A DNA stretch of 64,000 nucleotides from Lepidostoma basale (lineage: Eukaryota > Arthropoda > Insecta > Trichoptera > Lepidostomatidae): assembly GCA_022606425.2 (NCBI GenBank), contig JAHDVF020001564.1, forward strand, positions 496,001-560,000, read 5' to 3'. The notes under the pieces are model-generated. The model did no database searches, was not told where the DNA came from, and saw only the letters and a list, made by a program, of their open reading frames with translations. Position numbers and translations under genes: made by a program. Shown piece by piece: positions 1 through 64,000 of the stretch. The first letter of the stretch is position 1, and each line of letters starts with the position of its first letter.

Positions 1-24
1 GTAAGTAATTTTTTTATGTTTTAG

Positions 25-3000
25 AAAACTTCAAAATTGATATACTAATCAACAATGCTGGAGTCTGCTTCCATCCATATAAGGCAACAGAAGAAGGACA
101 CGAATCACATATGGCATCTAATTATTTCGGTAACTTATTTATCGTTGCATTACAAATAAAGTCAAAGACGCTTCAAGAGCAATCTCAGCCCTCTACCCAA
201 TGTTAGCTTAAAACAGTAAACTAAGCACCGACAATAAACACCAAAACGGTCACTAGGCCGATCTTCACTCTCGCAGCCCCAATCTGGGGCTATCCGTTTA
301 TCGTTTGGTGCGCCTTCATGGACCAGGATCACACAATTGAACCTAGAATCGGGAATCCCGGTGAAAGATGAATTCATTCTGAAACTTGCCGAACGTTTTT
401 AAAAAGGACTTCCTTCACATCCTAACCCCACAATAAAATACCTCTCAAATTACGACCCAAACACCTCCAGCCGCCATAAGTGCCCAAAACTCCGGGCCAC
501 CCAAATCATGCCCCCGCATAAACTAACAACTCACCAAATTACCTTCCAACAATGTTCCCATCGGACATAAGAGGAATAGCCATATGAGCTGAACTTCTGT
601 AAGCCAGAAGATTCAAGTCCAAGTCCAAGTTGAACAATGATGTAATATTCCATACTTAATATTGAGGAAAATGCAATGCTTTTTAAAATTGTAAGTGAAT
701 GACATGTTTTGTTCACTAACTAACTAACTAACTAACCATCACGCCATTTCCCCGGAGGGGTAGGCAGAGAGGATGGATCGCCACACTGGCCTGTCCTGGC
801 ACACCTCTCGGGCTTCCTCCACATTCATACATCGCACCATGCATGCACGTCGATTATTCCGACTTCGAATTTGGCCGCCTTTTAGTAATTGGTTAATTTG
901 GTCATGCCATGTTTTCCTCGGTCGTCCTCGGCTTCTTTTCCCACTCACACTGCTTGTGTACAACTTTTTAACCATTCTACTCTCATCCATTCGTTCCATA
1001 TGTCCAAACCATCTCAGGGATCCTTTTTTAATTTTATCCATGATGCGGTCATCTGCCTTACATTTTTTTCTTATTTCATCGTTCGGTATTCTATCATACA
1101 TCGTTTTCCCGCACATTCTTCTTAGTGATCTCATTTCTACAGCGTTTATCCTGCTTTCATCCTTCTTTTGCCAGCTCCAAGCTTCACTTCCATACATGAG
1201 GGTTGGCACTAGAACTCCATTGTGTACTGCCATCTTTGCTTCTGTGGATATATTTCTGTATGTATTTCTGTATGTTTTCTATATGTTTTGTTAACTAGGG
1301 TATTATTACATCATCATGATCAGCCTGTTTCCGTCCACTCCTGGAGGGAGGCCTCTTCCATCTTTTACCCTGTCTGTTGATTGGTAAAAGATGGAAGACC
1401 TGAAACAATGTTCACACTAGGCAAATCTACAATAGCTTCTTAGTATACTTATTAACACTATATTCCAGGTCATTTTCTCCTCACGCATCTTCTCGTGGAT
1501 AATCTGAAGATGTCTACCCAGGGACGGATAATCAATGTTTGTGCTAAGCCGACTAAACCAGCGAATTTACCACTTACGACTACTTTGGACGAAGCTACAT
1601 ACGTGTCCAATGAATGGTTTAAACAGAGCAAGTATGCCCTCGTGCTGATGACCAAGCACATGGCCAAGCTGTTAAAAGGTATCTAAAACTTTTAATATAG
1701 TATAATCTACTTTTTATATGAAACTTCGTGTTGAGAATACATATTTTGATTAAAAATTAACTAACTAACCATCACACTGTTCTATCTTGACATAACTCTC
1801 ACACATCTTCTACATTCATACACACGCGCTTGTCGATTGTTCCAACTTCGAAGGTGATCGCCATTTAGTAATTGATTCATTTGGACAAGACATGTTTTCC
1901 CTGTATATATGCACACTACTTGTATATATCTTCTTAAACATTCTTCCCTTATTTATTCATTCCATACGTCCAAACCATCATAATGAGCCTTTATTAATTT
2001 TATTCAGAACACATTATTGCCTTATTTTTTTGTTTGGTATTCTATCATACATAGTTTTTCTGCACATTCTTCTTGGCGATATAATTTCTATGTCGTTTAC
2101 CCTTCTTCTGGCAACTCCAAGCTTCACTTCCATACATAAAGGGTTAGTGCTAAAACTCCATTACGCACTCTTTCATGCGTAAACAATGTATTATGCTTTT
2201 AATAAAGTTATTCTTGCTAGTATTTTGAAAAATGTAATTGCTGCCAGAGAGTAAATTAAAATACTCATTCTTGATTCTAATGTGAATGAAAATAATTTGA
2301 ATAAAAAAAATGTTAATTTCAACTGTAGAATTCATTTTTCAAAACACTAAGATACCAATCGTCACGGCGTTTCCCTGGAGAGGTAGGCAGAGAGGGTGGA
2401 CCGCTATTGCTCTGTCCTGACATACCTCTCTAGCCTCTTGTACATCCTTACATCGTAATATGCCCGCTCATCGACTTTTCCGACTTCGAATGTGACTGTT
2501 TTTCAGTATTTGATTAATTTGGTCATGTCATGCTTTCCTTGGTCTTATACGGCTTCTCTTTCCACTAATACTGCTTGTATTCAACATTTTTGCCATTCTT
2601 CTCTCATCCATTTGTTTCATATGTCCAAACCATCTCAGGGTGCAATTAGTTTAACCGTCGCGTTGCCATGTGGTCAATTGAGTTTCCACTGCCAATTTAA
2701 AGTTGATTTTCTTAAAACCTATGGACCCTAATATTGTAAAAAAAATTGTAATCCTCCATTGAAGTGTTCTCAATATTTCGTAATAAAAAAAAAGCAAAAA
2801 ATTACTTCCTTCATCCCAAAAAAAAAAAAATTTAAGACTGCCCTCACCTTCATTCGTGTTAAGGTAGAATTTGTTTTGCTAATATTTACAACTTTATCAA
2901 AAGTGACAAATACTTACTCGCTGTTTTGAACGTATTATAAATTATATGTTTGGCCTTTTCTAATAGGTACGTAATAATACCGACTGGACGGAAACACAGC

Positions 3001-5058
3001 ACGCAACTTAATAATATCAGAACTGTGAAAATATTAACACTTTATCAAAAGGGACAAATATTAATACGTACTCGTTGTCTTGAACGTAGTTTACATTTTG
3101 CCTAGGTGCCTTTATCATACGTAAAATTATAGCGCCACGGCGCGGCGGGGCGAGACAAGTTCATACTTGGTGTCAGTTGATCATATGCTGTCTCGCATTC
3201 TATATCAGAAATCGCATGGTTCCAGAAAAAAATTAATTATGATATGTTTTTCGAATAATTCATGTATGTTATAGATATCGATCTATTCCTAATGAAATTC
3301 CCTACAAGATGACATAAATTAAATTTTGATTCATCGAGTCATATGCTTGATATTTAGATAAAGTTAGCGGTAAACTGAATTGACCACATGGGAGCGAGCG
3401 TTTTGTTTTGAACACGGTACGTTAAGGGTTAATGGCATTTTGTAGGTACTAATATAACAATCAACTCGCTAAACCCTGGCATGGTGAGAGGCACCCGCCA
3501 CAACCGTCACAACCTGCTCCTCAACCACTGGAGTGGCCGCCTCACGATAGGGCCCTGGATGTGGTTGCTCATGAAGTCCCCGGCCCAGGGTGCGCAGACC
3601 TCCATCTTCCTGGCCACGGAGCCCACTGTGTCTAGCAAGACTGGAAGATTCTACAGGTGCTATTCATTACTTTACTTGTTATCTTATTATTTCATTACAA
3701 ATATCATCATCGGCTGGGCATAGGTCTTCCTTCGTGATTCCTGTTTTTATCAATATTGTAAATACTCTTACAGCTTCATAATTCTTTTTGAATTAAATAA
3801 AAATTTAAATAGTTCAAAAACGCTTATAAAATATCACAATTGGTTTTAATTTTTTCGAAAATGGTGCATTATGCAGGATATCAACTTTCTTTCTGTGATG
3901 AAGACGACCAGCCTTCTCTCCATCTCTTTGGTGGTTGTCCTGGTGGTCGACGGCCCTCTGGAGTCTCGTGCATCACGATCTTAGGAATTCTTGCTGGATT
4001 CATTCTCTTGATGTGGTCCCTCTAGAATCGTCTTCTCTGCCTACTCCATCTCACAATGTCTTCAATTTTGCAGGATTTGCGGATTTCTTCATTGGGTATC
4101 CTATCTCCAAGGGTTCTCCCCACAATAGGTCGCCATGTTCTCATTTCTGCTCAACTACTTTAGATTATTCGAATAAATAACTACTTTAGGCGGATAATCT
4201 AAAGTAGTAATTTATTCAATGTTATGTTTTTCATTTGTTTCATTTGTTCCAATGACAATTTGAATATATTATTCTTCAATAATATTTTTAAGTTCTTGCT
4301 GGTGTAAGATTGTTTTAAGTGCCTAATTACAGTAAATTAAAAAAAACAGTGGATAACGTGGAATAAAAATTAAATAAACACAAATGTCCGGATCGTCCAG
4401 CTGACGACAAGTGCACCATCTAAAATAACAATACGTGTTAAATTATTTTTCTTTATTTTATTTTATATCATTGTATTTCAGATAATTTGTTCTAGATTTA
4501 TAATGTAGACGTTGAACGATCGAAGTGTGCGCGGGAGATGCCTTTTGGTGGCGATGAGGTTCGCAACCCATCATACCGCGTCTCTCGCGATGGCAAAAAG
4601 AGAAGGATGGAGTGCCGCATCGATTAAAGTGTGGCAGTCCATTCTTTCTGCCTACCCTTTCGGGGAGACGGCGTGATGGTTAGTTAGTTAGTTAGTTATG
4701 TTCTTTCTTTTTTTTATTACAATATTAAAATTTGTGATTTAAATAAAATTCAAAGATAACTTATATAAATTTTGAAATTAGGAATTCAAATGATTCACAC
4801 AAGTTCTGCTGTTTGATTCATCGCCAAGTTCTATTTAAGATGTTATTTTTTTTCATTTCTGTTTATTAAAAAATACGTATATCATAACCTTGACTAATAG
4901 TTTTTTTTTTAAATAAACATTTTAGTAACTGCACGGAGGAAGTCTTGGAAGATGATGATCTAGTGGAAACTGCTAAAACGCTGTATGAAAATACGTGCGC
5001 TCTGCTAGATGTCACGCCCATCTCTGGAGAGAATAAAGAAAATGTCAAGTCTAAATAA
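25..5058 (+). CDS. Short-chain dehydrogenase, retinol dehydrogenase 11-14 type (3' part; likely catalytically impaired)
   Basis: Exons 25-129, 1469-1678, 3446-3656 and 4926-5058 (stop) join in phase with GT/AG borders; earlier exons lie off the left edge. The classical SDR family reduces or oxidises substrates such as retinoids with NAD(P)H. Visible in order: LINNAG, ASNYFGHFLL (the conserved Asn of helix alpha-4), GRIINVCA, WFKQSK, the INSLNPGMV turn, a KSPAQGAQTSIFLA helix typical of RDH11-14, and a FYSNC end of the fold, followed by an acidic tail. The usual catalytic Ser of the NVSS segment reads Cys-Ala and the Tyr of YxxSK reads Phe, while the Lys and Asn remain. By family knowledge that should abolish or strongly reduce activity, so a pseudoenzyme is plausible. 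The introns are filled with LINE fragments. The family call is firm; the exact RDH member is not. Confidence 0.88.
717..1252 (-). mobile_element. RTE-like LINE 3' fragment (family A)
   Basis: On the minus strand an open frame (739-1233) reads as the C-terminal part of a reverse transcriptase: PTLMYGSEAW, RRMCG, RWFGHMERM, GRPRKTWHDQIN. The element ends in a short tandem tail (TTAG)n, seen here as ctaactaactaac, as RTE-clade LINEs do. It lies in the first dehydrogenase intron. The same family recurs about fifteen times in the window. Confidence 0.8.
1305..1400 (-). mobile_element. Short RTE-like LINE remnant (family D)
   Basis: The stretch with ttccgtccactcctgg and a following 'ggcctcttcc' matches the 3' end of the family D elements at 15490-15965 and 61522-62034. 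It is too short for a coding call. Confidence 0.45.
1757..2162 (-). mobile_element. Degraded RTE-like LINE fragment (family A)
   Basis: It begins with the reverse tail ttaactaactaaccatcac and then follows the family A copy at 717-1252, with many substitutions and deletions and no open frame. Second dehydrogenase intron. Confidence 0.65.
2351..2640 (-). mobile_element. Degraded RTE-like LINE fragment (family A)
   Basis: The sequence from the gtaggcagagagg box to catctcaggg follows family A. It breaks off just before a candidate TTAA-flanked DNA element, which may have truncated it. Confidence 0.6.
2655..3428. mobile_element. Candidate piggyBac-like non-autonomous element
   Basis: TTAA lies at 2651-2654 and 3429-3432. 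Read inward from each end, the sequence starts CCG on the left and CCCTTAACG on the right, and both ends carry the inverted box CCATGTGGTCAATT. Inside, about 75 bp is repeated with a spacing near 150 bp (around 2880 and 3035, with cttt atcaaaag and gacaaata boxes). There is no transposase. The termini are diverged, so this is moderate evidence. Confidence 0.45.
3862..4165 (-). mobile_element. LINE 3' fragment
   Basis: Boxes such as tttggtggttgtcctggtgg and ggatatcaactttc recur reverse-complemented at 58330-58440, and resemble the GRP-rich tail of reverse-transcriptase ORFs. It lies in the third dehydrogenase intron. Confidence 0.5.
4214..4697 (+). mobile_element. SINE-like composite repeat ending in the family A LINE tail
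   Basis: A roughly 480-bp unit shared with 41376-41824. Its 5' two thirds (ttgttccaatgacaatttg ... gatcgaagtgtgcgcggg) match no LINE here. Its last 75 bp (gtgtggcagtccattc ... ggcgtgatgg, then (TTAG)n) are the same as the 3' end of family A. This is the usual design of a non-autonomous element that borrows a LINE tail. Confidence 0.6.
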
Positions 5059-5445
5059 GTTAATAAGCTTTTAATTATGTAATGTTAAGGAAATATTTTG
5101 TTCTTTACTGTACTCAGCTTGTGTTTGATGGTTTGGGTGTTCTAACAAATTTCATAATGAATGTATATCATTTTAAACTTGTCAAACCTAATCACAGTGT
5201 ACCTAACCCAACCTTTCTGCTTGCAAATTTGATTCTAACACAACCTAACATACCCATTAGATTTTAAACTTATGTGAACATCACAATCATTACTGTGCCC
5301 TAAAGGTTTTGGAGTTAACAATACAGAAATTATTGCAATAAGCTGTTCTTCAATCCTTATAGTGTGTCTGGCTACATTTGCAGTCCAAAAAATGGCATCA
5401 AACCGCGGCAGACTACATTTGCAGCTCATGTTTGAAAAGTTTTAA

Positions 5446-5867
5446 GTATTTTATAAACTTGGACCGTGAAAGTCAACTCAATGAACAGACTGGAAGCATT
5501 TGAAAGGTGGCCCCATCGCTGAATGCTCAGAATTCCCTGGACAGACATGGTTACCAATACCGAAGTCCTGAGGCGAGCTAGAGTTGACAGGGAACTGTTA
5601 TCAACTACCAAGGTTCGGAAAATTTCACATCTGGGTCATATACTCCGTGGGGAAAAGTACCACCTTCTCCAACTGATATTGGAGGGGAAAGTTGAGGGAC
5701 GCCGAGGGCCCGGTAGGAGACAAATGTCCTGGCTGCAAAACGTGAGGGAGTGGACCGGCATCCTAAGTGTGGAGGAGCTGTTCCGAGTGGCGCAGGACAG
5801 GGACAGTTTCGCCGAGGTGATCGCCATCTTTGGGGAGACCCGATAGGGCACTTAAAGAAGAAGATAA
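5446..5867 (+). mobile_element. RTE-like LINE 3' fragment (family B)
   Basis: The reading frame shows MLRIPWTDMVTN, LGHILRGEKYHLLQL and RQMSWLQNVREWTG, then a stop followed by gaagaagata. This is the C-terminal domain of a reverse-transcriptase ORF, with a stop near its 5' side. It lies just downstream of the dehydrogenase stop codon. Confidence 0.8.
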
Positions 5868-6149
5868 ACTTTTTACTTTAGTTCCTTGCTACTAAATTGT
5901 ATGTAGTATTACGATGAATTGGGACTATCTGTCTGAGCTGCAAATGTAGTCAGCTGCAGATCGAGTATTTTTTTTTCACTACAAATAAAGCTAGCCGCAC
6001 AATAGAGGTCGAAAGAATAAAACACTGTTGTCTAAATTCATTCAAAAGTGTAGTCAAAAGGTAATATATAAAATGAAATAAACACAATTTTAGCTACGAA
6101 ATAGTAATTGTATTTGAAGCCAACTAGTTTCGCAATAAGTTGTACCCTA

Positions 6150-6440
6150 GCTTCATTAGGGCAATCTTTGTCTTCGATGGCCGTACAGCCCATATCGAGC
6201 CTTAGCCTCCAGTATTCTTCGCCTCCAACTCCTCTTGTCCTCCGCTTCGACCCTCCAATCTGACACAACAATTTTGCCCTATCTCTCCCAACTTCATCCT
6301 CCCATCGCAGCCTTGGTCGTCCAATTGTTCTTCTACCACCTGGGTGGCAGTAATCTTTTTGGCGTTCGCGATGACGGCATCCTCTGCACGTGACCGGCCC
6401 ATCTCAGTCTGACCTGTGTGGAAAGACTGGGAGATCATTA
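6150..6440 (-). mobile_element. LINE 3' fragment (family G)
   Basis: It matches 17925-18110 on the same strand: boxes catcctcccatcgcagcctt, accacctgggtggcag and tgaccggcccatctcagtct. On the minus strand these encode a GRPRLRW-type reverse-transcriptase tail, here frameshifted. Confidence 0.6.
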
Positions 6441-7724
6441 GGGCAATATTAAAACTAAATAAAAACATGGATTTACATGAATATGTAGACAGTGGTGGGT
6501 GGAGGGAGAGGGGGCGAGAGAAGGAAAGGGATTAGTGCGGTTAAAATACTTGTTAATTTTATTTTCAATTTAAAATGTCTAACCACAAAGTGTGTGCTTC
6601 GTGTGAAAATTTATATATAAATATTGTCCAATATCTGTAATATAAATAAGGCAAATTTATGTTAATGTAAAAGAATAACTGGTATCCCAGATACATTATT
6701 TTATTGAATTTTTTTTTGATAATTTTACAAAGAAAGCTCTTTAAAAAATTGAAATAAGTCAACTGGTATCAAAGTTATGATCTTTTGAAATCTACACTTG
6801 CACAATAACTTATACACTGCACATTCAATGATATGTGACTACCGTGGTTTATCCTTTATGAGGAATGAAGTTCTTTGAGAACACTCAAACTATCATGCCC
6901 GGTTTCACCTGGTTGTATTTTTTGCCTATTGGTTTCAATATAGTCTGCATCTTCGTCAGAACAAATGACTGGTACAGCAGAATCAATGGTTGAAATATGA
7001 TATAAGAGTACAGTGGAGTAATGATGTGTGACTACTAATTATATATTAATATTTAAAAAAAAATTAACTGTCCTATCACCAATATGTCTTCCATTAATGT
7101 GCCATTTTAGAATTCTGTAATGTTTAGTGTGTGTTAGGTGTGTAATTCTAGTGAATAAGAAAGAATAGTTTTTAATTGTAACTTACTTTATTTAAGACAC
7201 TATAACTAATATCAATAAACTATTTATATTAATTCTAACATAGGTACCATTAGTTAAATTTTAATGTCATTAAAAAAAACTTACAATACAAATAATTTCA
7301 TCACCCGACTATGAAAAAATGTTTTACACATTAGATTAACAGAATTGTGTCGATTTCCTGAGTGGGAACCAATTCCAATTTCCTAACCAAACAGGAAAAC
7401 AGTAACATCAACGTTAATGAGACGGTCATCAACGGGAAATATTGTTTAAAAACTTAGCACTTTACCTTAGCCTAGGGACATTCATGCTGGACTCGTTCAA
7501 TAAAGTATTAAACGCCTGATCGAGCTTAGACACTACTTAAACCATACTTATTCATTTCAACAATATCATACAACTTATTCCTTCTGTTATATTTCACCGA
7601 TGGCATACAAAAAGAATTACATGTATAATGCCAATGTTATTCTAAAATATTTGTACTCGTTAATAAATTTTCGGACTATCGTGTATTGTGGTGTTAATTA
7701 TACAACTTGATAATTCTATTTTGA
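6441..7724. other. AT-rich intergenic stretch, no gene seen
   Basis: I see no exon, RNA gene or recognisable element here, apart from a hammerhead-like motif at 6928-6959. Open frames are short and AT-driven. Confidence 0.5.
6928..6959 (-). ncRNA. Hammerhead-like ribozyme motif (solo, degraded stem III)
   Basis: On the minus strand: CTGACGA, an extra A, a 14-nt segment GATGCAGACTATATT whose ends can pair weakly, then GAAACC. The seven-base core is intact. Stem III is not palindromic as in the other copies (ACCAAT), so cleavage is unlikely. Confidence 0.4.
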
Positions 7725-7960
7725 TGAGAACAATAAGAAAGATCTGCAACGTGGAAGATGCCGTGCGATGGGGAAGACTGAGAAGACGCTACTGGAGAGA
7801 GCGTGTTCTGAAAGAGTGATAAATATACATAGCAGCAAATAAAGTACAAACAGGAAATCGACCTCCAGGAAGACCACCCAGCAGTTGGACACCTACATCC
7901 CAGGAACAGGCTCCAAGAAGTAACAGGAGACAGTCCTAAATAAAGCAGAGTAGATAATTC
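7725..7960 (+). mobile_element. Degraded LINE 3' fragment
   Basis: The translation shows a WGRLRRRYWRERV segment and, after a frameshift, NRPPGRPPSSW, which resembles the GRP tail of RTE-like ORFs. Stops interrupt it. Confidence 0.45.
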
Positions 7961-8117
7961 TTTGTGGGGAAACAAATGATTAAATGCATCAGTGATTAGA
8001 TCATTCAGAAGAATATGTCATATAATGACAAGAAGGTATTGCTTAAGACTCCGTATTAAATAATTAATAAGAACGAAAATGTCCGTTTTCTAGAATAATT
8101 ATTATATTTTATACGTA

Positions 8118-8182
8118 GCAAGTCGAAATATGTCATTCCCATAAAATATAATAAAACTTCTAGAAAATGTTTTCATTCGTAT
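8118..8182 (+). mobile_element. Half copy of fold-back family 1
   Basis: It reads gtcgaaatatgtcattccc and then the family 1 arm (ataaaatataataaaac, ttctagaaaa, ttttcattcg). Only the part after the GAAA box is left. Confidence 0.6.
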
Positions 8183-8252
8183 AAATCACTAAGATAGTTT
8201 GAACTTATGAAATAAATGAAGAATAACGAAGAAATTACAGTGAATTTAACGT

Positions 8253-8333
8253 TTTCCCGCCAATTGCGTTTTATTATTTCAGTCCCGATATATTTTAGTA
8301 CATATTTTACCCGCTTTAACGTTTTTTTCCCGC
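8253..8333 (+). promoter_or_regulatory. Cluster of E2F-like sites
   Basis: TTTCCCGC occurs at 8253-8260 and 8326-8333, with a related TTTACCCGC at about 8306-8314. About 70 bp downstream are an inverted CCAAT box (gattgg) and TATATAG (around 8437). This could be a promoter, but no coding exon is visible next to it. Confidence 0.3.
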
Positions 8334-8889
8334 AATTTACGTCGAAAATATGCGAGTTACGCGTGCTAGACAATGAGTCGGTGCATCGTTTCGGCCGTGA
8401 TTGGTCGGCATACGGCGCGCAATGTAGTGCTCCACTTTATATAGAAGTATCATTAACACCACAAAATGGTTGAGGAAAGTTTTTTCAAAACACAACAATA
8501 CATTTAATCCTTATAAAACCGGATAATTAAAACCAAGAAACTAAATAACTTTAGAAATAAATAAAATATTACAATTTGATTGTATTGATTTTATGTATTC
8601 CTCAGAGATGATTCTAGTATTTATATGTTATATTAGATACACACTTTTGATTGCCTACATATTTTGTTCAATAGATAATTAATACATAGAAATTCTATAA
8701 ATTTAAATGATTACTGTTGAGGTATAGATATTCCTAATACACAACCATATTACATTTAAGTTTGTATCCACCAAAAAACAAATCTACAATTTTAATAAAA
8801 TAAAGGCATTAGTAACACCACGGTGTTTTATAAACTTAGATGTTAGCACTGAAATTCCATAATGTCAATTTTTATGGATTTAATACTAA

Positions 8890-9115
8890 TGAAAACTTTG
8901 GTTTTCTAGAAGTTTAATTATAATTAATGTGACAAGTTTCACCTGTCTTAGGCATTATCAAATGTGATGTATTTAATAATGCCTTAGACAGGCGAAACAT
9001 GTCATTCCCATAAATTATAATAAAACTTCTAGAAAACAGACGTTTTCAATTGTATTAATTATTTAATATGGACTTGGATCTTCAGTTTTACATCATTGTT
9101 GAAGAAATAACATTT
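8890..9115. mobile_element. Fold-back family 1 element with two hammerhead-like motifs
   Basis: Two head-to-head arms. The minus-strand motif at 8931-8961 reads TTGATAA-T-GCCT...AGGT-GAAAC; the plus-strand motif at 8973-9003 reads TTAATAA-T-GCCT...AGGC-GAAACATGTC. Outside each motif the arms continue with the family 1 sequence (ttctagaa, gttttc). The core differs from CTGANGA at two positions or more. Confidence 0.6.
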
Positions 9116-9438
9116 TGAATGTATACAAATACTTGTAGACAAATACTGGATTTAACCCATTGCGGGTTAATTGTTTTTAAGGATTAATTGTATTTCAATA
9201 GAGACGAAGATGTAAATTGTTTGGAAACAAACATAGTGGCATATATACATCTTCCAAAAATTTGTCAGACGTGGTGGTCGTAAGAAAGGCAGAATGGGGA
9301 ATGTTGTATTACATAAAGCAATCGCTTAACCCAACCAATGACAGGTCATAAGTCCTGTAACCGTTCGACCACCATATTCTGTTTCCAAACAATTTATATC
9401 TTCGTCTCTATTGAGATACAATTAATCCTTAAAAACAA
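9107..9438. mobile_element. MITE-like element with long inverted repeats
   Basis: The left repeat from 9171 (tttttaaggattaattgta ... gagacgaagat) is repeated inverted up to 9438, with about 50 bp of near identity. A second copy with a different interior lies at 50518-50990. Flanking sequence containing acttgtagacaaatactgg is shared by both copies, so the element extends beyond the inverted repeat. There is no coding sequence. Confidence 0.65.
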
Positions 9439-9461
9439 GAAATAATTCATAAACTATTTTT

Positions 9462-9592
9462 CCACTTTTGAGTTTATTTTTATCAACGTGTTTTAAAGGT
9501 TTTACACCTTTGAGATGTTGAAGTCGTAAAACATTCAAACTCGTTGAGAAAAATAAACTTAAAAGTGGATAAAAGTGTTTTAATTCATAAAA
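9462..9592. mobile_element. Fold-back family 3 element (degraded)
   Basis: Inverted arms carry ccacttttgagtttattttt on the left and aaaataaacttaaaagtgg on the right, the same arms as at 21690-21840. The central hairpin and GAAAC boxes are eroded (AAAAC on the left arm). Confidence 0.55.
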
Positions 9593-10181
9593 AAATCATC
9601 ACCATGGTATTTCATTTTAATATATTGAATACATACAAATCAAAATGTGTCCATGTACATATATGAGTGTTAAAATTTTGAGCTAAATAAACCCACAAGC
9701 GGAAAAACAAAAGCATTATGATTCATAAACATTCATAATTTAAATAAATATACAAACATAAACAGCACTTTTTGATACATGTTTTTTTTTAAAAAAACTT
9801 CAAATCAACAAAAATTGAAAATTGCGTAATGAAACTACACTCCTCAGATTAAAGAAAAAGATTGTTCCTTTTAAAAATACGTTATTTAAAAAAATATGCG
9901 TCGTCATTTTGTTGCAAATGTGTAGATTCATGAAAAATGTAGATACAACAAGTAAAAAGACAGGTCATGTTTTATTGTTTTGCACAATAATTATTACTCA
10001 AAAACAAAGTAAATAAAAATCAAGGTTAATTAATAAGTTCTAATATTTGAACTAAATAACATATTGTTGTTAAATTAAAATTATATCTGACAAAAAGTGT
10101 CATAAATAACCTATATATTGTTTATAACAATTATGGGAATAGTGATTTAAAAAATAAAATAAAAACAAACGAATAACAATG

Positions 10182-10350
10182 AAATTTTTAATAACTACTT
10201 TATTTCGATAGTGACCGGTTTCGCCAGGCCGGCTGACCTCAACAGACTGGGTCGTATATGGGTTTTACCTGTCTGTCAATGCCAGTCAGTCTGGCGAAAC
10301 CGGCCGCCGTCGAAAAGACAAAGTGGAAATAGTTTTAAAAATATTTTGTT
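10182..10350. mobile_element. Fold-back family 2 element with two hammerhead-like motifs
   Basis: Minus motif 10213-10245: CTGTTGA, hairpin GTCAG/CTGGC, GAAACCGGTC. Plus motif 10273-10305: CTGTCAA-T, hairpin GCCAG/CTGGC, GAAACCGGCC. The arms continue with aaataaag/aaaagtgg-type sequence. The stems are well preserved; the CTGANGA box differs at one or two bases. Confidence 0.6.
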
Positions 10351-10604
10351 TTATATCATTATTATTTAAAATGAATATTCATCAAGAGATTTCAGTAAAA
10401 TCATTAACTTAAACAAATGAAATTAGTTAGTTTTTTGTTGTTGTTATAAAGACAAACTTCATGTCATAACAAACAAAACGTGTTCACAAAACACACGAAA
10501 GAACCATCAGACTTTTTATATGCCAAACTAGATTAATCATGAATCTAAATACAGATGTTTGGTAATTGACCAAAGATGAAAGTTTACAGAGGATACAGGT
10601 AAAA

Positions 10605-13182
10605 TTATGCATTCACAGAGATACCGTTAATTTTAAGTTTTTTGACGCGACGAGTCGGACCCTCGCCGTCGGAGCTGTCTGAATCCCCGTGGGAGCTCCC
10701 CTCGGACTTGATCCCGTTCATGGATACGTCGCTGGTGTCCACTGTGTAGTTACCCGTCGCTTTGGCTTTTTCTAGCGTCCGGACTGAAACAAAACATGCT
10801 CTATTACAACACAAATAGAAGTAAACAATATACAGGCAGCCCTCAACTTTCGCACAATTCACTATTTCGCACATTTTTCGTGTTTAACATTTGATAATGC
10901 TTAGAAGAGCGAAACTTGTCATTCCCAAAAAATATAATAAAACTTCTAGAAAACTGACATTTTCATTTGTATTAATTATTCCATAAATAGTTCAGCCAGT
11001 GGCGGCACTACCATACAAACCAAAAAGCCGGGCTTGCTTTAAAAAATCTAGCATTTGAGCCGTCTACAAATAAAATAATATTTTGAATATTCGCGCAAGT
11101 TAAAGCGATTTAATCCGTTGCGTTGCAAAAGACTCCACTGACATGCGCAGAAATGACCTAAATGTATGTTTTGTTCCATTAAAACGTGCTGTATTTTATT
11201 TCGCTCATATGTACCGTAGGTGAGATGCCCGCGAAATTGCCTGCGTCCACATGTTTTGTCTCATGTTTTCGATGGGCTTCATATTGGGCTTGGAAAATGT
11301 AAAAGGCACTTTGTTGCACTTACGTATTTTTGGCTTGTAATCATATAGCTAGAAGCTATCTACAATTTTTTGTATGGATCTGAAGCCTTTATCACTCTGA
11401 AGCATGTAACTATTCGATGTGTCATGAACTTCATTTCTATTGTCAGAATGTTATCTGTCATTTACATTATGTGTAGAAATGTTATGAAAAGAAAGAATAT
11501 GTAATTTCTTTACGAAAATTTATTTATAATTCGTGTTTCGGTGTTAACAAATTTATTATTATTGCCTATTTACAGCTTATTTCTTATTAATTATATTTCT
11601 TCTTGTATTTGTAAATACATTATTATATTATACAAGAACATGAGTTTGATGACGCAGAAAATAATTTTTTGTATAGATTTAAAATGCGCCTAAAATGGGA
11701 TTTAAAATCAATTAATTTAGAAAGATAAAACTCTTTTAATCCGGAAAAATACATTATCGTGACCCTCTACTAATATTATAACACAAAAAAAGTCGGATAG
11801 GCTTGCCTTACTGGTTGACGTCACCGGGTGCAGCGTGGTGTAAATGACATGATTGGGTTAAGATATTCTGAAATAACTGTATGAATACAAATGTATTGAC
11901 TTACTTTGCGTTTCCAGCATTGTGTTTTGCCGTTTTAGATCATCGATGTCACTCTGGTGGGACTTGTTTTTATGTCTCATGAATTGGATGTATTCCGCTG
12001 CTTTCTTCAGGATCTGTGCTCTACTCGCCTAGAAATAACACAGCGTAAAGGAACGTAACCACTTTCAAATCAAATCAGTTTATTTTCTCAAAAGATATTA
12101 CAAACAATTATTATAGTTTAAGACATCTATTGAGAACAGGTAAAATATAATAAATATATAATACCAGGAACGCATGAGAGATGGTTCGACATTAGGAATA
12201 CAAGATACTCTCCAAATCAAGAGTATTTGTCTTCTGAACGTACTTTCACTAATAAGACATCGATCTCCGAAGCGATCATGTTCGGCAGTTTGATTGCTCT
12301 CCCACCGGCATCACTAGAAGCAGGTTGGTTCTGCATGCTGGGAGATAAAACAGTCTGTGCTGACGCTGTCGAAGATAACCATCCGGAATATAAATATAGA
12401 TAGCCTCCAAGATGACGGAATTCTCAAAGAATCCTCTGATAAGTCTGTAGAAATGGGTAAGTGTGCACCTATCCCTGCTTATCTGTAGACTATTGGTCCC
12501 CAGCATGCCCAAGAGGAATGCAGTGGGATAAAGCCACGGATAGCTACCAAACTCCCTCATGTAGAGATTTTATAATAACAGCGGTTACATACTATGATGT
12601 AACAATAAAAAAATAACAAAAATCGTAGATATAAACAAATTTAAATATTTTCATCACAATATCATGAAAAGTGTGTAAAATTTTGTAAAAACACTTTAAA
12701 TAGACACTCCTTTAAATTTAAAAAAAAAATTGTGAGTTTTGTTTGTCTTGTGGTGAATGTTTTGAATGTTTGAAGATGTGAATGAGTCAAAAGGGATACT
12801 TACTACTTTCTCGCCTTGTAACGACGGAACTGAGTCTCTTAGGGAGGTAAAGCTATCTTTGATGTGGTCTCTCCGTTTCCTCTCCAGCGCATTGTGGTGT
12901 GCCCTCTTCTCCGCCTGCAACGAAAAAAGCAAATGTAAATCGTGAATAACGTCGATTAATAGAGTCCACCAGCAACGAATAAAACATACTTGGGAATAGT
13001 AGCCAATCATGCCGGAAGATTGTCTTATATGAGATCTCGAATCAGAATCGTCTCCCTCCTATAACAATACAAAGGCCGTACATATATTGCGAACACAAAA
13101 CTTAGGCAAGCTTAGAACCTAACAAATTGTATTTTATCCTTACGTCACTCTCGATATCTATATCGCGGTCGTCGTCGCTCAT
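10605..13182 (-). CDS. Max: Max, bHLH-leucine zipper partner of Myc (complete)
   Basis: Five coding exons on the minus strand: 13182-13144, 13058-12990, 12914-12807, 12028-11905 and 10783-10605. All borders are GT/AG and the phases agree, giving 172 residues (human Max has 160). The ATG opens [13 protein letters not shown], the acidic Max N-terminus. Residues 37-72 hold the basic region and helix 1 with His43, Glu47 and Arg51, the HxxxExxxR set that reads CACGTG; the loop ends SLQGEK. Residues 73 onward carry ASRAQIL, EYIQFM and the zipper, including the Gln-Asn pair (106-107) important for Myc/Max pairing. The tail has a Ser/Asp-rich stretch and a basic RRVKKLK nuclear signal. Max dimerises with Myc, Mad/Mnt or itself in the nucleus. 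Exon 2 adds 23 residues between the acidic start and the basic region. Intron 3 contains a CR1/Jockey-group fragment. Confidence 0.96.
10885..10985 (+). mobile_element. Half copy of fold-back family 1 in the last Max intron
   Basis: It begins TTGATAATGC, then gcgaaacttgtcattccc and the family 1 arm to ttcatttgtattaatt. A hAT-like repeat begins 12 bp further on. Confidence 0.65.
10997..11609 (+). mobile_element. Dispersed repeat with a hAT-like 5' end
   Basis: It starts CAGTGGCGGCACTACC and shares about 600 bp with 39400-39956 (ggcttgc..ttaaaaaatct, gagccgtct, gcgatttaat, gttatgaaaagaaag). CAGTGGCG is a common hAT terminus, but I found no matching inverted end or 8-bp duplication, so the class is an inference. 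Confidence 0.5.
12062..12565 (-). mobile_element. CR1/Jockey-group LINE 3' fragment
   Basis: The minus-strand frame shows [42 protein letters not shown], the end of a LINE ORF2. The 3' tail is a run of GATTT units, seen here as caaatcaaatcag. It lies in Max intron 3. At least nine related pieces occur in the window. Confidence 0.7.
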
Positions 13183-14189
13183 CGTGATATCTGGGTATTG
13201 AACGGGAATATTGAAAAATAAACACACAATTCTCGGTCGCTACCTAACACTCGTCCTGTCAAACTTTTGCTGTTTTGCAGAGAAAATCAACTCGTGTCAC
13301 ATTTTAACATGAAGTTGACGCTACGGAATACCAACTGTAATTTTGCAAAATATCTAGGTTTTTAAAATCATAAATTCCAAACATTTCGTATTATAGAGCA
13401 AAAGTCGTCGTTGACTATCTATGGAAATAGCCAGCTGATTGTCATTTGTCATACGCGATGACAGTTCTTTCCTGAAGATCGATTATTGGTCTAATTCGTA
13501 TTATGAAATTTATTTATTTATTTAGTATTTAATACTTAAAAATGACTGTGAATAAAAAGGCGTTCACTGGCACAGCTGTCATTCGGATGCAAGCTGCTCA
13601 CGTTGGTTTTGACATCAACTACAAATATATTATCGAATAATAAATAACTTTTTATGATTATTTATTTGAATGTCCATTACATCGAGACAATGGGATAGGT
13701 TAGATATTATTATTATGATTTAAATTTTTTTTATAATCCTGTTATCAAAAACTTAGTATGGGTTTCAATCTTATTTACGAAATACTATTAAAATAATTTC
13801 ATATTTCAAAAAATCCTGGTGTAATATCAAAATGCAATTTAACACTTCGTGTGTGTGTGTGTGTGTGTGTTTTCAAAATACTAAAGTAAATTGTTACCTT
13901 TTATATTCTGAAATATAAATTATAAAACCCTTTTGGTACCTCATAGACCGTCTACCAAAAGTATACTATTTATTTCTGTTTTGTTTGTACAAGGTACGTG
14001 CACTATTTATTGCACAGATACTATTTTAATTTCAACATTTATGATTCAGCGTTTAGACATTTCTGGGTTGTTTTTGCTAACATTAGTATACATAATAGAA
14101 CATGTTGTTTTGCATTTTAATGGATAAATCTGAGCATTTTCTTGTTCTATAATAGGGGTACCTATATACCCTTATGCATATTGATATAG
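13183..14189. other. Max upstream region, no other gene seen
   Basis: The Max 5' UTR and promoter should lie just above 13182. I see no clear TATA box, no CACGTG and no exon. A (GT)n microsatellite sits at 13849-13871. Confidence 0.4.
13849..13871. repeat. (GT)n microsatellite
   Basis: Eleven or so uninterrupted GT units. Confidence 0.9.
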
Positions 14190-14412
14190 TTTTACTTCTG
14201 AAAATAAACATCAGCCATAGGCCTTTGTGATGTGTTATCCAGAGAGTTTGCTCTTCCTGTGAGGTGGATTCCCAGCTGTTCTTCCTCCATCTTTTAGGTC
14301 TTCCATGAAGATGAGTCCCGTGAGTCTGATTATGTAGTGTAATATAGGCGAGTCTGGTGGTATCCATTCTTTGGATACAACCGTACCAGTCCCTCCTTTA
14401 AGTAATTCAAAT
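14190..14412 (-). mobile_element. LINE fragment (family H)
   Basis: The minus strand shows VSKEWIPPDSPILHYIIRLTG, also found on the plus strand at 20345-20430 as SKEWTPPDSLILHYIISLTG. It represents the end of a reverse-transcriptase ORF with frameshifts. Confidence 0.5.
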
Positions 14413-14544
14413 AATTCTATCATATAATATTATCTTTAAAATATTTTGAAATATTTATTGTATAAAAAATCCTTTTAATTTGTTTCTGGTCAATTTATTT
14501 CATTTGATAAAATTGATATAAAGCTGATATAAGAAAGGAATGTA

Positions 14545-14838
14545 GAGCGGAATAAGGTATTATGACCAAAATTATGAAAGGATCGCTGCGTTGTTTCGGA
14601 CATATGGAGTATACGTTAATGATGTAAATGGAGTACGGAGTCAAGGCAGACCGAGGAAAACATGGCATGACCAAATTAATTAAATTTTAAAGGTTGGTCA
14701 TGTTAGAGGTCAGAAGAATCGACGTGCGTGTATGACTCACTGTATGAATGTGGTAGAACCTAGAGAGATGTGCCAGGATAGAGTAGTGTGGCAGTCCATT
14801 CTCTCTGTCTGCCCCTACTGGGAAACGGCGTGATGGTT
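14545..14838 (+). mobile_element. RTE-like LINE fragment (family A)
   Basis: It follows family A from gaaaggatcgctgcgttg to ggcgtgatgg, then a (GTT)n tail in place of (TTAG)n. It is close to the copy at 36110-36460, so this is a subfamily with its own tail. Confidence 0.65.
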
Positions 14839-14890
14839 TGTTGTTGTTGTTGATAAAATTGTTTGTATTTTAATTTACAGGTATACCAGG

Positions 14891-14917
14891 CATCATTCAT
14901 ATATTATATGAATGATG
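14891..14917. repeat. Perfect short palindrome
   Basis: Arms CATCATTCATATA and TATATGAATGATG, 13 bp each, separated by one base. I see no element around it. Confidence 0.7.
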
Positions 14918-15489
14918 TAGAAATTGAAGAAAACTGTATTGAAGCCAACCATCCATCTAACTGAAGACTTCATGCTTGAAGGCCTGGCGCTGCGCAGATC
15001 ATTCTGTTATCTGTCACTTCTGGATCATTAAAACATCTTGACATCATTAAAATGTATCCACGCTATGTTTATTAATTAAAACCACTTCATTTTGTTTATA
15101 TAATCTGTTGCTATAATTATTAATTTTCTAAAAAAAAAAAATTGTGTGAAAGAGATGGTTGCACTGATTGTCTATCGGATGTGCGGTATCTCTTCATCTT
15201 TTACTTGTTCGTACAGGCGTGTGAGCGAGCTGTACTGCTTGTCGCACAGAAAGTATTTAAATTCAAGAATTCATGAGTCATATTTAGACAATTTTTAGAA
15301 TTTTATGATGGTTTTGTGAACAATTATATATCATTGTTAGCTTTATAAGAGTTAAGTTATTTCAAGAAATGTGTAAATTAATAATGGTTAGAGATATTTA
15401 AAAAAATATGCGCCGTCATAAGCATAATTGTAGAATATTCCATAACATAATGTAGATTTAAAAAAAATGTTAAATAAATTATGTAGCTT

Positions 15490-15965
15490 CTTCTCTTCTT
15501 CTTCCTCAGCCTATTTCCGTCTACTCCTGGACAAAGGCCTCCTCCATTTGCTTCCATGTCACTCTGTCTTGTGCAGACTGCATCCAGGTTATTCCGACGT
15601 GTTTGTTCAGATCATCCTTCCACCGTAGTTGCGGTCGCCCTGCACTTCTCTTTGCCGTCCACGGTCTCCAAGTCAGCAGTCTTCTTGTCCATTTTTCATC
15701 TGAGCTGGCTATGTGACCTGCCACCCGGTGGATGATGTCAGTGACCTTGTTTTTTCTCTCACCGTATCGTATTTGACTCTGTCTCTTAGGCTTATTCCTA
15801 ACACGGCTCTTTCCATAGCTCTTTGGGCCACTAGTAGTTTCTCGGCACTTTGTTTTGCCAATTTTACAGTTTCAAGACCATAAGTACCAACTGGCAGAAC
15901 GCAGTCTGAAGCCTGCATTCTTAAATTATGTATATACTTGTAAAATTGTTTTCGAATTGAATGTA
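15490..15965 (-). mobile_element. RTE-like LINE 3' fragment (family D)
   Basis: Minus-strand frames show YGLETVKLAKQS, RAMERAVLGISLRDRVKYD and GRPQLRWKDDLNKH...QDRVTWKQMEEAF, matching the C-terminus of the long ORF at 51463-53496. There is one frameshift near 15720. Confidence 0.75.
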
Positions 15966-16232
15966 TGGAGTTGGAGAAATCGACATGCATGCATGTCACA
16001 ATGTATGAATGGTTAGTATGTTAACAATGCGAACAGAGCAGGAAATAGAAGAAGTCTGATGAAAACGTGGCTCAGTTAAAGCAATCAAATTTTAAATATC
16101 AGCCACGTTAAGAGTCAGAGAAATCGATGTGGGTGCGAGACACAAAATATGAAAGCAAATGAAGTATGTCAGTGTGGTGGTACATTCCTTCTGCCTACTC
16201 CTTTGGAAAGACGGCTTGATGGTTAGATAGTT
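15966..16232 (+). mobile_element. Degraded RTE-like LINE fragment (family A)
   Basis: It contains two staggered family A pieces (gagaaatcgacatgcatg, then gagaaatcgatgtgggtg) and the end box ctgcctactcctttgg ... ggcttgatggttag. Confidence 0.55.
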
Positions 16233-16287
16233 AGTATTAGAGATATCCAATGTTACAGTTTGATCGCATTCACTTCTCTTTTGAAGG

Positions 16288-16640
16288 ATCTTATTCTACT
16301 TCAAGTGCCCTGTTGGGTTCACCCAACGTTTGCAATCATATCGGCAAACCTGTTCCTGTCCTGCGCTGCTCGGAACAGCTCCTCTACACTTCGGATGCCG
16401 GTCCACTCCCCCACGTTTCGCAGCCAGGACATCTGTCTCCAACTGGGCCCTCGGCGTCCCTCAATTTTCCCTTCCAATATCAGTAGGAGAGGGTGGTACT
16501 TTTCCCTACGCAGTATATGACCCAGATGTGAAATCTACTGAACCTTGATAGTTGATAACAGCTCCCTGTCAACTCTAGCTCGCCTCAGAACTTCGGTCTT
16601 AGTAACCATGTCTGTCCAGGGAATTCTGAGCACTCGGCAT
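16288..16640 (-). mobile_element. RTE-like LINE 3' fragment (family B)
   Basis: It is the reverse complement of the 5446-5867 copy (caagtgccctgttggg at the element's 3' side; ctgtccagggaattctgag at its inner side). Frames are broken. Confidence 0.75.
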
Positions 16641-16857
16641 TTTGAAGGATGATGGATTTTAATTATGTAAGGTTAAAAAATTGTTACTTTCAATTATGAA
16701 TAAAATATGTAAATATTAATTAGGTAACATCGTCAATATAACTGTGATAATAATGTATAGTTGCTATTTTATCTTTAAAATATACTTGTTCTTGAAATTA
16801 AATACTAACAAATGCATTATTTTTTTTATACATATAATATAATTGTTTCTCAATGGA

Positions 16858-17135
16858 TGAAAAAGCATCTGGAGTTGCTCGACAGCGTAAAAACAAGGAA
16901 ACTGCAATACTTTGGTCTAGTAATGAGAGGAGAATAATACCAAATTCTACAACTGATAATTCAAGAGAAAAAACCAGGAAGAAGTAGACAAGGTAAGAGA
17001 AGGATCTCTTGGCTGCACAATTTAAGACGATGGTTCAGAAGTAGCACCACATCGCTGTTCAGGGCAGCAGTCAACAAGTTGTAAATAACCCTGATGATCG
17101 CCAACTTTCGCAGAGGAGATGACACACGAAGAAGA
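16858..17135 (+). mobile_element. Degraded LINE 3' fragment related to family B
   Basis: The translation gives LLDSVKTRKLQYFGLVMRGE, then GRSRQGKRRISWLHNLRRWF, and ends in cgaagaagaa. The same domain as family B but a different subfamily; stops are present. Confidence 0.55.
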
Positions 17136-17231
17136 ATATACAGTAGAACGTTGTTTATCTGGACTAATTGGGACGGTTGGTTCCAGATACCGATTTTTCC
17201 GGATAATCAAACAGGCGCCAATTCCTCTTTT

Positions 17232-17531
17232 TCTTTTTTATATACTTTGTGTATACAACATTTACATTAAAAAAATTAATATTACATAGACATGTTTTGG
17301 ACAACCAGTCCTTCTTCAGTGATACATATTATAAAGATACATATTTAAAATATTATAAAATTGTTTACATGATCTGACAGATGTTATAAAGATTTGTCAG
17401 ATTATGTAAACAATTTTATAATATTTTAAATATGTATCACTGAAGAAGGACTGATTGTCCAAAACATATCTATGTAATTAAATTTTTTTTAAGTGTTCAA
17501 TATACAAAGTATACACAAAAGAAAAAGAGAA
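17232..17531. mobile_element. Fold-back family 7 element with two hammerhead-like motifs
   Basis: Long head-to-head arms (about 140 bp, nearly identical) sharing acatagacatgttttggaca and gtatacacaaa-type boxes. Minus motif 17289-17319 and plus motif 17440-17472 each read CTGAAGA-A, hairpin GGAC/GTCC, AAAAC, ACATGT or ACATAT. The core CTGAAGA is intact in both, but the GAAA box reads AAAA. Confidence 0.7.
17289..17319 (-). ncRNA. Hammerhead-like ribozyme motif (family 7)
   Basis: CTGAAGA, extra A, stem GGAC-TGGTT-GTCC, AAA, palindrome ACATGT, then C. The invariant G12 is A, so it is probably inactive. Confidence 0.45.
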
Positions 17532-17924
17532 ATAAAGCATCTACAACACAAAGTATGGCGAATATAGAAGAAAAGGCGCTAATTCTTTGGACAAAATAAG
17601 GTGTAAATAATTTTTTTTTCCTCGGCTCATTTATTGATTATGAAATTACAAATTTTAACTGCGAAAACAAGTATGTATGTAGTACATGTACATAAAAAGA
17701 CTTACATTACTCTACAGTACTGGAAAAATAATCAGAGATTTTTTTTTAACAAGATTTCCTCGTCTTTTTTTGTGCTTCATCATCTCGGCTTGTCCGAATG
17801 ATTGACATTCCGGCTTACTGACGTTCAGATAAACGACGTTCTACTGGAACTTAATTGTTATACTTCATATATATGGGGGTTTTGATGGATAGTAGGGCTG
17901 CTATGGAGTATGCTCTGCCGGGAA

Positions 17925-18625
17925 ATATCTTCTTCGATGGCCCTACAGCCCTTATCGGGCCTTATCTCTCCCAACAATTTCAGCTTATCACTCCCAACTT
18001 CATCCTCCCATCGCAGCCTTGGTCGTCCGATTGGTCTTCTACCACCTGGGTGCCACTCCAGCAATCTTTTTGGGGTTCGCGATGACAGCATCCTCTGCAA
18101 GTGACCGGCCCATCTCAGTCTATTCAGTCTGACCTGTGTGGAGAGACTGGGAGCTTTGTAAATAGAGTACAGCTCGTCATTATGCCGCACTCTCTCAGCC
18201 TTCACCGTCATTCACAGGTCCCAGAATTCTGCGCAGCACCCTTCTCTCAAAAGTATCCAGTCGCTCTGCGGATTTCGCCGTCATTGTCCACGCCTCACAT
18301 CCATAGGTCACTACTGTTCAGACGATTGTTTTATACAGGATGATTTTGGTTTTCCAATGTATGTTTCTTGATTTGAGTGCTGGTAGTAGAGAGAAGAATG
18401 TTTTGTTGCCAATTGTGATTCTTCTTTCGATTTCCTTGTGATCTTCGTTTTCTTTTGTTTTAGACGAGCCTAGGTAAGTGAAGTCCTCCACCATCTTTGA
18501 GTTGTATCTATTCTTGAATCTGATGGTTCGCTGTGAGTTATGGGTAGCATTCCTGGTTTGTTTAATTATTTTTGTCTTTTCTTTGTTTACCTCTAAACCC
18601 ACCTCCTTGGCTGCTGTCTCTCTCT
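17925..18625 (-). mobile_element. LINE 3' fragment (family G)
   Basis: Minus-strand pieces: GLEVNKEKTKII (end of the reverse transcriptase), MVEDFTYLG, then after a gap RLRWAGHLQRM, LLEWHPGGRRPIGRPRLRW. This order is that of an RTE-type ORF. Frameshifts occur around 18250. Confidence 0.7.
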
Positions 18626-19016
18626 AGTCAGCCTCTATAAAATATCATGTTGCAATAACACAAGCAACACTATGTGCATTAGCGTCCACGAGTAGTCTCC
18701 TAGATCCCACAAACTCCGGGCAATGTGACCGCTAGCATTATCACCAGTGTCATAGCAAATAAAGAGTGGCGAATTTCGAGTGCCTTAAACTAGATTCACC
18801 TCGCTAAGGGAAGGCAACGACAACAGAAACGGCATAGGGAAACCACTTAGGATATCATTTCCAAGGTCATCGATATGAAGAGGAATCAAACCACAGTCCC
18901 GAGTCCTGGGCGACGTCAGGGGTGCTAATAATCTCGGGATAGAGACAGTGCCTACTTTCAAGTGACAGTCAGTGTCAAGGGAATCTGACATGACAACGTG
19001 AGAAGAAGATGATGAA
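18626..19016 (+). repeat. Unclassified, possibly LINE 3' untranslated sequence
   Basis: GC-richer than its surroundings (cgacaacagaaacggcat, gtcccgagtcctgggcgacg) and ending gagaagaagatgatgaa, which looks like a LINE tail. I found no second copy in the window and no coding match. Confidence 0.3.
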
Positions 19017-19429
19017 TATTAACAGTGTAAATGAATCAAATGTATCATTTGATAATGCTCTAGTAGGGCGAAATATTTCACTCCCATACCAACTCAATTC
19101 TTTAACTAGGTAAGTCAAAATGTTCTGCTTTCATATGAAGCGTTTAATTTGTGGTTTGACACTATTAAAAGTAAATTATAACACTTGTTTAATTTATTTT
19201 AACACCACTTCATTTTTTTTTAGAACCAACCGGTTTCACTCCCAACGGAGCTCGGGGTAACAAAACAAACTGAAATTCTCATATCTGACAAAGTGATGCT
19301 GTTAGTTTTGAGCTATTTTATATTTAATTATGAGGTATTGTGCTATTTATTTTATGAAACTAAGGAAGAAAGAGTCAATAGATCGTAAGATGCCCATAAC
19401 TTCAGATATCTACTTTAACCTATTGATGC

Positions 19430-19545
19430 CCTCTGTACACGCTTGTGTACACCGGCTTTGGAGAGTTTCACTCCTAAACCGTCAACTGTGCACATCTGTG
19501 TACACCTGCATTGGACAGTTTTATTTCTAAACCGCCAACTGCACA
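19430..19545. repeat. Two-copy tandem repeat, about 58 bp
   Basis: tgtacacgcttgtgtacacc...cctaaaccgtcaactg is followed by tgcacatctgtgtacacctg...tctaaaccgccaactg. The function is unknown. Confidence 0.6.
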
Positions 19546-19599
19546 CAGATTTTACGATGTTTTTCTTGATAAACATTTTTTCTTTGTTCAGTATGTACT

Positions 19600-19805
19600 A
19601 TGTAATATGAAAGGGCCATTGAAAGAATGTTTGGACCAGGCAATTAGGTGAAAGTGTGCTCTTAAAGTTGACATCGCAAACAAAAGTCTATCCAAAAAAG
19701 TTAAGTTGGCAGTGCACAATGGTGTTCTTGTACCGATCCTTGTGTATGGAAGTGAAGCATTGGAACTATAAAATGAAATAAGTGGAGTAGAAATTAGATC
19801 TCTTA
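19600..19805 (+). mobile_element. RTE-like LINE fragment (family A)
   Basis: It contains gcagtgcacaatggtgttct (AVHNGVL), tgtatggaagtgaagcat (YGSEA) and gaaattagatctcttag (EIRSL), the family A order, with deletions. Confidence 0.6.
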
Positions 19806-20029
19806 GACCATGGGTCGGCAATCAGCGGCGCGCACGATTCTCGCCGCACGTGACGGACGATATCATACGATAACTTTTTCAATTCTGAATTATCGAAAAA
19901 ACTAACACTGTTCTCAGTTATTTTATTCACAACTAGAAGCAATTCTACGCATCTCAAAAATGCAAGGTTATATAAAAGAAACCTGCAAGTCAAATGCGAC
20001 CACAAAAATCTCATTAATTTTATTAACTA

Positions 20030-20126
20030 CATTGCCACTCGTCAATCACATTGCCCTTGCCGGGCATTGAACCCGGAACCTCCGGGGTGCCAGTCAATGC
20101 ACTTACCACTCGGCCACAAAGGTCGT
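20030..20126 (-). mobile_element. tRNA-derived SINE head
   Basis: On the minus strand: acgacctttgtggccgagtgg (A box TGGCCGAGTGG) and, 30 nt on, GGGTTCAATGCCCGG (B box). The arrangement is that of a tRNA. The same 5' word acgacctt opens the SINE at 54661. Confidence 0.7.
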
Positions 20127-20179
20127 CTAATATCTACAATATGGAAAAACAAAAACATGGCCATAAAGAGTAAGATAAA

Positions 20180-20540
20180 TCTAAAAAACATGCGTAAAAT
20201 AACATATGGTGTTGAGGCAAGGGCAGACATAGTCAGGACCAAACAAGTTATGAGGACTTCCGAAATGAAGACACTGAGGACGATAGCAGACATGACATAG
20301 ATATGTGAGGCTGAGGATATTATAAGATGGAGTAGATAGCGAAGGAGGGACTAGTACTGCCATGTCCAAAGAATGGACACCACCAGACTCCCTTATATTG
20401 CACTACATAATCAGCCTCACGGGACTCCTAAAATATGGAATAAGGACAGCTGGAAATCCACATTACAGGAGGAGCAACCTTTTGGAGAACAGACCACATA
20501 GGTCTACAACAAGGAAGAAGAAAAATAATAGCTACATATT
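20180..20540 (+). mobile_element. LINE fragment (family H)
   Basis: The frame shows TYGVEARADIVRTKQVMRTS, EMKTLRTIADMT, then SKEWTPPDSLILHYI. It is the C-terminal part of a reverse-transcriptase ORF with a stop after IADMT. It pairs with 14190-14412. Confidence 0.6.
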
Positions 20541-20782
20541 CGATTCTTTTATTAGGGCGATTAGATAACTTGAAGTTACCACGAATTTCAACACATTGAT
20601 CGTCACGCATCAGCATAGTTACGAAATGTTTACTTCGTACAATAAGCCGATTCGTTGGCGTTTAATTCTTACATTTGTGAGCGAAATACGCACGAATGCA
20701 GTGGAAAGGGGAGTGAACAGTAATGGAAAGTGTTGAATTATTGCTTTAATCAATACGAAGTGGAGGATTCACGCGAGTTTCG

Positions 20783-20796
20783 GTCGCCATGGCGAC
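20783..20796. promoter_or_regulatory. RFX X-box in the dynein promoter
   Basis: GTCGCCATGGCGAC fits the X-box consensus RYYNYYATRRNRAC at all 14 positions and is a perfect palindrome. It lies 127 bp upstream of the dynein ATG. RFX factors drive ciliary genes through such sites, usually close to the start, so position and target agree. No TATA box is evident nearby. Confidence 0.75.
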
Positions 20797-20922
20797 AAAT
20801 TTTGTTTTTAACACTCCATTTGAACAACGATCGCGTGATGAGTACCAAATATTCTGAAGTGAAGTTGTAAAAACTTGTTTTCGCGGCTGGCGACATTTTT
20901 GGCGGCACTTTGCACGCGAGAC

Positions 20923-23900
20923 ATGTCTGATGAGAAGGTGACATCTTCATTTTAAACTAAAACAATATTGTAATATTTGTAACTTTAATGTGTCTTTAAA
21001 TGTTAAATTACGTGATTATATACTAGTATCCTTGTTTCGTGTTTTGTTGTTCCATTTAAGTAATTAAATAGTATATTTAATTGAAAATTTGTATTATAAT
21101 TAATTTTACTTATTTAAATATTAAATACAATAACGTTTTTAACGTTTTTGGATGACAGTGAATGTTTTTTGTTCTAGAAACCCGAGGATGAACTTGACCC
21201 GAGGATGGAGTTTCTTAGTACGTTTGTGCTTAAAGCCCTTCGACTCAAGAATGATAAATGGATGAAGATGTTACAAGGGGATGAAAAGGTTTTTATTAAT
21301 TTGTTTTAGTAATTCAACAGATTATTTTTGACTTTTGTAGATCGGTTTCAATATGATAACTTTAAAAATTTCCTGTGGATATTAAAATATTTTTTTTATG
21401 TTATTTAAAAAATGTATACTGCGGAATATTTGATTTATGCGTAGGTATATTTAAAAAAATCCAATCGCATTTAGTTAGTTCAATAAAACATACAGAGAAT
21501 CATACATTCAATTAATGACGTTTTTTTAAGTAGTTAATTATTTTTAATTGAAATTTCAAAAATTGTTATAAAAACTTTCTTTATTATTATATATTCAATG
21601 TACTTCTACTTGTGTTTTATATAGACCGGTTTCGGCAGCTTGCTGCCATCTTCTGGATGTTTTTATGAATTAAAACACTGTTTTTTTTTTCACTTTTGAG
21701 TTTATTTTTCTCGACATGTTTCGAAGGCTTGCACCTTCGTCATCGGGAGAACGATAAAAACAGTTTATATCGTTCTCCTGATGATGAAGGTCTTCGAAAC
21801 ATGTCAATCTCTAAAGTGAAAAAATAATGTTTTAATTCATAAAAAATCGTCATTGTGTTATCGTCATTATGTTATCGATTAAATAACTCATGGGCATTAA
21901 TAATATTTGATAATGTCCTAATAAGTCGAAAGATGTCACCCCCTTATAAAAAGAATAATGAATAATTATTTATTTCCACATTATTGTTTAAGAACTCGTG
22001 TGTGTAATATGATAAATATTACGAATATTGCACATTTAAAATTGGTAGCCTTAAAAAACATATTTATCTCTGTGAACAAAATAAAAATAATAGAAACGTC
22101 ATATTTTGTAGAAGATGTCATTCATGGCGCCATTTTCTTAAGAAAATATACGGGGATCGTATAAATATTTTATATTACATAACGTTTTAAGTAGCTTCAT
22201 ACTTAATGATCTATTTTTGAAATATATTGTGTCGATTCTGATAAACATAAGTAGTCGTGTATTTAATATTTATGAATAAGTCTACTGACAATTACTTGTT
22301 ACAAAAGTGACATGTCTTGCCTTGTTTGTTCGTTATAAATATTTGAATTATTTGCATGATTATTTTTTATGTTAATTATTAGCATTGATATAAACGTAAT
22401 TTGAATATAATTAGTATCTAAGTAAAACCATTTAACAATCGTGTTTACTATTATAAATTAATAATGGAGTTTTACAAAACTAATACCTCAACCATTAATG
22501 ATTTGTGTTTTTAGTTACTTCACAAATTATTGAAAAAGATTTACTACTTAAATTATCGTCAATATTCCTCTAAAATCGATTTTATAACTAACCAACAATA
22601 CCCATTGATTCAAAATAACCAATAATAATTATTATTGTCAAACACGTCGAATTATACATTTGCTTTTGTAAACTACGTTTTTAAGTTTGAATTTGAATTT
22701 CTTCTATTAGTTTGAATTTAAAAACACAGATGGCATCAATCCGTTATCATTGTTTGACTGATAGGAACGAATGGTCCGGGATCCGTTTGTTGGTATCGTT
22801 GTTTTATCGAGATTTTCGAAATGTCTTTCGAACGAAATAAATAAAGTTTATTTCAGTTTACAATGAAGGTTTAATACATTCGAAACATGTCTAGAGAATA
22901 AAGTGACTTTACTTATGTGAAAAAATTAAAAACTTTTATTTAATAAAAAAATATTGATTTTGGAATTCCAGTGTTAACGCTCCAAGTTTATCAAAAATCT
23001 TAATGTTTTGGTGAGATATTATCTTAGGCAGTTCAACCTGAAGAAATATGGGGCTATCAACGATTTCCATGTCTTGTTTTCGTAAAACATAATGTTTTTT
23101 TTATAATACTACCAAATTTGAATTTGAATTTGAATTGTGAATCCCTTCTTTGTCATATTAAGTCTACTGGCATCATCCTCATCAGTGCCTTCCGAGCCTG
23201 CTCTCATGCCAAGGTAGTCGAGACTGGTCGTAGTCACAAAGTTGACATCTTCAAGCAAGATTGACATATGCAGTTTACATAAAATTAATTGAGTATATTT
23301 AAATTTCATTTTTAGAATCACATCTTCAAATTCTTTGAGGACTTCACCATACCTGTGCTGACTTTCCACGTGAACAACTCTGGTTTCCTTCAGCCACACA
23401 TCGGTTACTGTCCAAGTGCCAAAAGCAAGATTGTGTACTTCGTTAGGAACACAGCTCAGGCCGTAACCAAGATTAATGTGCGATGCGTAAGTTTTTCTTT
23501 AAATAATTTTTTTAAAACTTCACATTGAATCAGGTACTTGTCATATACATTCCTTTTTCCAAAGTGGTTTATTAGAAAATCCATTGTACTTACATTCTTA
23601 TTTCCAAAGTGGTTTATTAGAAAATCCATTGCATTTACATTCCTATTTCTAAAGTGGTTTAATTGAAAATCCATTGCATTTACATTCCTATTTCCAAAGT
23701 GGTTTATTAGAAAATCCATTGCATTTACATTCCTATTTCTAAAGTGGTTTAATTGAAAATCCATTGCATTTACATTCCTATTTCCAAAGTGGTTTATTAG
23801 AAAATCCATTGCATTTACATTCCTATTTCTAAAGTGGTTTAATTGAAAATCCATTGCATTTACATTCCTATTTCCAAAGTGGTTTATTAGAAAATCCATT

Positions 23901-26900
23901 GCATTTACATTCCTATTTCTAAAGTGGTTTAATTGAAAATCCATTGCATTTACATTCCTATTTCCAAAGTGGTTTAATTAGAAAATCCATTGCATTTTAC
24001 ATTCCTATTTCCAAAGTGGTTTAATTTGAAAATCCATTGCATTTTACATTCCTATTTCTAAAGTGGTTTAATAGAAAATCCATTGCATTTACATTCTTAT
24101 TTCCAAAGTGGTTTATTAGAAAATCCATTGCATTTACATTCCCATTTCCAGAGCGGGTTATTAGAAAATCCATTACATTAACATTCCTATTGCCAAAGTG
24201 GTTTATTAGAAAATCCATTGCATTTACATTCCTATTTCCAAAGTGGTTAATTTGAAAATCCATTGCATTTACATTCCTATTTCCAAAGTGGTTTAATAGA
24301 AAATCCATTGCATTTACATTCTTATTTCCAAAGTGGTTTATTAGAAAATCCATTGCATTTACATTCTCATTTCCAGAGCGGGTTATTAGAAAATCCATTA
24401 CATTTACATTCCTATTGCCAAAGTGGTTTATTAGAAAATCCATTGCATTTACATTCCTATTTCCAAAGTGGTTAATTTGAAAATCCATTGCATTTACATT
24501 CCTATTTCCAAAGTGGTTTATTAGAAAATCCATCGTATTTACATTCCTATTTCCAAAGTGATTAATTTGAAAATCCATTGTTTTGGCTGTACATTAACAT
24601 TAAGATACTTCAACATTAATAAACTAACTAATCATCACAACCTTTTCTGGAGGGGTAGGCAGAGAAGATGGACTGCCACACTGCTCTAGCCTGATTCATT
24701 TATATAATTATATATCATAACATGCACACTAGTTGATTTTTTGTACTTTGAATGTTGCCAATTTTTAGTAATTGATTAATTTGGTCATTTAAATTATTAA
24801 TTTGGTTATAAAATCATTATTTATTTTATTTGTATGAAATTGTCACAAGAGCTGTTTCACCAACCAGTGTTGGCATCATTAGGTGTCATAAACAACTCGG
24901 GTGTTTGTAACAAACTTTAGTATTTATAGAGATATTAGAAGCCAGCACCTGTATGGGAAGGTTAAGGAAAAAACTTAGATAATTGAAGTGTGGTTTGATT
25001 TTGTATCATTATTTTTAGTTTATTTAAATTGCATTTTAAATGGTTATTAATGAATACTGTTTAGATGCTGATTGTGGGGGAGCTCTCCCAAGAGACAGTG
25101 AGTGAACTGACCGTCCTGACAGAGGAGATCTTCGCCCCGATGCTGTGCAACCCCAAAAACCAGAGCAACTGGCCCGAACTGGTCATTGAGGATGTAAAAA
25201 AGCACGTCTACAGTTTTAAGAACATTCTATACCAGGTAATATCAGAGATGTAATGCAGATGCATTTTTACTAAGAATTCTTACTAACTTACTTATTCAGA
25301 TGATGTTGTCCACTGCCGGACATAGGCTTCCTCTATACTTCTCCACATACTCCTATCGCTTTCTGCATCCAGTCACCAGTAATTTTCCTTATGTCAGCAG
25401 ACCATCGTGTGGGGGGTCTCCCTCTACTTCTTCTATCTTCACAAGGTTTCCACTCCACTAACGTTTTGATCTATCTCAATCACCAAAAAAAGGCATATTT
25501 TTATAAAGAAAATATCAGAGCGACAAAAAAAAATTAACTTAAGTCCAATAATTGATTTGTTTTCCTTTTTAACTCCCCCCCCCACTTTCAAATAGTATAT
25601 TAAATATGATTTGTTTATTTTTGTTGTTAAAATTTCTATATCTGTGGCCCGAATCATATTTATGACAGTAAGGTGTTGTGAAAATACAATGTTTTAAACA
25701 ATAAGTTATTTAGATAAAATTATTTTTCAATTCTTGTTATGAATTAAAAAAAAACATATATTTTCTGTTTAAATATCAGTTTACAGGCATGAAACTTAAT
25801 ACATTAACAAAATAATAATTAAATAAAACAATGTTTTTAACTACTTCCACTTTTGTCTTTATTTAAACAGCGACCGGTTTCGCCAGGCTCGCTGGCATCG
25901 ACAGACTGTTGTCTGTCGATGCCAGCGAGTCGATGAGAGAGACTCGATGAGTCTGTCGATGCCAGCGAGCCTGACGAAACCGGTCGCTGTCTAAATAAAG
26001 ACAAAAGTGGAAGTAGTTAAAAAACATCGTTTTATTTAATTATTATTTAAAATGAACTTCCATCAAGAGATTTCAGTAAAATCATTTGATTACATTAACA
26101 AAATGTGTCTCATATTGTTACTTCAGATTCAAGGTGAAATGAATAGTCAAGTTCTCCTGCCGATGCCAGCTGGAGTTGAAAAAATTTACCAAGTCGAAGA
26201 GGAATGGATTGCAAGGTAAATCATCTTCTTTTTCATGTCAATGGCAAGCTAGTCTCGTAAGGGTGACACTAAATAGGGTTTTGTATATCCTATTTCAATA
26301 TTTCATTCCAGAAGTGTTTTATGCGGTCTGTTTTGTTGTATGGTTTGGAAACCTGGACTCTGAAAGTGCATACTATGAATCGATTTGAGGCATTCGAAAT
26401 ATGGCTACACAGAAGAATGTTTTGTATAGCATGGACAGATTTGATCAATAATTCAAAAGCCTTGCTCATTGCAGCAGAGAATTGTTAAAGTGTATATAGG
26501 ACCCATAAAATTTATTATCTGGGTCACATCTTTTATGGAGATATATATAAAATCCTCCAATTCATGATAATAGGCAAATAAAAATATAGAAATAGCATAT
26601 GGGCCCATGCTTGGGGCGTAGTGATTGTTTTTAAAATATTCCCACATTCTGTCAGGATTTGGATTACCAATGACATCTATTGATTATACCACATATTAAT
26701 TTGTCGTATAGATACCTCTTCTACCAGCTGAATAAATCAACCAAATCAGTTAATTTTCTTAAAAGATGTTACAAAAATGTGTTTAAGGCTTGAGAACATG
26801 TAAAATATAATTTTAAATAAAATAATAATACACTTCAGTAATTTGTATTAACACCACTTTATTTGGTAACACCAACCGGTTTCGCTACCGCCGCAGCTTC

Positions 26901-29900
26901 GTCAGGGTGAGAGAGTAAACTAAGTATAAAATCTGAGAACTACCTATGAAGAAATAAATATTATATGGAGGGGAGAAAGAGTGGGCCTTATTTATCATCA
27001 TAAGAGTAAATACGTAAGCCTTCGAAACATGTCGAGAAAATAAACCCAAAAGTGGAAAAAACAATGTTAATTCATAAAAAATTGGTCATGTAAAATATAA
27101 TATAATACAATACCAGGAATGCCTGAGAGATGGTTCGACTTTGGGAAGACAAGATACTCTCTAAACTCGAGAGTATTTATCTTCTGAACGTACTTTCACT
27201 AACCTGAAAGACATAGATCTCCAAAGAGATCATGTTCAGCAGACTGATTACTCTTCCCACTGGTGTCACCAGAGGTAGGTTGGTTCTGGTGGTCGGTAGA
27301 TAAAACAATCTATCCTGTCGTTGTCGGAGATATCTATGAGTAAAAAAATGACCGCAACAACTGAACAAATAACGATGAATAACAAATATAAAATCTAACA
27401 AATTAATATCTTACTACACATTCATCACTTTGAGGATCTTTGCTTAAAATAAAATAAAATATATAAAACAGTAATAAATGTTTGTTTTCTTGTTTTGATG
27501 AAGTGTGATCATAAGTGAAATCTGCTAGCTCTTAAATAAACACAATGTGTTATAAATCAAAAATATTTTCATGGAATTTTTTACAGTCGCGGTGAAAAGA
27601 TGAATCTCTACCTGAAGACGAACATTGAGGGTGTTGTTATTCAGTGGGCAAATCAAATCAACAATGTCCTGAAGGAGGATTCAAGCATCACATTTAAGAA
27701 GACGCCATTTGCATTGCCGACAGCTGACATTCATTTCTGGTGCAGTCGTTTGAAGAATTTAGAAGGAATATACTCTCAACTTAGAGACCCAAGAGTAAAA
27801 AAGATGGCCACCTATCTGGAAATGACTGACAGTGTGTACTTGCAGTGTTTTCGGACAATGTTGACAAATTTGATTGCAGGTAATTTTAAAATTATAATAA
27901 ATCTTTTCTGTTTATTCAATTTTTTTTAAAACACATATGTAAAACTCCAATTAACCCTACCTTCAGGTAACTTACCGAGAAACATACAAAAAAAGCAGGC
28001 TTTTATTAATGAAATTTAATTGCATATTAATTTTATTTTTTTAAATTACGAATCGTCAAATACTCGGCCGCACACTTTGCCTGCCTCTTGTAAAACTATC
28101 ATATTTATGAAGACTTATACTCGAGTGTTGTTGGCACAAGCGTATATCCCTAACAGTTTTTACATTTTAGGTACATTACTTTTTCTCAAGCGTGTACATG
28201 ATATGGGATAGCGCAGAATAGTACAGTCAAAGTGAATGTATCACGTACGTTCAAATACGTAGAGTGGTTAAATAAAAATATATATTCCAGGTGCTGTAGA
28301 AGCTAGAGATATCGTCCTGCATCAGAAGCCGCTCTACTCACATTTCGAGACGTTTCAAAGCACCAACTTTATGGAGAGCAAGCCTCTGATTAGGCCCATG
28401 TTGCATTGTATCGGCTTGCTCTGGGGTAACTCCCAGTACTACTGCAAGGCAGATAAAATAACAGGTATTTACACATTACTTTATTTGGTTCTTCTTCCTC
28501 TCCTCGGTGTTATGTCCTGGTATGGATTTGACCTCCTCTACAATGGTCCTCCACTGGCTCCTGTCCCTGGTCATCCCTCTCTATTCTCCAGTTCTCTTTA
28601 ACGCACTCCGTGCATTTTTTTCTTGGTCTGCCTTTTGCTTAATCCTACGTGGACTGGGGACGGGCCTAGAGATTACACGAGCTGACGAAAGGGCCCCACT
28701 ATATCCTATAATAGTTTCAAGCAAGTGGTGGGTAACTTTCTATGGTAATCAAATCAAATCAGTTTATTTCATTAATAGACATTAAAAAATAATTTTTAAG
28801 GCATCTATTGAGAACAGTTAAAATAATATATTGTGTATAGTATACTACCAAAACGCATGAGAGATGGTTCGACATTAGGAAGACAAGATACTCTCCAGAA
28901 TTAAGAATATTTGCCTTCTGAAAGTACTTTCACTAATATGAAAGACGTCGATCTCCGAGGAGACCGCGTTCAGCAGATTAATTGCTCTTCCCACGGTGTC
29001 ACCAGAGGCAGGTTGTTTCTGGCAGCCGGTAGGTAAAACAATCTATGCTGTAGCTGTCGAAGATATCTATCAGGGATAAAAAGCCGAACACCCTCCAGCA
29101 CAGTCGAGTTCTCGAAATATCTCCTGAGTAATCTAAAGAAATGGGTTATGAGATGCCCATCTCTTTGAAGTTGCAGAGAGTTGGTCCGAGCATTCCCAAA
29201 AGAAATGCCCTGGGATAGAGCCACGGATAGCTACCATACTCTGAAATTTTTTCTGAACCCTCTCCAGCATAATGGAATATCTCGCCTCGTGAGGACTCCA
29301 TATCACAGAACAGACGTGTTTCAATTTGCTTGGGCATTATTATTATTATTCTTTGACTAGCTCTTTACGTCATTACAGTGCGAGGCAAATTGATTAAAAG
29401 TGTATAGCCATTATATTGATTCTCATGACATTGGTACTTAATCAATTGCCATTTTATTGTCTTGTTATTTTAAAATGATAATGCTCTAACAAGGCGAAAG
29501 ATGTCATTCCAATAAAATATAATGAAACTTTAGAAACCGCTCAGGATAGAAGGAAAATACGAGAGAACACCTACAAGCAAGAAGTATGATGTATTATTCT
29601 AATATGAAAATCTTGTATTGTCTTTTTCAGTGCTGCTCCGTCAAGTGTGCAATATGATGATAGAAAAGGCTTCGATCTCTTGTGACCCTTCGTCCATTTT
29701 CTTCGGGGAGGCTATCGAGCAAGCTGTTAAAATCCACGGAGTGATCGAGATCTTGGAATACTTTTTGTAAGCTCTTTTTGTTAACGTCGGCTATAGTACA
29801 ATGAAATTTTAGTTAGTTTATTGATTCTATTAGGAACATGCATATTGTTAAATGAAATTATTTTAACACTGCGGGAAGTTTATTAATACCCATTTACTGG

Positions 29901-32900
29901 ACTGGTGGTGGCCGGCGGGAAGGATATTGGAAATGTAGAATATTTTTAATTAATTTTCATGAAATATTTTATTACATGTCAAAGTATACATATACAGTGG
30001 ACCCCCGGTAATACGGCCCTTGTCTAATCCGGCGCCCCCTGTAATCCGACATGCCAATCTTCACTAATGTTGGTACATAATGCGTTTATGAACAGGTCTT
30101 GCTCTCACGTTTCAACAATGTTAAACAAAACAAAAAATTATGAATATTTTCATGCGTCTTCAATTGATTGGTTCATATTATGATTTGATTTGATTTATTT
30201 GGTATGTACATTTGTTTGTACACAATTATTTCCTAATGTAAAGTTTAGTTATTATTTTTTGTAAGTTCTATAACATTAATGACGTTAATTTTATAATAAA
30301 ACGTAAGCTCTCTATTGTGTTGTTTAATTTACTAAATTTGACTTCTATAATATGTAGTATGATTTGTAGTTCAGATAGAATCTTATCATTTTGATCTGTA
30401 ATTTTTTCGGATTACAAGGTACTCTTTTTCAAAAAATTCCGGACTATAGGGGGGTCTTAGGCAGTACTCTATAATCCAACAAATTCGATAGTCCGACACT
30501 CCCCTGCAAAACGTTTGTCGAATTACCGGGGTTCCGCTGTAGTTGAATTCTTCTTTTTCTTCTTCAACCTTCTTCCGTCCACTGCTGGATATAGGCCTCT
30601 TTTTTTTCTTCCACTCGTCCCTGTCTTGTCTCTTCCGCATCATCTTTTAGATGATCTCCGGCCCCTTATTTTTTTTGTCCATGGCCTCCACTGAAGTATT
30701 CTGGATATACATCGGGTATAGCCCTGTCTTGCTATATGTCCAGCCCGTCACTTTAATTTTGCTGTACGATCCATGATGTCAGCAATGAGTGTTAATTATC
30801 ATTATATTTCAGTTACAATCTTCTTCTTCGAGTGCCATGTCAGGTCCCCCCGACGTCGGCTATCACCCTACCATAGGCCTCTCTGTCCTGTGCCAGACGG
30901 AACAACTCCCCCACCCCTCGAATTCCGGTTCACTCTGCTGCACTCATGATGAGGTGCAGCAGATCGTATTTCTCGTTTCGGAGAATGTGTTCTAAATATT
31001 CTATCTTTCTAGACTTCACATCAGACAACAATTCTCTTCCTACTCTGGACTGATCTGATCCTACATGATCCTACTGACTGATCCTACATGGACTGATCCG
31101 CAACGAAACGATGGAGTCACACTTCAATTGCTTCTATACGGTTTATTGTATTCACTTTGAGGGTCTAGGTTTCCACTCCGTATAGTAATATGGACAAAAA
31201 ATAGCACTTGACCATTCTCTGTCTCAATTTTAAGTTGGTGTTGTCATTGGTGTTGTAATATGCTTGCAAACTTACCCGCAGACAATATGTTAAGAAAACA
31301 TATATGTATGTAGCATTGGTTTCCAGTAATTTGATGCTATTTTGTTTCCTGCGCATTATTTAAGAATTTTTTCGTATTTCCCAGGCAAACATACGAGATG
31401 AATAAAGCTAAGATCGCCACATTTTTCCCCTCGGAGTATGTACCCATCATGTGGAACTTTAATTTTGAAAAGGTTTTCGATCGCTTTTTGAAGTTTTTGA
31501 ACCGTTTGAAGATGGTGGAGGAAATGTTGCAGACGACCGTTGAGATGCTCAAGTTGGAGAAGGTTGAATATTCTGGAATCAGGGGGCGGACTTACAGCGC
31601 TAACACTAATAAGGTAAGCAGATAAATCTATGATATACGTCACATTGACATCTTGAAGTGTCTTAAAAACGGTTCTGTTTTATCTATCAAGTAATTATCA
31701 GCAAAATAACATTTCAGAAAATACAAATTTGTAAACACAATGCACTCTGATGTTATAATAATGATTTAGAAATCGAATAACATATATTTATTTCATTGTT
31801 TTATTTACATACAATACAAATAAATATCATTGTTTTCTTGTGAGTTATGATAACTCATTCAGGGACATAAGTGAAATATGCATTTGAATTTGTACAAAAA
31901 AATATTGAATTATAATAAAATACAATGTGATCAGGGATAATAATGAGACATAGAGATGAGACATAAAGGTGAGACATGTAGATGAGACATAAAGCTGATA
32001 CAGAGACATAGAGATAAGACATAATGGTGAGGTTATAGAGATGAAATACAAAGATGATACATAGAGACGAGACATATGTAGAGACAAGATATAGAGGTAA
32101 GACATATATACGAGACATAGAGATGAGATATAAAGATAATACATAGAGACAAGACATAGAGACAAGATATAGAGGTAAGACATAGATACGAGACATAAAG
32201 ATGAGTTATAAAGATGATACATAGAGACGAGACATAGAGACAAGATATAGAGGTAAGACATATATACGAGACATAGAGATAATATGTATATAAATATGAT
32301 ACATAGATATGTGACATAGAGACAAGATATAGAGGTGAGACATGGATACGAGACATAGAGAAGAGATATAAAGATGATACATAGAGACGAGACAGAAACG
32401 ATACAAAACGGTAGAGAGATGATTACCTTATTCTGATTATGCATTATTATAAAATTAAAATGCATTACTATAATTGTCACGTGAATTCTACACCAGACCA
32501 AAGACAATGTGACAATCATACTGCTATCGCCGGAAATCTAACACGGGACCTTCGGTATAGCAGTCAGACATCTTCCCACTCTGCCGCAAAGGTCGTCAAC
32601 CAAGTTTACTAAGACGAATCATGGCTTTCCCATATAGTAGAATTAACTAACTAACTAACTAACTAACCATCACGCCGTCTCCCCGAAGGGGTAGGCAGAA
32701 AGAATGGACTGCCACACCTTTCTTTCCTGACATATTTCTCGCTTCCTCAACATTCATACATCGTGTCATGCACGCGCGTCGATTTCTCTGACTCCTCACA
32801 TGGCCGACATTCAATATTTGATTTATTTGATCGTGATACGTTTTCCTCGGTCTTCCTCTATTTCTGGTTCCATTTATATCATTAACATATAATTTTTTTA

Positions 32901-35900
32901 CCATTCTTTCTTCATTCATTCTTTCCATATGTCCAAAACCATCTTAATGATCCTTTCATTATTTTGTTCATGACACCATCATTCGCACCGCATTCACTTC
33001 TTATATTTTCATTCGACACTCTATCATACACAGAATATCCACACATTCGTCTAAGAGATCTCATTTCTACTGCATTTATTCTACTTTCATCCTTCTTTTG
33101 CCAGTTCCATGCTTCGCTTCCATACATAAGGGTCGGTAGAAGAACACCATTGTGCACTGCCATTCTAGCTTTTTGGATAGGTTTTTGTTTGCGATGACAA
33201 CTTTAAGTGCACCATTCACTTTGTTGCCTGCCCCAACCCTTCTTTCAATATCCCTCTCCACTCTCCCATCTCTTGTAAACATACTACCTAAATACACGAA
33301 CTCAACTACTTGCTCCAAATTTTCACCATTCACGCTAATGTTGCAGACTGTCGTGGTTTCTTCCTTTTCAAAAATCATTACCTTGGACTTATTAACATTC
33401 ATCATCAGATCATTTCGCATGCATACCTCATACATACAATTCACCAGGACTTGTAGTTCATGCTCGTTGTCAGCAAGTAGGACAGCGTCATCCGCATACA
33501 AGAGACAGCTTACTGACACTCCGCTCATTTTGGCACCTACATCCAACCCTTTCAGCTCTTTCATACAATTGTCCATATACAGATTAAATAACCACGGGGA
33601 CATTACGCAACCTTGTTTGACACCTTTATTGATATCAAACCAGGCTGTAAGATCTCCATTTACTCTGACACTAGCAGTGCTTTCCGTGTATAGCGACTTA
33701 ATGGCCGTGATCAGTTTTGTACTTATTCCATATTCAGACAATATTTTCCACAACTTTTCTCTATTAACGTAATCATATGCTTTTTGTAAGTTGACAAACG
33801 CACAGAAAAGTTTGCGATTTTTGGCCAGAAACTTCTCTGTCAATGTACGAAGTCCATTGTAGAATGAAACTTGTAAAAAATGAACAATTGAATAAATATT
33901 GGTATTATTGAAAACAAAAATAATGTTTATGCTGCAATAACATGATTTTATGTATTTTTGTATGACAATTCAAGATGACGCAAGCCTTTTTTGTGACGTT
34001 TGATGTTATTTTATGTTTAAAGATATTTGAGAAGTACACGCAGCTTCATCAGAAGATGTTTCAAATACAATACAATCCTCTGGACCCCGAGGATGAGGCG
34101 TTTCTCATAGACTACGAGAGTTTCTCTCTTAAGGTGGCCGATATAGACAGGCGTCTGGCCAAGATATTCGGGGAGGCCTTCGATGAGTGTGCCAACCTTG
34201 AGAGCATGTTTAAGGTTAGTTGAAGATAAAACTCAATTGATTTACTCGGTAAACTTGCCAGATCTTATTCATCCTCATCATTGTCACGGGCGATACAGCC
34301 CACTTTTGCCTTGGCTTCTTTCGCTGCTCTTCTCGGTCTATATTTGTTAACAGTTGTGTATTGTTTCATATTTAATTCTCGTTTACAAATGTCCTTCTTT
34401 CGGTGCCGTGTCAGGTCCCCCCAAACGATGGCGATCACTGCAGCAAAGGCATTACTGTTTGCGCCACTTGGAACAGGTTCTGAACTCTTGTAATTCCTGT
34501 CCACTCTTTGATGTTCCGCAGCCAGGACAGCTGCCTTCTACCAACTCCCCGACGTCCCTCCACTTAACCCATTAATATCAGTCGAAGGAGGTGGTATTTT
34601 TCTCCCTTGACATGAGACCTTCAGACATGAGACCTTTCTAATTTTCACACTTGACAACAGCTCTCTATTGGCTCTGGCTCTCTGTAGTACGTCTGCATTA
34701 CTGACCCTATCAGTCCACGGTATACGGAGCATTCTGCGGTATATCCACATCTTGAAGGCTTCCAACCGGTTCATTACATTCACTTTCAGAGTCCAGGTTT
34801 CGCAGCAATACAATAGAACATACCATATTATAACATTTAATGATTCTTTGTCGGAGTTTCAACTTGAGATTATCGTTGCAAAAGAAGGTTCTCATTTTAT
34901 TAAATGCAGCTTGTGCAACTTCAATTCTGCATTTTATTTCAATGTCCGGGTCAAGCGCTTTAGTGATAATGCTGCCAAGGTATTTAAATTGGTCAATCAT
35001 TTCAACATTCGCACCATTCAGTTGCAGAGTGGATGTAGAATAGTTAAGTCGCCCAAATGTCATCCATTTGGTCTTCTTAATGTTGGTTTTCAAGCCCAGA
35101 TCCTCTCCTACTATATCAATTTTATTGAGGAGTTCTTGAAGATCAGGTATACTTACTGTCAGCTAAAATAACTGTGTCATCAGCATACCTGATGTTATCA
35201 ACAATAACCTCATTAACTTTCTCTCCCTGGCTGGAGTTTTCAATACATTGAAAGACTTCTTCTTCTTCTTCTTTTTGTCCTGTCACACCTCCGTGGTGCA
35301 TAGGGCCTCAAGGAATCTTCTCCACCCGACTCTATCGCATGCCTGATGCTTAACATCGTCCCAAGTGAGACCTGCTGCCTTAACCTCGTCCTGCAGGGTT
35401 CTTCTCCAAGTGGCTGTAGGTCTGCCTCGCTTTCTCTTTCCCCCCATAGGGGACCAGTCTAGAGCGCCCTGAGCGATGCAGGCTGGGTTCCGTCTCAGAG
35501 TGTGACCGATCCACTGCCATTTGCGCCTAGCGACTTGTTCTCTTGGGCATTGAAAGACTTCTAATGAATTTAAAATCATTTTTCATATTTTGATTTGTCC
35601 AATAGCTTATTCAGATATTGGGTGAGTTGGCTCATAGACCCTGTGTTCTCCAAGAGTTGCAGCCGCGCTACTCCAAGTTGCAGACCCTCCTCAACAGTGA
35701 GCTGGACCAAGTGAGGGACAACTTCAATGACGGTGTCAAGGCAAGATACAAATCTAGTTACAAAAAGTATATATCACACTGTGACACCAGAATGTACAAA
35801 GTATGCAATAATATTGACCTTGTGATGAATGTGTCAAAGTCTAAAGTTATAGTATTTGAAAGGGAAGAATGTATGACAGACTGTGAAATAAGTGTGAACG

Positions 35901-38900
35901 ACAAAAAATTGGAGCAAGTTTCCGAATTTATTTATCTGGGAAGTAAGCAAAAACGGCCGTTCACAATGGAGTTCTGGTCCTAACCCTAATTTATGGAACC
36001 GAAGCATGGAACTGGCAGAAGAAGGATGAGAGCAGAGTAAATGCGGTAGAGATAAGGTCCTTAAGACGTATGTGTGGTAGAACTATATACGACAGAATCT
36101 CAAATGCTTATATAGAAAGGAATGTAGAGCGGAAGAAAATATTATGAACAAAATTATGAAAGGATCGCTGCGTTGGTTCGGACATATGGAGCGCATGGAT
36201 GGAGAAAGTATACCTTAATGATGTAAATGGAGTACAGAGTTGAGGCAATGCGAGGAAAACATGGCATGACCAAATTAATAAAATTTTAAAGGTTGGTCAT
36301 GTTAGAAGTCAGAAGAATCGATGTGCGTGCATGACTTGCTGTATGAATGTGGAGAAAGCTAGAGAGGTGTGCCAGGATAGAGTAGTATGGCAGTCCATTC
36401 TCTCTGCCTACCCCTACGGAGAAACGGCATAATGATTTGTTGTTGTTGTTGTTGGGAAGTATGTTTACAAGAGGTGGAAAAATTGAGAAAGACATCGAAA
36501 AAAGGGTTGGTTCTGGAAACAAAGTAAATCCACTCAAAATCACTACTTCGAATTGAAATATACCCACTGAAGCTCATATTGCAGTGCACAATGGGGTTTT
36601 GGTGCTGACCCTTATGTATGGAAGTCAAGCTTGGAGTTGGCACAAGAAGGATAAAAATAGGATAAATGCCGTAGAAATGAGATTACTTGGAAGAATGTGT
36701 AAGATAACGATATATGATTGAATACTGAACGAAGAAATTACGAAGATATATAAGGCAGATGATTGCATTATAAGTCAAATTAAAAAATGATCAAACGTTG
36801 TATTCAAGCAGTGCGAGTAGAAAGAGAGGCCGTGGAAAGCCAAATAAAATATGGCATGACCAAATTAATCAAATATTAAAAGGCGGTCACATTCTAAGTC
36901 AGAAAAATTTATGAGTGTACATGTTACGATGTATGTATGTAGAGGAAACTTGAGAGGTATGTCAGGACAGAGCAGTACTCTCTGCCTTTCCCTCCGGAGA
37001 AATGGCGTGATGGTTACAGCAAGAACTTTAAATAGTCCATTGTTTTGGCCGAAACACTAGATACCTTAACATTTTATACTGTTAATGAATAAACTTTGTT
37101 TTTTGTATCACAATTGTATTTTATTTTACGCAACAGCTGTTTCATCAACCTATGTTGACATCATCAGGTGTTACACTAATATATCAAATGTCCAATTTTT
37201 GTGATTTTTCGAATCTTTATGTGTATTTGTTCCTATGTCAATTTGAATAATTTCTTTGATATAAATCTTATTAAGGTTGATGAAACAGCTGTCGAGTAAA
37301 ATAAAATACAATTCTTCTTCTTCTTCTTCACTTTTGGTAGACTCAGGAGTCTGTTATTTCGGGCGGGTCCTATTGAGACGCTGAACTCCAGCTTTCTCCA
37401 CTGTTTCGAGGGTCTTCCTGGTCGGCGTTGTCCGTTTGGCGTTCCATGGAGAGCTATGTGTGGTATCCTATTTGAGCTCATCCTTTCTATGTGTTGATGC
37501 CAGTATCGCCGTCTTTGACGTCCCCATCTGACCACATCTACAATTGTGATACAAAAAACAAAGTTTATTCAAGTACTTTAAGTTACAAAATACTGGTTGT
37601 GTAGGAAGCTTACTACTGCCATTTCTAATTTGTTTGTGTATTATATTCAGGTATATAGCAAGACTAAGCGCCGACCGATGATCGACTCTTATTTCCCTCC
37701 GGTGGCCGGGATGCTGTGGTGGCTGCATAAACTCCGGCAACGGATTGCTCTCCCCATGGCAAAGTTCTTACAGATTGACGACCCGTAACTAACTTAACCG
37801 TTATATTATTTTTAAATAAGATTCTTCTATGAAACTATCTTCTATGATATCATTTATAGGAGACAAATAGATTTTCTTTTCAAAAGCTCTCGTGTTCTAA
37901 CACAATTGTAGAGCTCTGTGTTGAATCATTTTCTTCGTGTCTGACCATTCTTAACCCCTATAGAAGGGATGGCGAACCTTATTCACAAGTGGGTAAAATT
38001 TATAAAAAAATAGCATCGGCTAGGGTTTTCATAAAAATGAAAATTATGACACATTTTTATTTATAAGGAAGTCGATGGCAACTTTAAAAATTTTTTTTTT
38101 AGTTCATCAGCGTACTTTACGGTACAAGAACACCATTGTGCACTAACACTGTTTATTCCACTTATATATAATAATATCTCAGTATACCTCAGAAACCTGA
38201 ACAATTACCAAATATAATGAAACTAGATTAGACTACTTCGAAATGAAAATATTCGGCAGAATCTTAAGACTCATTAACTCACATTATTCGGCTGGCTTCA
38301 TTTGTAGTAAATAAAATGGTCTCAAACTGACCGTACTGTAACTGACCATACCTGTACCGACCCTTATGTGTGGAACTGAATCATGAAACTGGCAAAAGAA
38401 GGATGAAAGTAGAGTAAATGTAGTAGAAATGAGATCTCTTAAACGAATGAGTGAATACTCTGTTTATGATAGAGTGTCGAATGAAAATATAAGAAGTGGA
38501 TGCGGTGCGAATGACGGTGTTATGAACAATAATGAAAGGATCAAATATGGTTTGGACACATGGAAAGAATGAATGAAGAAAGAATGGTAAAAAAATTATA
38601 TGTTAATGATGTAAATGGAACTAGCAATAGAGAAAACGTGGCACGATCAAATAAATCAAATATTCAATGTTGGCCACGAGGAGTCAGAGAAATTGACACG
38701 CGTGCATGAAAAGATGTATGAATGTAGAGGAAATGAGAGAAATATGTCAGGAAAGAAATATGTGGCAGTCCATTCTTTCTGCCTACCCCTTCGGCGAGAC
38801 AGCGTGATAGTTTTGTTGTTTTTAGAAAAAAGCAGTGTTTCCATTTGATTCAACAATATAAATTACAATACAACATATGTTTATTCTATAAATAGTTGAA

Positions 38901-41900
38901 TTATAATGTTTTAAAATAATTGTGTAGATTTTCAGTTGGTAGCAATATGTTTTTTGGGATCTTGCAAATATCCTTGTAGTCTCCATCATCAAGGTAGTAA
39001 TGTACCTGTTAACTACCTCGAAGATGAATATATTACAATGTTTTAATTGATTTTAGGATTGTAACATCGGAACAAGCAAAAGAGACACAGGAAAAATTCA
39101 ATGTGATAACACAACAGCTGAACAATTTCGATGACCAACTTTACGAGAAATGGAAGGATTCCGTACCAAAGATTTGCTTCCAATACTTGGGCACACCATT
39201 GCTGACTAAGACCAACTCGTTATTAAAACTTAATTTCCACGAGGAGGTAACAATATTTGTAAACAAGTTGATATCTATCTGAGATGCTGCATGCATACGA
39301 GTATAAAGTCATTTAGAACTCCATGAATTAGTTGAAGAGATTTTTTAAAAACTATACATCTACAATATATAAATAAAAGGCAATGTTTGTGGTAAGAGGC
39401 AGTGGCGGTACTTCCATACAAGCCGAAAAGCCAGGCTTGCCTTAAAAAATCTATAGTAAAACGATGTTTTTTTGCGTGTTTGAGCCGTCTATGAATAAAA
39501 TAATATTTTGAAAACTCGCGCGAGTTAAAGCGATTTAATTCGTTGCGTTGCAAATGACTCTGCTGACATGCACAGAAATGACCCACGTGTATGTTTTGTT
39601 CCTTATTTTCGATGGGCTTTATATTGGGCTTGCAAAATGTAAAAGGGTCTTTGTCGCACTTATGTATTTTTGTAGCTAGGTGCATATATACCAGAAGATA
39701 TCTACAATTTTTTGCATGGATTTGAAGCCGGGCTTTATCACTCTGAAGTATGTTACTATTCAATGTGTCACGAACTTCAATTCTATTGTCAGAATGTTAT
39801 CTGTCATTAACGTTATGTGCAGAAATGTTATGAAAAGAAAGATTATGTAATTTCTTTACGATCATATATTTATAATTCGTGTTTCGGTGTTAACAAATTT
39901 ATTATTATTGTCTAATTGCAGCTTATTTCTTATTATTTATATTTCTTCTTGTATTAATTCAAAATAAAATAAAACTTCTGATGTTTTCATTTGTATTAAT
40001 TTTTTAATATGCAGTCTAACATCATTGTTCAAGAAATAATAAATATGATTTCAGCTTGTTTGTCTACTGCGTGAAGTGCGGTATATACAATTTTTGGAAA
40101 AAGAAGATATTCCAAGCGAAGCTGTGGAGTTGTATTCAAACAGTGAAGTATTGCAGGTATGTATTTTACATACAGCATTATTTGAAATAGGCTCCTGAAA
40201 AATCCACCATGGATGTTGTTGCGAAATGCCAGGGTCTCATGTATAAGTCTTCAGTTAATATTTAAAATATTTTGGTATTCTTTTTGGGCCATCGCAGATA
40301 AAGTCAAGAAATAACGCAAATGGCTTTGGATTGGTCATACTCTGAGGTCCGTATCACTAAGGGTATATTAGGAACAATGTTCCTTTTAATTTTCCAAAGG
40401 TTATGTGCTCAAAAGACTGCAAATTTAAAAGGAAATTAAAAATGTTGCGTGCCACATAACGGTATTTAGACCTATTAAACGATGTAGGTCTCAAAATTAA
40501 CATATCCAAGACAGTAGACCTACGAGTGTCCACAAATGACTCCACCCCAATCTTGCTCCACGGTGTCCCCCTTGTGACCACTACCAGCTTTTGCTACCTT
40601 GGTAGTATGATAGCAGGCTTGGTAAGCAGACTCAACAAGGCAAGGGGAGCTTTCTCTATGCTTCGCCTTGTATGGCGTTCCATGATCATTTCGAGTGACT
40701 GATAGCCTAGCATCCTTAACAAGAAATCAGTCGGAAAGAGCCACGGGTACTATCCGTACTCCCTAAGGTAGAGGTATCGCAGAAATTTCTTCTGCACCCT
40801 CTCTATCATCAGGGAATATCGAAGCTCATGCGGCGCATCATAATTCTCTGGGATCGGTCAGACTAATTCTTTTCGTCTCTTGAAGGGTTCGAGGAAATTT
40901 AATGATTTTATTTTTGCAGCAACAGATAACCAAACTGAACCGGGCCATCGACTGGTATAACAACATCAGGAAAGGAAGCCACGAGTCCGAGGTGGCGCTA
41001 ATCGAAAGGGAGATCAACAAAGTTGACGAGATGCTGGTCACGGGGCTGAAGCATCTCACTTGGAATGATGACAGTAAGACCAAAACTAGTTGATTATCCC
41101 TCTAGCCTTCTCACGAGGACTATTCTGACATGCCTCTTGATTTATTAATAAAAGAACAAAAAATGTAAACAAACAAAGTTTAATGTTTTTAATAATATTA
41201 TATTACTTACTTACTTGGAGTTCTAGTGCCGACCCTTTATGTTTGGAAGTGAAGCTTGGGGAGTTGGGAAAAAAAGGATGAAATTAGGATTATTGTTGTA
41301 GAAATGAAATCAATAAGAAGAATGTGCGGAAAAACAATGTATGATAGAATATGATAGATTTGATTTGTTTTTACAAACAATTGAACTGTACATTTTTATT
41401 TTTATTAGTTCCAATGACAATTTGAATAATTTCTTCAATATTATTTTTAAGTTCTTGCTGGTGTTGGTTTTTTTTAAGTGCCTAATTAATGCTAATTTAA
41501 AAAAACTGTGGATACGTTGAACATAAATTAAATAGACAATATGTGCACCACCTAAAAAGAACATTTTGTGTTGAATTATTTTTATTTTGTTATTTTATTT
41601 TATATCATTGTATTTTATATTATTTGTTTTAGATTTTTTTGTGGGTTGGACGATCGAAGTGTGCGCGGGAGATGCCTATTGGTGGCGATGAGGTTCGCAA
41701 CCTATCACACCGCGTCTCCCGCGGGGGCGAAAAGAGAAGAATGGAGTGTCGCATCGGTTAAAGTGTGGCAGTCCATTCTGCCTACACCTTAGGCGAGGCG
41801 GCATGATGGTTAGTAAGTTAGTTATAAATTAAACCTTATTCATTCTAGTTGAAAAGTATGTTGATGACGTCTTTACTATGATCAACAAACTTCAGCTTCG

Positions 41901-44900
41901 AGTGCTAACAGCGCAGCAGAACGTCAAGAAATGTTTTGACCGCATCAAATCGTGGAGCAGCATTCCCTTATATGACCGCCATAGAAATTCCAAGGGCGGC
42001 AAGATGAAACTTCTTTCTCTCGAAGAGAATGTTTCGCGGAAAACTAAGCGGTGAGCACTTATGACTAATTTATTGTTTCTTGAACTATGATGTAAAACTC
42101 CATATTAAATAATTGATATGAATGAAAACGTCTGTCTTCTAGGAGTTTTATTATATTTTAGATGGAATGACGTGTTTCGCCCTTCTAAGGCGTTATCAAA
42201 TGTTATTTGGAATGAATAAATGCAGTAAAAATGAGATCTCTAAGATGAATGTGTGGTAAATCTGTATATGATAGAGTGTCAAATGCAAGTATAAGAAGTG
42301 AATGCGGTGCGAATGAAAGTGTTATGAACAAAATAATGAAAGGTTCGTTAAGATGGTTTGGACACATGGAAAGAATGAGGGAAGTCAGAATGATGAAGAA
42401 GGTATATGTTAACGACGTGAATGGAGCTAGAAATAGGATGAAGACCGAAGAAAAGTGGCACGATCAAATCGACGTGCGTGCATACAAGATGTATGAATGT
42501 AGAGGAACGAGAGAAGTATGTCTAGACAGAACAGTGTGGCGTTCCATTCTTTCTGCCTACCCCTCTGGAGAGACGGCATGATGGTTAGTTCGTTAGTTAG
42601 TTCAAAGCTTACTACAGGATCGAAAACAGGCAATCTTTTACTTTGGCTGTTAGAATGTTTTCCAAAATGTTAATATATTTTTCCTTTTTTTATTGTTTTA
42701 TAATAAACAATCAAATTAAAAGAATTGAAATTATAATTAATTGTTTTTTCTTTTTAGGTTTGAGGACATAAAATTGGCATACGAAGACATACAAAGAGTT
42801 ATTGATGTGAACTATGGATTGTTTTTTAACATAAATAGAGCAATTATCAAACAGGTGCGATTTTATAATTTATTATATAAATACGAGCGGACCTGACAGA
42901 CGTTGTACTGCCCGACCGTTGTCTTGCCTGCTATTAGCTGGCATGATAAATTATCAAAATACCACAGAATTTGACATAAGCGCCATCTATGGTAAACAAA
43001 CAAAGTTAGTTAGAAAGTTTCAATCCTGGGATTGGTTTGCAGCAATTTCTTCTATTCTTCTCTTCCACTCTTCCCTGTCTTGTGCGGCTCTTTTGAAATC
43101 TGCATATGATGAGCAGCGCACGTCCGTCTTCCAGGTACTCTCGGCGTGGGCGTCCCCTAGAGTTTGTCCCTTCGGTCATACCCTTCATTATGGCATGCAA
43201 GAGACGCCTTTCGGACAAGGTCCTGAGCAGGTGCCTTCCTCCTTCAATTCCTTGATGAACTTCCTCATTCGTGACGTGGTTTCTCCAGGAAATTCTTAAT
43301 AGTCTTCTATAGGACCACATCTCAAAAGCCTTATCAAAAGTCTCCGCTTATCTCTTTCGGATAGGCACCATGTCTCGCAGCCGTACATCAATTATTCTCA
43401 GAAGGTTAATTTAATCAATGGTCACCTACCGGGTTCAATTGTGGTCGAGTGGTAAGTAGTTTGACTGCCACACCGAATGTCTCGGGTTCGATTCCCGGCG
43501 ATGGCAGTGTGCTTGTCACACTGTCATTGGTCTGATGTAGAATTCACGTGACAATAAAATGGCGATAGATTAGCTAGTTATCACATGTCACAAGTATCAC
43601 TGTGATAGTTATACCCTTTACATCAATTTGGCTCGCAATGTAATGATGTAAATAGCGATTCAACAAAATAATAATAATATCAAAAGAGTGATCAAGAACA
43701 TAAATTTGAAACTCCACCAGAGAATGATAAAATGATGTGTTGTCTGTTTTATTGTATGGATGTGAAACATGGACCTTAAAAGTCAACTCAATGAACAGAC
43801 TAGAAGCATGTGGTTCTATCGCCGAATGCTCAGAATTCCCTGGACAGACATGGTTACCAATACCGAAGTCCTGAGGCGAACAGCTGTATATAGCTGTTGT
43901 CAACTATCAAGGTTCGGAAGATTTCACATCTGGGTCATGTAATGCGTAGGGAAAAGTACCACCTTCTCCAACTGATATTGGAGGGGACAATTGAGGGATG
44001 CCGAGGGCCCGGTAAGAGACACATGTCCTGGCTGCGAAACGTGAGGGAGTAGACTGGCATCCGAAGTGTGGAGGAGCTTGTTCCGAGCGGTACAGGACAG
44101 AGACAGGTTCGCCGAGGTGATCGCCAACGTTGAGGGGACCCGACAGAGCACTTGAAGAAGTAAAAGAAATATTAGTTACATTGTTGCATTTATAATTGAG
44201 GATATTTTATTTACATTATAGGAATCCAGTCGATGTTTGTCAACAGTGCTGCCTAGTATTGACGAATCTGGAATAACGGATGATGAAAATATTATCGTTA
44301 ACCATCAGAAAAAAATAGTTGAAGGTAAAGAGTACTGCTCATCTAGTCCTGGCGTCCCCAAACATTTACTACAATGGCCGTATCAGCCATACAAACTATA
44401 CACTATAGCTTAATCATTGATTAATGTCATAAATAATTTGTTACATCATGATAAAATGGTTTGGCAATTATTTTTTTTACTGTAATTACTGAATCTCATG
44501 AAAGTGAAAATGCCTGTTCACAATGGAATTCTAGTTTAAACTCCTAAATATGGAAGCTAAGCACGGAATTGGCAAAATAACGATGCGAGTAGAATAAATG
44601 CGATAGAACTGAAGTTCCTTAGACGCATGTGTGATAAAATGGTGTATAACAGAATTTCAAATGTTGAAATCAGATAGGAATGTAGAGTGGAAAAAATATT
44701 GTGAAAGGAAGACTGCATTGGTTCGGACATTTATAGAACACATGGATGAAAAGAGTATACGTCAACTATGTGAATGGAGAATGGAATCGAGAAAGACTGA
44801 GGAAAATATGGCATGACCAGATTAATACATTTTTAACCCTTATCAGACACTAGCTTTTGTATCTTTTGTATATGTTATTCTATCAATATTTAATTTTTAA

Positions 44901-47900
44901 AGGCACTGTGTATGTTAATCGCTTAATTGGTAATATTCAACTGACAAAGTAATTACACGCATTTTCCATGGACAACAAGATTCAATGTGATTCTTCATGT
45001 CACCTCACATGTGCCATACGACCGCAGCGGCGAAGTTCTGCTGTCATGTCAGAGAAATCAAATGAATCAATATGTATGCAGAGGAATCTAAAGACGTGTA
45101 TCAGAATAGAGTGGTCCATTCATTCCGGAGAATAAGAGTGAAAAGCAAAGTCTACAAGATAGTTGTCTGACCAGCAATGCTTTACAGTACAGAGTGTTGG
45201 GTTTTTAAAAAGGTTCACTAGCAAAACTCCACGTGACTAAAATTATGATCAAATCAAATCAGTTTATTTACTCAAAAGACATTACAAACATCATAAATGT
45301 TTAAGGCATCTATTGAGTACAGGTAAGATATTATACAAATACAACATAATACCAGGAACGCATTAGTGATGGTTCGACATTAGGAAGACAAGATACTTTC
45401 TAAAGTCAAGAGTTGATGCCTGGAAGAAGGCTGGAGGTATTACCAGATTGGATAAATTCCGCAACGAGGGTATTCAGGGCAAATTTAAAGTCGCTCCTAT
45501 AATAGATAAAGCTGAAGAAGCCAGATTGAGATGACTTGGCTACGTCATGCGCTGAGAGGATTACCCCATTATAAATTCTGTTCTTTGAATCCCAACGTTC
45601 CAGCAGGGTAGAGTGCGGCCTTTGGTGACTTGGGGGTCATCTATCAAGGTCACTCTCAAGAAATATGGACTAAACAGAGAGCAGACCCAATACAGAGTAT
45701 CCTAGAGGAATTATGTTAGAAGGGCTGACCCCACTTCAATTGGAAAAGAGAAAGAAGAATGATGTTCCTAATTCTAAAATCACATTTCGTTTTTTCGATT
45801 GTAATGTATGAACATTCAAATTTTGTTTTTTATTTATGTTTCAGAGGTCATCGAGGTAAAAGAGTCTTCAAATCAGAGTGTCCAAAGTATTTCTATGGAT
45901 TGCGTTAACACTATAGGAGCAGAGCAGTGGAATGCTTACATTCACTATATCGATTCTCAGGTTGAAAATATTCTAAAGTGCTCAGCAAATTTACAAAAAT
46001 TAAAATGTGTATTGGAACCAAATTTATAATATTTGCTTTTCTGTTGTTGGTAAATCTGCATCATTTGTTTTACAAAAGGTTTCTGAAGTAATGATCAATG
46101 CGGTGTCCACCAGTCTCCGTGTCTTCATAACCAACATGGACTTGGAGAGGGGACCCAACATTCCATTCATGGAGGTGATGGTGGAACTCCAAGAACCAGG
46201 TTTGAAAATGAATAAACTAATTAGTGAAAACCCTTTCAAAAGGTTTTATACTGTAAAAAATCATTTTTAAATAACATCACTGAGAATATTACGAAATTGG
46301 TGAATAAGAAATCTATAAAAGTAGTCTCAATGCTACGAAAATGGGATCAAGGAACCATTCATGGTTTCTTAAATGTGTCGAATGGCTAGAAACATTTGGA
46401 ACAATCACCCGTTAAGCGATATGTCACAAATTTTTGTTAGCTATTAGCATGTTGATTATAATACATTTAAAAAATATCTATCCTAAATCCCAACTACTAG
46501 AAGTGTCTCACTGGAAGGTTGCAGCAGATGACAAAGGGATTGCACGTGCTGCATTTAATAAGATGAGACCCTTCTTCTGTGACGATAATTTAAATCTTAA
46601 ACTTCGACAAAGAATGATAAAAGCTTACATATGGTCAGCTCTATTATACGGAAGTGAAACATGGACTCTAAAAGTGAACGTAATGAATCGGTTAGAAGCA
46701 TTCGAAATGTGGATACACAGAAGAATGCTTCGTATACCTTGGACCGAAAAGGTCAGTAACGTCGAAGTACTTAGGAGAGCCGGAGCCAAGAGAGAGCTGT
46801 TGTCGAATGTCAAAGTGAAAAAGGTCTCATATTTGGGTCACGTGCTGCGTGGAGAAAAGTACCGCCTCCTCCGACTTATATTGGAGGGCAAGATAGAGGG
46901 AAGACGGGGAGTTGGCAGAAAACAGATGTCCTGGCTGCGCAACATTAGAGAGTGGACCGGAATGAGGACGGTGGATGACCTGTTTCGGGCAGCGCAGGAC
47001 AGGGAGGTTTTCGCCGGAGTGATCGCCAACGTCGGGGGGACCTGACACGGCACAGGAAGAAGAAGAAGAATAGCTCAATATGCATTTAGTGCCATTGAAG
47101 AAGAATTGGATGTATTTTAGTACAAAATTTAATCGAAATAAAAAATCACAACAAATAAATTTGTCTTTCCCAAGCTTTTCAAGGAAATACATTGCTATTG
47201 ATTAAATTAAACACGACAAAGTTTATCAAATCAAATCAGTTTTTTTCATCAAATGACATTTTTTTCATAAATTTTCAAGGCATCTATTGAGAACAGGTAA
47301 AATAATATATTGTGTACCATATAGTATACTACCAGAAAAGCATGAGAGATGGTTCGATATTAGGAAGACAGTGTACTCTCCAGAATTAAGAGTATTTGCC
47401 TTCTGAGTGTACTTTCACTAATATGAAAGACGTCGATCTCCGAGGAGACTGCGTTCAGCAGATTAATTGCTCTTCCCACCGGTGTCACCAGAGACTGGTT
47501 GGTTCTGGTGGCCGGTAGGTCAAACAATCTATGCTGTCGCTTTCGGAGATATCTATCGGGGACAAAAAGCCGAACACCCTCCAGCACAGTATATATATAA
47601 CAATATCTTGTATCTATCATATTAGATCTTACTAACATTCTATTATTCACTAAAACAATGGTGTCATTTTGTCAGTTTTTCTCTTGTACTTCCAAGGTCA
47701 AACCCTACCTAACATATAGGTTATTGCTCCTAATTTGTATCTATTTTTTTTAAAGATCTGGCATTCCAACCGTCACTAGAAGACGAGGAGGAAGGTAGCC
47801 TCCAAAATCTGATAGAGCAGATGATAAAGGACATCCTACTCCAGGCTGAGATGTTCCAAAGGATTGCAAGTGACGAGGGACAACCCAATTATTCTGCAGA

Positions 47901-50900
47901 AGTGGAATCAAACACTAATATTAAAACAATGGTGGAACAAATTACAGAGACCCTGAAATACACCGTTGAAGACATTTCCAGATACATTTTGGTAAGGCAT
48001 TCCGAACATTTTTATGATCGCATCATTGTTTTATAAAAAACGATCTTTATTAAGACATTCACAACTAATTTGTTGTATGTTTTTCAAAAGTTTTCAAATA
48101 TGTTTTTATTTGTAATGTTTGACATATTTTGCCCATATGAATATAATCAAATGTTTTACGATACTAATTTTATATAAACTTATCTTTAGATATACGATAA
48201 GTACTCTTACCTCTGGTTAGACGATCGTCTCGAATTCCTCAGCCTGTTTTTGAGGTACGGAAAGGTCATAACAAGAGAGGTCATCGAAGAGATTGAGATG
48301 GACGATTCTGATGATGAACAGATAGCTCCAAGACCTACGCTGGAGATCTTCAAAGAACAGGTATTTATATTTTTGTTTATATGATTTTCATTATGATAAA
48401 GGTAAACTCGATAACATAAAAGCAAATATTGTTTCTTGAACAATGATATAAAACTCCATATTTAATAATTAATATGTATAAAAAAACATCTGATTTCTTG
48501 AAGCTTTATTATATTTTATGGGATTGCTATGTTTCGCCTTTCTATAAAATATGAGTTGTCATTCGTAATAATTCATAGATACAAAGAAAAATGTTTATAT
48601 ATACATATATTTATTATTATTTGAACTTCTTCTTCTTCTTCAAGTGCCCTGTTGGGTCCCCCCCAACGTTGGCAATCACCTCGGCGAACCTGTCCCTGTC
48701 CTGCGCCACTCGGAACAGCTCCTCAACACTTCGGATGCCGGTCCACTCCCTCACGTTTCGCAGCCAGGACATTTGTCTCCTTCCGGGCCCTCGGCGTCCC
48801 TCAATTTTTCCCTCCAATATCAGTTGGAGAAGGTGGTACTTTTCCCCATGCAGTATATGACCCAGATATGAGATCTTTCGAACCTTGATAGTTGATAACA
48901 ATTCCCTGTCAACTCTAGCTCGCCTCAGGACTTCGGTATAGGTAAACATGTCTGTCCCGGGAACTCAGAGCATTCGGTGATGGAGCCACATTTCAAATGC
49001 TTTCAGTCTGTTCATTGAGTTAACTTTCAGGGTCCAAGTTTCACACCCGTACAATAAAACAGACCACACATAGCATTTGATCATTCTCTGGCGGAGTTTC
49101 AAGTTTACGTTACCATTGCAGAAGAGTGATTTCATTTTATTGCTGCCTCAATTCTGCATTTTATCTCTACATCTGGGTCAAGAGACTGCGTTAGTATACT
49201 GCCGAGGTATTTAAATTTTTCCACCCTTTCAACGTTACGGCCGTTCAAATGCATCCACTGTAGTCAAGCCGTCTGAATGTCATCCATTTGGTTTTGCTGA
49301 CATTTATTGTTAGCCCCAATCTTTCACCGGACTCGTCAACAAGATTAAGGAGGTCTTGAAGATCGCTGACACTTTCAGCTAATAAAACAGTGTCGTCGAT
49401 TCTTTGAACAATGATGTAAAACTCCACAAGTTTTAGAAGATTTATTATATTGAATGGAAATGATATGTTTCGGTTCGCTGGAACATTATCAAATACGAGT
49501 ATATTTTTGATCTATAATTTTTTACTACATAATTTTCTATATGTGATGTAGTATTAATAAAGATATAATAACCTAGGTTAGGTTAGGTTAGGTTTCTTTG
49601 AATGTTAGAATACCAAAAAATGAATGACAAATGAAAAATGAATCAATTGATGTCTTAAAGTGTGTATATACATTTTCAGATTGAAGTTTTCGAAAGCTTG
49701 TTCAAAGAATGTGACAAATTGCCGGTGACTCGTCTGTTCAACGGGTGGCTGCAGCTAAACATGAAGCATTTGCGTCAGGCGCTGCTCAACCTGGTCTGCA
49801 AGTGGGGAAACATGTTCAAGCAGGACCTGGTGGACTATGTGCATGACAGGTAGGCACCCACTCCTTGCCATGCCATGTCTGGTGATGGTTTTATTATCAA
49901 ATTGTGAAACACAACACTACGCTCAAAGCGAGGCATTATACAGAATTCGTGACAGTTTCATTTTCATTTTCATTTCATTTCATTTCATTTATTTTGATAA
50001 TAATCACAAACATTACAGACATACAATTCCAAATCGTTTGCAATTACATTATAAACAGAGAAGCATTAAAAAAAATAAAAATTAAGCTTAAGAGTAAGAA
50101 AAATCATAACATTGATATTGCATCCCTGAGGCAACTCACACTATCACGAAATATGTCGACCTCCGAGGCGATCCGATTAAGCAATAAGATTGCCCTACCC
50201 ACAGGCATTACCATTGGCAGGTTGGTTCTGCAGCGTGGCAAATAAAACAATCTGTGCTGTCTTTGACGAAGGTAATTATCAGGGACAAATAGACCTACAT
50301 CACTCAGGACATCCGAGTTCTGTATACGGCCGCCAATCAGCTGAAAGAAGTGAACTCCCAAGTGAATGTTCCTCCTTCTCTCCAATGATTGGTAGCTTAG
50401 CATACCTAGCAAGAATTCAGTCGGAAAGAGCCAGACAGTTACAATAAGTGTTATAGTAACATCGATGTAATTGTCGATTGACTGCGTTAGGTGCGGCGCT
50501 CATATTAAATTTGTATGTCAAGGATTAATTTTATCTCAATAGAGACGAAGATGCAAACTGGAAACTGAATATGGTGATCGAGGTGTTTACAGGACTTATT
50601 ATCTGTCAGGATTGGTTGGGTTAAGCGCACGCTTTATGTAATTACAACATTCCCCATTCCACCTTTCTTATGACCACCATGTCTGACAAATTTTTGGAAG
50701 TTGTATATATGTTAATATCCATCACCACAATTCACATGTCAGTTTCAATTTACAGACCAGCGCCATTAATGAAGATTAGATTTAAGCATTAAGCAGAAGA
50801 TCTTTTTATAACGCAATGTGAAAGGCTACCGCCATTAACGCACTGCTAGATACCGCCTGGAAATGTCATTCCAATTTATATGCTGTCTCTATTGAGATAA

Positions 50901-53900
50901 AATTAATCCTTGAATTGATAACCCGCAATGGGTAAATAAAATCCAGTATTCGTCTACAAGTATTTGTTTACATTCAAAATGTTGTATAAATTTGTATGTT
51001 TTTAACTAGTTCATTAAATGAAGCATCTATAGCGCCTACAGCGCCTTGGAGATGATTCTTCTTCTTATTCATCATAGCTATTTCTACTTTTGATACAGTA
51101 GCTCTAAACAGGGATTTGTGCTGCAACTTAACCATTCGGCGTGAATGACACTATAATTAAATTTATTGTTTCTTGAACAATTATGTAAAACTCCATATTA
51201 AATAATGAATACGAATGAAAACGTCAGTTTCCTAGAACTTTTATTATATTTTATGGGAATGACATGTTTCGCCCTTCCAAGGCATTATCAAATGTACATT
51301 TCTAAGGCATTATACATTTGATAATGCCTTAGAAGGGCGAAACATGTCATTCCCATAAAATATAATAAAACTTCTAGAAAACTGACGTTTTCATTTGTAT
51401 TCATTTTTTAATATGGAGTTTTACGAGTAAATCATTGTTCAAGAAACAATAAATTTATCTACATGACTTATTGTTTAAAACATTGTATTTTCACAACACA
51501 TTACTGTCATAAATATGATTCGGGCCACAGATATAGAAATTCTAACAATAAAAATAAACAAATCATAGGTCAGGAGTTAAAAAAGGGAACAAATCAATTA
51601 TTGGACATGAAGTTAATTTTTTCTTTGTTTCTAATATTTTCATTTCTAATATTCAAATGTGGGTCAGATATGGCTTCAATTACTTCCCGAAACTTGAGTA
51701 AACAGATCAATTCGGCGATTCGAAGGGATCTTCGAAACGCAAACACACAAATGATCAAGGACGCAATTGAACAGAATAGGGGGTCCAAAGTGTTTACACA
51801 AAAACTGGGCAGAAGCCAACTGACTAAACTGAAAAATGAAGACGGCAATATCGTTACCTCCAAACCAGAGTTACTCGCGGAAGTCGAAAAATACTATGGA
51901 CGTCTCTACTCTAAACACGCTACAAGGCCCGTACTACATGACGAAGATGGTGATCCCAGAGCTAAAATAACCCGCCACCATACTGACGATCTCCCAGAGA
52001 TAAACATAGATGAAATTGAGATGGCCCTGAGACAGCTGAAAAACAACAAGGCACCAGGAGAAGATGGAATCACCACAGAACTTCTAAAAGCCGGAGGACT
52101 CCCAATTCTATGCGCACTACAAAAAATGTTTAATTCCGTACTGCGTAAGGAATGCACACCGAAAGCGTGGAGCGAAAGTATCGTGGTCCTCTTTTTCAAA
52201 AAAGGAGACAAGACTTTGTTAAAAAACTACAGGCCGATCTCACTCCTAAGCCACGTTTATAAGTTGTTCTCAAGGGTCATAACAAACCGTCTTTCCCGCA
52301 GATTTGACGATTTTCAGCCTCCGGAGCAGGCTGGGTTCAGAGCAAACTTCAGCACCATAGACCACATCCATACAGTTAGGCAGATTATCCAGAAAACAGA
52401 AGAATATAATCGACCCCTATGCCTTGCCTTTGTGGACTATGAGAAGGCCTTCGACTCTGTCGAGACCTGGGCTGTTCTGGAGTCTCTGCAGCGAAACCAG
52501 ATTGATTGGAATTACGTACAGGTGTTGAAATGCCTCTATAATAACGCCACAATGTCCGTTCAAATCCAAAACCAGAAGAGCAAACCGATTGAGCTGCAAC
52601 GGGGAGTCAGACAAGGGGATGTGATATCTCCGAAGCTGTTCACTTGTGCTTTGGAAGATATATTTAAAACTTTGGACTGGTCTGAACGTGGCCTCAACAT
52701 AAATGGCGAATACATATCTCACCTTCGTTTTGCGGATGACATTGTTATTCTGGCGGAATCTGCTGGGCATCTAGAAGGCATGCTAGATGAACTGAACACT
52801 GCATCCAGACGAGTGGGTCTCGGGATGAATATGGACAAGACGAAAGTCATGTATAATGAACATATTATCCCGGGATCAGTAACCGTCGATGGGTCGGCTC
52901 TCGAAGTGGTACAAGAATACACATATCTTGGCCAAATCATACAATTAGGACGAGATAATTTCGAGAAAGAAGCCAACCGAAGAATTCAGTTGGGTTGGGC
53001 GGCCTTTGGGAAATTACGTCATGTTTTCACTTCCAAAATACCACAATGCCTCAAGACTAAAGTCTTCAACCAGTGCGTTTTGCCAGTCATAACATACGGA
53101 GCCGAGACGTGGACATTGACAAAAGGTCTAGTCTACAGATTCAAGGTTGCCCAGCGCGCCATGGAAAGAGCCATGCTTGGAATAACCTTGAGGGATAGAT
53201 TTAGAAACGAATTTATTCGACAACAAACCAAGGTGACTGAGGTGGCTCTACGGATAGGCGGGCTGAAGTGGCGGTGGGCTGGCCATATCTGTCGGAGAAC
53301 CGACAGCCGATGGGGAAGACGGGTTCTGGAGTGGAGACCGCGTACAGGATTCCGTAGAGTTGGACGTCCCCCTGCCCGCTGGACCGACGATCTGAAGAGG
53401 ATTGCTGGACATGGATGGATGGGAGCGGCAATGGATAGGGGGCGGTGGAGGGCTTTGGGAGAGGCCTACATTCAGCAGTGGATGACAGACGGCTGATGAT
53501 GATGATGATGAAATGTGACGAAACTTCAACTCGTTGCAGTTTATATACACTAGTAAATGGAGCAGAATATAGTAATTAACAAAAATTGATGTGACTTCAT
53601 ACATTTTTAACAAATAATTATTTGGGTAGGTTCAGAAATATTGGAAAGTGTTTCTTGGAACTCGATAAGAAATTTTTTTAACAATGATTACATGTTTAGG
53701 ATACTGAATGATATTTATGATACTTTTTATATTATTTTATTACGTATTACTTATTATTGTGTATCTCTAACTTGTATCTTGAGTGTATTGGGAAAAAAAA
53801 TCACAAAAGTGAGTGTATTGGGAAAGATATATTTAAATAAATAAATTAAATGAAATAAATAAAAGATAAAAATAATTTCATAACTTTTGTTAGTTCCATA

Positions 53901-56900
53901 TGCATAACTTAAACAAATAATCAACCATCAAGATCATTTTATACCACCCTGTGTTTATAATCACCGGGGACCCAGGGAGTTACAATCAATTAATAGTCAA
54001 AACTATAGGTATAATAGTTTTATCTTGTTAATAAAATTTGAATGTCTCTTTAGTCTCAACGACATGGAGGACTTCATAGAGCAATCTGTGAACTGCCTGA
54101 GCATCGAGCTGCGTGAGAACGACTACGAGGGCCTGCTCTGTGTCATGCCCTGCCTCATCAAAGTACGAGAGAGGCAGGAGGTCAGCACCAACGCGCTGTT
54201 TGGACCGCTCAATGAAATAATAGAAGTTCTCAAAACCTATGGAGTGGAATTTCCGGAAGAAAATAGTGACCAAGTGAGTTGTTATTATTTCATTGTAAGG
54301 TAGATATTTTTTTGTGTCAATGTCACGCCATCTCCCCGAAGGGGTAGGCAATAGGAATGGAGCACCACACTGTTCATTCCAGACACTTTTCTTGCTTCCT
54401 TACATGATGACATGCATGCATATAATTTTTTCAAACTCCTCACATGGCGACATTGAATATTTAATTGATTTGATCTATGAAACATATTTTCCCAGTCTTC
54501 CTCTATTTCTTGTACCATTTACATCGTTATCATATACTTTCTTTATCATATTCATTCTTTTCACGTGTCCAAACCATCTTAATGAACCTTTTGTTATTTT
54601 GATCACAATTCTTCATTCATACTGCATTCACTTCTCTATTTGAATTTGGTACTCAATCATACGACCTTCGTGGCAGAGTGGTTACGAGCTCTGACTTCCA
54701 TGTTGAAGGTCCTGGGTTCAATTCCCGGCGATGGCAGTGTGATTGTTACACTGTCTGGTCTGGTGTAGAATTCACGTGACAATAAAATGGCGATAGATTG
54801 GCTACCTATCACATGTCACGAGAATCAATATAATAGCTAAAAAATAATAATTGTACACAGTAATTGGGTCCAAACGACCTGTTGTGTACATAAAAAAAAA
54901 TATATATATATATATCTAGATTTATCGCACACTCATCTAAGAGATCATCCTTCTTTTACCAGTTCCATGCTTACCTTATGTAAGGGTGCGACATAATGTT
55001 TACGTAGTTTAAGAATACCAAATAATCTGTCTGTTTCATGTCAATGGCAATCTAGTTGTAAAACTTGCCCAAAAAGGCATTATCTCATAATTGCATTATG
55101 TTTTTTCTTTTGTCATTGTGGTGGAAGGTTTAGCCGACCTTGTGTCGTTTCCAGGAGCACCGGGTGTTATAATTTTAGGAGCAAGGAAGGTGCCACAACA
55201 TGTGATATCACAATTTTATTATTTGATATTATACATATGCTTTTTTTAATTACACCAGTGTACATTGTGTTACGTTTAATTGCTGCATTGTTATAAATAT
55301 GTATTAAACTACCCATTTTCTTATAGTTAAACCTTTCATTCCGTGTTTTGCAACCCTCCTGAAGAATGGAAAGAAGAAACTCTCCGTTTATACTCTGGTA
55401 AGTGTTTTCAAATTTATATAATCTATTTGTGTAGAATTATGACGAGATTCTCCAATGAAAATTAACGAACACACGTTGATTTTTTATGGAGTATATTAAA
55501 AAATGTATTTATTTGTACTTGTGTTTTGTTTCTTGAAAGCATCAATTGATGTTTTCAAGATGTGGTGCTGGCGGCAAATGCTGGGTATACACTGGATGGC
55601 AAGAAAAATAAACCAGTCGATCATTGATCAGCTGGGTATCAGGGCAGGGAGGACATTTGCGAATGTGCTCTCAGAGAGTATTAAAGTATTTTGGCCACAT
55701 AGCCCGGAAAAATCAGGACGACCTTGAAAAGCTCATCATCATGGGCAAAGTAGAGGAAAACCGACCACAAGGACGACTACTAAGCCTCTGGTCCGATCAA
55801 ATCAGGGCGCCGACTGGTCTCTCATTAGCTGTAGTCTGGAGACTGGCTGGTGACAGGAGCGCATGGCGTGCCATGGTCAATAGTTTACAGGATGGACACG
55901 ACCCTCAATTATAATCAATACGACTAAGAAGAAGATTGTTTCTTGAACAGTGATATAAAACCCTATATTAAAAACAATAATACAAATGAAAACGTCCATT
56001 TTCTACAAGTTTTATGATAGTTTATGGGAATGAAAAATTCAGCAGTAGCGTTAAAAGCGTACTGCTGTACGGATGTGAGACTTGGAAATCTACCGCAGAC
56101 GTTATTGGTAAACTCCAGGTGTTTATAAATAGGTGCCTTCGCTCAATATTCAAAATCTATTGGCCCCAAACAGTGTCAAATGCCGTTCTCTGGACCATGG
56201 CAGGCGAAAAGCCAATTAGAGAACAAGTCGCTAGGCGCAAGTGGCAGTGGATCGGTCACACTCTGAGACGGAACCCAGCCTGCATCGCTCAGGGCGCACT
56301 AGACTGGTCCCCTATGGGGGGAAAGAGAAAGTGAGGCAGACCTAGAGCCACCTGGAGAAGAACCCTGCAGGGCGAGGTTAAGGCAGCAGGTCTCACTTGG
56401 GACGATGTTAAGCATCAGGCATGCGATAGAGTCGGGTGGAGAAGATTCCTCGAGGCCCTATGCACCACGGAGGTGTGACAGGACAAAAAGAAGAAGAAGA
56501 AGATGGGAATGACATGTTTCACATTTTTAAGGCATTTTCAATTACCACATTTAACATTTTAACAAATGTCACATTTTATCTAACTAACCATCACGCCATC
56601 TCTCCGAAGGGGTAGGCAGAAAGAATGGACCGCAAGGCTGTTCTTGTTTCCTTATCATTCCTCACATGCTTTTCTCGTTTCCTCAACATTCGTTTATCGT
56701 GTCATGCTCGCACAACGATTGTAAACATTATATAAGAAAAATAATGTTACTTATTATTTCATCTATGAATCAGTATTTCAAAGTATAATTTCTTAACAGA
56801 GTTATCAAAATTTTAATATTTAGGTAAGTCTGCAATGCAAACAAAATAATGCTTAAAGTAGATAATCGAAGTAATATAGAAGAGTAACACAAAATGAATG

Positions 56901-59900
56901 CAAAAATATTAAGCAAAATAACATACATTATATGTTTTGTGGAATCTTGGGTATATCCGTGTAACTTGTCTTTCTTGACCAACGTTTTGGAGATCGTTGC
57001 AGTCTCTATCATCAAGATTTCCATCTCCATCTTCAAGATCCCGAGTTCCCATAAAACATATTGCTACCAACCGTGAAAATCTATGCCGTTATTCAAAATA
57101 ACACAGTTGGAGAAAAATAATATCAAGTCAGGAGAAGAAAAAATATGGGGACTAGGGATGAAAAAACACTAATTTTTAAGATGAGTTGATGTATATTTAT
57201 TTAGATATTAATCAATACATTTTATTTTACAGCTGGAAGTCTTGCCAGAGAAGTGGAAGAACTTGTTATCACTGGCGGCCGTTGTGAAACACAATGTGGG
57301 ATCCCTGCAGACCAAGCATGCTCAGGTCATCTCCAAGCAGGTGATCCTCTTCAACCATCAGATGCAGCTCTATCGTAATGACTTCAAATCCAAGAAGGTC
57401 AGTTACAAGACTACCTCAATAAATCTGTCCTCCATCTCACCAATTTAAAATAATGACATTGATCTCCCAAATTATCATGTTCAGCAGACTGCGTCACCAG
57501 AGGCAGATTGGTCCAGGTGACCGGATGATAGAACAATTTATACTGTCGCTGCTGGAGATATCTGTCGGCTAAAAGGTCCCCACCCTCCAACACTTCTGAG
57601 TTTTTGAAATAACACCTGATTAATCTAAAGAAATGGTTTTTAGAAACTTTCTTCTCTTTGAAGCTGCTGAGAGTTTGTTTTTTAACATTTCCAAAAGAAA
57701 TGCCTTAATTAATACGAATGAAAATGTCAGTTTTCCAGAAGTTTTATTATATTTTATGTGAATGACATGTTTCACCCTTCTAAAGCATTATCAAATGTGA
57801 CGAAATTTCAGCTTGTTACAAATTTCAAAGTGTTTCCCGCCAAAACAATGGATTTTGTAATGCCTTTGATTGGTGATAGTCATTTTGAATAAAATATTAT
57901 TTCTGTGTAGCTTAATTGGTTGAAAGCACTGCACCTGGATATGGAGGGAAGAGGGTTGAAATATTTTTGTTATGAGTTTTTTTTTAACAACAGTATATTC
58001 TTCAGAGATATTTTGAAGCTGACACAGAGCAAAATTAGGCCAATAGAAAAAATAATCTGGGATTCGTTGTCGACCCTTTTTTTATTTCTCATTTGTGATC
58101 CGATTTTCACAAATGAGCAAAAAAAAAGGTTACCAACAAAAAATATCCGTTATTTTTTATTATAACTTCCATAGTAATAAAAATGTGGCACAATTTTTTT
58201 TTATATATTAAACTTTGCGCGGAACCTCTGATGTTGTTCAGGGACCCCCAAATCAATATTAATTTTCCACGGACTCCTGAATGATCCCAGGGACCCCTGG
58301 GGGCCGTGCCCACTTGGGGAATCACTGGTCCAGATCTTCGACCACCAGGACGACCACCAAAGATATGGAGAGATAGCTGGAAGTCTCCATCACAGGAAGA
58401 AAATTGATATCCTGATCGTAGATCGCAAGATCTACAATAAGGAGAAGAATACGAATAAGAACATAATATTCTGACAATGAAATTTCTCAATAGACTGCTT
58501 GGTGTATAGATTAGAAATATATCCTTTATGTATTTACTGACGCCGAATGATGATTTTTCAGTTTTTCTTTGTCGACTGCGAGGATGTATACGAACTAATA
58601 GACAAGACACATCTTGAGCTGCTGCACTTTGAAGAAATGGCTTCCTGCTTATCGCAATCTTGTCAGCTGTTTGACATTCCCTCGCCTGATCCAAGATCCA
58701 TCCTGGCGACTAGGCGAGAACTAAAGATGTCCAAGGTGAATAAAATTTTAATACATAAACAAGTTCGAGACAAGAAACTGCCACATCGAAGGTCCCAGGT
58801 TTCCGACGATGGTAGTATGATTGTCACATTATCTTTGGTCTGATGTGGAATTTACGTGACAATAAAATGACGATAGATTAGCTACCTATTACATGTCATG
58901 AGAATCAATAGCTAAAAAGCACGCTAGAATAGAACTAGCTGTACCCGGCCACACGTTGCTATGGCTCAGTCTAGTTAAATTGAAAAGGAGAGCACACATT
59001 TATAATACATATATGTTAAATTTCACAATACTTGTGAGTATACAATATTTTTTGTTCTAAAACTAATCTCTTAGGCAAACGTTTCCCTTTCCTTAGTGAA
59101 CCAAGGTTTGGGTTGTTCAAAAAATAATATATATTTGTTTTCAATATATTTTATTTCTTCTTCTTCTTTCGGTGCCGTGTCAGGTCCCCCTAACGTTGGC
59201 GATCACTGCAGCAAAGGCATCTCTGTTCTGCGCCACTTAGAACAGGTTCTGAACTCTTGTAATTCCTGTCCACTCTTCATGTTCCGCAGCCAGGACAACT
59301 GCCTTCTACCAACTCCCCGACGTCCCTCCACTTTACCCATTAATATCAGTCGAAAGAGGTGATATTTTTCTCCCCTTAGCACATGACCCAAATATTCTAA
59401 GTAATAAGTCTCTTTTCTTGCAGTTTTATTATATTTTATGTGAATGACATTTTTTGCCTGTCTAAAGCGTTATGAAATGTAGCAAAAAAATCAAACACGT
59501 TGTTGTTTATAAGCACTAGTTAAAGGAGCAGATTATGGTAAATAAGAAATTGATGAGGCCCAATACATTGTTGAAAACAATTAAGGGATTAACCCCAAAA
59601 TACAGGAAAGTAACAAGATACATTTATGAATGTTCTAGAAACAATTAATAGATTTGTCTACCCAATTGAGTTATTTCATTTAAAAAATAAATAAAAAAAC
59701 ATTAAATGTTTTTATAGCAACTCTGGGACTATTACTTCTTAGTCCAGTGGGCAATAGAGGACTGGAAGAAGACACCGTGGAAGATAATTGATGCGGAGAG
59801 CATGGACATGGAGTGCAAGAGATTCACCAAAGACCTGCGGGCCCTTGACAAGGAGATGAGAGTTTGGTAAATATTACTATAGTTGGCGCTTACATTATGA

Positions 59901-60677
59901 TGTAACATTTTTATATAGCTTGTAGCTACTGACCCATTTCACTCCCACCGGAGCTTTGTCACACCTCCGTGGTGCATAGGGACTCAAGGAACCTTCTCCA
60001 CCCAACTCTATCGCACGCCTGATGCCTAACATCATCCCAAGTGAATCTGCTGCTTTATCCTTGTCCTGCAAGGTTCTTCTCTAGGTGGCTCTAACATAGG
60101 TCTGCCTCGCATCCTCTTTCTACCCACAGGGGACCAGTCTAGTGCTCTCTAAGCGATGAAGAATCCGTCTCAGGGTATAAGCGATCCACAGCCATATGAG
60201 TCTAGTGACTTGTGTTCTGATTGGCATTTCGTCATTCATTGCCCAGAGAACGGCATTTGACACTGTTTGGGGCCAATAGATCTTGAATATTGAGCGAAGG
60301 CACCTATTTATAAACACCTGGAGTTTTCCAATAACGTCTGCGGTAGATTTCCAAGTCTCACAACCATACAACAGAATGCTTTTATTGCTGCTGTTAAATA
60401 ATTGGAGTTTGAGCTTTCTGAAAATAATTCTGGGATGCCATATAGGACAGCGCATTGCGAAAGCTCCCCTTGCTTTGTTGAGTCTGCTGGCTACATTCTC
60501 TGGTTAGTTAGTTAGTAAGTTAAATATGATTCAACATGCTGTGCTTCTTATAGGGAGCCATATATTATGATTGAAAGTGTAATAAAAAATTTGCTGACAT
60601 CTCTGAGGGCGGTCACCGAGCTCCAGAATCCAGCCATTCGGGATCGCCACTGGGTCGAACTAATGCATGCAACGAAG
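20923..60677 (+). CDS. Axonemal outer-arm beta dynein heavy chain, N-terminal 28 exons (DNAH9/11/17 class)
   Basis: Exons: 20923-20937, 21178-21288, 23316-23486, 25065-25235, 26127-26215, 27587-27879, 28291-28464, 29631-29766, 31385-31613, 34023-34214, 35606-35740, 37651-37784, 39057-39246, 40055-40156, 40920-41073, 41849-42050, 42758-42854, 44222-44324, 45845-45960, 46079-46199, 47756-47991, 48190-48360, 49680-49849, 54054-54273, 57233-57397, 58562-58735, 59718-59866, 60554-60677. Phases agree throughout: 4344 nt, 1448 residues. Family landmarks: PRMEFLSTFVLKALRLKNDK near the start; in the DHC_N1 tail IYSQLRDPRVKKM, IRPMLHCIGLLW, KVEYSGIRGR, PLDPEDEAF, IDRRLAKIFGEAFD; then LEVLPEKW; the linker begins at residue 1358 (QLWDYYFLVQW) and reaches RDRHWVELM. 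The tail binds intermediate chains and the partner heavy chain; the AAA motor (about 3000 residues more) is off the window. Insect homologues of this class are Dhc93AB and kl-5. Exon 11 uses a GC donor. The X-box upstream fits ciliary expression. Confidence 0.95.
21570..21660 (-). mobile_element. Half element, hammerhead-like family 5
   Basis: Minus-strand motif 21624-21655: CAGAAGA-T, perfect hairpin GGCAG-CAAG-CTGCC, GAAACCGGTC, then tatataaaacacaagtag. Only U4 of the core differs (A). Confidence 0.5.
21713..21746 (-). ncRNA. Hammerhead-like ribozyme motif (family 3, left arm)
   Basis: CCGATGA (one change from CTGATGA), extra C, stem GAAGG-TGCAAG-CCTTC, GAAA, palindromic stem III ACATGT, then C as the cleavage-site base. 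Confidence 0.5.
21778..21805 (+). ncRNA. Hammerhead-like ribozyme motif (family 3, right arm; intact core)
   Basis: CTGATGA at 21778-21784, extra T, short stem GAA-GGTC-TTC, GAAA (21796-21799), palindrome ACATGT and C at 21805. All conserved core bases are present; stem II is shortened compared with the left arm. Confidence 0.55.
22864..22945 (+). mobile_element. Half copy of fold-back family 3
   Basis: acattcgaaacatgtct followed by agagaataaagtgac: the GAAA box, the palindrome and the start of the arm only. Confidence 0.45.
23552..24580. repeat. 45-bp minisatellite, about 22 units
   Basis: Unit: gaaaatccattgcatttac plus attcctatttccaaagtgg plus tttatta or ttaattt. Units with ttatta and ttaatt alternate as a 90-bp higher-order period to about 23960. 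Two units near 23970-24030 have 1-bp insertions; after 24060 a longer five-unit block (with cagagcgggtt variants) is itself repeated. Since 45 is a multiple of three, the minus strand stays open for 162 and 185 codons (unit MDFLINHFGNRNVNA). It sits in dynein intron 3 and I see no start context or splice signal making it a gene. Confidence 0.95.
24611..24785 (-). mobile_element. Degraded RTE-like LINE fragment (family A)
   Basis: aaactaactaatcatcac, then gaggggtaggcagagaag and gattaatttggtcat as in the 717-1252 copy. Confidence 0.6.
24836..24920 (-). mobile_element. Half element, hammerhead-like family 4
   Basis: Minus motif 24849-24882: CTAATGA-T, stem CCAAC-ACTG-GTTGG, GAAAC, AGCTC. One core base changed and the stem III palindrome broken. 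Confidence 0.45.
25290..25465 (-). mobile_element. LINE 3' fragment
   Basis: ttgtccactgccggacatagg and ggggggtctccctctac are the complement of the CPAVD/GRPPxRW tail typical of RTE-type ORFs. No long frame. Confidence 0.55.
25483..25722 (-). repeat. Dispersed repeat shared with 51466-51660
   Basis: The reverse complement carries cacaacaccttactgtcat, gattcgggccacagatatag and caaatcaattattggac, matching the start of the long ORF region at 51466-51660. The type is unknown; neither copy codes on its own. Confidence 0.6.
25836..26045. mobile_element. Fold-back family 2 element with two hammerhead-like motifs
   Basis: Minus motif 25872-25904 and plus motif 25953-25985: CTGTCGA-T, stem GCCAG-CGAGC-CTGGC (CTGAC on the right arm), GAAACCGGTC. 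Arms share gtctttattta / taaataaagac and acttccactttt / aaaagtggaagt. Dynein intron 4, about 80 bp before exon 5. Confidence 0.7.
26225..26470 (+). mobile_element. Degraded RTE-like LINE fragment (family B)
   Basis: The frame shows RSVLLYGLETWTLKVHTMNR, then FEAFEIWLHRRMFCIAWTDL with frame breaks, the family B order. It starts within 15 bp of the exon 5 donor. Confidence 0.6.
26735..27400 (-). mobile_element. CR1/Jockey-group LINE fragment, split by fold-back pieces
   Basis: Tail piece 26735-26830 (aaatcagttaattttcttaaa...gaacatgtaaaatata) and body 27075-27400 (minus strand YLRQRQDRLFYLPTTRTNLP). Between them lie a family 6 motif (26843-26935) and a family 3 half arm (27015-27070). taaaatataat occurs at both junctions and may be a target duplication. 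Confidence 0.6.
26874..26905 (-). ncRNA. Hammerhead-like ribozyme motif (family 6; intact core)
   Basis: CTGACGA, extra A, stem GCTGC-GGCG-GTAGC (five pairs, one G-U), GAAA, palindromic stem III ACCGGT, then T as the cleavage-site base. Every conserved core base is present. The arm continues ggtgttaccaaataaagtgg. It is one of the best candidates in the window. Confidence 0.6.
28470..28665 (-). mobile_element. LINE 3' fragment
   Basis: ttcttcttcctctcctcgg, tggtcctccactggctcctg and ttcttggtctgccttttgc are the complement of a GRPRK/W-rich ORF tail followed by (GAA)n. It starts 15 bp after the exon 7 donor. Confidence 0.5.
28747..29338 (-). mobile_element. CR1/Jockey-group LINE 3' fragment
   Basis: Minus-strand frames show LMEVPHEARYSIMLERVQKK-like sequence, SYPWLYPRAFLLGML and [19 protein letters not shown], then the tail seen as aatcaaatcaaatcag. 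Two overlapping frames mean at least one frameshift. Confidence 0.7.
29470..29535 (+). mobile_element. Half copy of fold-back family 1
   Basis: ATGATAATGCTCTAACAAGG, then cgaaagatgtcattcc and aaaatataatgaaact. The core is degraded. Confidence 0.55.
29995..30539. mobile_element. pogo/Tigger-like non-autonomous element
   Basis: Ends read inward: CAGTGGACCCCCGGTAATAC and CAGCGGAACCCCGGTAATTC. Both are flanked by TA (29993-29994, 30540-30541). The interior has gtaatccgacatg and a matching tagtccgacact near the right end. No transposase frame. It sits in dynein intron 8. Confidence 0.75.
30545..30785 (-). mobile_element. RTE-like LINE 3' fragment (family D)
   Basis: ttcttccgtccactgctgg and ttccactcgtccctgtcttg match the 61522-62034 copy. 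It abuts the pogo-like element. Confidence 0.65.
30812..31330 (-). mobile_element. Degraded RTE-like LINE fragment (family B)
   Basis: It starts with cttcttcttcgagtgccatg; reverse frames contain MVKCYFLSILLYGVET near 31165-31230. The interior is rearranged. Confidence 0.6.
31936..32409. repeat. Minisatellite of gacatagagatgaga-type units
   Basis: Degenerate units of about 12-15 bp (gagacatagaga, agacataaagatgagac, gatacatagagacgagac) in longer blocks. The minus strand happens to stay open (up to 224 codons rich in Ser, Leu, Tyr, Ile), with no gene-like features. Dynein intron 9. Confidence 0.85.
32471..32597 (-). mobile_element. tRNA-derived SINE
   Basis: Minus strand: gacgacctttgcggcagagtgg (A box), a degraded B box (ggtcccgtgttagatttcc), then the shared body with caatgtg..gtctggtgtagaattcacgtgac. 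Confidence 0.65.
32643..33845 (-). mobile_element. RTE-like LINE (family A) with reverse-transcriptase core
   Basis: Largest family A copy. A 255-codon frame (33843-33076) holds reverse-transcriptase boxes: NLQKAYDYVNREKLW, GVKQGCVMSPWLFNLY and the active site LLYADDAVLL. One frameshift near 33100 separates it from PTLMYGSEAW and a second near 32925 from MERMNEERMVKKLY. It ends in the (TTAG)n tail. The 5' half with the endonuclease is missing, so it is dead. Dynein intron 9. Confidence 0.85.
34270..35245 (-). mobile_element. RTE-like LINE (family B) 3' part
   Basis: Minus frames: NIKKTKWMTFGRLNY and YLGSIITKALDPDIE (end of the reverse transcriptase, 35093-34710), then YCCETWTLKVNVMNRLEAFK and MLRIPWTDRVSNADVL. 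A short additional LINE end (about 34270-34340, complement of KAKVGCIARDN) lies at its 3' side. Frameshifts are present. It begins 56 bp after the exon 10 donor. Confidence 0.75.
35261..35547 (-). mobile_element. LINE insertion (family E) with 15-bp target duplication
   Basis: The 15-bp word cattgaaagacttct flanks it at 35246-35260 and 35548-35562. The minus strand encodes REQVARRKWQWIGHTLRRNP, GRPTATWRRTLQDEV and ends with a stop and a (GAA)n tail. The frame is uninterrupted, so it is a recent 5'-truncated insertion. Confidence 0.8.
35741..37020 (+). mobile_element. Cluster of RTE-like LINE pieces (family A)
   Basis: Immediately after the exon 11 donor: IDLVMNVSKSKVIVFEREEC and LEQVSEFIYLGS (reverse-transcriptase end), then at 35960 HNGVLVLTLIYG, RRMCG and a (GTT)n-tailed end at about 36460. 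A second set follows from 36465 (GSMFTRGGKIEKDIEKRVG) to ggcgtgatgg at about 37015. One copy has inserted into the other right after the LGS codons. Confidence 0.7.
37132..37167 (-). ncRNA. Hammerhead-like ribozyme motif (family 4; intact core)
   Basis: CTGATGA (37167-37161), extra T, stem GTCAAC-ATAG-GTTGAT (six pairs, one G-U), GAAA, palindromic stem III ACAGCTGT, then T. All core bases are present and stem II is the longest of the set. Confidence 0.6.
37314..37538 (-). mobile_element. LINE insertion inside fold-back element, 7-bp target duplication
   Basis: tacaatt occurs at 37307-37313 and 37539-37545, restoring the fold-back arm when the insert is ignored. The minus strand reads RWGRQRRRYWHQHIERMSSN and GRPSKQWRKLEFS and ends in (GAA)n, a LINE ORF end of a family not otherwise well represented here. 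Confidence 0.7.
38100..38815 (+). mobile_element. RTE-like LINE pieces (family A)
   Basis: caagaacaccattgtgcac near 38125, then PTLMCGTES, KRMSEYSVYDRVSNENIRSG-like sequence and gtccattctttctgcctac ... cgtgatagtt. It is close to the 32643-33845 copy but with deletions and stops. Confidence 0.65.
39400..39956 (+). mobile_element. Second copy of the hAT-like dispersed repeat
   Basis: It starts CAGTGGCGGTACTTCC and follows 10997-11609 closely. At both sites a piece of fold-back family 1 adjoins it (39957-40050 here, 10885-10985 there), suggesting that one inserted in the other before the pair spread. Confidence 0.5.
39957..40050 (+). mobile_element. Half copy of fold-back family 1
   Basis: aaataaaacttctgatgttttcatt...catcattgttcaagaaata, ending just 5 bp before the exon 14 acceptor. 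The polypyrimidine tract of that acceptor is made of element-adjacent sequence (atgatttcag). Confidence 0.55.
40420..40690 (+). mobile_element. LINE fragment (family E)
   Basis: The frame shows LLNDVGLKINISKTVDLRVS, TSFCYLGSMIAGL and VSRLNKARGAFSMLRLVWRS, the end of the reverse-transcriptase domain of family E. Confidence 0.65.
40695..40868 (-). mobile_element. CR1/Jockey-group LINE fragment
   Basis: gaaagagccacgggtactat and accctctctatcatcaggga are the complement of the YPWLFPTDFLL / RVQKKFLRYL segment of this family. It ends about 50 bp before exon 15. Confidence 0.55.
41205..41345 (+). mobile_element. Degraded RTE-like LINE fragment (family A)
   Basis: ttggagttctagtgccgacc, gtttggaagtgaagcttgg, agaatgtgcggaaaaacaatg: the family A boxes in order. 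Confidence 0.55.
41376..41824 (+). mobile_element. SINE-like composite repeat, second copy
   Basis: It matches 4214-4697 (agttccaatgacaatttgaa, cttgctggtgtt, gatcgaagtgtgcgcggg) and ends in the family A tail plus (TTAG)n. It ends 24 bp before exon 16. Confidence 0.6.
42085..42605. mobile_element. Fold-back family 1 half (-) followed by family A LINE piece (+)
   Basis: 42085-42200 is the family 1 arm ending in a minus-strand motif TTGATAACGCCTTAGAAGGG, GAAACACGTC. From 42205 to 42605 a family A piece reads RRMCGKSVYDRVSNASIRSE, MKGSLRWFGHMERM and ends in (TTAG)n. Confidence 0.65.
43010..43400 (-). mobile_element. LINE 3' fragment related to family B
   Basis: The minus frame reads MWSYRRLLRISWRNHVTNEE, then KGMTEGTNSRGRPRREYLED. 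Start motif and order are those of RTE-type ORF ends. Confidence 0.6.
43441..43615 (+). mobile_element. tRNA-derived SINE
   Basis: A box tggtcgagtgg at 43442, B box gggttcgattcccgg about 45 nt on, then the body gatggcagtgtg...gatgtagaattcacgtgac and catgtcaca. Intact promoter boxes. Confidence 0.8.
43680..44168 (+). mobile_element. RTE-like LINE 3' fragment (family B)
   Basis: Family B order: CETWTLKVNSMNRLEAC, FYRRMLRIPWTDMVTN, then RHMSWLRNVRE, with several 1-bp indels. It ends about 50 bp before exon 18. Confidence 0.7.
44515..45135 (+). mobile_element. Degraded RTE-like LINE pieces (family A)
   Basis: cctgttcacaatggaattct, gtagaataaatgcgatagaa, ttagacgcatgtgtgataaa, then a broken end with gagaaatcaaatgaatcaat. 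No usable frame. Confidence 0.5.
45140..45765 (+). mobile_element. LINE fragment split by a CR1/Jockey-group piece
   Basis: 45140-45235 translates to VKSKVYKIVV and PAMLYSTECW; 45415-45765 to GGITRLDKFRNEGIQGKFK, VAPIIDKAEEARLR, LGYVMR. Between them (45247-45415) is a minus-strand CR1/Jockey-group tail (caaatcaaatcagtttattt). Both halves fit one reverse-transcriptase ORF end. Confidence 0.55.
46538..47072 (+). mobile_element. RTE-like LINE 3' fragment (family B), frame intact
   Basis: One open frame from ARAAFNKMRPFFCDDN through LLYGSETWTLKVNVMNRLEA, MLRIPWTEKVSNVEVLRRAG and GHVLRGEKYRLLRLILEG to GVIANVGGT and stop, then gaagaagaagaa. The intact frame means a young copy. The frame upstream of 46538 is host sequence. 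Confidence 0.8.
47225..47650 (-). mobile_element. CR1/Jockey-group LINE 3' fragment
   Basis: Minus frame: VLEGVRLFVPDRYLRKRQHR, LFDLPATRTNQSLVTPVGR; tail atcaaatcaaatcag at 47225. Dynein intron 20. Confidence 0.7.
48430..48560 (-). mobile_element. Half copy of fold-back family 1
   Basis: gtttcttgaacaatgatata to ttgctatgtttcgcc: outer arm through the GAAA box, with the rest of the core lost. Confidence 0.6.
48625..49398 (-). mobile_element. RTE-like LINE 3' part (family B)
   Basis: Minus frames: LGLTINVSKTKWMTFRRLDY (49245-49390), then YTEVLRRARVDRELLSTIKV and QMSWLRNVREWTGIRSVEE (48949-48640). The tail is (GAA)n. At its 5' side a truncated copy of family 1 (49400-49498, minus motif TTGATAATGTTC, GAAACATATC) follows directly. 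Confidence 0.75.
49573..49594. repeat. Three TTAGG units
   Basis: Three perfect TTAGG copies plus partial ends at 49573-49594, the insect telomere unit. Too short to prove a telomeric origin. Confidence 0.6.
49955..50445 (-). mobile_element. CR1/Jockey-group LINE 3' fragment, second subfamily
   Basis: Minus frame: LLGMLSYQSLERR-like start, [40 protein letters not shown]. The tail is (TGAAA)n, seen as ttcatttcatttcattt, unlike the GATTT tail of the other copies. Confidence 0.7.
50518..50990. mobile_element. MITE-like element with long inverted repeats, second copy
   Basis: aaggattaattttatctcaa ... gagacgaagatgc at the left and the inverse ending attaatccttgaattg at about 50920; then the outer word cgtctacaagtatttg shared with the copy at 9107-9438. 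Longer interior here. Confidence 0.65.
51156..51456. mobile_element. Fold-back family 1 element, complete
   Basis: The clearest copy: arms of about 140 bp from taaatttattgtttcttgaa on the left to the inverse at 51456, nearly identical, with a short centre (acatttctaaggcattata). Minus motif 51261-51291 and plus motif 51318-51348: TTGATAA-T, stem GCCTT-AGA-AGGGC (left arm CCTTGG/GGGC variant), GAAACATGTC. About ten partial copies of the arm occur in the window. Confidence 0.8.
51463..53496 (+). CDS. RTE-type LINE reverse transcriptase, 5'-truncated (family D)
   Basis: A 677-codon frame without internal stops. From about residue 75 it is an RTE-type ORF: RRDLRNANTQMIKDAIEQNR, KNNKAPGEDGITTELL (about 192), YRPISLLSHVYKLFSRV, FVDYEKAFDSV, GVRQGDVISPKLF, the active site RFADDIVIL (FADD at 423-426), then TYGAETWTLTKG and GRPPARWTDDLKR. 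After the stop comes (TGATGA)n, the usual RTE short-repeat tail. The endonuclease domain is missing. The first 65 or so residues come from the unrelated repeat also found at 25483-25722, so the ATG at 51463 is not the element's own start. It copies RNA into target-primed cDNA in full-length relatives; here it can at most be a source of protein. Dynein intron 23. Confidence 0.88.
   Translation: MTYCLKHCIFTTHYCHKYDSGHRYRNSNNKNKQIIGQELKKGTNQLLDMKLIFSLFLIFSFLIFKCGSDMASITSRNLSKQINSAIRRDLRNANTQMIKDAIEQNRGSKVFTQKLGRSQLTKLKNEDGNIVTSKPELLAEVEKYYGRLYSKHATRPVLHDEDGDPRAKITRHHTDDLPEINIDEIEMALRQLKNNKAPGEDGITTELLKAGGLPILCALQKMFNSVLRKECTPKAWSESIVVLFFKKGDKTLLKNYRPISLLSHVYKLFSRVITNRLSRRFDDFQPPEQAGFRANFSTIDHIHTVRQIIQKTEEYNRPLCLAFVDYEKAFDSVETWAVLESLQRNQIDWNYVQVLKCLYNNATMSVQIQNQKSKPIELQRGVRQGDVISPKLFTCALEDIFKTLDWSERGLNINGEYISHLRFADDIVILAESAGHLEGMLDELNTASRRVGLGMNMDKTKVMYNEHIIPGSVTVDGSALEVVQEYTYLGQIIQLGRDNFEKEANRRIQLGWAAFGKLRHVFTSKIPQCLKTKVFNQCVLPVITYGAETWTLTKGLVYRFKVAQRAMERAMLGITLRDRFRNEFIRQQTKVTEVALRIGGLKWRWAGHICRRTDSRWGRRVLEWRPRTGFRRVGRPPARWTDDLKRIAGHGWMGAAMDRGRWRALGEAYIQQWMTDG
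54310..54990 (-). mobile_element. RTE-like LINE fragment (family A) interrupted by a SINE
   Basis: 54310-54660 (cgccatctccccgaagggg...cagtcttcctctatttc) and 54917-54990 (cacactcatctaagagatc...ccagttccatgctt) together follow family A. The SINE at 54661-54916 separates them. Confidence 0.65.
54661..54916 (+). mobile_element. tRNA-derived SINE, best copy
   Basis: acgaccttcgtggcagagtgg (A box) and gggttcaattcccgg (B box), then gatggcagtgtg, the shared body with gtctggtgtagaattcacg, and an (AT)n end at 54899-54916. It sits inside a family A LINE fragment. Confidence 0.85.
55503..55925 (+). mobile_element. LINE 3' fragment with one frameshift
   Basis: Two overlapping frames: VFKMWCWRQMLGIHWMARKI...QLGIRAGRTFANVL, then YFGHIARKNQDDLEKLIIMG, GRLLSLWSDQIRAPTG...AWRAMVNSLQDG. 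Typical end of an RTE-type ORF, followed by actaagaagaag. Confidence 0.7.
55935..56575. mobile_element. Fold-back family 1 arm interrupted by a LINE
   Basis: Family 1 arm 55935-56033 continues at 56513 (catgtttcacatttttaagg). The 10-bp word atgggaatga occurs at both junctions (56024-56033, 56503-56512). Confidence 0.7.
56034..56502 (+). mobile_element. LINE insertion (family E) with 10-bp target duplication
   Basis: The frame reads VLLYGCETWKSTADVIGKLQ, WPQTVSNAVLWTMAGEKPIR, EQVARRKWQWIGHTLRRN, one TGA after GGKRK, then RATWRRTLQGEVKAAGLTWD and a (GAA)n tail. Confidence 0.8.
56580..56725 (-). mobile_element. RTE-like LINE fragment (family A)
   Basis: taactaaccatcacgccatctctccgaaggggtaggcag-type end, read to cgtgtcatgctcgcac. 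Confidence 0.6.
57440..57700 (-). mobile_element. Degraded CR1/Jockey-group LINE fragment
   Basis: Minus strand: LEGGDLLADRYLQQRQYKLF, YHPVTWTNLPLVT. It begins about 45 bp after exon 25. A family 1 half copy follows at 57715-57815 (TTGATAATGCTTTAGAAGGG, GAAACATGTC). Confidence 0.6.
58330..58440 (+). mobile_element. LINE 3' fragment
   Basis: gaccaccaggacgaccaccaa (RPPGRPPK) and aagatatggagagatagctgg, the inverse of 3862-3990. A further repeat-like stretch with ccagggacccctgggggcc lies just upstream (58200-58330). Confidence 0.5.
58766..58922 (+). mobile_element. tRNA-derived SINE, degraded head
   Basis: cgaaggtcccaggtttccgacgatgg followed by the common SINE body (tctttggtctgatgtgga, acgtgacaataaaatgacg). 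The A box is lost. Confidence 0.65.
59160..59400 (-). mobile_element. RTE-like LINE 3' fragment (family B)
   Basis: The minus frame reads LGHVLRGEKYHLFRLILMG, KVEGRRGVGRRQLSWLRNMK; the tail is cttcttcttctttcgg. A piece of family 1 follows at 59415-59480. Confidence 0.75.
59955..60510 (-). mobile_element. LINE fragment (family E)
   Basis: Minus frame: RKLKLQLFNSSNKSILLYGC, ETWKSTADVIGKLQVFINRC, WPQTVSNAVLWAMNDEMPIR. The (GAA) tail is lost. A short hammerhead-like remnant (ccatttcactcccaccgg) lies at about 59935. Confidence 0.7.
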
Positions 60678-61021
60678 GTAAATACATCTCTTCCATGAAA
60701 TCAATTGTTCTTCAACCATCTTTTATAATAATCATTATTTAAATACTCAATATTTTGATGCTTAAATTGTTAGATTGTATCTTCATTGAAACTAATTGAC
60801 CCATTTTGTATTTACAACAAATAACGCTGATTTCATTGCTTAGAATATAATACAATTGATCGATGTTCTCTATAAATAAACGCTTTTTGTGTGCTGAATG
60901 TTTTTTAGATTACAAATTATAATGTTTTCTCTGCTCTTGCCTTTTCAGCGCATTGTTCATTTTGAAATTTTGTTTATTTTTAAATTCAGAATGTCCTTTC
61001 GAAATTTTGTTGTACTAGATA

Positions 61022-61426
61022 TCGTGGGTATACTGGCAAAAAACGTTAAGTCGAAAATTGGCAGTTTTGACTTAGTGATGCAGTATTGTAAAGTTTACAA
61101 TGCTCTACAAATTGGCAAAATACACGAAGTCGAATGAAACAGATTTTTTCTCTAGTTTTAAAAATAAATTTAACGTTAAATCGTACAAAAGGTATTTCAT
61201 ACAGGCTAAAAGCTTCAAAAAACTTAATATTAATCGAAGAGTCTTGTTGAACATTTTTGTACTGGAAAAAAACGTTAACTCTACTTATTGTCTTCGGCTG
61301 AAAAAAATTCCCTCGATTGACTTTTGACAACGACACTTATATGTTTCAAATTTAAAGAAAACTTAAATGTTCGATTTCTCAAAACAGCGATTTTAGACTT
61401 AACGTTTTTTGCCAGTATACCCACGA
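61022..61426. mobile_element. TA-flanked MITE with 31-bp perfect terminal inverted repeats
   Basis: Both ends read inward start TCGTGGGTATACTGGCAAAA and stay identical for 31 bp (61022-61052 against 61396-61426). TA flanks both sides (61020-61021, 61427-61428). Interior has further aacgttaa boxes. No transposase. The perfect ends imply a recent insertion of mariner-like type. Confidence 0.8.
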
Positions 61427-61429
61427 TAT

Positions 61430-62460
61430 ATTGTAGAATTCATAATGTATGTTTTTTTTTAAATTCACAAGCAGAATATTGTTTTTAAATTTGGTTTCAT
61501 TAGAATCATTATAGAATTCATCTTCTTCTTCTTCTTTGTTAGCCTTCTTCCATCCACTGCTGGATATAGGCCTCTTCCAATTTCCTCCACTCGTCTCTAT
61601 CCTGCCCCCTTTGTATCCAAGATTTTCCAACCCTTTTGACAATATCACCGGTCCATCTCATCAGTGGCTTTCCGAAACTTCGCCTATTTGCCCATGGTCT
61701 CCAACTGAGTATCCTGGGTGCCCATCTGTTGCCACCCTGTCTAGCCAAGTGTCCAGCCCATTGCCATTTCAATTTTGCCACTCGGTCCATGACGTCAGCA
61801 ACCCTGGTGCAGGGTCTGATTTCTTCATTCCTTATGCGGTCACGCAAGCTCACACCAAGTATCTCTCTTTCCGTGGACCTCTGTGTACACTTGAGCCTGT
61901 GGATACTTTTTGCTGTTAGAGTTGTCGTCTCTAGTCCGTATGTCATCATGGGCAATATACACATGTCGTAGACCTTACTTTTGAGACAAACCGGTATTTC
62001 ATCATTTTCAAAGACATGTCTCAGTTTACCAAATAATTCATAATGTTTGTTTATTTTTAAATTCATTACAGAATAGCAATGTTCTTATCCTCATTCTCAA
62101 CAAAGTCACTTCCAACAGGTGGGGGGGCAATAGCCTTCGGGCTGATACTCCCAAAAGACAAGATTCTAGATAGGTCTAGAAGCAATATTCTGTTGTTTAA
62201 TTTTGGTTCATTATAAAGATTGTAGAATTCATAACATTAGTATTTTTAATTAAATAACACAAAAGCATATTTTGTTTTTAAATTTCCATTCATTAAAATG
62301 ATTGTAGATTTCATATTGTTTGTTTATTTTTAAATACATAGCAAAGTTCTGTTTTTAATTTTCATTCATTGTTGAGAGATTGTAAAATTCATACCGTTTT
62401 ATTTCTTAAATACATTATTTCTTTTGTAAAGTAATAATTTACTTTCATTATTAATTGTGT
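61430..62460. repeat. Degenerate tandem repeat of about 80 bp, interrupted by a LINE
   Basis: Units start (a)ttgtagaattcataatg and contain tttttaaatt and a cattaaaat-type box: at about 61431, 61508, 62034, 62218, 62300 and 62383. The LINE at 61522-62034 splits the array; the segment 62085-62190 (gtgggggggcaatagcc) is foreign to it. Confidence 0.6.
61522..62034 (-). mobile_element. RTE-like LINE 3' fragment (family D), intact frame, 7-bp target duplication
   Basis: aattcat at 61515-61521 and 62035-62041. The minus strand is one 175-codon frame with LPMMTYGLETTTLTAKSIHR, EREILGVSLRDRIRNEEIRP and LSWRPWANRRSFGKPLMRW, stop and (GAA)n. About half as similar to the 51463-53496 ORF as to its own family D short copies. 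Confidence 0.8.
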
Positions 62461-62466
62461 GTTTAG

Positions 62467-62850
62467 AAAACAAGCTCCGCCGCGGAGGAATCAAAGACCT
62501 TCTTCATTCACTCATTCGCACCCCATTCATTCGTCGTGAACGGCAGAACCATCACACCGCACGTGACACACAATTCATCTCACCTGCCATCTAGATCCCA
62601 TCTGAGCACGTTGACCAGGAAGATTATAGCCCGGAAGAGAAAGTGTATGAAGGCGATAAAAAATAAAATCTACGAATCGCAGAGCATGCCAAAACCGAAT
62701 ATGAACTCGTATTCTTTAAAGGATTTTGATTTGGATGTGGATTCTTCGGATTGTAAGGAAGGAATAGATTACAAACGTTTTCAATATAAAAAAGTTGTCT
62801 CGCAGAAGAGTAATGATTTTCCTTATATATTTTGCGAGTATTTTAATTGA
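62467..62850 (+). CDS. Unidentified open exon, possible alternative end of the dynein tail
   Basis: After tgtgtttag the sequence is open for 127 codons to a TGA, in the phase left by dynein exon 28 (phase 0). Start KTSSAAEESKTFF, then a basic stretch TRKIIARKRKCMKAIKNK and an acidic KDFDLDVDSSDCKEG. It is GC-richer at its start than the surroundings, as exons here are. It does not resemble the dynein linker that should follow. Either a terminal exon making a truncated protein, a separate gene, or a chance frame. No AATAAA follows closely. Confidence 0.35.
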   Translation, partial: KTSSAAEESKTFFIHSFAPHSFVVNGRTITPHVTHNSSHLPSRSHLSTLTRKIIARKRKCMKAIKNKIYESQSMPKPNMNSYSLKDFDLDVDSSDCKEGIDYKRFQYKKVVSQKSNDFPYIFCEYFN

Positions 62851-63029
62851 ATATTTGGGAAATTGCAACATCTTCATTATGTGTGAGGTTATTGCGAAAT
62901 AATTAAATGATTTTTTAATATATTTTATTATATATATTAGATTGTTGCCATCTTCTGGTATATAATACTGTGATCAAAAAGTATTTTGAATTTATTACTG
63001 TTAAAATTGAAAACACTTATAATATCACA

Positions 63030-63150
63030 ATTTCTTTTTATTCACTGAGAGTGATGTTGGCATCATCAGGTGATACAATAAACATGTTGAAACAGCTGTC
63101 ACGACACTCTCAGTGAATAAAATGAAATTGTGATATTATAACAGTGTTTT
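63030..63150. mobile_element. Fold-back family 4 element, rearranged
   Basis: ttattcactgagagtg is inverted as cactctcagtgaataa. The left part has CTGATGATGCCAACATC on the minus strand, the right part gttgaaacagctgtcacg on the plus strand, so the two halves of the hammerhead-like motif are on opposite arms. Confidence 0.55.
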
Positions 63151-63257
63151 AAATTTTATAATAACAGTAATAATGTTGAAGTATCACAGTGTTTCGGCCA
63201 AAATTATCACGAAATTTCAATTTCAATCCAAAACTTAATTTTTAGAGTTTATAGATA

Positions 63258-63523
63258 CAGTAGAATGTCGTTTATCCGGATGTCAGTTATCCGGAACGTC
63301 AATTTATTGGACAAACCGAGATGATGAAGCGTTCTGTACCGTGACCTACACAACGTTGGGTGTGGTTGCATCAACCATCTCCTCCCTCCTCCTCTCGTGC
63401 TCCCCCACACCCTACGGACAGTCAGTCTCCCGCTGTGTTTGACTTTCAACGTGTCACTTCGTTAGTTTCAACCTGTCATTATTTATCCGGTCCCATTTAG
63501 TCCGGATAAACGACGTTCTATTG
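63258..63523. mobile_element. Tigger/pogo-like MITE
   Basis: Ends read inward: CAGTAGAATGTCGTTTATCC and CAATAGAACGTCGTTTATCC, flanked by TA on both sides (63256-63257, 63524-63525). 266 bp, related to the element at 17141-17846. Confidence 0.75.
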
Positions 63524-63895
63524 TATCAAGAGTATTGAGATTTTCGAGGTTTTTGAAGAATATTTTTATTTAGTGTTTCCTAGGACTTCATTAGTATTAG
63601 AATTAAATTGATTCATAGCCGAATGCATTTAATATAATAGATGGTATATAAATCTCTGTATTGCACTTATAATAGCTTGCTGCAAATAAATCATTAGTCG
63701 TCTTTCCATTGTTGTTTTAATTTAGAATACTCGGTCAGTGTTTATCAAAATGCTTACATGTTGTTATATTTTCTGTGAATGCTTCTTACAAATTAATTAG
63801 AGAGCTACTAGTGACATTGAAGCGGCAAAATTGGTGAGTTATACTGTTTTTTAATTATTTTTTTCCATATTTGAATTCAATATTCATTTCTTCAG

Positions 63896-64000
63896 ACTTA
63901 TTCCGGGAATCTATGAGAACTCTGCTATCTTGGAAATTGTCCATCTTTATGTTCCGGATCTTCAACAACATCAGAAAATACCATTTTATATTACAATGTG
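63896..64000 (+). mobile_element. CR1/Jockey-group LINE fragment, runs off the window
   Basis: The plus frame reads LIPGIYENSAILEIVHLYVP followed by DLQQHQKIPFYI, aligned with [20 protein letters not shown] of the 12062-12565 copy. Confidence 0.55.

Follow-up and report, generated by a model that had tools for sequence, protein, structure and literature searches.

The 64-kb window (the whole stretch of DNA analysed here) contains many copies of a short hammerhead-like motif, distributed over several repeat families (F1 to F9) and often paired within palindromes. The features are as follows, with E values from covariance model R1 (below):

25800..25813, F2 left target duplication TACATTAACAAAAT, identical to 26091-26104
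25814..26090, + strand, F2 insertion, an inverted repeat with an inverted short arm to 25908, a centre, and a long arm with tail (25950-26090)
25866..25909, - strand, F2 motif, box CTGTCGA, palindrome ACCGGT, E 2.1e-12
25948..25991, + strand, F2 motif on the opposite strand, E 3.8e-9
26091..26104, F2 right target duplication, 14 bp, read from the sequence
10207..10311, second F2 palindrome, motifs 10207-10250 (-, E 7.8e-7) and 10268-10311 (+, E 5.6e-5)
51158..51457, + strand, F1 palindrome (inverted repeat), box TTGATAA, motifs 51255-51296 (-, E 9e-11) and 51313-51354 (+, E 1.4e-10)
8925..9009, F1 palindrome centre, motifs 8925-8966 (-, E 2.9e-7) and 8968-9009 (+, E 9.4e-8)
57758..57799, - strand, solo F1 motif, E 1.1e-7
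42163..42204, - strand, solo F1 motif, E 3.8e-7
10886..10926, + strand, solo F1 motif, E 7.8e-6
19044..19085, + strand, solo F1 motif, E 2.7e-6
56505..56546, - strand, solo F1 motif, E 4.4e-5
21666..21845, + strand, F3 palindrome, motifs 21707-21751 (-, E 6.2e-12) and 21773-21811 (+, E 6.6e-9)
21618..21660, - strand, F5 motif, box CAGAAGA, palindrome ACCGGT, E 2.1e-9
37028..37313, F4 element, ends read from the sequence, motif 37126-37172 (-) with intact box and palindrome ACAGCTGT, E 7.2e-9
24841..24887, - strand, decayed F4 motif, E 9e-4
26868..26910, - strand, F6 motif, intact box CTGACGA, E 4e-12
19222..19260, - strand, decayed F6 motif, E 0.001
17267..17492, F7 palindrome (inverted repeat), motifs 17283-17324 (-, E 9.9e-10) and 17435-17476 (+, E 7e-6)
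6116..6164, - strand, F9 motif, palindrome ACTAGT, E 7.3e-5

Used as a genome query, the F3 palindrome stretch has at least 80 matches (40 scored of 2724 candidates). Another F5 copy has ATCGAT as its palindrome, F9 has a better copy at C684:450448, and AAAA replaces GAAA in both arms of the F7 window palindrome, where both outside copies have GAAA.

R1 was trained on 14 sequences that lie outside the window but belong to the same families, and gives 23 window matches with a printed E value of 0.001 or less (31 at E ≤ 1), which bears out the original prediction of the motif at about twenty sites. The proposed span of 6928..63110 does enclose motifs, but its two terminal sites score weakly (6918-6964, E 0.14; 63023-63074, E 0.084). 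A descriptor scan for box, stem II, GAA and palindrome, with 12 order-1 Markov shuffles as controls, finds 2 exact window sites (0 in shuffles), 7 when up to one mismatch is allowed in the box and one in GAA (0-2 in shuffles), and 25 with two box mismatches (5-14 in shuffles); because these counts depend on the mismatches allowed, "about twenty" holds only with a variable box. Blocks of the form A-4nt-T are palindromic in 14 of 41 cases after CGAA and 36 of 228 after GAA, against about 7.2% expected, and an exact pattern for one version of the motif has 4881 matches genome-wide, its reverse none. The seven families originally named each have further copies in 260 contiguous kb, where two more, F8 and F9, were found. 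The Rfam hammerhead models have no match in the 64-kb window, either at the gathering score or at E ≤ 10. Genome-wide, at least one place exceeds the RF00163 cut-off among 73 of 94533 candidates scored; in the sole such hammerhead found, which was set aside, the loop on stem II exceeds 70 nt.

The palindromes are inverted pseudo-LTRs (pLTRs) without an ORF, two pLTRs standing head to head, and solo arms occur as well. The outer arms are unequal, in that one stops near an ORF start codon and the other enters the ORF by about 40 nt (the "tail"); a manual count of F3 finds one long and one short arm at 21 of 24 loci. The predicted cleavage position lies 98-107 nt from the element end in five families (F1, F2, F3, F4 and F7) and, in the families measured, 58-84 nt upstream of the start codon. 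Compared with 35 N-termini of Penelope-like elements (PLEs), the tail peptides of F1-F4 resemble PLE ORF starts, ranking in the top 0.02-1.2% of 5410 ATG frames; that of F6 is undistinctive, with 9.8% of the background scoring equally high. Short target duplications of variable length flank the F2 window copy (14 bp) and some F3 copies. Flanks of at least 8 nt are shared at 9 of 21 scorable F3 loci, against 11.2% for mismatched flanks; four of these are 13-15 nt and three consist almost wholly of A or of T, and 12 of the 21 loci have no shared flank of this length. The opposite strand was considered as the sense strand and dropped, as the tails and duplications fix the orientation.

The genome contains PLEs of at least three identity groups, and we examined parts of three of them, one per group (L052, L053 and L054), all three of which have the motif beside the ORF (in L053 by eye only), which shows the predicted PLE link directly. 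The reverse transcriptase with a GIY-YIG domain that had been suggested as a neighbour of longer copies was found on L052 next to an F2 motif: its protein, P0002, matches RVT_1 (E 1.4e-13) and GIY-YIG (E 6.6e-5), and its open frame of 758 codons (stop to stop), which seems to lack its own N-terminus, has the F2 motif and tail downstream. Window F2 at 25950-26095 shares 98.6% identity with the 3' end of this PLE (L052 2966-3111), the short-arm match ends at L052 3064 with an ATG at 3068, and the inverted pLTR of L052 pairs 1-351 with 2610-2960 (99.4%). In L054 the motif (R1 E 8.5e-11) lies 33 nt past the ORF stop, which was read by hand; in L053, a PLE at a tandem junction, the motif was missed by R1 and lies 82 nt upstream of the ORF start. 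Judged by sequence, F2 is a PLE by identity and F1 by its tail and box. We infer that F5-F9 belong to PLEs too, the link being weak for F6 and F7; among the PLEs examined, neither an ORF-start tail nor a direct PLE link was found for F5, F8 and F9.

These repeats are thus very probably the pLTR ends of several PLE lineages without the coding part; we call the window repeats non-autonomous because they have no ORF. The original reading of them as non-autonomous PLE relatives of several separate lineages is supported by the F2 match, the F1-F4 tail peptides and the three PLE groups. Hammerheads, inverted pLTRs and tails are known features of PLEs, and PLEs with hammerheads were reportedly described by Cervera and de la Pena in 2014 and by Lunse et al. 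in 2016. Excerpts describe PLEs with a pLTR, tail and hammerhead from Adineta (Penelope, PMC3846280) and from Anolis (PAc, PMC11167929). In the accounts excerpted, known PLEs share with ours an ORF for reverse transcriptase (RT) and GIY-YIG, an inverted pLTR, head-to-head palindromes, a minimal type I hammerhead close to where the ORF begins, a 30-40 bp tail that is taken from the start of the ORF and stands on one side only, and target duplications of 8-10 bp. Unlike those elements, the repeats here include many ORF-less copies of several families in one genome, with substituted cores in F1, F2, F3 and F5. The PAc ORF is described as starting at stem II (PMC11167929, in part), whereas here 58-84 nt lie between the predicted cleavage position and the start codon downstream; the Adineta pLTR is described as already containing 12 codons (PMC3846280, in part), whereas here the short arm ends near the start codon. 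Among the open-licence papers searched, none was evident that reports hammerhead-bearing PLE palindromes without an ORF in insects.

The motif has the order of parts of the type I hammerhead (RF00163), namely box, stem II, GAAA, stem III, H and stem I, but a single unpaired base separates the box from stem II, and stem III is a self-complementary block of 4-10 nt which, having no loop, could form only between two RNAs. The extra base after the box was correctly predicted as consistent: 1, 10, 0 and 0 sites have 0, 1, 2 and 3 extra bases in the 260 contiguous kb (exact box, at most one mismatch in GAA). In the descriptor's window sites the palindrome is followed by C or T, as predicted, but in one PLE by A. 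The compensating stem pairs are real for stems II and III (the latter self-complementary), which covary (score 0.54 versus 0.17 for shuffles, with 2 of 5 measures not clearly exceeding shuffles) and are paired in 100% and 98.6% of A2 cells; stem I, weakly supported, is paired in 63%. The predicted CTGANGA-like box holds for F4, F6, F7 and F8, which like PLE L054 keep the whole catalytic box CUGANGA...GAAA, but not for F1, F2, F3 and F5, whose core substitutions are U3-A8 for C3-G8, A6U, U4C and U4A. The boxes of F9 copies differ (CTGATAA and CTAATGA). Less expected was that stems II and III are still paired beside the substituted cores in F1, F2, F3 and F5 and in two of the three PLEs. The 3-8 covariation (U3-A8 for C3-G8), based on F1 and L053, may reflect one lineage.

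One reading of these cores is that what preserves the fold is RNA pairing, or the binding of a protein, close to the RT start and not cleavage, the changed cores being dead or slow ribozymes. Substituted boxes are the family majority in F3 (CCGATGA in 19 of 28 arms) and occur in PLEs L052 (CTGTCGA) and L053 (TTGAAAA), stems II and III are paired despite the core changes, and cleavage mutants of the Anolis PLE still insert in vitro (PMC11167929, in part). On the other side, the families and the PLE with a whole box speak against this reading, and U3-A8 could remain active, as C3G/G8C partly is according to an excerpt of the same paper; we consider this reading a little less probable than its contrary. 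A more specific version, in which the hammerhead is retained near the RT start as a pairing platform, formed by stem II and a stem III that is self-complementary, on which the catalytic letters drift or co-vary, we put forward only tentatively. If true, these would be natural hammerheads with new cores, or a fold turned into a signal for dimerisation or RT positioning, present in very many copies within a single genome. An excerpt of PMC7761336 calls the role of the hammerhead in PLEs a mystery. The genome supplies natural variants of one motif, with intact and substituted cores side by side, preserved stems II and III, and measured distances to the ORF start and element end; comparing them in their native form can tell cleavage and pairing apart. 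Searches requiring the canonical box would overlook F1, F2, F3 and F5.

As non-autonomous PLEs, the repeats would most likely move as follows. After transcription of the element, a related full PLE would supply its RT/GIY-YIG protein in trans, which would cut AT-rich DNA, and reverse transcription would begin within the tail and proceed through the motif; two RNAs may pair at the motif through the self-complementary stem III. The inverted partner would arise by turn-around or by priming at the second end. That every insertion forms its palindrome anew by cDNA self-priming, and not from an RNA that is already palindromic or by priming on both target strands, is possible but doubtful: junction palindromes and the head-to-head layout of Adineta PLEs were read in this way (PMC3846280, in part), but the displayed F3 copies mostly have one common centre, which suits amplification of a pre-existing palindrome, and the Anolis protein is described as extending both strands (PMC11167929, in part).

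Animal retrozymes, which are tandem repeats with type I hammerheads and replicate via small circular RNAs, are a very unlikely source of these repeats. Excerpts on metazoan non-LTR retrozymes (PMC7229834, PMC7761336) describe repeats that are non-coding, measure a few hundred bp and contain type I hammerheads; ours agree in their type I arrangement and in the weakness of stem III, and it has been proposed that PLEs mobilise retrozymes (PMC7761336, in part). Those repeats are described as tandem, however, and ours are head-to-head neighbours with tails that run into PLE ORFs. Among the first 100 listed of the 4881 places, motif pairs no more than 300 nt apart are divergent in 14 cases, convergent in none and on the same strand in 2, unlike the tandem layout of retrozymes. 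Neighbouring PLE protein matches are divergent in 9 cases, convergent in 0 and same-strand in 8 among 89. Still less probable are long-TIR DNA transposons (MITEs) with subterminal hairpins that resemble hammerheads by accident, as suggested by the palindromic layout, the high copy number and the lack of an Rfam match in the window, since the F3 arms are unequal with one constant end, the shared flanks vary in length, F1-F4 tails have PLE-like ORF starts and F2 is located on a PLE; for F2 and F3 a MITE origin is already contradicted.

An ACGT-type motif occurs in at least 120 stretches, with five or more stem pairs in 9 of the 80 analysed; none of 8 of these 9 loci (L117 left out) matches an Rfam hammerhead, and we tentatively take them as chance or coding. 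A scan of viral contigs for the motif plus AATAAA found 0. The RT ORF at 51412-53496, beside the window F1 palindrome, was considered as a PLE and rejected, having an RVT_1 match only and no GIY-YIG; from its motifs we take it to be an RTE-type LINE.

The hammerhead architecture predicted for the window is common to the repeat families of the window and its flanks (F1-F9), in which a core box, one extra base, stem II, GAAA and a palindrome (stem III) follow one another. A pattern search that combines box, stem II, GAA and palindrome yields 7 window sites when at most one mismatch each is allowed in box and GAA, vs 0-2 in 12 shuffles; there are 2 exact sites vs 0 in shuffles, and 25 vs 5-14 with two box mismatches allowed. 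With printed E ≤0.001, a covariance model trained on 14 sequences, none from the window (R1), finds 23 window sites and, in 196 kb of flanking sequence that supplied 10 of the 14 training rows, a further 29. The consistent extra base is also borne out: 0, 1, 2 and 3 extra bases follow 1, 10, 0 and 0 exact boxes, respectively, in 260 contiguous kb. In the proposed check with Rfam, its own models yield no hammerhead match in the window. If these 260 kb were typical of the 769 Mb genome there would be about 150,000 motif sites, an extrapolation from a single locus and only a rough guide; the version with a GCC/GGC stem, exact box and one extra base has 4881 exact genome-wide matches (reversed pattern, 0). 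One fetched stretch (L001, 1501-1617, - strand) has a type I hammerhead over the Rfam cut-off, with a stem II loop of >70 nt, the sole one among 73 scored of 94533 genome candidates. Six IMG/VR contigs (L097, L103, L108, L116, L120 and L123), in which an Rfam hammerhead search gives no match, have CTGANGA-W-stem-CGAAACGTC with 6 stem pairs, and some of them carry identical stem-loops.

Compensating stem pairs are kept. In alignment A2 (23 sequences, families F1-F7 and F9) the covariation score is 0.542 vs 0.165 ± 0.021 shuffled and ≤0.175 in slid controls, values to which relatedness and choice add, the rows being hand-chosen and the structure hand-written; 82.3% of cells are paired vs 58.5% shuffled, both-side changes occur in 66 cells vs 24.6, and 0/500 shuffles are as high in any of these three measures. 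Two weaker measures give 9 pairs with both-side change vs 7.7 shuffled (15/500 as high) and 23 further pair types vs 21.5 (159/500). The 14 non-window rows score 0.708 vs 0.194 ± 0.032, with 158/500 and 17/500 shuffles as high in the same two weaker measures, respectively. Alignment rows F1b and F1d (poor alignment) and F8a (short palindrome misaligned) were dropped. Paired cells make up 100% of stem II in A2 (three aligned pairs) and 95.7% in the second alignment, A3 (five pairs), 98.6% and 97.7% of stem III, and only about 63% of stem I, where pairing is weak. The palindromes observed are ACATGT, ACCGGT, ATCGAT, ACTAGT, ACAGCTGT, ACGT and also ACAAATTTGT, and two F5 copies differ by a both-side change (ACCGGT vs ATCGAT).

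An exact CTGANGA core is found in some families only: the box is whole in copies of F4, F6, F7 and F8 and in the Penelope-like element (PLE) of fetched stretch L054, and is substituted in F1, F2, F3 and F5 (residue numbers follow the standard hammerhead scheme). Among F1 pieces with the box fully printed it is TTGATAA (C3U and G8A) in 14/19, TTGAAAA in 1/19 and other in 4/19; under a stricter anchor TTGATAA is found in 2/4, and TTGAAAA is the box of the L053 PLE. F2 has CTGTYRA (A6U) in 5/5, PLE included, and CTGTCGA in 3/5; F3 has CCGATGA (U4C) in 19/28 arms and CTGATGA in 1/28; both F5 rows used have CAGAAGA, and F9 copies vary (CTGATAA, CTAATGA). C3 pairs with G8 in the active hammerhead fold, and U3-A8 in their place would preserve the 3-8 pair. 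In an Anolis PLE a C3G/G8C swap is partly active (PMC11167929). For now, the motif is better named a hammerhead fold than a ribozyme.

The Penelope-like origin proposed for the repeats is supported at their ends. GIY-YIG has at least 62 matches in the genome (150 of 541 candidates scored), and a 3.5 kb PLE stretch, L052, contains a frame of 758 codons, open from one stop to the next, with reverse transcriptase (RT) and GIY-YIG domains. Its inverted repeats (1-351 and 2610-2960) are 99.4% identical and are directly followed by the F2 motif and tail, the predicted neighbourhood of motif and GIY-YIG-bearing RT; L052 is 98.6% identical to window 25950-26095. PLE protein matches (89 scored of 3862 genome candidates) fall at about 83-100%, 44-49% and 41-43% identity to the query, with one at 68%; in our reading these bands may be lineages. 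PLE relatives annotated as insect, together with the dynein heavy chain exons of the window, point to an insect genome. The ORF-flanking side was fetched for one member of each of the two bands other than that of L052. In L054 a motif with intact core (166-208; R1 E 8.5e-11) lies 33 nt past a stop codon read by hand. L053 is a tandem junction; its motif, recognised by eye and missed by R1, lies 82 nt ahead of the ORF start MEFYQTKTSTIN, and F1 tails, for comparison, read MEFYIIVQETIN. Thus 3/3 fetched PLE ends bear the motif, one by eye only. Directly beside an F1 palindrome (window 51412-53496, + strand) is a 694-codon open frame with an RVT_1 match and no GIY-YIG match, presumably of an RTE-type LINE.

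The tail, where the long arm of a palindromic repeat runs into the PLE ORF start, is similarly placed in several families. The start codon lies 64 (F1), 66 (F2), 58-59 (F3), 59 (F4), 65 (F6, GTG in the copy measured), 84 (F7) and 82 nt (L053) from the predicted cleavage position, and the outer end 107 (F1), 105 (F2), 98-101 (F3), 104 (F4) and 103 nt (F7), in one to three copies per family (one copy pair for the F7 outer end). In F2 (L052 3064; ATG 3068), F3, F4 and F6 the short arm ends close to the start codon, and in F7 earlier. For F1, whose start codon is at about query position 105, 14 of 49 BLAST pieces have their end at 92-109, 19 at ≥136 and 16 elsewhere. When tail peptides are scored by a matrix of 35 PLE N-termini, picked for F or Y soon after M, the background ATG frames (n=5410) scoring as high are 0.26% for F1, 0.94% for F2, 1.2% for F3, 0.02% for F4, 0.04% for L053 and 9.8% for F6. 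The F1, F4 and F6 values are flattering, since each of these tails was put together from several copies; in the window, the F4 copy has a change of frame.

One constant-end long arm and one short arm occur in 21/24 F3 loci (hand count of the best full-length matches, in which truncated copies are under-represented). Flanks share ≥8 nt at 9/21 scorable loci (3/24 unscorable) vs 11.2% of mismatched flanks; among these nine, four share 13-15 nt and three are almost uniform A or T stretches. The F2 insertion in the window is bounded by a 14-bp target duplication. Motif pairs ≤300 nt apart are divergent in 14 cases, convergent in 0 and tandem in 2 (first 100 of the 4881 places), and PLE match pairs ≤5 kb apart are divergent in 9, convergent in 0 and same-strand in 8, some being fragments of one copy (89 matches). 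Two places have tandem PLEs of the lowest identity band (here 41-42% to the query), mostly 2954 bp apart, flanking a divergent centre left and right:
C308:2096145-2107985, both sides of the centre, tandem PLE copies
C502:3014-14849, both sides of the centre, tandem PLE copies
Their frames are of 829-861 codons; one C502 copy is a partial match with a 742-codon frame.

In published accounts, PLEs of Adineta have inverted pseudo-LTRs (pLTRs), a 31-bp one-sided tail, an inverted pLTR that lacks the tail and is shorter by 37 bp, duplications of 8-10 bp, palindromes at junctions and a gene mobilised by pLTRs (PMC3846280). For an Anolis PLE, reverse transcription is described as starting within the ORF, and the hammerhead as assisted by protein (PMC11167929). 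Minimal type I hammerheads are known from the pLTRs of PLEs and, by the thousands, scattered in non-coding DNA (PMC7761336). The kind of element is therefore already known. Beyond these accounts, this one genome has a number of ORF-less families, and substituted cores occur under kept stems, two PLEs included.

A nested inverted-repeat element of about 1 kb (L003 4949-5971) surrounds a pair of F8 arms, which are 100% complementary over 83 nt. The centre of an F6 palindrome has a 359-codon frame (L007 2107-3186), which we take to be mariner-like and which is probably a nested insertion. In the window, a fragment of an HLH domain lies at 12699-13058 (- strand) and dynein heavy chain exons (DHC_N1) at 27540-27926 and 28272-28598 (+ strand), near which a 45-bp tandem unit is present in 23 copies with 91% matches (23542-24580).
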